Shown one piece after another: positions 1 to 64,000 of a DNA stretch of 64,000 nucleotides. Made by a program: the position numbers and the translations under genes. The notes under the pieces were generated by a model. It saw nothing but the letters and a program-made list of their open reading frames with translations. It was not told where the DNA came from and ran no database searches. This DNA is from Gigantopelta aegis (lineage: Eukaryota; Mollusca; Gastropoda; Neomphalida; Peltospiridae): NCBI RefSeq assembly GCF_016097555.1, contig NC_054713.1:40219523-40283522 (forward strand). The letters run 5' to 3'. Numbering within the stretch: the stretch's first letter is position 1; each line of letters opens with the position of its first letter.

Positions 1-52
1 TGGTAAATTAATAGTATCTAATTATTGCTTAATACATGTATAATCATAAACA

Positions 53-368
53 AAGTTTGGTTTGTTTAACGACACCGCTAGAACACATTGATTAATTAAT
101 CATCGGCTATTGGATGTCAAACATTTGGTAATTCTGACACGAAGTCATCAGAGGAAACCCGTTACATTTGCCCTAATGCAGCAAGCGACTTTTGATATGC
201 ACTTTCCCACAGACAGGAAAGAACATGCCATGGCCCTTGACCAGTTGTGGTGCACTGGTTGTAACGAGAAAAAAAGCCAGTAAGTTGAATGGATCCACCG
301 AGATGGTTCGATCCTGCGACGCAAGCATCTTAAGCGAGCACTCAGCCGACTGAACTAAATCCCGCCCA
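53..368 (-). mobile_element. SINE-A copy, variant c, near full length
   Basis: The copy is reversed. It begins with the 3' tail (TTTGTTTAACGACACC, AATCATCGGCTATTGGATG) and ends with the body and head (GATCCACCGAGATGGTTCGA, then AAATCCCGCCC). Variant c differs from the main type in its head: it has GAATGGATCCACCGAGGTGG rather than the GGGATCGATCCCCGTCGGTGG B-box region. It is a retroposed repeat with no coding role. Confidence 0.8.
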
Positions 369-599
369 AATACGTTTACACGCTGCTCAAGCAGGATCCT
401 AGTTTTGCAAAATAAATATACGGCTTTCATGCATAGACATCAATTTAAGGTTGTTATTATGTAAAGTTAACCCCTGCGCGTGCTGTAACCTCACCGTAGT
501 GCAGGGGTGTAACATTCTCTTTGAGAATGGCCAATACAGCACAAATTGAAGTTTAGAGTAAAATTCGGTGTCCGTAAAATTCTGTGATATTTGTATTTG

Positions 600-776
600 T
601 ATTTTTGGCACAGTTCTTTACACTGTTTTTGTTTAAACCTTGAATTTTTATATTGATGTTGATCATCACTTTATTTATTTGCATTACCATAGTTTGACAC
701 CCAATAGCCGATGTATTTTTCGTGCTGGGGTGTCGTTAAACATTCATTCATTCATTCATTCATTCATTCATTCATG
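600..776 (+). mobile_element. 3' end of a non-LTR retrotransposon with (CATT)n tail
   Basis: It starts at TTTGGCACAGTTCTTTACAC and runs through GACACCCAATAGCCGATGTA and GCTGGGGTGTCGTTAAACAT into a CATT microsatellite (about 740-775). The same sequence lies downstream of the RNase H remnant at 7.2-7.9 kb, which identifies it as a 5'-truncated LINE end. No coding part is left. Confidence 0.75.
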
Positions 777-829
777 TAAAGTTAAATATTCATATAAGGC
801 CAAAACAAAAGGAGAAAAAAAGGTTTGTT

Positions 830-1022
830 TCCGGTCGACCGGTCGATGCAGCAAGAGATCTTTTACATGCACTTTCCCACAGACAGGAAAACACATGCCA
901 CGGTCTTTGACCAGTTGTGGTGCACTGGTTGGAACGAGACAAAATCTAATCAATTGAATGGATCCACCGAGGTGGTTCGATCCTGCGATGCGAGCACCTC
1001 AAGTGAGCACTCAACCGACTAT
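830..1022 (-). mobile_element. SINE-A copy, variant c, 5'-part only
   Basis: Head and body of the same variant as at 53-368 (GCAGCAAGAGATCTTTTACATG, CACTTTCCCACAGACAGGAAA, GGATCCACCGAGGTGGTTCGA in parts). The TTAAACA tail is missing, so it is truncated or was joined to the neighbouring LINE end. Confidence 0.75.
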
Positions 1023-1357
1023 TATCTGTGGCTACATAACACGACTCATTTTCGAGTTCTCTTATAACAAATATTTAACATTTTAATTAATACACACACA
1101 ACAGAAAGAGCCCCGTCAGCCCCGCCCTCAATCATTACATCCGTCGCTCAACGGCCACAAAAACCGTGGTCCGACTAGATGAATCTCTCGTAAAGGCAGA
1201 AGACCACACAAATTTGTGAAACTCCCTCGTTCCAGCCAGGCGAGCGCTTTATCACTGGGCTACGTCCGCGCCCCCTCCCTCACCCCACCCCCTACAAGCC
1301 TTATTACAGCCAAACAGTTTACACTCCTTAGCGATGACTTATAGTCCTTCCCACAGA
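1023..1357. other. Gene-free stretch
   Basis: Nothing recognised. It holds a short ACACAC run near 1093 and a C-rich segment near 1268-1298 (CCCCCTCCCTCACCCCACCCC). No open frame here has similarity that I can name. Confidence 0.5.
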
Positions 1358-1594
1358 AAGAAAGAAATGTTTTATTTAACGACGTACTCAACACATTTTA
1401 TTTACGGTTATATGGCGTCAGACATATGGTTAAGGACCATACAGATATTGAGAGAGGAAACCCGCTGTCGCCACTTCATGGGCTACTCTTTTCGATTAGC
1501 AGCAAGGGATCTTTTATATGCACCATCCCACAGACAGGTAGCACATACCACGGCCTTTGATATACCAGTTGTAGTGTACTGGCTGTAACGATAA
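1358..1594 (-). mobile_element. SINE-A copy, variant b, head missing
   Basis: Variant b ends in a different tail from the main type: in reverse it reads AAGAAATGTTTTATTTAACG, then CACTCAACACATTTTATTTA and CGACCATATAACC-like sequence. The body (CATCCCACAGACAGG, GATATACCAGTTGTAGTG) is present but the tRNA-like head is absent. Confidence 0.75.
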
Positions 1595-1847
1595 AGATCC
1601 ATGTTTGAAGGCTAATTATTTGTAATATGAAGTAGGCCTACATTCTTAACCTATAGTCCGTCCCATCCTTCTACACATTTTTTGTTGTTCATTTTAGTTT
1701 GGTTTGACGTAAGAAAAAAAGTAAAAGTGTTTTGGAAATAGCACAAAATTACTATTTTTGTGTGAAACTCACAAAACAATCTGCTGAGAAATAAATGACT
1801 TGTAGAAAAATTCATAGTATCAAAAAAGGTGTTCCCCGTGGGAACGA

Positions 1848-2014
1848 GGTGCGAGACGTAGCCCAGTGGTACAGCGCTCGCTCGATACGCGGTCGGTGTG
1901 AGATCGATCCTCATCGGTGGCCCCATTGCGCTATTAACCATATGTCAGACGCCATATAACCGTAAATAAAATGTGTTGAGTGCGTCATTAAATAAAACAT
2001 TTCTTTCTTTCTTT
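1848..2014 (+). mobile_element. SINE-A copy, variant b, internal deletion
   Basis: The tRNA-like head is complete: A-box-like GTAGCCCAGTGGTACAGCGC and B-box-like GAGATCGATCC. It jumps directly from GGCCCCATTGCGCTATTA to AACCATATGTCAGACGCC and the variant b tail ending in (CTTT)n. The middle of the element, about 170 bases, is deleted. Confidence 0.8.
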
Positions 2015-3040
2015 GAAACATGAATCTATGCAAAAACAACAAGCGAACTCTTTTTGCGAAACACAAGGGACTGCTTCCAAAACACTGGCGTAGGAAGCGG
2101 AAGGCAAGGGGCATGTCTCCCCCCCCCCCCCCCCCACACACACACTTTTAAGATATTTTGCTTTATCTTTGCTTTATAATAGTGTAAAAGTGTGTAAATA
2201 TAAAAGTGTGTCCCTCACCCCCCACTTTTGGCACCTTCCTGCGCCACTGCAAAAGGATGAGGTAACTACTACCTGCCGCACACTTTAATCAATGGGAAAA
2301 GTATAAAACGTATTCGAAAGCAGCAGAAAACACGCCAGGATAGTGCTAAAGAGGGGTAAAAAATTCGAGCTTGTTTACCATTAGTATAAATTGTTCTATT
2401 TTAATTAATTAAATTAATTATACTTACTCTAAGAAGAAATGCTTCTTATAAAAACGTAATGTGTAAAACGTTGCGACTATGACGTCATTAACGATATTGT
2501 CAGTTTGGTTTGACGTACGGAAAAAAGTAAAAATGTTTCGGAAATAAAAAAAACACCTACAAAAACTATTTTTGTGTGCAATTTAGAAATAAAATATTTG
2601 TAGTAAAAGGGCGTTCTTTGTGGACATGCGCGTACGAGAAAGGGGCAGGGTTGTCAATCCCCCCCGTGCTGGGGCAAAACCTCAATTCGGGCAAAAATTA
2701 TACGGATATTCAGGGGAAATGTGCTAACCTGAGACCTTTTTACCGTGTATTTCCCACATTCCACTCTCAAAACTAGTTATAATCTATGTAAAAATGTGTA
2801 GCGATTCGTTTGCAACCCTATACAGCCCATTGGTAGTAATTCCAATATGAATAAATGTTGTTACACAGATTCGTGCATTTTCATTTAATTTGGGCAAAAG
2901 CCAGCCTGCCCCCGGCCCCCTCCCCCACCCCCCTTACAAAAATTGGAGCTCGTACGCCTATAGGTTACACACCACCATTAATTACGTCAAGCAGTTCAGG
3001 TCTCACTACTTAGAAATTGGAGCATTGGGAAAGGCTACTT
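2015..3040. repeat. Gene-free stretch with low-complexity and dispersed repeats
   Basis: A poly-C run followed by CACACA lies at about 2118-2145. The segment near 2500-2580 repeats sequence seen near 1693-1760 (GGTTTGACGTA, AAAAAAGTAAAA, ACTATTTTTGTGTG). The segment 2620-2960 (CTCAATTCGGGCAAAAATTA, GGGGAAATGTGCTAACCTGA) recurs at 31975-32166 plus 32493-32605. I see no gene. Confidence 0.6.
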
Positions 3041-3507
3041 AAGAAAGACTCTAATTAGTGCTAATTAGATATTTAATTGTTGTGAAAGTTCCATCCTTGG
3101 AACCAAATGTAAAATGTAGAGTATGCTCACCCGATTCAGAATTAGCAATTTAAGAAAAAAATATTGCTGGAAGTGCACTTAAGAAGAGGTCAAATGCTAA
3201 TTAGTGCTAATTAGGGATTTAATTGTTGTGAAAGTTCCATTCGAAATTCCTTTGCTATTTGGTAGAGGACATCTCACTGAGCCCAAATCCACTACTTAAG
3301 AAAAAAATATTTAGTGGGAAAGGCTCACCCGATTCAGACAAGATAATGACTTATAGCATCAATGTGAAAGGTGGGTCTTTTTCTTTAGAACATGGACATG
3401 TAGTATATCAATGGATAGCTTTTGGTGAGTATTGTACAGATAAGTCAATGTTATGTATGAATATGGTATACAGGGTCATAAAACATGTTAATAGCCATTT
3501 TTAATTA
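3041..3507 (+). repeat. Left arm of an inverted repeat pair
   Basis: This block recurs in reverse at 6358-7010. Shared landmarks are GCTAATTAGTGCTAATTAG, TTGTTGTGAAAGTTCCAT, CTCACCCGATTCAGA and a stretch that stays open in one frame in both copies (from DSDKIMTYSIN to CMNMV, 3331-3470). Within the arm the GTGCTAATTAG / GTTCCAT module occurs twice. It may be a terminal repeat of a 4-kb element or one of two opposed insertions. Confidence 0.7.
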
Positions 3508-6357
3508 AATATAGTTTTAAAACGTCTCTATTTTTCCTTCTAAAAACCTATGCGGATTTAGTTTACATTGCCCGGTATACAATTTATATATGCCTAAATT
3601 ATCTCTATTTCTTAGGTAAATTAAGAGAATATACGACATTTTGTATTATAGTGAGCATACTATATTACTTGCCCTTGAATATTATGTGTGCATTTCAACT
3701 AAAAGGTTTCACTCAATATTAACATCATCATCCAATTCATCATCATCAAGGACAAACGTGTGTCTTTGATGATAGAAACATGCCATTTTGCATTTTAGGA
3801 CATATCTTAGGAAATATTTTTGAAATAGCAACATTGGAGATTTATTCGGTGATTGTTGTGGCAGCCATTTTCAAAATGGTCATTTTGGCTGTCATGGAAG
3901 CCAGTATAGGTGTCAGAATTGAACATACGAGTATTTATTGCTATATACACACTTAATAACAGATTTACATATATAAGTCCATTACACATCTTGTAGTTTA
4001 CTGCTTAATGACAATTTCATGTTTTTTCTTTAAATAGCTAACATAGTTTATACTAGACTTGTATTTCAAGGGAAGCATCAGAATTAATGCCACCAAACAC
4101 TATTTATTGGAGAACACCTCTTGGTCAATACCGATGCACTTTAGAAACAATCTATGGGGAACCAAATGTGAACTGATCAACACCACACAATTCATCGGGA
4201 ACATACAAATTCTGATCTACATTAAGAGCCGTAACCAACAGTATTTGAACGCAGAAGAAGAAGAAGAAGAGAAGGGTTATGTCCACCATATCTCTTTGGG
4301 GAAAGTGACTTACATATTATGTTGCGAACATCGCAGGATTCATATTACACTGGTTAGTACATATGCCTAATGCACACATTGCAGGCATGAACCTCGTAGG
4401 TCATATGAGTCAATGTACCAGGAATAATTTTTGAATGGTATGGTTTTGACGAAGATGAGATTATTTCGTGACTATTCCACGACAACCATCAGTCAGGGAG
4501 TACCACCCCTGAGAGGAATGTGCCTATCATTTCTCTTGTATTCCTGATTTTGTAATGCTGCCTATTCATCACTCAATGTGTGTAGTGAAAACGGAAGTTC
4601 GCATTCTGAATCCTAACCAAATATTCATAATTATCCTGGACCACCCTTTGTATGCCAATGATAAACTGATTGAATGTATATGTCTATTAAGTCATAGTGA
4701 ATATCACTTAATTGTGTTTCTCGGATACCTTCATATGAAGATGGCAGCATTCAAAGTGGTAGCAGATCTATATTCTTGATGGCAGTGAATTAGTGGATGT
4801 CCTAGTATATATAGGCTGGAGTTGCCTCTTCAGGATCGACAGATTCCTTTCCCAAAAGTCACTAATGTGACGCATCCCCACCCTCCTACAGTAGAAGACA
4901 TGCATGATTTATACTTCATCAGTCAAAGACTGCTGCAATCATAGAGCTGAATCATGAACCCTGTTCCAATTTTGTTTTTCAGTTCTGCAGTTGGAAATAA
5001 AAATAATACTCTTTCTTTAAGCATTTGAAAAGCAAATTTCATTTTGCATACAAGTATTTTATCATTATTGGTTTCTTGAAAGAACACAAACTAGGTGATT
5101 GTCAGTGCATTTGCAAGATTTGGCGACACTTAATGAATAAAATGATGTGTATGCTGAATTTTGGCAGGGTGCTTCACAATAAAAAACAACATGATAACCA
5201 TTCTTTGCTGTTGCTATTGACCAGGAACATGAGGAGAATAATGTGTCTATGAAAGGTGGTAGCAGAGCTGGAGTCATCTATGAAGACTGGTCAAAAGTTG
5301 AAATATTTTAGACACCATAAATAGACCAAATACACACAGAAGACATTTCTGAGAAATATCAGATGGAAAATATATTTAAAGAAAGCAGCAAATAGATGAG
5401 GCATTGAAGTCCACGCTTTCAATGATATGATGAACAGACTTATTAAGATTGGCAATGACAAGTATGATATATTTATGAAGGAATGGCGTGTTTCTTAGAT
5501 CGTTTCGAGATGAATAATCTTTTTCTCAAATGACTTCTAGTTTATAATAAATCCAAAGAACAACAGCATCTGTCTTGAAGGAAGATTGTTCCAGGCTTTA
5601 TTACATTTCTTGTCAAATACAGACACATTTTGCTTTAAGTAGGTGAATCTGTCAGTGAAGGACATTCTAAAATCCAAATACACACAATGGTAGTTTTCTT
5701 GGTTCTGCGTTGGAGTAACATAGAGCTAGAAAGTTTATTTAGTTCAATGACTGGCTAGTGGATGTCAAACATTTGGTCATATAATCTAAGAGGAAACCGC
5801 TATAAGTTTTTGTTTTGGGTACCAGGCGCGGGGCACTGGTTGAGGCAGAAAAAAACTTACTTACTGAGTTAGATCCTGCCCCCAAGGAGAGGTAGAAGTC
5901 AGTGTGGACATATCTACTGTAGGCCATTAATGCATGTCAAAAATTACATTTATGTCGCTGCAAGAAATGGTGTTGAAATGTTTTAAGGCTTTTCTATTAT
6001 GCAGAGACATGTCAGTATGTTACACAAGCAGATCCTGGTGGTACAGGGGGTGTAACCACTTTTATGACATACTAGTATTTGCTGTATTGTGACAGGCTGC
6101 ATGGTCGAAAACTATTTGTTATTAACTCTTTTTAAAAAATCTTTAATATATTTTGCTTTGCAACAAGGGGCCATCTATAAAGTACATTTGGGTAGTAATG
6201 ATCAAATATACAAACGGTGTACATGGAGCAGGGGTAATAAAAAAAAATCCCCGATTTTGAAAAAAAACTACTTTATGTATGGTCTCCAATTAGCAGTCTA
6301 AAAAAAGACATTTTACAGTGACAAGATGGCGCACATCTCTCAGCAAAAAAAATGCTA
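3508..6357. other. 2.85-kb unrecognised interior between inverted arms
   Basis: AT-rich sequence lying between the two inverted arms. The longest open frames are about 100 codons (4059-4370) and show no domain I recognise. A degenerate SINE-A sits at about 5725-5935. It may be the interior of a non-autonomous transposon, or ordinary intergenic DNA between two opposed copies. No transposase motif was found. Confidence 0.4.
5725..5935 (-). mobile_element. Degenerate SINE-A fragment
   Basis: Tail (TTATTTAGTTCAATGACTGG, GTGGATGTCAAACATTTGGT) and body (GAGGAAACCGCTATAAG, GGCACTGGTTGAGGCAG) are recognisable but strongly diverged. Confidence 0.55.
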
Positions 6358-7010
6358 TTAACATGTTTTATGACTGAATACCATATTCATACATAATATT
6401 GACTTATCTGTACAATACTCACCAAAAGCTATCCATTGATATACTACATGTCCATGTTCTAAAGAAAAAACCCCACCGTTCACATTGATGCTGTAAGTCA
6501 TTATCTTGTCTGAATCGGGTGAGCATTTCAAATTTGGTTCCAAGGATGGAACTTTCACAACAATTAAATCCCTAATTAGCACTAATTAGAGTCTTTCTTA
6601 AGTAGCCTTTCCCGCAAAATATTTTTTCTTAAGCAGTGGATTTGGGCTCAGTAACATGTCCTCTACCAAATAGCAAAGGAATTTTAGATGGAACTTTCAC
6701 AACAACTAAATCCCTAATTAGCACTAATTAGCATTTGACCTCTTCTTAAGTGCACTTTCCCGCACTATTTTTTTCTTAAATTGGTAATTCTGAATCGGGT
6801 GAGCATACTCTACATTTTACATTTGGTTCTAAGGATGGAACTTTCACAACAATTAAATCCCTAATTAGCACTAATTAGAGTCTTTCTTAAGTAGCCTTTC
6901 CCGCAAAATATTTTTTCTTAAGCAGTGGATTTGGGCTCAGTGAGATGTCCTCTAATAAGTAGCAAAGGAATTTTGGATGGAACTTTCACAACAATTAAAT
7001 CCCATTTTGG
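6358..7010 (-). repeat. Right arm of an inverted repeat pair
   Basis: Reverse match of 3041-3507, extended by a further copy of the same module. TGGAACTTTCACAACAAT, CCCTAATTAGCACTAATTAG and TTCTTAAGTAGCCTTTCCCG recur at about 6545-6625 and 6835-6920, with a partial copy at 6690-6780. The open segment matching the left arm lies at 6384-6519 on the minus strand. Confidence 0.7.
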
Positions 7011-7149
7011 GGGTAATTTCAGTAGAGCCCCCTATTTACTCCCGCACTATATTTACTTAAGAATTGGGTTTCTGTAGTCAGTTGGGGTCCCTCTACACCT
7101 CAACCACCTCAAACCTTTTGGAACTCTCGCAACAATTAAATCTCACCTG

Positions 7150-7869
7150 GCTCCCGGTCTATTAGATACGAAAGTGTGTCTTGTTATCAACTGCCAATAA
7201 AGATGTTATATTGTGTTGGGTTCCTAGCCATTTTGGCATTAGGGGCAATGAAAAGGCAGATGTTGCTGCCAAGTCTGCTTTGAATTGCTCCATGTCACTG
7301 TTGGTGCCCCCTACACTGAGTTTAAAATTCGTATTAACCAATATATTTTTTCGACATAATTGAGACGGTGCGGTCACGAACAAACTTCATTCTGTCAAGC
7401 TAGTCCTGGGAGAGTGGCAGTCATCCTACAGGCGGTGCAGGAAGGATGAAGTAGTCTTGTGCCGTGCCCGCATTGGTCATACATATTGACCATTCATTTA
7501 TTATAAAGGACCCTTCTCCTCAGTGTGAACATTGTCAGTGAACACTGACTGTGCGCCACATTTTGGTGGAGTGTAATCATTTGAAGCCAACGAGAAATGA
7601 TATATTTGGCAACAGAAATATTTTGGAATCGTTTAAATCCCACCCAGAATTGATTTTAAAGTTTATAAAGCACTTTGATTTCTATATAACGTTTTAAAAT
7701 ATACCTAGCTTGATATCTGTATTGTATTATATTTTTTCCCACAGCTCTTTACACTGTGGTCTCACATAATTGTATAAATAATATTTTCATATTCTTACCT
7801 TTCTGACACCCAATAGCCGATATGTATTTTTGTGCTGGGGTGTCGTTAAACATTATTCATTCATTCATT
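7150..7869 (+). mobile_element. 5'-truncated non-LTR retrotransposon with RNase H remnant
   Basis: The frame from about 7181 encodes an RNase H end: CWVPSHFGIRGNEKADVAAK, matching the W-x-P-S-H-x-G-I-x-G-N-E-x-A-D signature of RNase H in I/Jockey/R1-type LINEs. It is followed, across frameshifts and stops, by remnants of the conserved tail (RARIGHTY near 7465, CEHCQ near 7525, TVRHILVECNHL near 7545, NDIFGN near 7598). The 3' untranslated end repeats the 600-776 sequence and finishes in CATT repeats. The copy is dead: it has internal stops at about 7362 and 7488, and everything upstream is missing. Confidence 0.8.
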
Positions 7870-7964
7870 CACTACTTAGATGTCAGCTACCATTGATATC
7901 CATATTGTCCAATTTCAAATGAAGATTGGCAACAGAACGGGTTCTCGTTAGCACTAAACATAGG

Positions 7965-8557
7965 CAATCTAATTAAAATTAGCTCCACTATTACATGTGG
8001 ATCTAAAGACAGCCAGTTGGAGCTCATGTCCACCAATCAAAACCTTACTTGCAGAATCCTGCCAGTGATTTAAAACTAAAAACACTGCGTAGTCCCCAAT
8101 GTCCAGGTTACATTTCGTCTGTAAATAATAATTTAAATATTGACCAATCACACTTCGCCTTTTATAACGTTATTTGGGAGCATACAAATCCTAAAAATAT
8201 CGGGCGAGTCTATTTTAGTGGCCGCAGTACAGCGAACCATACCAATACGTACGGGGTGGGTTATCAGTCTTCAATTTTACATTAAAAATTATTTATTTAT
8301 TTATAAAATTTAAAAACACTAAATCAGTCTTCAGTTTTACATTACAAATTATTTATTTTATAAAATAAAACATGTTTTAAGGCATTCGTAATTCACACGA
8401 AACATGCCGTATACCCTCAGGATAATTCGGAATGTTTTCAAATTATTTTTAAATCACTGGCAGGATTCTGCAAGTAAGGTTTTGATTGGTGGACATGAGC
8501 TCCAACTGGCTGTCTTTAGATCCACATGTAATAGTGGAGCTAATTTTAATTAGATTG
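7965..8557. mobile_element. Long-TIR transposon, MULE-like, non-autonomous
   Basis: It begins CAATCTAATTAAAATTAGC and ends with the reverse complement GCTAATTTTAATTAGATTG. The terminal inverted repeats extend about 100 bases, including GTGGATCTAAAGACAGCCAG and its complement. The flanks carry a 10-bp direct repeat, TAAACATAGG (7955-7964 and 8558-8567). Long TIRs with 9-10 bp target duplications are typical of Mutator-like elements. There is no transposase. A second copy is at 29045-29742. Confidence 0.75.
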
Positions 8558-8567
8558 TAAACATAGG

Positions 8568-9548
8568 CTACACCATTGCGAACATACATTATATAAGCAT
8601 ATATTTTCTCTTCTAAATTGGGGACAGTGGGGGGGGGGGGGGGGCAGACCACACTAAAAAGAGGTTTGACCTTTAAATTCTATTTTCAAAAACTACAACG
8701 GGTTTTGGACCCCCTCTATTAAAAAATCCTGGATCCGCGCCTGTTTAGTTAGCCACCCTAGCGCTCTGCCTCGTGTCGCTGTTATACACGTGGCACTACA
8801 CCACTTGCACAGTTGTTGTCAGTTAGTACCATCGATGTCCCAAACTGCGTTCGGTGAATAATAAAAACACGAATAGAATAGTAGACGGACTCCGTCTGTT
8901 TGTCTCTCTCCCTCCCTCCCCCCTTCTCCCCCTCCCCCAATTGAAGATTTTAACCATAAAAATCATAACATAATATACTACACTTCGTACTTTCACATTT
9001 CTTTATTAAACAATAAAAAGTAACAACAGTAAGAATCAACCAATCCATTACAAACAGCCATCATTTAAAAATATGCAATACAACTTAAAACTGAACATCT
9101 AAAAATAAAAAGAGAACCAGTCAAAAAATCGAAAAACACTTCCAATCATCACTATTGTCAAGATAAACAAACAAATAATATTAACATCTTTTTTTTTTCT
9201 TTTTTTTTTTTTAAATCTAAAAACTTTTATTAAATATTAGCAATACAACACATGTTTTAAATCTTATGTGAAGAATAAAATGAACACTGGATACAGCAAA
9301 TACATAGAGACTCAGAATATTGAACCAGTTCCAGTACGAGATCGTTAATTTATATTACGAGTGTATTTTCAAGCATACATCACGAGCGAAAACGAGTGAT
9401 CTACGATTAAAAACACATGAGTTGTAATATAAACGGTCTCACATGGAAACGAATGTAGTATTTTATTTACTACACCGCAAATCAATGAACAAAAATCGCA
9501 CAGGATGACTTCCAAAATAAATAAGACATGAAAATGCAGATTAAAGAG
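8568..9548. other. Gene-free AT-rich stretch
   Basis: It contains a poly-G run at about 8630-8644, a C/T-rich stretch near 8905-8940 and a poly-T tract at about 9190-9212. No gene or recognised transposon is visible. Confidence 0.5.
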
Positions 9549-9805
9549 CAGGCCTCGTGCTTATAAACCTTAACGTCTAGATTTTAATAAAGTCCAGACT
9601 TTGACGTCATGGCAACGCCATTCAATTAGCATTACGTTAAAGTCTGGGCCCGTGCTTATAAAACTTTTAGAGTCCAGACTCAATCTCTAATGACGTCGCA
9701 CACATACAATTTGTATAGCGTTGCCATGACGTTCTGAAGTTCAGTCTCAAATTCTATTAGAGTCTGAAGTCTTGACTCTAAAAGTTTTATAAGCACCAAG
9801 CCTGT
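9549..9805. mobile_element. Foldback MITE
   Basis: Ends are inverted: GGCCTCGTGCTTATAAA at the left and TTTATAAGCACCAAGCC at the right. An internal copy of the end occurs near 9650 (GGGCCCGTGCTTATAAAACT), so the element may be two fused copies. It is non-coding. Confidence 0.65.
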
Positions 9806-10356
9806 AAAATGACGTCATGTGGTCTCTTCGTTTAGCTACTTATCAATGAAACTTTGCATTCCTATGCCACACATCTATCAATGAAGTTTACACAACAATA
9901 ATATATTATAAACATATTCAAGGTGAAACAAAATTATTAATATATATATATATAATATATATCTATTTATAAAATTAAAAATTATGCTGCTAACATTAAT
10001 TATAAGAACTGACAGAAAGTATTTTTCCGATTTAAAAATATGAATCAAAAGAACCATGTACACTTTTTACTAGCCAGAGTACTCTGCCGGTAAGAGAGCT
10101 ATAGTCCTTCCCACAGGGAATGCCTTTTTTCATACTATGGAATTCACTACAAGCTATTTAGTTCTGAGCCAATTGTTTTTTAAATTGCACACAAAACAGG
10201 TGGGACTATAGATGAGACATTTGGACAGTTATTACACTCTCTATCTGTCAGACCAATCTATATCAATATTTCACACACCCTTTAAATAATGTTCCTGTTA
10301 AATATGTATTTGATGACGGGTTTTATTTTGTAGTGCGTGCTGATTAAAATGTGAAG

Positions 10357-10360
10357 TTAA

Positions 10361-10409
<49 letters not shown>
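10357..10409. repeat. Poly-A followed by (TA)n microsatellite
   Basis: About 20 A residues run directly into about 15 TA dinucleotides. The sequence is simple and non-coding. Confidence 0.9.
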
Positions 10410-10411
<2 letters not shown>

Positions 10412-10429
10412 GAAGCAAAAAAAAATATC

Positions 10430-11225
10430 AATGTAATTAAGGATTGTCTGTCATTTCTTTTACTTTTATTGGCGAAGCCATTCTCACATAAGTTTGCGGA
10501 TGATTTTTATTATTTTATTTTTTTTGGTTTGTTTGTTCATTTAAGGATTGTCTGTTGTTTTGGGGTTTTCCTCTATTTAACTCCCATTATCTCAGCAAAT
10601 AATGTACGTAGAAATCTGACATTGTGTATGGGAACTACATATAGCAGTTATAAAGGTCTGATAAGAGACATATAGGAGACTGGTAGTTTTCAGTAGTCAT
10701 GGTGAATGCCTACATTCATCGAGAAATTGCCAAACTCCTGTTGCTACTGGACCAATGGGATGACGTTAAATTGCAATGAAAATTTAATTATACCCGTAAC
10801 ATAAAAGAAATAACAAACAATACTTATAATTAAATTTGAAACATACTTACTAATAATAACATTAAAAGTTCATATTTTATTTTGAATTATTTTTTTGGTT
10901 AAAACAAATTACTAATACAAAATGACATCACCAGGTATGACGTTCCCCGACGACGTAATTTTTACATCCATCGGGTAATGAACAAACTCTCGTTGCTATG
11001 GCTGGACCAATGGGATGACGTTATTTAAGGATTGTCTGTTATTTCTTTTACGTTCATCAGGGTATGAACAAAAATCAACCGCAAACTATGTGAATCGGTG
11101 AAGCCGTTCTCACATAAGATTGCGGATGATTTTTTTTATATATATACCCAGAGGAATGTAAAAGAAATAACAGACAATATTTATTAGAATTAATTTGAAA
11201 CATACTTACTAATAATATTAAAAGT
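10430..11225. repeat. Composite of repeated modules
   Basis: AAGGATTGTCTGT plus ATTTCTTTTAC occurs near 10439 and 11030, TCTCACATAAG plus TGCGGATGATTTTT near 10482 and 11110, and AATTTGAAACATACTTACTA near 10829 and 11190. GACCAATGGGATGACGTTA occurs near 10750 and 11005. This reads as two or more partly duplicated copies of one AT-rich element. No gene is seen. Confidence 0.55.
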
Positions 11226-11227
11226 TT

Positions 11228-11340
11228 GATATACCAGGCTGCAACAAAAAATAGCCCGAAGGGCCCACCGATGGGGATAGATCCAAAACCAACTGCGCAT
11301 CAAGTGAGTGCTTTACCACTGGGTTATGTCCTGCCTCTGC
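11228..11340 (-). mobile_element. SINE-A head fragment
   Basis: The tRNA-like head is reversed: AATAGCCCGAAGGGCCCACC, GATGGGGATAGATCC, CACTGGGTTATGTCCTGCC. The body and tail are missing. Confidence 0.7.
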
Positions 11341-11903
11341 AGTTACAGTTAATAGCCAATATCCTGCTATTAAATATTTTATAAAGTGAGTCAGTGGTGA
11401 TGGCAAAGTGTTGGAGTTGATGACAGGATAAAGTACATGTTTAACATTATTGTTGGTGATTCAGTAGTAGGACCACTCCAATATCAAGCAGCCTTCGAAA
11501 TAAGCACTTGACTGTTTGTCTTGACAAATGAAAATCTTCTCGGAACAAGCATAATTAATGTCAATGTTTATCCAGGGCACACATAAACATTTACAATGCA
11601 GTTTTATTTCGAAAAATCAAACACATTGCACTTGTATTTAAATAAAACAAACCACATGGCTGACAAATAAAACCCCTGTAATTAGGAAAACGTCTAAGGC
11701 AAAAAAATCATGCTGTTGAAAAAAATCCTGAATATAGTCTGAAGCAAAAAAATAAAAAGTGTCTTGGAGAATTAAAAAATCCACAGCAATATAATATTAT
11801 AGGGATTGCAAGTAAATGCCTATATGTATTTGTTCATTGGATTTTTTTTGTTTAATTCTGCTTATTTCTACTGCTGTTAAGAGCAATATTTAAAAAGATT
11901 TAC

Positions 11904-12196
11904 ACAGGGCTGGAATAGTCTATTTTCACTGTGTGGATGAGTGTGTGTTCATAATTGAAACTGTGTCAAAAACTGTCAAAAATACTTAATATTAAATTCC
12001 GAAACGACAGAACACGCACCTTTAAAATACATCATAATATTCTCTCAAAAGCACAATATCAAGCTATGGAGTTGTTTGGGACCATACTCAAAGTATGTAT
12101 CATGTGTAATCACCCGGGGGACAGTCTAGTCTATGCTCTGAAGACAGTCTAGTTTTTTGTAAAATATTGATGTTCTGCTATGCCAGTGTTTAAAGT
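11904..12196 (+). repeat. Direct repeat, first copy
   Basis: It starts AGGGCTGGAATAGTCTATTT and continues through GGGACCATACTCAAAGTATG and GTTCTGCTATGCCAGTGTTT. The same order recurs at 12549-12785, with a SINE-A between them. Confidence 0.7.
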
Positions 12197-12418
12197 TTGT
12201 CTTAGAGAGAAAACCCGCTTCATTTTTCCATTAGTAGTAAGGAATCTTTTATATGCACCATCCCACAGACAGGATAACACATACCATGGCCTTTGACATA
12301 TCAGTCATGGTCCACTGGCTGGAACAAGAAATAGCCCATTGGGCCCACTGATGGGGATCGATCTCAGACCGTGCATCAAGTGAGTGCTTTACCACTGGGC
12401 TACATCTACCCACCTCAC
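12197..12418 (-). mobile_element. SINE-A copy, tail truncated
   Basis: Reversed body and head: GCACCATCCCACAGACAGGA, CATGGTCCACTGGCTGGAAC, TGATGGGGATCGATCTCAGA, CCACTGGGCTACATC. It sits between the two copies of the flanking direct repeat. Confidence 0.8.
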
Positions 12419-12548
12419 TTGAAAAGAAAGTCAAGTATTTTAAAGAAAATTTCACCAACTTTAATTTTGACTTTGGTCTAGGGAGGTCAGAGCATTGATA
12501 TGTTCATTATTATAAATTTATTAATTACCAAGTTAAGTAGAGAATAAC

Positions 12549-12785
12549 AGGGTTGGAACAGTCCATTTTCACTGTGTGGATGTGTGTGTGATCATAATTG
12601 AAATTGTGTAAAAAATACATCATAATATTCTAACTGTCAAAAGCACAATATCAAGCTATGGAGTTGTTTGGGACCATACTCAAAGTATGTATCATGTGTA
12701 ATAACCCGGGAGACAGTCTAGTCTATGCTCTGAAGATAAAAATATGTAAAATATCAATGTTCTGCTATGCCAGTGTTTAAAGTTT
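12549..12785 (+). repeat. Direct repeat, second copy
   Basis: Matches 11904-12196 (GAACAGTCCATTTTCACTGT, TGGGACCATACTCAAAGTAT, GGAGACAGTCTAGTCTATGC). It is shortened by a small deletion near its start. At the end it runs into a SINE-A tail remnant (GTTTTGTTTAAAGACAACAC). Confidence 0.7.
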
Positions 12786-13209
12786 GTTTTGTTTAAAGAC
12801 AACACTAGAGTACATTGATTTATCATATAATATCTTACATTTTCAGTGCAATAAAGTATGTGATATTTTTCAGATCACATACTTTAAGAATTTGATAACT
12901 TTGCAAATTAGATGTAAATTAGTCGAGGTCTCGGCACTAGGTTTATTGACATTAAGCAAAAGTACTTGGGTGACACTCCATCATTGACGTATGCATTCAT
13001 AGTCATCAAATAAAAACATTTCAATGGCAATTTGACAATGAAAGCTGTCCAGCGTTCAGAAAACAAAAAACGTCAGGCATAACTTTGTTTTGATGTAAGG
13101 ACATCCAAAATGACGTCATTCGAGTTTGACGTCATTTCCATTAAAAAACGGACTGTAATTAAAGTTGCGTGTACAGTTTACAAAAACACGTTGTATTAAG
13201 CTTGAGCTT

Positions 13210-13325
13210 ATATAATAAAGAGATTACCCTGGTGTATTTCGGTATCGTCAATATCATATATTAGGAATAAAAATAATGTATCATGCTCGCATAATACAAT
13301 TTTTATTCCTAATATAAAACACTCT
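13210..13325. mobile_element. Small palindromic element
   Basis: TATTAGGAATAAAAAT at 13258-13275 is answered by ATTTTTATTCCTAATA near 13298-13313, and GATTACCCTGGTGT by AACACTCTGGTAATAACC. It is a short hairpin-forming MITE, next to a SINE-A tail remnant that ends near 13430. Confidence 0.55.
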
Positions 13326-13504
13326 GGTAATAACCTCTATTTATTAATCATAGGCTATTGGATTTTAAACATTTGGTAATTTGGAAATATATTCTTAGAG
13401 AGGAAACCCACTACATTTTTCCATAAAAATTAAGGGTATATAAAGCTATTATTTCTGTTATTTTAGCTACATTTTACGAGAACCTAGAGGTCAAACGAGC
13501 GATT

Positions 13505-13582
13505 TTGTAATGTAGCTATGCATGTGTAATGTAGCTATGCATGTGTAATGTAGCTATGCATGTGTAATGTAGCTATGCATGC
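13505..13582 (+). repeat. 19-bp tandem repeat, four copies
   Basis: TGTAATGTAGCTATGCATG is repeated head to tail four times with almost no change. It is non-coding. Confidence 0.9.
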
Positions 13583-13645
13583 GACGTCAAATGTATGATG
13601 TCAACATTGATAATCTGCTAGTATACCTGTATGTCTTTGCTTTAA

Positions 13646-13950
13646 TGGGAGGGCGGGATGTAGCCCAGTGGTAAAGTGCTCACTTGATGTGTGGTCGGTC
13701 TGGGATCGATCCCCGTCGGTGTGCACATTGGACTATTTCTCGTTCCAGCCAGTGCACCACAACTGATATATCAAAGGCTGTGGTGTGTGCTATCCTGTCT
13801 GTGTGTGCATATAAAAGATCCCTTGCTACTAATAGAAAAATGTAGCGGGTTTCCTAAGACTGTATGTCAAAAATTAACAAATGTTTGAAATCTAATAGCC
13901 AATGATTAATATCAATGTGCTCTAGTGTTGTCGTTAAACAAAACAAAAGT
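13646..13950 (+). mobile_element. SINE-A copy, full length
   Basis: A clean forward copy. The head is GGGCGGGATGTAGCCCAGTG, with TGGGATCGATCCCCGTCGG as B-box region. The body is CCAGTGCACCACAACTG and AAAAGATCCCTTGCTACTAA. The tail is AATAGCCAATGATTAA, then GTGCTCTAGTGTTGTCGTTAAACA. It is the reference copy for the main variant. Confidence 0.85.
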
Positions 13951-14026
13951 TTTTGCTTTAATCAAACAATATAATCGGCTGATAGAAACAGTGATTGCAG
14001 GATAAAAATTAATTCATGTCAGGGTA

Positions 14027-14296
14027 GATTAATTTCAACTTATTTTCATGCTTACAGGTATATCCAATTAAGGTTCAAGCACACTGTCCTGGGCACACAC
14101 CTCAGCTATCTGGGTTGTCTGTCTAGGACAGTGGGTTAGTTGTTAGTGGTTAGTGAGAGAGAAGAGGGTGTAGCAGTCTTACACCTACCCACTGAGTCAT
14201 CTGGGTGAGAGCCGGTACTGGGCTGTGAACCCTGTATCTACCAGCCTTACATGTATGTCCGATGGCTTAACCACGACACCACCAAGGCCGGTCATT
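14027..14296 (-). mobile_element. SINE-D copy
   Basis: Reversed. In the sense direction the head reads CCGGCCTTGGTGGTGTCGTG with a tRNA-like B box region (ACAGGGTTCACAGCCC). It continues through TACCGGCTCTCACCC and ends in AATTGGATATACCTGTAAGC then ATGAAAATAAGTTGAAATTA. It is a second tRNA-derived family, with a different tail from SINE-A. Confidence 0.7.
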
Positions 14297-14435
14297 GTTA
14301 TTAAAGCTGGTGTGTGGGAAAGCAAATGCTTTCATGTCATTTCAAGTCATGATTTCTTTTAACATGCACACTTTAAGTATGGTCCCTTTTCAACTATCTG
14401 TCAAATTTTACCTGCAAAACAATGTTATGACAACC

Positions 14436-14974
14436 TTACAACAAGTTATATAGCGCTCCCACCTTGTCCAGTACTGAATACTTAACACAAACAACGCCCA
14501 GCAACACAACGGCAGCCACGACTACTAAGGCAGTGACGACGAAAAACGACCAACGACGATGATGACTCGCCGGCGTCTTGTTACAGAATTTCTCACCGGT
14601 GACCTTCACACTCGCCTCTTCGCCAACACTCTTGTCGAGATGGAAAAACGTCACTGCATTCTGAGTTAATTTTTCAGCCAGCGACCGTGGCGTGAATCGA
14701 TCTCCGACCATACAGCACATCATAACGAGCATGGACGGCAAGCTACATGGTTCACTGTAATTGTCCTTGCAGTGTTTGAGCATGATGTCGAACGATTTGT
14801 GCTGCGTATCGTCCGTGAACTGTCGGGGGTACCAGTCGATGTCCGTGCATCTGAACACACTGTGGTACGGTGCAGCACTGCCTAGGAGTAATCTGTCAAA
14901 TGGCACATTCGTTTCTTCATCGCTGTCCGTCAACCACTTTTTTATGCAACTATTTTGAGGTAAAAAAACATTGC
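14436..14974 (-). CDS. RRM-TatD gene, exon 7 (last coding exon)
   Basis: The acceptor is CCCTTTTCAG and the entry phase is 1. It encodes residues 305-483: the end of the TatD barrel (PFDRLLLGSAAPYHS, where TatD enzymes have LETDAP), the conserved C-terminal helix region (EPCSLPSMLVMM, then FTPRSLAEKLTQNAVTFF), a basic stretch (HHRR) and the membrane helix WSFFVV to GVVCV. A 15-residue tail follows before the stop. I found no convincing AATAAA just downstream. Confidence 0.85.
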
Positions 14975-17900
14975 CTGAAAAGGGAAAGAGAGAGCGAGAA
15001 AAGAATTAAAATGTCGACTGAAATATGCCGATTTGAAATTTAGTTTTTCAGACAAAAACAAAAATCTCTATGATGTAACCAGTCTTAAAATTTCTATATC
15101 CCCACCCCCAAATAAAAAAAATTACAAATAAATTGTGTGTGAATTAAGTTTTATATTACAACAAAAAGTTTGTTTTGTTTAACGACACAACTGGAGTACA
15201 TTTCGGAGATAAACCATATTGAATTTTTAGATTTGTGGGTGTTATTGTCTATTTGATTTTTTACCTCAGGCTAACACCTTCGGTCAAAAATGACATTTGC
15301 GGGCATCAAATAGACAATAACACCCACAAATCTAAAAACTCAATATGGTTATGTCCATTGTAAACTGAATGGTTTTTCTACGGAACTAACTGTATATTTG
15401 GTATTTCTTGAAAACAAATACCTGGCTACAATCTAACTGTAGACCCTTGAATCGTCAACTTTGCCTGTTCCAATTGCTAATGACGTCATTAGCTTTCCAG
15501 GTGTTATTTTCATTTGATCCCAGAAAAAGAATGTAATTAACCAATCACAATACAGAACACACTCGCCATCAGTTTACTATCATCGGCTATTCGATGTCAA
15601 ACATATGGTGATCTTTTGACAGTCATAGAGAGGAAACCTGCTGCATTTTTCCATTAGTAGCAAGGGATGTTTTACATGCACCATCCCACAGACAGGATAG
15701 CACATACCACATTCTTTGATATACCAGTCATGATGCACTGGCTGGAACAAGAAATAGCCCAATGGGCCCACCATTGGGGATGGTTCCTAGATCGACTGCG
15801 CATCAAGTGTGCTATCTACTGACCGTGTATGTAGATATAGAAGCCTTCTTGTACACACTGTGCTATCTACTGACCGTGTATGTAGATATAGAAGCCTTCT
15901 TGTACACACTGTGCTATCTACTGACCATGTATGTAGATATACAAGCCTTCTTGTACACATTTCGCTATCTACTGACCGTATATGTAGATATAGAAGCCTT
16001 CTTGTACATATTTCACTATCTACTGACCGTGTATATAGATATAGAAGTCTTCTTGTACATATTTTACTATCTACTGACCATGTATGTAGATACTATCTAC
16101 TGACCGTGTATGTAGATATAGAAGCCTTCTTGTACATACTGCGCTATCTACTGACCATGTATGTAGATATAGAAGCCTTCTTGTACATACTGCACTATCT
16201 ACTGACCATGTATGTAGATATAGAAGCCTTCTTGTACATACTGCACTATCTACTGACCATGTATGTAGATACTATCTACTGACCGTGTATGTAGATATAG
16301 AAGCCTTCTTGTACATACTCCGCTATCTACTGACCGTGTATGTAGATATAGAAGCCTTCTTGTACATACTTCGCTATCTACTGACAGTGTATGTAGATAT
16401 AGAAGCCTTCTTGTACATACTGCACATCTACTGACTGTGTATGTAGATATAGAAGCCTTGTACATATTGCACTATCTACTGACCGTGTATGTAGATATAG
16501 AAGCCTTCTTGTACATATTTCACTATCTGTGCCTTGTTTTCTGGAACGAAGCTCACGACCACGTCCACCAGCTGATCCTTGTATTTCTGCAGCAGCGATA
16601 ACGTCTCAATGTGCGCCTGTTTCTCAATCACAACCAATGGCTTCTTTAACTTGATCGAAAGTTGAATCTTAAAACAAATAATAATAAATGGTTACAGTAT
16701 GGTGTGTTTCCTGCATTGTAAGATGTTTCCAACTAATAAAATCTAAAACTACGCATTAAATTAATTTTCTTGTTTAGAATATCAGTGTCTATATATTCAA
16801 TGTGTTTCTGGTCATCTTAATATTTGTAAAAAGCCCAAACTGGATTTTGTCTTCAAATACTTTTGTACGTACGAAGAAAAAAATATTTTAGTAAATTAAT
16901 TGAACGATCAGAAACACATTTAATATTTTATACAGAAAAATATACAGTCGTTAAAAGTCTGTTAGTCTATAACATCTTAAAAATTGCAGCAAACCCAGGA
17001 ATGTCCCTATAAGAGGGAGAAAGCGGCTCGTTTCTCAATCACAACCAATGGCTTCTTTAACTTGAAACTGGTGTAACAAAGATCGTGGTATGTACTATGC
17101 TGTTTGTGGGATGGTGGATATAAAAGATCCCTTGCTGCTAATCGAAAAGAGTAGCCCATGAAGTGGCGACAGCGGAATTCCTCCCTCAATATCTGTGTGG
17201 TCCTTAACCATATAACCATAAATAAAATGAGTTGAGTGCGTTGTTAAATAAAACATTTCCTTTCTTCCTTCTTTAACTTGATCGAAAGTTGAATCTTAAA
17301 ACAAATAATAATAAATAGTTACAATATGGTGTGTTTAATTAAGAGGAAGAAAGGGTTTCTTCTTCTAAACTACAACCAACTTAAACTTTAACTTGATCGA
17401 AAGTTGCATCTTAAAACAAATAATAAATGGTTACTGTATGGTGTGTTTAATTAATAGGTGCATGTCTGCTTTTATCTTCTGAATCATTAACAAACAGCTT
17501 GTTTAATTTGAGAAAGTAGAATTAACTCTAAATGGCACTAAAATCTTGGGGAGGGATGTAGCCTAGTGGTAAAGCGTCCGTTTGATGTGCGGTCGGTCTG
17601 GGATCGATCCCCGTCGGTGGACCCATTGGGCTATTTTTCGCTCCAGCCAGTGCACCACGACTGGTATATCAAAGGCTGTGGTATGTGCTATCCTGTCTGT
17701 GGGATGGTGCATATAAAAGATCCCTTGCTGTTAATCGAAAAGAGTAGCTCATGAAGTGGCGGCAGCGGGTTTCCTCTCACAATATCTGTGTGGTCCTTAA
17801 CCATATGCCCGACGCCATATAACCACAAATAAAATGTGTTGAGTGCGTCGTTAAATAAAACATTTCCTTCCTTCCTAAAATCTGGAATTCTAACAGCACT

Positions 17901-20900
17901 CAGAGGTTCCCAGCTCCCTCTGGATATATATTAACGTATGTTTTCACCTGTTTTTCAAATGCATAAAGCTGCTGTGACTGGGAGGAACTCAGCTCGTCTG
18001 TGCTTAGATCCAGGCCACACTCTCCGATGGCCACGCAGTGACCGCTGGAAGCTATCTGCGTCAACTGAGTCTCTGCCTCATCAGTCCAGAAAGGTGCGTG
18101 CTTCGGACCCAAACCTAAAATATCATTATTGTCTCAGCCATCACTTATAACAAGGAAAATAGTCTTCATATTTTCTCATATATTTTGTTCATATTTTGCA
18201 GTTAGCACTGAGAAAATACCTGAAAGAATATGATTATAGACCTTGCCATCACTTATAACATGGAAACTAGTCTTCATATTTTCTCATATTTTTTTCATAT
18301 TTTGAAGTTACACACTCAGAAAAATATCTCATTGTTGTAACACATCATATTATTGGATCTTTCTTTAAAACATTTTCTTATTTTTCTTATTTAAAATTTT
18401 ATTTTATTATTATTTAATATTATTATTATTGAGCAATGTAGCCCTTACTAATCAATGACTTTGTTGGTACTAAATATGACAGCGTAGTTCATTTAAAAAA
18501 CAACAAAATGTGGTCAGGAAAACACAGTAATTGGGAATAATGGCTGTAAATACCAGACAGGTAATGTCAAATGGCATGTAAGTGCGACTTTATCAGGGTT
18601 TTTTTTGCATATTTTAAAACCAAATTAACTTATCTAAAATATCATAAAAATTAGAAAAACCTACAAAAATAGGTATAAAAAATAAATAGTAACATTATTT
18701 TATGTATTTATAACAAATTTAAGTGAAAATATGTGAGTAAAAGTTATAAATTTGTACCCACTCAACATGGGTCTTGTCAAAAATTAATCCAGTAGCTAGG
18801 GACCAATTTCACAACACAATCGTAAGCCAAGTTTTGCACGTAAACGTAAATTTACGACTAAATCACAATTCTTCTTATTATTATAGTAGCACAAATATTG
18901 TTAGAAGTACACGTATTTCACGTTCTTGTGTCCTTAATATGCTCCATTTTCCGTAATGATGTCATTTTCTGCATGAAATGGACGTCAAACACGTGTAAAC
19001 TGGTATAACTGATAAACACAGACGTAAACTTACGATGTTTTGTGAAATTGTCTCCAGAAGGCTACGGTTCAAGCATGCTGTCCTTAAAAAGACACCTCGG
19101 CTACATGTATGTGGGCTGTCTGTCTAAGTGTTTCTGCCAGAAAGACATTTTTGGGTATGGCGCTATGGAATTGAATGCAATCACAGGTAACAGGAGGTAT
19201 GGAGTGCCTCCCCCATAAAGAAAATTAGTTACGTTTAGGGTTAGGTTAAGAAAATCATACAGTAATGATAAGATTAATTATTAATTTTGTCAAAAGGTTA
19301 ACTTTAAAAATAAATCTGTAAAACATTGGGGTATTGCACCATATCCATTTTACCCTCTGGCAGAAACCCTGCATATATTTTAGACCAAAACAAAACACAG
19401 AACAATTAAAACCTATAAATATTAAAATAATACTATGAGATGTGTAAACAAAATAAAGAAAATTAACACACATAGCATTTTAGCTCTAATTTTATGGTAA
19501 CAAACCACTTGCTAACACATGTGAATTTTCATCCTTAACTTAATTAAACTGTACCTGCAGTACAAAAAAGAGAGCCTGAAAATAGTCTACAAAGACCGAG
19601 TGCTTGTTCACACTGGTGCACGTTTGCTCCTAGGACAACCATTTTCTTTACACCTGAAATAGTAATTTTAAAACACGTTAAGAAATATTTCTGAAAGAAA
19701 GAAAGAAATGTTTTAACGACGCACTCAACACATTTTATTTATGGTTATATAGCATCAAACATATGGTTAAGGACCACACAGATAATGAGAGGAAACCCGC
19801 TGTCGCCACTTCATCGGCTACTCTTTTCGATTAGCAGCAAGAGATCTTTCATATGCACCATCCCACAGACAGGGTAGTACATACAACGGCTTTTGATATA
19901 CCAGTCGTGGTGCACTGGCTGGAACGAGAAATAGCCCAATGGGCCCACCGACGGGGATCGATCCCAGACCGACCACACAATGAGCGAGTGCTGAACCACT
20001 GGGCTACGTCCAGCCCCGAAACATTTCTGAAGACAGAATCAACTGAAAATAGTATTTTATTTCATTCTTTCAGATGTCTATTTACTGTACTAAATAAAAT
20101 TTATCAAGTTTCAACTTGGGGACAAAGACAAAAGGAATATTTGCCAGTTATTGGGGGGGTGGGGGGGGGGGGGAAAGTTTGTTTTGATTAATGACACCAC
20201 TGGAGCACATTGATTTATTAATCAAAGGCAACTGGATGTCAAACATTTGGGAATATTGACATATAGTCTTTGAGAAGAAACCTGCTAAATTTTTTCACCA
20301 GTAGCAAGGGATTTTTTATATACACCATCCCACAGACAGGATAGCACATACCACGGCCTTTGACATACCAGTCGTGGTGTACTGGCTGGAACGAGTAATA
20401 GCCCAATGGACCACTGATGGGGATCGATCCTAGACTGACCGCACATCAACCGAGCGCCACATCCCATCCCTCAGTTATTGGGGGAAAAAAGAAAGGAACG
20501 GTTGCTTATCAGGTGATCATTGTGAAACTTGGTCTATAGAAAGAAAAGGATAAAAGAAATGTTTTACTTAACAATGTACTCAACATTATTTTAATTACAG
20601 TTATATAGCATCAGATATATAGAACCACAGATATAATTGGAGAGGAAACCTGCTGATCCTAGACCGACCGCGCATCAAGGGAGCACTTTACCACTGGGTT
20701 ACATCCCGCCCTCTAACCCCGAAATAAGAAATAAAATCCTCACCACAGCTTTGAGCACGTTCGATGACATTGAGTGCGTTCTTGGAGAACTTGGGATGCG
20801 TCAGATAGACCCCGGCATCAAACAGCTTGTAGAGGAAGGGCATAGACCGGAGAGAGTTGTACTGGTTGGGCGACGGCGTCTTGAACACACCCGTCTCTTC

Positions 20901-23900
20901 CTGCTGCCACCTGGTGGATTTCGAGATCTTGAAGTCTTCGCTTAGCACCACGGTAATCCGGTGACCTTTCATGTTCCTGCGAAAAATAACACAAAACAAG
21001 CATTTTAATATTCTTACTCCCCCATTAGTGAATGAGTGAGTGAGTGAGTGAGTGAGTGAGTGAGTGAGTGAGTGAGTGAGTGAGTGAGTGAGTGAGTGAG
21101 TGAGTGAGTGAATGAATGAATGAATGAATGAATGAATAAGTTTGTTTTGTTTAATGACACCACTAGAGCACATTGATTTATTAGTCATCGGCTGTTGATG
21201 TCAAACATTTAGTAATTTCTGACATATAGTCTTAGAGAGGAAACCTGCTACATTTTTCCAATAGTAGCTAGGGATCTTTTATATGCACCATCCCACAGAC
21301 AGAATAGCACATACCATGGCCTTTGGTATACCAGTCATGGTGCACTGGCAAGAATGAGAGATAGCCCAATGGGCCCACCAACAGGGATCAATCCCAAACC
21401 AAACGCACATCAAGCGAGCGTTTGACCACTGGGTTGCATCCCACCCCAATGAATGAATAAATGAACGACAACCAAGCACAAAAATTCACATCGGCTGTTG
21501 GATGTCAAATCCCTGTCAATGGCTGCATCTACTAAATAACAAAAGTGTCAGTATTCTGACCATGTGATTTCTGACCATGTGAACTTGCAAAAATTCTGTT
21601 CTTTTCAAACAAAATATCAATTAATACATTGAAATATTTTGCCAATTAAAATAACATTTGTTAATTGTTTTTAAAATTTGTAACTGGCGAATCTGACAAG
21701 TGTCCGAGCTAGCCCAGATAGTTTTAAAAACTCACCGTCCATTGTAATTCAGGAAGTCGTTCACCAGAGTTATGGGAATACTGACAGCAGCAAATCCTTT
21801 TTGTTTGCCTTTCTTGTCGACTGCAATTCTGAATGACACATCGTGTTTTTTTATCAACTGACTGAAGCAGTCCTTCAAATCCTCTATAGTTGTGTCTTTA
21901 CGAATATTACCTGGAAAACAAAAACCCCATCAAACAAAGAAAAGGAATGTTTATTAAAGTTTCTTTTGCTTTGCTTAACGACACCACTAGAGCTCATTGA
22001 TGTATTAATCATCGGCTATTGGATTTGACAAATGAAACACATTTGGTAATTCTGACATATAGTCCTAGAGAGGAAACCCACTATATTTTTCCATTAATAG
22101 CAAGGGATCTTTTATATGCACCATCCCACAGACAGGATAGCACATACTACGGCCTTTGATATACCAGTTGTGGTGAACTGGTTAGAATGAGCTTCATGCG
22201 AGTGCTTTACCATTGCACGATGTCCCATTTCAGGTATGTTTGTTATAATAAAACCTAAGTACATTTCAAACTACACCATGGCAATTTGATGTCTACCATA
22301 AGGTTATTTCCACATTTGGTCAAGACTCAAGAGAGAAAGAGAGGAAACATACTGCTTCCACATAGGCTGCAAGGGATCTCTTGTAATCACTTTATCATAC
22401 AGGACAGTGCATACCATGGAGGAAATATATTAATGGTCTCACCCTGTACATTGCCAAATTAGTCCATAATTGAACTGCTAATGTTTTGGGTACAATGGGC
22501 TATTCCTCTTTCCAACCAGTGCACTGCTAATTTTTTTGGCACATTTGGGCTATTCCTTATTCCAGCCAGTGCATCACAACTGGTATATCAAAAGCTGTAG
22601 TATGTGATATCCTGTCTGTGGGATGAGCCATATATTAAAAAAACCTTGCTCCAAACAGCAAAATGTAGCAGATTTCCACTCTAAGACTACATGTCAGAAT
22701 TACCAAATGTTAAGTTACCTTTTAACTGAAGTGGTGGAAGAGGTGTGTATAATGTATAATTAGGATTTACACACTTTTTTATCAACCAAATTCCATGACA
22801 TATGAATTCCATGACTTTTTGAAAGCTTTTTCCATGACCTTTCTTAGAATTTTCAATGATTTTTCTGCAATCATTAAGACAATAATATTAAAAAAGATTA
22901 TTATTATTATTATTTTAATCCATACCGCCTTTCTGGTATTTTAAACTGGTAAAAATTAATGTACCATGAAATTTATTACTTTCCATTACCAAACTCAAAA
23001 CGACATTTGAAAATTGAAAGACTTTCCAGGAATTTCATGACCTATTTATCATATCTATAGTATGTGGAATGTGTGTCATTGTAATGGTTTTATCATGATT
23101 TCTGTTTGGACAAAATATTGGTAAAATCTATTGGTTGGAGAATAATTTATTGTAGTTGTTATAGGGAGAGTAAACTCAAACATGAGCCTTATGTGTTGGA
23201 AAGATGCATACCCGGACCACCAACACATACTGACACTTTAAGAAATGAAAAATACATCATTTTAGAGTTAATTAAAAAATGTGATTATTCCTGCTAATTG
23301 AGGACAGCCATTTTCTTTCGTTTTCGTGGCATCCGGTACTATAGTTTGGGGTTCCGACCCAATTCCTGTATGCACAGTGTAAACAAATGCTCTAATTTAT
23401 GACAAGGCGCTTCGCTTTCATCAACCTGACTTGTAAAACAACATAAATGACTGGATAATATAATAAACTATTTAACTAAATATATTTCAATTTGCATTAA
23501 TAGAACGAAATGGGGTTATAGTATTTTTCTCTCTTAAAAAAAAAAAAAAAAAAAATATATATTATTAGGCCTATTGGTAGGGTATGTTGGAGCAAAAAAG
23601 ACCACTCACAATACCCAAGTGATAATTTTCTTTTCTGTGGGACTACGTAATTGGTCAGTTTTGTGATTTTAGATGGGAAAGTCTACTTAATCAAGGGTTT
23701 TACATAATTATTTACAGTAATAAAGCAGGACAGCTGATAATGCCCATTATCATTTTAGAGGTGGTTATGCAGTTATCCCACAATACCACTTGATCTTACT
23801 AAAACAGGCACATATTTTTGTTTGTGTCTAGACACCCTGACTGGTAACCGTCCAAAATATACATCTGCCAATCAGGAACCACAGGTACAAGCCATGAAAA

Positions 23901-25369
23901 GAAAAGACCAATTAACTAAGGAAACACTCTGATTATCATTTCAGTACGTGGGTTAATGCATGGACAAAACACAATACAGTTATTTCAACACTTTGACAAT
24001 GGTGGTTTATTTTGTATTGAAGAATAATATATACTTACTGATGGCTTACTGGGATGGATATTAGTACAGAACATTGCGATGCATCCGCAAAAATCAGGTA
24101 CGTTTTGTTTCTTCAGTTTCTAAGACTAATTCCTGACGTGACATGTTAAGTATTACGTAACCACCAGCTCACCAGAGGGCTTATTCACTGGGATGGTACA
24201 AAATGGCTGTGCCTGTTATATATAACAGCGGTCACATTTAACCATTTTATTAATTAAAGGAACATTCCTGAGTTTGCTGCAATTTTTAAGATGTTATCGA
24301 CTAACAGAAACTTTTTAACGATTGTAATTACATATATAATATATTTTTCTGCATAAAATATTAGTGGCTGTATATTAAACGTGTTTCTGATCGTTCTAAT
24401 ATTTGTACTAGGTTAAATTTCATTTTATTTCCTAAAAAAGATTTTTTCGTATGTACAAAATTATTTGAAAACAAATTCCAGTTTGGGCTTCTTACAAATA
24501 TTAAGACAACCAGAAACACATTGAATATACAGACACTGATATTCTAAACAATAAAAAATGTTTAATATGTAAGTTTAATCGCAGAAATATTTTATTAGTC
24601 AAAAACATCTTACAATGCAGGAAACTCGGGAATGTCCCTTTAACTATATGATTATACTTGTTGATATTAAGCAATAATGTACATTATATATTGCTGAATA
24701 TGCATACCAGTCCAAAAGTCTTGCTTAAGCATTCCTTTAACAATGTGGTTAGGACTTTAGGTAAAAGCAGATACAGAAATTTTAGCAGAGGGGTGTTTAG
24801 CTATGGGGTGTCTAGACTGTGCCAAGAAGTGTATAGTGGGGTAGAGTCATGTTACTCCAGAAAATTTAGTGATAAAATGTTCGGGTTAAGCCCCGAAACC
24901 TACTCCCTGCACATATGCAAGTAAGGCATAAATATAAAATAGACAAACAATAAAAATTAAATATAAAAAAAAACATTAAAAAAAACAAGAAATATAGCTT
25001 TACACAGATAGAAATATCGGTTTAGCCTACTTTCGGGTGTGGTTAGTCCAAAACGGTCCATGACAAGTCGGTAGATTACTAGATAGGGCCTACTGATCTA
25101 TTACTGCCATATCTAAACTAGCATGTGGTAATGTGGAAGGGTCATAGCGCCTCGAACCCTAAACCTTCGACAAATAGTATAAAGACTACACAGAATTATG
25201 AATATGTATATTAAGCTGCAAAGTGAAAAATAATTAAAAATTGATTGTCATCGATTGCGTTTCTACATCAGCAGACGACAACACAAACACAAATAGTTAA
25301 ACAAAAACAATTACCTATTACAATCTGTTTTACAGGTGACATAAACAAAGATGAGTCTATTTTTGACAT
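14436..25369 (-). CDS. RRM plus TatD-like (TATDN1-type) protein with C-terminal membrane anchor
   Basis: Seven exons: 25369-25315, 21910-21736, 20976-20744, 19653-19555, 18114-17948, 16667-16484, 14974-14436. All junctions are GT-AG and in phase, giving 483 residues. Residues about 14-88 form an RRM (QIVIGNI as RNP2; KGFAAVSI as RNP1, with one aromatic lost). About 129-430 match TatD hydrolases: FDAGVYLT, then VKKMVVLGANVHQC, VAIGECGLD with Glu219, and SEPCSLPSML near the end. TatD enzymes use His and Asp residues that are absent here: HPH is GPK (190-192), the next His is Glu258, HCF is VSF (281-283), and ETD is GSA (336-338). It is therefore probably a pseudoenzyme. Residues 446-468 are one hydrophobic helix, so it may be tail-anchored with the rest facing the cytosol. 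Function is unknown; RNA binding is inferred from the RRM. The start is the first ATG of exon 1. Confidence 0.8.
15166..15355. mobile_element. Palindromic MITE inside a SINE-A tail fragment
   Basis: GTTTGTTTTGTTTAACGACA (15168-15187) is a SINE-A tail broken off at about 15205. Directly after it is a hairpin: CATATTGAATTTTTAGATTT with GGGTGTTATTGTCTATTTGA on the left, reversed on the right up to 15350. The stem is about 60 bases. Confidence 0.7.
15578..15808 (-). mobile_element. SINE-A copy in intron 6
   Basis: Tail (TCATCGGCTATTCGATGTC), body (GCACCATCCCACAGACAGGA) and head (CCAATGGGCCCACC, CGCATCAAGTG) in reverse. The outer head is cut off exactly where the 51-bp array begins. Confidence 0.8.
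15809..16530 (-). repeat. 51-bp tandem array made of the exon 6 end and its splice donor
   Basis: About 15 units; two are cut to 26 bp (near 16065 and 16246). On the minus strand each unit reads TACAAGAAGGCTTCTATATC, then TACATACACG, then GTCAGTAGATAG. The first part is the end of exon 6 (VQEGFYIYIH) and the second is its donor with the following intron. The unit nearest the exon (16472-16522) contains the functional junction at 16484/16483. Nearly every other unit keeps GTCAGT. The unit is a multiple of three, but reading past the donor meets TAG at once. Confidence 0.85.
16484..16667 (-). CDS. RRM-TatD gene, exon 6
   Basis: Entry phase 0, exit phase 1. It encodes residues 244-304 (IQLSIKLKKPLVVIEKQAH to QEGFYIYIH). 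In TatD enzymes the PLVVI is followed by a metal-binding His; here it is Glu258. The last 30 bases belong to the 51-bp array. The donor chosen, CACG then GTCAGT, restores the phase of exon 7 (codon G305). Both ends of this exon have been copied into their introns. Confidence 0.85.
16693..17006. mobile_element. MITE of the AGGGACATTCC family, one end truncated
   Basis: Shares TTTCCTGCATTGTAAGATGT, TCAATGTGTTTCTGGTCATC and ACATCTTAAAAATTGCAGCA with the element at 24258-24639. The right end, CCCAGGAATGTCCCTATAA, is nearly intact; the left end has lost its outer 15-20 bases. Confidence 0.75.
17066..17267 (-). mobile_element. SINE-A variant b inserted in a duplicated copy of exon 6
   Basis: A 14-bp direct repeat, CTTCTTTAACTTGA, flanks the element (17052-17065 and 17268-17281). 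This is the normal target duplication of a retroposed SINE. It split the middle acceptor copy, so the duplication of the exon edge came before this insertion. The head is truncated. Confidence 0.85.
17550..17872 (+). mobile_element. SINE-A variant b, full length
   Basis: Forward copy with complete head (GAGGGATGTAGCCTAGTGGT, GGGATCGATCCCCGTCGGTG), body (GATCCCTTGCTGTTAATCGA) and variant b tail (CCATATGCCCGACGCCATAT, GTTGAGTGCGTCGTTAAATA). It lies in intron 5 of the minus-strand gene, antisense to it. Confidence 0.9.
17948..18114 (-). CDS. RRM-TatD gene, exon 5
   Basis: Residues 188-243, entry phase 1, exit phase 0. It contains GLGPKHAPFWTDEAE, where TatD enzymes have G-V/I-H-P-H, so the metal-binding His is replaced. 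It also has HCVAIGECGLDL, with the Glu219 that is the one conserved metal ligand. The SSQSQQLYAFEKQ end corresponds to the conserved Q-x-x-x-F-x-x-Q helix. Confidence 0.85.
18120..18310. repeat. Imperfect tandem duplication in intron 4
   Basis: GCCATCACTTATAACA, AGTCTTCATATTTTCTCATA and TTCATATTTTG occur at about 18137-18200 and again at 18245-18305. No exon sequence is included. Confidence 0.7.
18800..19055. mobile_element. MITE, GGACCAATTTCACAA ends
   Basis: GGACCAATTTCACAACACAA with TCGTAAG at the left is answered by CTTACGATGTTTTGTGAAAT at the right. Internal landmarks are TTGCACGTAAACGTAAATTT and CAAACACGTGTAAACTGGTA. A related copy at 48650-49130 carries a further insertion. Confidence 0.7.
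19065..19128 (-). mobile_element. SINE-D fragment
   Basis: GGTTCAAGCATGCTGTCCTT and GGGCTGTCTGTCTAAGTG match the middle of SINE-D at 14085-14135. The rest is missing; it abuts the next element. Confidence 0.5.
19129..19376. mobile_element. hAT-like MITE, GTTTCTGCCAGA ends
   Basis: GTTTCTGCCAGAAAGACATT on the left and CCCTCTGGCAGAAACCCTG on the right form inverted ends. Internal landmarks are GGTATGGCGCTATGGAATTG and GGGTTAGGTTAAGAAAATCA. The CAGGGTTTCTGCC start is hAT-like; no transposase is present. Further copies lie at 41.0-42.0, 43.5 and 50.2 kb. Confidence 0.65.
19555..19653 (-). CDS. RRM-TatD gene, exon 4
   Basis: Residues 155-188. It encodes VKKMVVLGANVHQCEQAL, then GLCRLFSGSLFCTAG. 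This is the second beta strand of the TatD barrel and the start of the strand that normally ends in the H-P-H motif. Entry phase 1, exit phase 1, donor GCAG then GTACAG. Confidence 0.8.
19691..20016 (-). mobile_element. SINE-A variant b, full length
   Basis: Complete reversed copy from the (GAAA)n tail through CACTCAACACATTTTATTTA and CCATCCCACAGACAGGGTAG to ACGGGGATCGATCCCAGACC and CTGGGCTACGTCC. It lies in intron 3. Confidence 0.9.
20175..20470 (-). mobile_element. SINE-A, full length
   Basis: Reversed copy with tail (GTTTGTTTTGATTAATGACA), body (ACACCATCCCACAGACAGGA) and head (ATGGGGATCGATCCTAGACT, CGAGCGCCACATCCC). A G-rich run at 20154-20173 lies directly before it. Confidence 0.85.
20547..20715 (-). 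mobile_element. SINE-A variant b, large internal deletion
   Basis: The variant b tail (GAAATGTTTTACTTAACAAT, CTCAACATTATTTTAATTAC) joins directly to the head (GATCCTAGACCGACCGCGCA, CCACTGGGTTACATCCCGCC). The body between them is missing. The head ends about 30 bases before exon 3. Confidence 0.8.
20744..20976 (-). CDS. RRM-TatD gene, exon 3
   Basis: Residues 77-155. It starts with the end of the RRM (NMKGHRITVVL matches the usual last strand). A linker follows (SEDFKISKSTRWQQEETG), then the start of the TatD barrel, KLFDAGVYLTHPKF. TATDN1-type proteins have D-I-G-x-N-L-T at this point, so the domain joint is clear and both domains share this exon. That argues for a true fusion rather than two genes. 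Confidence 0.85.
21028..21138 (+). repeat. (TGAG)n then (TGAA)n microsatellite
   Basis: About 20 TGAG units followed by seven TGAA units, in intron 2. A SINE-A tail follows at once, so the run probably grew from the SINE target or tail. Confidence 0.95.
21141..21447 (-). mobile_element. SINE-A, full length
   Basis: Reversed copy with tail (GTTTGTTTTGTTTAATGACA), body (GCACCATCCCACAGACAGAA) and head (CCACCAACAGGGATCAATCC, CCACTGGGTTGCATCCCACC). Confidence 0.85.
21736..21910 (-). CDS. RRM-TatD gene, exon 2 (RRM core)
   Basis: Residues 19-77. It carries GNIRKDTTIEDLKDCFSQL (end of strand 1 and helix 1), FRIAVDKKGKQKGFAAVSI (strands 2-3 with RNP1) and ITLVNDFLNYNG (helix 2). Entry phase 1, exit phase 2. 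The alpha/beta pattern and the RNP motifs together support an RRM rather than chance similarity. Confidence 0.8.
21958..22232 (-). mobile_element. SINE-A copy with shortened head
   Basis: Tail (TTTGCTTTGCTTAACGACAC), body (GCACCATCCCACAGACAGGA) and a short head (GCGAGTGCTTTACCATTGCA) in reverse. The B-box region is deleted. Confidence 0.8.
22490..22720 (+). mobile_element. Degenerate SINE-A
   Basis: A forward copy with GGGCTATTCCTTATTCCAGC, CAGTGCATCACAACTGGTAT and TATCCTGTCTGTGGGATGA. The 5' part is duplicated: the GGGCTATTCC / CCAGTGCAC module occurs at about 22497 and 22548. Confidence 0.65.
22721..23162. other. Intron 1 stretch, repeat-like
   Basis: AATTCCATGACTTTTTGAAA near 22806 and CCAGGAATTTCATGACCTAT near 23026 suggest inverted ends of an old MITE. 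No gene is seen. Confidence 0.4.
23163..24736 (+). mobile_element. TTAA-bounded element, left member of an opposed pair
   Basis: Begins AGGGAGAGTAA-like sequence after TTATA and ends ATTCC before TTAA (24737-24740). The reverse complement of this element is 25781-27935; shared landmarks are CCCGGACCACCAACACATAC, TCTGTGGGACTACGTAAT and GCATACCAGTCCAAAAG. A younger 382-bp MITE (24258-24639) is nested in it. Without that insert the element is about 1.19 kb. It is non-coding. Confidence 0.75.
24258..24639. mobile_element. TTAA-target MITE nested in the left element
   Basis: The inverted ends are AGGAACATTCCTGAGTTTGC and its counterpart GAAACTCGGGAATGTCCCT. It is flanked by TTAA on both sides. 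The opposed element has the undisturbed site (CAATTAAATATAATAATATA on its complement), which proves insertion at TTAA. It is the same family as 16693-17006. Confidence 0.85.
25315..25369 (-). CDS. RRM-TatD gene, exon 1 (start codon)
   Basis: ATG at 25369 begins residues 1-18, MSKIDSSLFMSPVKQIVI, ending in phase 1 at ATAG before GTAATTG. QIVIG is RNP2, so the RRM is split right after its first strand. No in-frame ATG was found further upstream that is better placed. The 5' untranslated region and promoter must lie in 25370-25780. Confidence 0.75.
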
Positions 25370-25780
25370 TGTTGCTCTCTGTTTAGCCTACATACAATAC
25401 ATGATATAACAGATTTCGCAACAAATCGGCATCGCTTCCTTTTCTTTTGCTAACGCAGATTTAATTTTTGTTTACTACATAAGAGTTATCTCCCCATGTA
25501 AGGTGACAGAGAAGCAAATTGGCCAATCAGTGTTCCGTTATCCTCGAGTTGTGTCCGGTGATTACCAAGAGAAAGTGTAAGAAGCGCGGTAAATTTGTAT
25601 ATGCTTTGGCAACTAAACTATTATAAAAACATATCTAAATTACGAAAGGATATATTAGTCTGTGTTACTTCAGACAACTTTATTTCAGAAGCGAACTTTT
25701 CATTATGTTAGATAATCAAAAATAAAGTGCACAAAGGATAAAATACAGATCTGCAATTCAATTCTAAAATAAATACTTAA
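25370..25780 (-). promoter_or_regulatory. Presumed promoter and 5' UTR of the RRM-TatD gene
   Basis: The only unique DNA between the start codon and the neighbouring transposon. It includes GAAGCGCGGTAAATTTG and is otherwise AT-rich. I see no clear TATA box. The call rests on position only. Confidence 0.4.
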
Positions 25781-27935
25781 AGGAATGTTTAAGCAAGGCT
25801 TTTGGACTGGTATGCATATTCAACGATATATAATGCACATTATTGCTTAATATCAACAAGTATATTATTATATTTAATTGATAAAACGGTTAAATGTGAC
25901 GGCTATTAGATATAACGGACACAGCCATTTTGTTCCATTCCAGTGGCGAGCTGGTGGTTACGTAATACTTAACGCGTAACGTCAGGAATGAGTCTTAGAA
26001 CTAGAGAAACAAAATCTATATGGATTTTGCGGGATGATAAAATAGTCATGCAATGTTCTGTAGTGATATATATCCCAATAAGCCTGCAATAAGTATATAT
26101 TATTTTTCAATACAAAATTAAACACCATTGTCAAAGTGGCTACACAAGTCGAAATAATTGCATTAACCTACGTACTGAAATGATACATGGAGTGTTTTCG
26201 TAGTTAATTGGTCTATGCTGTTAGTTGCCCTACCTGTGATTCCTGATTGGCAGGTGTGTATTTGGTTGGTAACCGGACGAGCCAATTAATTGACGCTGTC
26301 TAGACACAAAAATACATACCGGTATTGTGTCATCTTACCTGTCGCCAATAAAATGGTAATGGATATGGTTTATTACTGTAAATAGTTCTGTAAAACTAAT
26401 GATTAAGTAGACTTTCCCATCTTAAACCACAGAACTGACCAATTACGTAGTCCCAAAGAAAAGAAAATTATCACTTGGGTATCGTGGGTTGTCGTTTTTG
26501 CTCCAACGTACCAATAGGCCTAAGGCCGCGATCACATTTATCCGTTTTTTCCTTCCGCTTCCGCTCCCGCACCCGTTATCCGTCGTCAGTCAAATTCGAT
26601 TGTATTGAAATCAATGCGTGCAAACAGACCTATCCGTCTCCGCTTCCGCACACTTACACTCGTCCGCACAAATCGTTCCTGGACCGATTTTGACTGAAGC
26701 GGACAATGGATGCGGATAGGATTCCCACAGTGTGACGTCATATTTAGGGTATTTCCTGACCTCGCGATTCAATTCTTCGTAGATACAGCTCTAATTACAT
26801 AAATATCTGTCTGTCTGTGTGTCTGTATATATGTCTGTGTGTTTGTGTGTGTAAGTTATTTCATTATTCCATCAATGTAAATATTTTCATAATTAATTTT
26901 TATAGGGGGGGTGTGGTAAGGTGGGGTTCAAACATACCCCAACCCATCAAGTACTTTCATATTTTGTTAAAGGTCAAATACCACCCATTCCCACGAAAAA
27001 TAAGTGATACAGGTATGCCACTGAATACATTTACACGTGAAATCACAGTATTCATGAATTTCTTGTTGAAATGATGACTTAATATCGACCAATGGCTATA
27101 AGTACTAGTAATTTATAATCAATTTGCTATAAATACGAAAACGTTATTGTCTGCAGTGTCTTTTACTGGTGAAATGTATATGTTTCTAAGGTACGTAGTT
27201 ATGTAGGTTGTTGGTCTGGCACCTTTTCATCGTCTTCTTTCTCCTTTTTCCATACCAATACATTAGCAAAACATCATCATCATCATCATCATCATCATCA
27301 TTGCAGCGGACTTGTAGGTATTTCGACATGTCGAATAATTAGGGATATTTGTTGTATGCTTCGAAGTATATATACCCTACAACACACGTGAATATCAAGT
27401 ATTCTCGTGCAGCAACTGTAGACATGCATTTTTGTTAAAATTACTGACAGGTGTGTTCGTAAGCAACGGACAACGGACGACGGATAACGGGTGCGGGAGC
27501 GGGAGCGGAGAGTAAAAAGCGGATAAATGTGATCGCGGCTTAAGTGTACATGTTTCCTATGGATTATATACTATAACCCCATTGTGTTCCGTTAATTGAA
27601 CGTGAAATATATTTACTTAAACAGTTTGTTATATTATCTTATCACGTCATTTATGTTGTTTTATAAGTCAGGTTGATCAAAGAGAAGCGCCTTGTAGAAA
27701 ATTATTGCTTTTGTTTACACTGTTGGTCAGGAGCTGACGTCACTTCGCCCCAAACTAGCTGTACCGAACGCCTCGAAAAGAAAAGAAACGGCTGCCCCCA
27801 GTTAGCAGGAATAATCACGTTTTTTTATTAACACTAAAATTACGCGTTTTTCATTTGTCAAAGCGTCAGTATGTGTTGGTGGTCCGGGTATGCATCTTTC
27901 CAACACATAAGACTCATGTTTTAGTTACTCTCCCT
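25781..27935 (-). mobile_element. TTAA-bounded element, right member of the opposed pair
   Basis: Lies between TTAA at 25777-25780 and TTAA at 27936-27939. It starts AGGAATGTTTAAGCAAGGC and ends GTTACTCTCCCT. It carries a 1,017-bp PIF/Harbinger-type insert. Without it the element is about 1.14 kb, close to its partner. Because each member has its own TTAA borders, two separate insertions are more likely than one foldback element. Confidence 0.75.
26524..27540. mobile_element. PIF/Harbinger-type non-autonomous transposon
   Basis: Terminal inverted repeats of about 65 bases: GGCCGCGATCACATTTATCC at the left, GGATAAATGTGATCGCGGCT at the right, followed inward by matching CCGTTATCCGTCGTC sequence. 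The flanking 3-bp TAA duplication (26521-26523 and 27541-27543) fits PIF/Harbinger. The empty site (CCAATAGGCCTAATAAT on the complement, near 23565-23580) is preserved in the opposed element. No transposase frame is seen; the interior has a (CAT)n run at 27267-27302. Confidence 0.85.
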
Positions 27936-28147
27936 TTAATTTCAAAACACAAATAACGATTAAGTTAGAGTACCCATTCCTAGCATTTGAACACCTCTGA
28001 AAATGATCAAAAGTTTATATTCGTGGCAAAAAAAAAAAAAGAGTAGCAAAACATGTTATTACTTTTACTATCATATTGTTATTACTTAGCAGTTGGGTTG
28101 TCTGAGAGGATAAATCATAATGAATACTGTTAAACCATCGATTACGG
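27936..28147. other. Short gene-free stretch
   Basis: Nothing recognised apart from an A-rich tract near 28027-28039. Confidence 0.4.
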
Positions 28148-28468
28148 TACGTTTACTCCGATTGATTGATTGATTGATTGAAAATTACAATCGTAAATTT
28201 GTGTACAACTTAATGAGGGCCTCGTAAGTTGGAGAACTTGTGCCCAATCCTTTAGTGTGTGTGTGTGTATGCGTGCGTGCGTGCGTGCGTGCGTGCGTGT
28301 GTGTGTAATATACATACGCGCGTGTATGTGTGTGCGTGTCCAATATAAACTAGTTTTTGAGGTCAATAATGTAGGTTTATTATTTTATTTTTTTCAACTC
28401 AGTATAAATAAAGATTCATATGCACACACTTCAAATATCGTTCATACGGGCCTGCTATATTGATTTTG

Positions 28469-28521
<53 letters not shown>

Positions 28522-28522
28522 A
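28148..28522. repeat. Cluster of microsatellites
   Basis: (GATT)n at 28159-28180, (TG)n/(CGTG)n at 28254-28310 and a 26-unit (AC)n at about 28470-28521. No gene; the open frames here are repeat translations. Confidence 0.9.
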
Positions 28523-29035
28523 AAAAAGAGTTAGGAACAAGAATCAAATTGTGTGGGGGGTAATTTTAGTCAGTGGTGGATCATATCCGGGAAATTAATG
28601 TCTACCATTAAAAAAAAAAAAAAAAAGCCTGAGACTTGATGAGTCCTTGAATACCAGTCATGATTGTACAAAATCTGTATCAGAATGAGCTAGCTTTGTT
28701 TAAAAATCGACATATAACGAACATGTAATGTGTATCAGAAGGCATGATACGCAGAACCGAAAAGTTGGTGCAGAATGGATGTTGGGGTTCTTGTTGTTTT
28801 GTTTTGTTTTGTTGGGGTTTTTTTGTTGTTGTTTTTTGGGGGGTTCTTTCTTTCTTTCTTTTTTTTTTTTTGGGGGGGGGGGTGGTGCAACTGAGTAGTT
28901 AATAGTCTAAAACTCCTTAAACAGAATTTTCTTTTAGTTTCTATAATTTCACAACAAACAAAAATTCCCTCATTCCCCGCTAGCAACGGCCCTACCATTC
29001 CGTATCCAAATGACCTTTTGTTCAGATTTACCAAG
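28523..29035. other. Gene-free stretch with homopolymers
   Basis: A poly-A run near 28610-28626 and a G/T-rich tract at about 28790-28886 with long T and G runs. No gene recognised. Confidence 0.5.
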
Positions 29036-29044
29036 GTAGTTAGG

Positions 29045-29742
29045 CAATCTAATTAAAATTAGCTCCACTATTACATGTGGATCTAACAGCAGCCAGTTGT
29101 AGCTCATGTCCACTAATCAAAACCTTACTTGCAGAATCATGCCAGCGATTTAAAAATAATTTGAAAACATTCCGAATTATCCTGAGGGTATACGACATGT
29201 TTCGTGTGAATTACGAATGCCTTAAAACATGTTTTATTTTATAAAATAAATAATTTGTAATGTAAAACTGAAGACTGATTTAGTTTTGTTTTTTTATAAA
29301 TAAATAAATAATTTTTAATGTAAAATTGAAGACTGATAACCCATGCCGTACGTATTGGTATGGTTCGCTGTACTGCGGCCACTAAAATAGACTCGCCCGA
29401 TATTTTTAGAATTTGTATGCTCCCAAATAACGTCGTAAAAGGCGAAGTGTGATTGGTCAATATTTAAATTATTATTTACAGACGAAATGTTACCTGGACA
29501 TTGGAGACTACGCTGTGTTGTTAGCAATCTGATTAAAATTAGTTCTACTGGTCTAAATAAGGCATTCGTAATTCACATGAAAACATATCGTATACCCTCA
29601 GAATAATTCGGAATATTTTCAAATTATTTTCAAATCACTGGCATGATTCTGCAAGTAAGGTTTTGATTGGTGGACATGAGCTCCAACTGGCTGCTGTTAG
29701 ATCCACATACATGTAATAGTGGAGCTAATTTTAATTAGATTG
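29045..29742. mobile_element. Second copy of the MULE-like long-TIR element
   Basis: Ends match 7965-8557 (CAATCTAATTAAAATTAGC and its complement). The flanks carry a 9-bp direct repeat, GTAGTTAGG (29036-29044 and 29743-29751). The interior is inverted relative to the first copy and contains an extra, shortened end sequence near 29523 (GCAATCTGATTAAAATTAG), so it was rearranged. Confidence 0.8.
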
Positions 29743-29751
29743 GTAGTTAGG

Positions 29752-30146
29752 ATATTAAAGTGGCAGACCCTAGTTTGTTTTAACTCTACGGCGTATTTTT
29801 CACTATTGGAGCCGTTTTTGATCATTGGAATCAGACATTATGTATATTGTATTGTTTTAGATTATCCATTTCCGTACAACCGAATTGTTTATGGTCACCC
29901 TGGTGTTTGTAATGCCACGCAATACATTTTTCATAATTCTAAAAAAAAACGTACGTACCTTTGAGAAGGAACGGTTATAGAGACGAGCTCTTGTCTATTT
30001 TAGGAGTAATTTCCTCGTGTTAAGAGTCACAGACTCTTGTTTCAATCTATTGTAACTAATTTATTCAGATGTGTTACAGGTGTATAGAATAACCAAACTT
30101 AATGTATATTTTCACGTGCTCAAACTAGGGTTTGCGACTTTAAGAT
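29752..30146 (+). mobile_element. MITE, AGTGGCAGACCCTAGTTTG family (family F), copy 1
   Basis: The left end is AAAGTGGCAGACCCTAGTTT and the right end is CAAACTAGGGTTTGCGACTT with TAA. Internal landmarks are CACCCTGGTGTTTGTAATGC, GAACGGTTATAGAGACGAGC and CAGACTCTTGTTTCAATCTA. Other copies are near 30736-31546, 40262-40862 and 53765-54095. Confidence 0.75.
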
Positions 30147-30227
30147 ATTAAAATACCATTTTAAAATTCATCCTCCACAATACACGACCAGCAGGTTCGT
30201 AGGAAAATTGTCCTTTTCGTAGGAACC

Positions 30228-30527
30228 AGGGTCCATATTTTCGAAGCAATCTTAGCCTACGAAATCGTAAAATCGTCGTAAGCTATGACGTCACTATGGC
30301 GTGCGCTGTAGTGACGTCACACCCTACGATGATTATAGGATTTCGTACGACTAAGATAGCTTCGAAAATATGGGCCCAGGGCCCATATTTTCGAAGCTCT
30401 TAATGCTACGAAATAGTAAAACCATCGTAGGGTGTGACGTCACTACAGCACACGCCATGGTGACGTCATAGCTTACGATAATTTTACGATTTCGTAGGCT
30501 AAGTTTGCTTCGAAAATATGAGCCCTG
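30228..30527. mobile_element. Two palindromic MITEs head to tail
   Basis: Each begins and ends with GGGCCCATATTTTCGAAGC or its complement. The centre is a long palindrome with TGACGTCAC motifs (TATGACGTCACTATGGCGTG). The first ends at about 30377 and the second starts at 30378 with almost no gap. Each is about 150 bases and would fold into one hairpin. Confidence 0.8.
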
Positions 30528-30735
30528 GGAGCCGGGCGGAGAGTAGGGACGAAAATATGCATGTGTTCTTTTCCTACTCTATATAACTAATATATAATGT
30601 AAATTTGGCTTGTCTCTTACCCCTACCCCCCCCCCCCCCACTAGAGACTATGCCACCAACCCTCCACTAGACTAGATAAGACAAAATAGCGCATATCTAG
30701 ATCACTAATAGTTCTGTTTGTAACGGAAATTAACC

Positions 30736-31546
30736 TTAAAGGGACACGCCCTAGTTGTTAACCATTACGCCGTTGGTTTTCGCTATTAAAGCCATTTTTT
30801 TCACAAATAAAATTGCACTTCCATTCACCTGAAGTGTTTTTTGGTAATCCTGGTAATCCTGGTGTTTGTAATACCACAAAACGCATTTTTCGTATTTCAT
30901 AAAATGCCACGGGCCTCTGAGAAAAAACCGTTGAGCAGACAAGGTCTAATCTATTTTTAGAGGGGATATTCCCATTTCAATGTCACAGACGTTGGTATAC
31001 CACGTGACCGTTATCATTTTGGTTCGGTTTGTTTTCTCGTGCACGGTTCGCGCAATCAACATCCGATTTGTTGTCGTTTGCTTGTTGTTCATTTGTGAGA
31101 TTTTTCTTCACAGTTCGTGAACAATTTCAGTAACAATAAAGTTCAGACAAGTAAGTATCTCAATACAAAACGTTACAAACCCTTAAAACCAATACTTTTG
31201 CTAAGTCTTACGATATCTGGAGAGGGGATACAACCAGAACAGAACAGTTGGAACATGTCCAGGAGAGGTGAAAGGAACGCACCCCAAGTCTGTGCGCACT
31301 CTGTGAAATTTGTCGTGACGTAGGCATTGTTGTGCTTCGAGCGACATCTACCGGTGACATCAGAATACTAACTTTCAAAATTATTTCAAGCAATTGGGAC
31401 ATGGGGATTCCCATGGTATTTATCGATATAAAACCTGCTTTTTCACTCCATTTGATAAAAAACGTGATCTAAGTGTGTTACAGGTTTGTAGATTAACCAA
31501 ATTATAATTTATTTTCACTGGATGGAACTAGGGCGTGCGGCATTGA
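30736..31546 (+). mobile_element. MITE family F, copy 2, enlarged by an insertion
   Basis: The left part (AAAGGGACACGCCCTAGTTG, CCTGGTGTTTGTAATACCAC) and the right end (GGAACTAGGGCGTGCGGCAT) match family F. The middle, roughly 31000-31440, is unrelated and may be an insertion. I recognise nothing coding in it. Confidence 0.6.
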
Positions 31547-31629
31547 AAGTTCCCAATGGAGGATCGATTTTCAAGATCCGTTGATATATATTAATTTCCA
31601 CTCCATACCACCCCGAATAGACATTTGAA

Positions 31630-31665
31630 CCCCCCCCCCCCACACACACACACACACACACACAC
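31630..31665. repeat. Poly-C and (CA)n
   Basis: A C run followed by about 14 CA units. Confidence 0.9.
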
Positions 31666-31862
31666 CCTGTTCAACCCGGAATCGACCTTTTTAACAACTT
31701 AATGACATAGGCGTACGGTCTATATCAGCGTACTTGAACTTTACTTGGATACAAGCACGAAAATAAGTTGAAATGAGTGAATGAATCTGACTGCTTAAAT
31801 AGCGTAATTATTAATTTTAACATATACAACGCTAGTTCATAACGCGCATTAAATATTTTCTC

Positions 31863-31948
31863 GGGGCGGGACGTAGCCCAGTAGTAAAGCGCTCGCTTGA
31901 TGCGCGGTTGGTTTTGGCTATTTCTCATTCCAGCGTCACGACTGGTGA
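31863..31948 (+). mobile_element. SINE-A head fragment
   Basis: GGGGCGGGACGTAGCCCAGT, AAAGCGCTCGCTTGATGCGC and CTATTTCTCATTCCAGC. It is a nearly consensus head with the B-box region deleted. Just before it lies a SINE-D-type tail (ACAAGCACGAAAATAAGTTG, 31752-31771). Confidence 0.75.
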
Positions 31949-31974
31949 AAAAACAACTAAAAGCACGCATCTAC

Positions 31975-32605
31975 ATAAGCGTACGAGCCATGGGGGCAGG
32001 GTGCTGCAGTAAAACTTCAAATTCGGGCAAAAAATGACACAGATATTCGGGGAAAATGTGCTAACCTGAGATCTTTTTACTGAGTATTTCCATCATTCCA
32101 CCATGTAAAAATGAAGCAGTGATTCGTTTGCAATCCTGTGTAGCTGTTTGGAAGTAATGCTAATATGAAAGAAAGAAATGTTTTATTTAACGACGCACTC
32201 AACACATTTTATTTACGGTTATATGGCGTCAGACATATGGTTAAGGACCATACAGATATTGAGAGAAAACCCGCTGTCGCCACTTCATGGGCTACTCTTT
32301 TCGATTAGCAGCAAGGGATCTCTTATATGCACCATCCCACAGACAGGGTAGTACATAGAACGGCCTTTAATATACCAGTCGTGGTGCACTGGCTGGAACG
32401 AGAAATAGCGCAATGGGGCCACCGACGGGGATCGACCTCACACCGACCGCGCATCGAGCGAGCGCTGTACCACTGGGCTACGTCCCGCCTTTTACTAATA
32501 TGAATAAATGTTGTTATCCAGATTCGGGCACTTTCGTTTATTTCCGGTACAAGCCAGCCTGTCCCTTCCCCCACTACAAAAATGTGAGCCCGTAAGTCTA
32601 TGTGC
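31975..32605. repeat. Dispersed repeat split by a SINE
   Basis: 31975-32166 plus 32493-32605 match 2620-2960 (AATTCGGGCAAAAAATGACA, GAAAATGTGCTAACCTGAGA, CACTTTCGTTTATTTCCGGT). SINE-A variant b at 32176-32482 interrupts it. Confidence 0.65.
32167..32490 (-). mobile_element. SINE-A variant b, full length, with target duplication
   Basis: Complete reversed copy. A 10-bp direct repeat, CTAATATGAA, flanks it (near 32159 and 32495). The head ends CGAGCGAGCGCTGTACCACT with GGGCTACGTCCCGCC. Confidence 0.9.
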
Positions 32606-32649
32606 ATCTAATATAACGAGCGACAGCGAGTTGGGGGCAAAAAAAAGGT

Positions 32650-32940
32650 TGTTTTGTTTAACGACACCAGTGGAGCACATTGATTAATTAATCATCGGCT
32701 ATTGGATGTCAAACATTTGGTAATTCTGACTCGTATATAGTCATCAGAGGAGACCCGCTACATTTTTCCTAATGCAGCAAGGGATCTTTGTATGCACTTT
32801 TCCACAGACATGAAAGCACATACCACGGTCTTTGTCCAGTTGTGGTGCACTGGTTGGAACGAAAAAACCCACAATCAGCTGAATGGATCCACCGAGGTAG
32901 TTCGATCCTGCGACGCAAGCACCTCGAAAGCGAGTTGGAT
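32650..32940 (-). mobile_element. SINE-A variant c, full length
   Basis: Tail (GTTGTTTTGTTTAACGACAC), body (GCACTTTTCCACAGACATGA) and variant c head (GCTGAATGGATCCACCGAGG, TAGTTCGATCCTGCGACGC). Confidence 0.85.
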
Positions 32941-33086
32941 ACGTTTTTAAACGAGTTGCAAGATAAATGTTGTTTAATGGCCATGAATGTAATATTCTGT
33001 ATTTTGCACATCCTTACAAACAACTAAAACGTAATTTACGGCACTAGCGTGGCTGTTAACTTATGCGTCACAGTAATAAATTTAAA

Positions 33087-33300
33087 GTTTGTTTTGTTTA
33101 ACGTCACCACTAGAGCAAATTTATTTGTTAATCATCGGCTATTGGATGTCAAACATTTGGCAATTTTTTACATATAGTCTTAGAGAGAAAACCCGTTACA
33201 TTTCTCCATTAGTAGCAAGGGATCTTTTATATGGATCATTTCACAGACAGGATAGCGCATACCACGACTGTTGATATACCAGTCGTGGTGCACTAGCTGG
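33087..33300 (-). mobile_element. SINE-A, interrupted by the next copy
   Basis: Tail and body are present (GTTTGTTTTGTTTAACGTCA, TCGTGGTGCACTAGCTGGAA). The head continues at about 33597 (CTAGCTGGAATGAGAAATAG), after a nested SINE-A variant b. Confidence 0.75.
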
Positions 33301-33760
33301 AACGAAGAAAGGCAATGTTTTATTTAACGACGCACTCGACACATTTTTATTTACAATTATATGGTATCAGACAAATGTTTAAGGATCACACGGATATTGA
33401 AAGAGTAAACCCGCTGTCGCCACTTCATGGGCTACTCTTTTCGATTAGCAGCAAGGGATAATTTATATGCACCATCCCACAAACAGGATAGAATACTGGC
33501 TGGAACGAGTAAATGCCAAATGGGTCCACCGACGAGGATCGATCCTAGACCGACCGCGCATCAAGCGGACGCTTTACAACTGGGCTACGTCCCGCCCCTA
33601 GCTGGAATGAGAAATAGCCCAATGGGATTGATCCCAAACCGACCGCGATAGAATACTGGCTGGAACGAGTAATTGCCCAATGGGTCCACCGACGGGGATC
33701 GATCCTAGACCGACCGCGCATCAGGCGAGCGCTTTACTTATGGGCTACGTCCCGCCTCTA
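33301..33760 (-). mobile_element. Nested SINE-A variant b and duplicated heads
   Basis: A variant b copy (GCAATGTTTTATTTAACGAC to GGGCTACGTCCCGCCCC, 33310-33597) lies inside the older copy. The module AGAATACTGGCTGGAACGAG with GATCCTAGACCGACCGCGCA occurs twice (33490-33596 and 33648-33755), so the head was also duplicated. Confidence 0.75.
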
Positions 33761-33914
33761 CACAATAATACGGTTACGGTTAACTTACATGTTACAGAAC
33801 AATCAATTTCGCACGTCCTTATTTTATTGGATGGTATATGGCTCTGGTGACTGGGTCAGGTTATCTCTTAGACGGGAGGGTACGAAATTAACTTTCAAAG
33901 TATTTGAATTTGTG

Positions 33915-34545
33915 TACCGGCCTCGGTGATGCCATCGAACATAAGGCTGGTAGGTACTGCGTTCGTAGCCCGGTGTAGTAGCCTAAAATATACACCCCGC
34001 CAAACTATACCCGGGGTATAAACTGGACTAGCCCAGAATATACCCCGGGGTATAAAACAGGCTAGCTCAGAATATACCTTTCTAGTCTGTATTTCAATGT
34101 CCAGAGGTTTTTTTCCTTCATACTTTATATATTTTAGGCTAGAGAATATCGAAATATCTTCTAAAATTACTAATCTGTGATAGTTTTATTTTTTACGAAA
34201 GCAATAGTTGCTTTTCTTTTAATGCGTTTATTATTATTATTTATTTATTTATTTTGTATACAGGTTAGTAATAAAAAATGAGGGTTAGTGTTAGGGTTAG
34301 GGTTAGGGGTATAAAACAGGCTAGCCCACTTTAACCCCGGGTATAGTTTCGCTGGGGGTATATTTTGGGCTGTTACACCGGTACCGGCTCTCACCCAGAG
34401 CGAGTTTTGACTCAATGGATAGGTGTAAGACCTCTACATCAACTTCACTCTCACTAACTACTAATCCACTGTCCTGGACATACATCCCAGATAGTTGAAG
34501 CGTGTGCCCAGGACAGCGTGCTTGAACCTTAATTGGATATAATGA
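33915..34545 (+). mobile_element. SINE-D split by a MITE
   Basis: The head (ACCGGCCTCGGTGATGCC, GGCTGGTAGGTACTGCGTTC) stops at about 33977. The rest (GTACCGGCTCTCACCCAGAG, CCACTGTCCTGGACATACAT, CCTTAATTGGATATAATGAT) resumes at 34381. The order is the same as in the unbroken copy at 14027-14296. Confidence 0.8.
33978..34380. mobile_element. MITE nested in SINE-D
   Basis: Inverted ends: GGTGTAGTAGCCTAAAATAT with ACACCCCGCCAAACTATACC at the left; its counterpart GGGTATAGTTTCGCTGGGGG with TATATTTTGGGCTGTTACAC at the right. CCGGT borders both sides and may be the target duplication. TTAGGGTTAGGGTTAGGG near 34288 is internal and short, not a telomere. Confidence 0.75.
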
Positions 34546-35560
34546 TGATAACTAGTTTAACGTGCCCATATACCACTAGGGTTTCGAACACGCCCATCTC
34601 GAGTCCGACCTCCGATAAGATCGGTGGTCTGACTCGGGATGGAAGAGGGGGGGGGGGGGGGGGGGGGGGAGAGGTGAAAATGGGCAGAATTTTGAAAATA
34701 GCAATTAGTAAAAAAGTTAATAGATTAAAGAAAAAAAAAGGTTACAAGCCAAAAATAAAAAAGAATTGACTGCTCGGCCGAATATTTACATAATTTGGAG
34801 CATTTTAGAAGGACAGTCCAAAACTAAATAAGAGAAAGAAGAGAGGATCGGACTATTTAATAATATTTTAAAAAAAGAAGTAATTTCGACATAAAATTTT
34901 GAACGCAGATCTAAAAGTTTAAAGTCCGATCGATATGTCCACGCGAGTGGCCTCGTTAAGGCCGTTTGGGTGCACAGCTTAAAGGGACGAGATGGGTTGC
35001 ATCCCGTCAAGAAAAACCCTAGATTGACAGTCGATAGACGTTGAAGGTTTAGTGCTGTGCTGAAATACAGATCTTGAGAAGCCGGATCCGTCTGAACGAG
35101 AGAGAGTATCAGACTAGGGTATAGTCCAGTCGTCATGGGTTGGTATAGTGGTGCGGACGGGCCCGACTCCTGAGGATACGAGATGGTATCACTATAAAGC
35201 AAGGTAAAGTCTAGAAAAAGAGTAGTAGGGGCCGACCCCGCTTCCTATTTCTTCTTAGAGTGGGGCGGTCAATCTTCCAGTGCTGCTAGGACAGGCTCGG
35301 ACATGTAGAGACTAAACGCGAACAACCGTGACGTTCTGCAGAATGGCCGTCATACAAGTCACGAAAAAAAAACAAGTCGACAGTCAGACGGAGAAATGAG
35401 TTGGAGGCAAGGTATCTCGCTAAAAAAGAATCCATCCAGGTGGTGCAGACTGTCGAAACGAGAAACGTTCCAGCGTTCAATCAGTTCCAATGGCCGCATA
35501 CATCCCAGTAGTAAATTGGATATAAGCACGAAAATAAAAAAGTAAAAAGTAAAGTTTGTT
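34546..35560 (+). mobile_element. Unclassified element with a SINE-D-type 3' tail
   Basis: GGTTTCGAACACGCCCATCT and GGTGGTCTGACTCGGGATGG resemble 41090-41170. The rest, with a poly-G run at 34649-34669, is unlike anything else in the window. It ends AAATTGGATATAAGCACGAA then AATAA, the same tail as SINE-D. I infer a 5'-truncated LINE-like or composite element. The minus-strand frame of 138 codons at 34786-35202 has no recognisable domain. Confidence 0.45.
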
Positions 35561-35941
35561 TTATTTAACGACGCCACTAGAGCACACTGATTTTTATCTT
35601 GTCATCGGCTATTGGACGTCAAACATATGGTCATTCTGACACTGTTTTTAGAGGAAACCCGCTGTCGCTACATAGGCTACTCTTTTACGACAGGCAACAA
35701 GGGATCTTTTATTTGCGCTTCCCACAGGCAGGATAGCACAAACCATGGCCTTTGTTGAACCAGTTATCGATCACTGGTCGGTGCAAGTGGTTTACACCTA
35801 CCCATTGAGCCTTGCGGAACACTCACTCAGGGTTTGGAGTCGGTATCTGGATTAAAATTCCTATGCCTCGACTGGGATTCGAACCCAGTACCTACCAGCC
35901 TGTAGACCGATGGCCTAACCACGACGCCACCGAGGCCGGTA
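35538..35941 (-). mobile_element. SINE-B, full length, with 14-bp target duplication
   Basis: Flanked by AAGCACGAAAATAA (35524-35537 and 35942-35955). Reversed: tail GTTTGTTTTATTTAACGACG, body TTGCGCTTCCCACAGGCAGG, head with tRNA-like GACTGGGATTCGAACCCAGT and CTAACCACGACGCCACCGAG. It is a third tRNA-derived type and sits inside the tail of the preceding element, which resumes at GTTGAAATGAATCAATGAAT. Confidence 0.9.
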
Positions 35942-36125
35942 AAGCACGAAAATAAGTTGAAATGAATCAATGAATAAATGAATTTGTGTATTTAGTAGAC
36001 TTGCAGTTATGACTCATATGAGTCCATTGAATACACATATATTTCATTTTGTATTTCATTATATACACAGAATTTATATTATATAGTCAGTTATGAATAT
36101 CGTAATAAATAAATATATAAATTCA

Positions 36126-36471
36126 GGGCTCGAATTTAAGAATTTGTCTCCCACAGCAATTTTAAAAAGAATTATCATGGGTGAAACGGCCCACCGACGG
36201 CAATTTTGAGCTTGCCTATGGCATTATTCTTTTTAAAGTGACATTTGCAGCAAATAAACATGACTAAAAGGTTATTTTGTTGTATGTAGACATTTCAAAC
36301 GTGCAAATATTAAATATTGGCAATTAATGTACACCAGGTGTATACATTTTACTATTGTTGAGGAGCTTTACCGACGGTACAAAAGTGCCGTCGGTGATGC
36401 TTTCTACCTATGGCAATGTATATCTCAACGACGGCAATTGCTGTCGGTGCCGTCGTTAAGTTCGAGCCCTG
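36126..36471. mobile_element. hAT-like MITE, CAGGGCTCGAA ends
   Basis: Starts CAGGGCTCGAATTTAAG near 36125 and ends TTAAGTTCGAGCCCTG. TAAATTC borders both sides. Internal inverted modules are CCGACGGCAATTTTGAG and CAACGACGGCAATTGCTG. No transposase is seen. Confidence 0.75.
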
Positions 36472-36616
36472 TAAATTCATCACAGCCATCGTCGATAGAT
36501 GCCAGCAACTAAGGTGGGGTGAAGAGAAGTCATTACACTAATTGACTAAAAACATTTCAAAAGTTGAATAAACTAATTAATATAAATATTAGGCACAATT
36601 GCGTATTCACTTAAGA

Positions 36617-36805
36617 AATTTTTGTTTTGTTTAACGACGCCACTAGAGCACATTGATTAAGTAATCATAATCTAATGGATGTCAAACATTTGGTAATTTT
36701 TGACACGTAGTCGGAGGAACCCCGTTACATTTTTCCATTAGCAGCAAGGGATCTTTCACACAGACTGGAAAACACATACATGTCACAGCCTTTGACCAGT
36801 TCACT
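36617..36805 (-). mobile_element. SINE-A, partial
   Basis: Tail (TTTTGTTTTGTTTAACGACG) and body (TTTTTCCATTAGCAGCAAGG, CAGCCTTTGACCAGTTCACT) in reverse. The head is missing. Confidence 0.75.
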
Positions 36806-37191
36806 TAAGAGGCCTAGCTTCTAAATATATATAAAATATAGGTGGCGATTACGTTAGATAAAGGCGTATTCAGAGTTTCATTTAAAAAAAAAAAGTTGAG
36901 TTGAACAAAGAAGATAGACAGTGTACACAAAATAGTATTAAAAAAGAAATTTAAATAGTGATGCAAAAAGAGACACAAACATGTATTACATGTCCAGTCA
37001 AACATTCGTTATTACATTCAGAAATCATACCACAGCTATTTAAATTATAATATATTAATCAATTATTAATTCGTCTTTCAAAATGGTGGTGGTGGTGGTG
37101 GTGGGGGGGGGGGGGGCATGTTCTGGCCATCTTAGCGTCGGAGTTAAAATGCCAGTGACCCCGCCCCATGGTCAAACCACCGTGACCAATG

Positions 37192-37318
<127 letters not shown>

Positions 37319-37319
37319 C

Positions 37320-37848
37320 GAATTAGTGTATTTTCACATTTCCTAGTACTCGCTGATTACTATAATTTATTTACAAATTACATTGAGTTAGTGTTTAGCT
37401 TTTGAATTTTTAAAACGAAAATAATAAATTAAAAATAATATATTGCGTATCACCTATACATTTATGTTTATTTAATGTGTGTAATACGAGTTTATATATT
37501 ACACAACTAAAAATAATTATCTGATTAGGCCTACATTTAATCAATAGGCCTAAGTAGGGTTAATTAATTATGCAATATGCATTTTAGTGAAATAAAATAT
37601 GACATTTTAAACAAATAATACACGACACTATGACTATTATGGGATGTCGAGACAGACTATTATGGGATGGAAAAACAATCGTTGACGTCAGACTGCGCAT
37701 GATCACTTCACCCTTTGCGCCTTATCTATCGAAGGGGGTCAGGAAGTTGGAGCACCCATAGCACCTGCTTTTCTTTTTGTTGATAATTCTCAGTAACAAA
37801 TACACACAGTTTGTTGTCAGTGTTGCAGCAGTGGTTCCTCACTTACCA
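37320..37848 (+). promoter_or_regulatory. Presumed promoter and 5' UTR of the CHD gene
   Basis: Unique DNA before the start codon. GACTATTATGGGATG occurs twice (37631 and 37657). The last 150 bases are less AT-rich (GACTGCGCATGATCACTTCA). I cannot place the transcription start. The call rests on position. Confidence 0.4.
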
Positions 37849-62680
<24,832 letters not shown>

Positions 62681-62747
62681 TAATATTCTAGTTCAGTCAA
62701 CCGGTAGAAAGCTGCTAGAGAAAGAGAGCTGGAGAAACAAGTCTGCG

Positions 62748-62933
62748 TGGGGAGGGACGTAGCCCAGTGGTAAAGCACTTGCTTGATGCGCAATCGGTTT
62801 GGGATTGATCACCGTGGGCTATTTTTCATTGCAGCCAGTGCACCACGACTGTATGTCAATGACCGTGGTATGTGCTATCCTGTCTGTGGGATGGATGGTG
62901 CATATAAAAGATCCCTTACTGCTAATGGACGTC
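62748..62933 (+). mobile_element. SINE-A, 3' truncated
   Basis: Head GGGGAGGGACGTAGCCCAGT, TGCGCAATCGGTTTGGGATT; body CACCACGACTGTATGTCAAT and GATCCCTTACTGCTAATGG, then cut by the next element. Confidence 0.85.
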
Positions 62934-63018
62934 TGACAATATGAATTGATTTTTGATGCAGTCATTATTTCTTGTTGCTATTTGTGTGATCCTTTATTTC
63001 TTTCCATCAGTATATTTC
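62934..63018. mobile_element. End of the mariner-type element
   Basis: CGTCTGACAATATGAATTGA through TTTATTTCTTTCCATCAGTA matches the right part of the element at 48741-48972. Confidence 0.75.
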
Positions 63019-63174
63019 ACATTCAATTAATAATTAATCACTATTTTACAGTGGTTTTTGGGAAACAAAATAAACTTTAACTTTAAACGGTAATGCTCGC
63101 TTTTCATTGGTTAATTGTTCTCATTATTTGGTAGACTGCTATTGCTGCCTGTTCATTACGTCATTCCATAATCA

Positions 63175-64000
63175 AAGGTAGTATGTGATGTCACGTAATA
63201 TTAACTGTGCATGCCATTCCTTCTAGTATCGTAATATATATCAGCTGTGAGCAGGATCGTGACGTCATGGTACAAAGGTAGTATGTGATGTCACGTAATA
63301 TTAACTCTGCATGCCATTCCTTCTAGTATCGTAATATATATCAGCTGTGAGCAGGATCGTGACGTCATGGTACAAAGGTAGTATGTGATGTCACGTAATA
63401 TTAACTCTGCATGCCATTCCTTCTAGTATCGTAATATATATCAGCTGTGAGCAGGATCGTGACGTCATGGTACAAAGGTAGTATGTGATGTCACGTAATA
63501 TTAACTCTGCATGCCATTCCTTCTAGTATTGTAATATATATCAGCTGTGAGCAGGATCGTGACGTCATGGTACAAAGGTAGTATGTGATGTCACGTAATA
63601 TTAACTCTGCATGCCATTCCTTCTAGTATCGTAATATATATCAGCTGTGAGCAGGATCGTGACGTCATGGTACAAAGGTAGTATGTGATGTCACGTAATA
63701 TTAACTCTGCATGCCATTCCTTCTAGTATCGTAATATATATCAGCTGTGAGCAGGATCGTGACGTCATGGTACAAAGGTAGTATGTGATGTCACGTAATA
63801 TTAACTCTGCATGCCATTCCTTCTAGTATCGTAATATATATCAGCTGTGAGCAGGATCGTGACGTCATGGTACAAAGGTAGTATGTGATGTCACGTAATA
63901 TTAACTCTGCATGCCATTCCTTCTAGTATCGTAATATATATCAGCTGTGAGCAGGATCGTGACGTCATGGTACAAAGGTAGTATGTGATGTCACGTAATA
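63175..64000 (+). repeat. 100-bp satellite, over eight copies, runs off the window
   Basis: Unit: GTATGTGATGTCACGTAATA, TTAACTCTGCATGCCATTCC, TTCTAGTATCGTAATATATA, TCAGCTGTGAGCAGGATCGT, GACGTCATGGTACAAAGGTA. The period is exactly 100 (63181, 63281, 63381 and on). Copies differ by single bases only (CTGTGC in the first, TATTGT in the fourth). Each holds a full CRE-type TGACGTCA and a TGATGTCA. It lies in CHD intron 16. Confidence 0.97.

Follow-up and report, generated by a model that had tools for sequence, protein, structure and literature searches.

In two genes of the gastropod Gigantopelta aegis, the splice borders of several exons are repeated within the adjoining introns. What are these copies, how might they arise, and do they fall on splice borders more often than the general supply of intron duplications would put them there? 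The window in which they were noticed, a stretch of 64,000 nucleotides, lies on a 46-Mb contig (C15) of an assembly of 1,149,253,464 bp in 5,216 contigs; the genome of this species is described as 1.15 Gb in 15 pseudo-chromosomes with a GC content of 37.22% (PMC7895826). A megablast search of plasmids gave no matches. The preliminary description of the window pointed to seven exon borders lying inside arrays, and all seven arrays are present: TRF recovers five, and the two diverged acceptor sets (CHD4 exon 10 and the TatD-like gene) are recovered by reading and by a scan of the junctions.

The plus-strand gene is a CHD4/Mi-2 remodeller, one exon pair matching human CHD4 at an E value of 1.8e-56. 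Its model has 36 exons (16 in the window and 20 downstream) that join to 6,022 nt with zero stops and score 1,596 bits against human CHD4 over the first 1,342 residues. A lower-threshold run of the exon finder supplied seven of the 20 downstream exons; the finder was trained on the exons of the window and at its working threshold made 44 calls in 264 kb, compared to 11 in reversed sequence, both figures including low-complexity calls. The donor of exon 25 was set at 75850, not 75875, from the sequence and the frame read. Judging from human CHD4, at least one conserved exon may be absent from the model between 83853 and 86596. The minus-strand gene has a TatD DNase domain (TatD-type DNase, E value of 4.6e-23), and the domain search that gave this match did not find the RRM attributed to the gene earlier.

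CHD4 exon 3 (45390 to 45488, plus strand) is a phase 0 exon with AG and GT borders in the stop-free frame of the 36-exon model. Its acceptor belongs to an array of four 123-bp units (44937 to 45432), each made of 80 intron bases, the acceptor and 43 exon bases; the units are 99% alike according to TRF and present four acceptors. Exon 10 (56540 to 56728, plus strand) is duplicated at both borders. Its acceptor copies (56010 to 56572) are diverged, with copies at -492 and -126 (76 to 83% alike) and at -231 (by eye) in addition to the real one, and its donor array (56711 to 56974) consists of five 53-bp units of 18 exon and 35 intron bases. The acceptor of exon 14, a helicase motif exon (60789 to 60980, plus strand), lies in an array of four 66-bp units (60560 to 60812) that contain 24 exon bases and begin at the end of a dispersed repeat, and AA replaces AG in two of its three decoys. 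The donor array of exon 15 (61773 to 61909, plus strand) has 2.4 units of 58 bp (61874 to 62012) with 36 exon bases, and GA replaces GT in the decoy donor.

The TatD-like gene has one exon (16484 to 16667, minus strand) with both donor and acceptor duplicated. The donor array (15808 to 16528) comprises about 14 to 15 units of 51 bp with 45 exon bases, and its distal end adjoins a SINE-like repeat. Copy numbers for exon 3, the exon 10 donor, exon 14, exon 15 and the TatD donor (about 15) agree with those given earlier. The TatD acceptor had also been described as a threefold array; three copies are indeed found (16640 to 17450, with borders at 16667, 17294 and 17409), but they form no tidy tandem array, the copy borders being 627 and 742 bp off and the middle copy having been split later by a SINE-like insertion between two TCAAGTTAAAGAAG repeats.

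At the acceptor of CHD4 exon 16, two copies of TTCCTCTTGCAG enclose a short piece of repeat tail (62384 to 62466, plus strand), an arrangement that reads like a target-site duplication, as if a SINE had entered the acceptor and the target-site duplication had copied the splice site. The pair is too short for the junction test and was therefore left out of the counts. Two larger arrays lie nearby. A 100-bp unit is repeated 12 times, with 99% likeness, in CHD4 intron 16 at 63173 to 64360, past the window end. Just outside the window, at 65055 to 66365 in window numbering (L001, 1055 to 2365), lies a minisatellite in which a 27-bp unit recurs about 49 times. Within its 1,310 bases there are 47 copies of TTTTAG and one TTGTAG, the final TTTTAG being the exon 17 acceptor, and this exon thus follows an extended series of 3′ splice signals that are nearly identical. 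The array includes one exon base at most, and for that reason it is absent from the junction counts.

The junction scan asks for an ungapped duplicated segment spanning each border. Among 39 window junctions, eight scored between 23 and 103, and none of the remaining 31 scored above 9. Of the eight, seven are those already described (acceptors of CHD4 exons 3, 10 and 14, donors of exons 10 and 15, and the TatD donor and acceptor). The eighth, TatD junction 18114, has similarity on the intron side only and was dropped, failing the strict test, which calls for no fewer than 7 matches in 10 on both the exon and the intron side, a score of at least 18 and a copy within 1 kb. Beside this acceptor there is a 108-bp intron duplication (18107 to 18290) whose exon side is unmatched. 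By the strict test, 12 of 80 CHD4 and TatD junctions are duplicated: 7 of 40 in the window, where about 44 junctions had been reckoned earlier and the present gene models hold 40, and 5 of 40 in downstream CHD4, which had not been seen when the arrays were first noticed. These five are the acceptors of exons 18, 22, 23 and 24 and the donor of exon 25. A downstream scan gave 10 matches at 38 junctions, from which two were dropped as a low-complexity RERERE false exon, one (69584, score 15) as failing the strict test, and two (123441, score 90, at a predicted exon, and 150761, with no exon-side match) as lying outside the CHD4 and TatD models. The score-90 duplication covers the donor of the predicted exon at 123396 to 123500 (L006, window numbering) and stands uncounted.

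Myosin exons on other contigs were examined in the same way, and 5 of 53 junctions were duplicated, giving 17 of 133 overall, or roughly one junction in eight. Ten of the 30 myosin loci gave no exon. The initial 65 junctions, with six matches, were reduced to 53 by removing duplicates from overlapping loci (one match was double), two doubtful secondary exons, and locus L022, which has a stop inside the exon. Two of the five matches are weak, the L025 acceptor having a decoy without AG and the L050 acceptor including 11 exon bases. At L026, a myosin exon donor is copied eight more times (about 1683 to 2355); the copies are mostly spaced 80 bp apart, and GTGAGT is intact in all eight. Both kinds of border are affected, with eight acceptors and four donors in CHD4 and TatD and two acceptors and three donors at the myosin loci. 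The exon part of the unit measures 11 to 51 bp in the 17 cases, and the units are about 50 to 150 bp long.

Judged by their organization, the border arrays are mirages, a structure known from lancelet genes, and the earlier statement that they have no described name does not hold. Tandem duplications of exon-intron borders were given this name in the lancelet Adh3 and globin genes, where they affect both kinds of border, have units of 10 to 160 bp, carry AG or GT in many but not all copies and differ between haplotypes, with splicing that seemingly stays regular (PMC3087553); further examples are reported in PGBD5 and troponin C (PMC3902484). The same build of unit, an exon part, the splice site and an intron part, is found at the 12 CHD4 and TatD junctions. 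As described in these accounts, the lancelet mirages (Adh3, BflGb6/BflGb9, TnC and PGBD5) resemble those of G. aegis in being minisatellite-like, in occurring at donors and acceptors, in unit length, in the AG or GT of many copies and in the intact exon. The arrays here differ in belonging to another phylum, in occurring several to a gene, in reaching about 15 copies and in having their rate set against an intron background. Regular splicing and differences in length between haplotypes or cells belong to the description of mirages; the G. aegis arrays are known from the DNA of one assembly, in which the joined CHD4 exons keep an open frame, and regular splicing is predicted for them. The kind of structure is therefore already known, and neither a case from this phylum nor a measured excess turned up in the open-licence literature searched (titles and starts of abstracts), which is not a claim that gastropod mirages are absent from print.

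Two other systems are related. Intron gain by tandem duplication has been described for ATP2A1 and for the potato RdRp gene, and in its published description the potato intron began as a duplicated stretch spanning a single intron-exon border (PMC4974935), and the arrays here likewise cross a border. In G. aegis, however, no new intron is seen: in the present models the copies lie within existing introns, and the CHD4 exons connect without a frame break and can be aligned with human CHD4. Repair-mediated duplications in primates, including humans, are likewise local copies of at most a few hundred bases that can hold splice sites, 4 of 824 donors in the reported set being part exon and part intron, and they show microhomology at their breakpoints, where short repeats were noted by eye at three of the present arrays; that study, as described, removed copies lying within 50 bp of each other (PMC2671141), unlike the present analysis.

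We put at roughly 68% the reading that the mirages are short local tandem duplications that chanced to straddle splice borders, with the following mechanism and a mild hotspot. Microhomology-assisted template switching or synthesis-dependent break repair would start the arrays, the start point sometimes being the end of an inserted SINE-like repeat, and slippage or unequal exchange would then enlarge them. The spliceosome is predicted to stay with the exon-proximal site, so that the copies would be removed with the intron, and use of a decoy would give a premature stop. The least certain part is that exon borders may act as a mild hotspot for the initial duplication. The outward direction of all arrays, which had been taken as informative, is a matter of geometry for every tandem duplication that straddles a splice site, because the extra copies of an acceptor unit must fall upstream and those of a donor unit downstream. 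We entertain only tentatively the stronger proposal that borders are true hotspots where local tandem duplications begin several-fold more often than in the surrounding intron DNA, perhaps through a tie to SINE insertion or to transcription or splicing, and that a large share of genes accordingly carries arrays of decoy splice sites, of which the 27-bp array at exon 17 would be an extreme.

A part for dispersed repeats is suggested by the breakpoints. In 264 kb around the window there are 82 arrays with a period of at least 25 outside dispersed repeats, and 15 of them start or end no more than 25 bp from the edge of a dispersed repeat, compared to 4.3 ± 1.9 at random (0 of 500 trials); arrays thus adjoin dispersed repeats beyond chance. 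Directly upstream of the exon 3 array is a repeat (44548 to 44936, plus strand) flanked by a 13-bp direct repeat, CATTTCTGAGATA, which is here called SINE-like. Its 3′ part occurs at 39 other places with 93 to 95% identity among 40 candidates scored. The exon 3 array begins within the TTTC tail of this repeat, and its units carry the repeat tail and one target-site repeat, so the insertion preceded the array. Repeat ends are also where the arrays of exon 14, exon 24 and the TatD donor begin, and the upstream copy at exon 22 follows such an end. It could be supposed, then, that breaks caused by SINE insertion near an exon start the arrays, which would come to occupy the space from SINE to exon or even shield the exon from the SINE. 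We consider this doubtful, since a dispersed repeat is missing from the distal edge of at least 4 of the 12 border sets (exon 10 donor, exon 15 donor, exon 23 acceptor and exon 25 donor), and repeat tails acting as microhomology could equally explain the adjacency. Short repeats at three array breakpoints, noted by eye with no statistical control, are TTCT at exon 3 and AGATAG at the TatD donor, each seen at both breakpoints of its array, and TGGGTC/TAGGTC at the exon 10 donor; template switching or repair would be expected to leave such repeats. At exon 18 (L001, about 67050 to 67260 in window numbering), a 5′-truncated SINE-like repeat lies between the border copies, and its TTTC tail occupies the position of the polypyrimidine tract of the real acceptor.

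Are the borders struck more often than introns in general? If local tandem duplications were so abundant that some simply fell on borders, and the clustering in the window reflected chance and the reader's choice, no hotspot would be needed. The raw coverage seems to agree with this, in that 296 of 2435 non-repeat CHD4 intron points (12.2%) lie in a local duplication, close to the 15% of CHD4 and TatD junctions. We rejected raw coverage as a control, along with the little or no excess that it implies, because every copy in an array enters it separately: n copies turn one ancestral site into n intron points, whereas each junction enters the count a single time. The control was therefore weighted by copy number. 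With this weighting, 3.4% of ancestral intron sites are duplicated (2.9% at more than 300 bp from exons), and the values elsewhere are 3.1% outside genes, 1.0% inside exons and 2.0 to 2.5% at the myosin loci. Against 3.4%, the 17 of 133 junctions give P=3.5e-6, and the 10 of 93 held-out junctions, with the window excluded, give P=0.0014. The myosin junctions alone give P=0.010, or P=0.016 with the doubtful exons retained (5 of 59) and P=0.15 without the two weak cases (3 of 53). The most conservative weight, one half per duplicated point, raises the control to 6.4%, and P becomes 0.0048 overall and 0.072 for the held-out junctions.

The placement of arrays, which does not depend on the junction scans, leads to a similar picture. 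We left out two arrays inside exons and any that were more than half dispersed repeat, and replaced the TRF row of the TatD donor by its full extent from the TRF run on the window. Seven of the resulting 18 TRF intron arrays in the two genes, window included, cross a border. A null in which exon overlap is limited to 51 bp expects 1.5 such arrays (P=0.0003), and a null that ignores exons expects 5.5 (P=0.28). For arrays with an edge within 60 bp of a border, 12 of 18 were observed, compared to 3.4 expected under the exon-limited null (0 of 4000 simulations) and 5.1 under the unconstrained one (P=0.0013). One of the seven border-crossing arrays is a weak 30-bp two-copy repeat over the CHD4 exon 5 acceptor (48456 to 48517, 78% matches), which fails the strict test.

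The absence of any hotspot is thus favored by the exon-ignoring placement null and by the conservative held-out value, but the corrected control of about 3%, the duplicated junctions in held-out CHD4 and in myosin, and the concentration of array edges near borders even under the unconstrained null make it unlikely. The border excess claimed earlier accordingly stands against the copy-number-corrected null, also at junctions that had not been seen, and weakens under the two least favorable tests. It is probably about 3- to 5-fold over the intron background but is not settled, and its size depends on the null that is chosen.

An excess could also arise if border arrays were born at the background rate and survived or stayed recognizable for longer, the exon half being under selection and deletions next to exons being purged. 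Since drift does not affect the exon half of the original, old copies would stay detectable; the three most diverged CHD4 cases (81 to 84%; exons 10, 18 and 22) are all acceptors, as this account would allow. Such better retention of exon-anchored copies, offered in the preliminary description, is not favored, since the border arrays are no older than the intron arrays: 9 of 12 border matches have at least 90% identity, compared to 50.1 of 84.7 (59%) in the weighted intron control. The excess also persists in this 90% class with copy-number weighting (12 of 133, P=1.6e-5; held-out, 6 of 93, P=0.011), although the held-out value with the conservative weight is P=0.24, and on balance we find retention improbable as the source of the excess.

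Base composition was rejected as a cause, the 73 non-exonic units (intron and intergenic) having 37.2% GC and their flanks 37.3%. Copy-by-copy alignment bears out that splice signals are kept in some copies and lost in others. The decoy AG or GT is retained in 69 of 81 copies over all arrays, compared to 62.4 expected from divergence, and, once the two largest arrays are set aside, in 30 of 42, compared to 33.7. On these figures we rejected selection on the decoys in either direction; AG and GT are lost at about the rate at which the rest of the unit diverges, and the copies therefore look neutral. All 26 CHD4 decoy uses examined would meet a stop. We discarded this as evidence because control stretches, at the same distances from CHD4 junctions without copies, meet a stop almost as often (715 of 773), and the chance that all ten nearest decoys would meet one is 0.24. 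Expansion of the arrays by long reads or polishing during assembly, which the near identity of some units (99% at exon 3) might suggest, is very improbable given that most sets are diverged, one copy has a later insertion and several show distinct losses of AG or GT.

If the excess holds genome-wide, duplication of DNA would not be blind to gene structure. This would bear on the origin of introns and of alternative exons; published models of intron gain use tandem copies of splice borders as raw material. Genes with intact decoy acceptor or donor arrays would offer natural tests of the way in which the spliceosome picks one of several identical sites.
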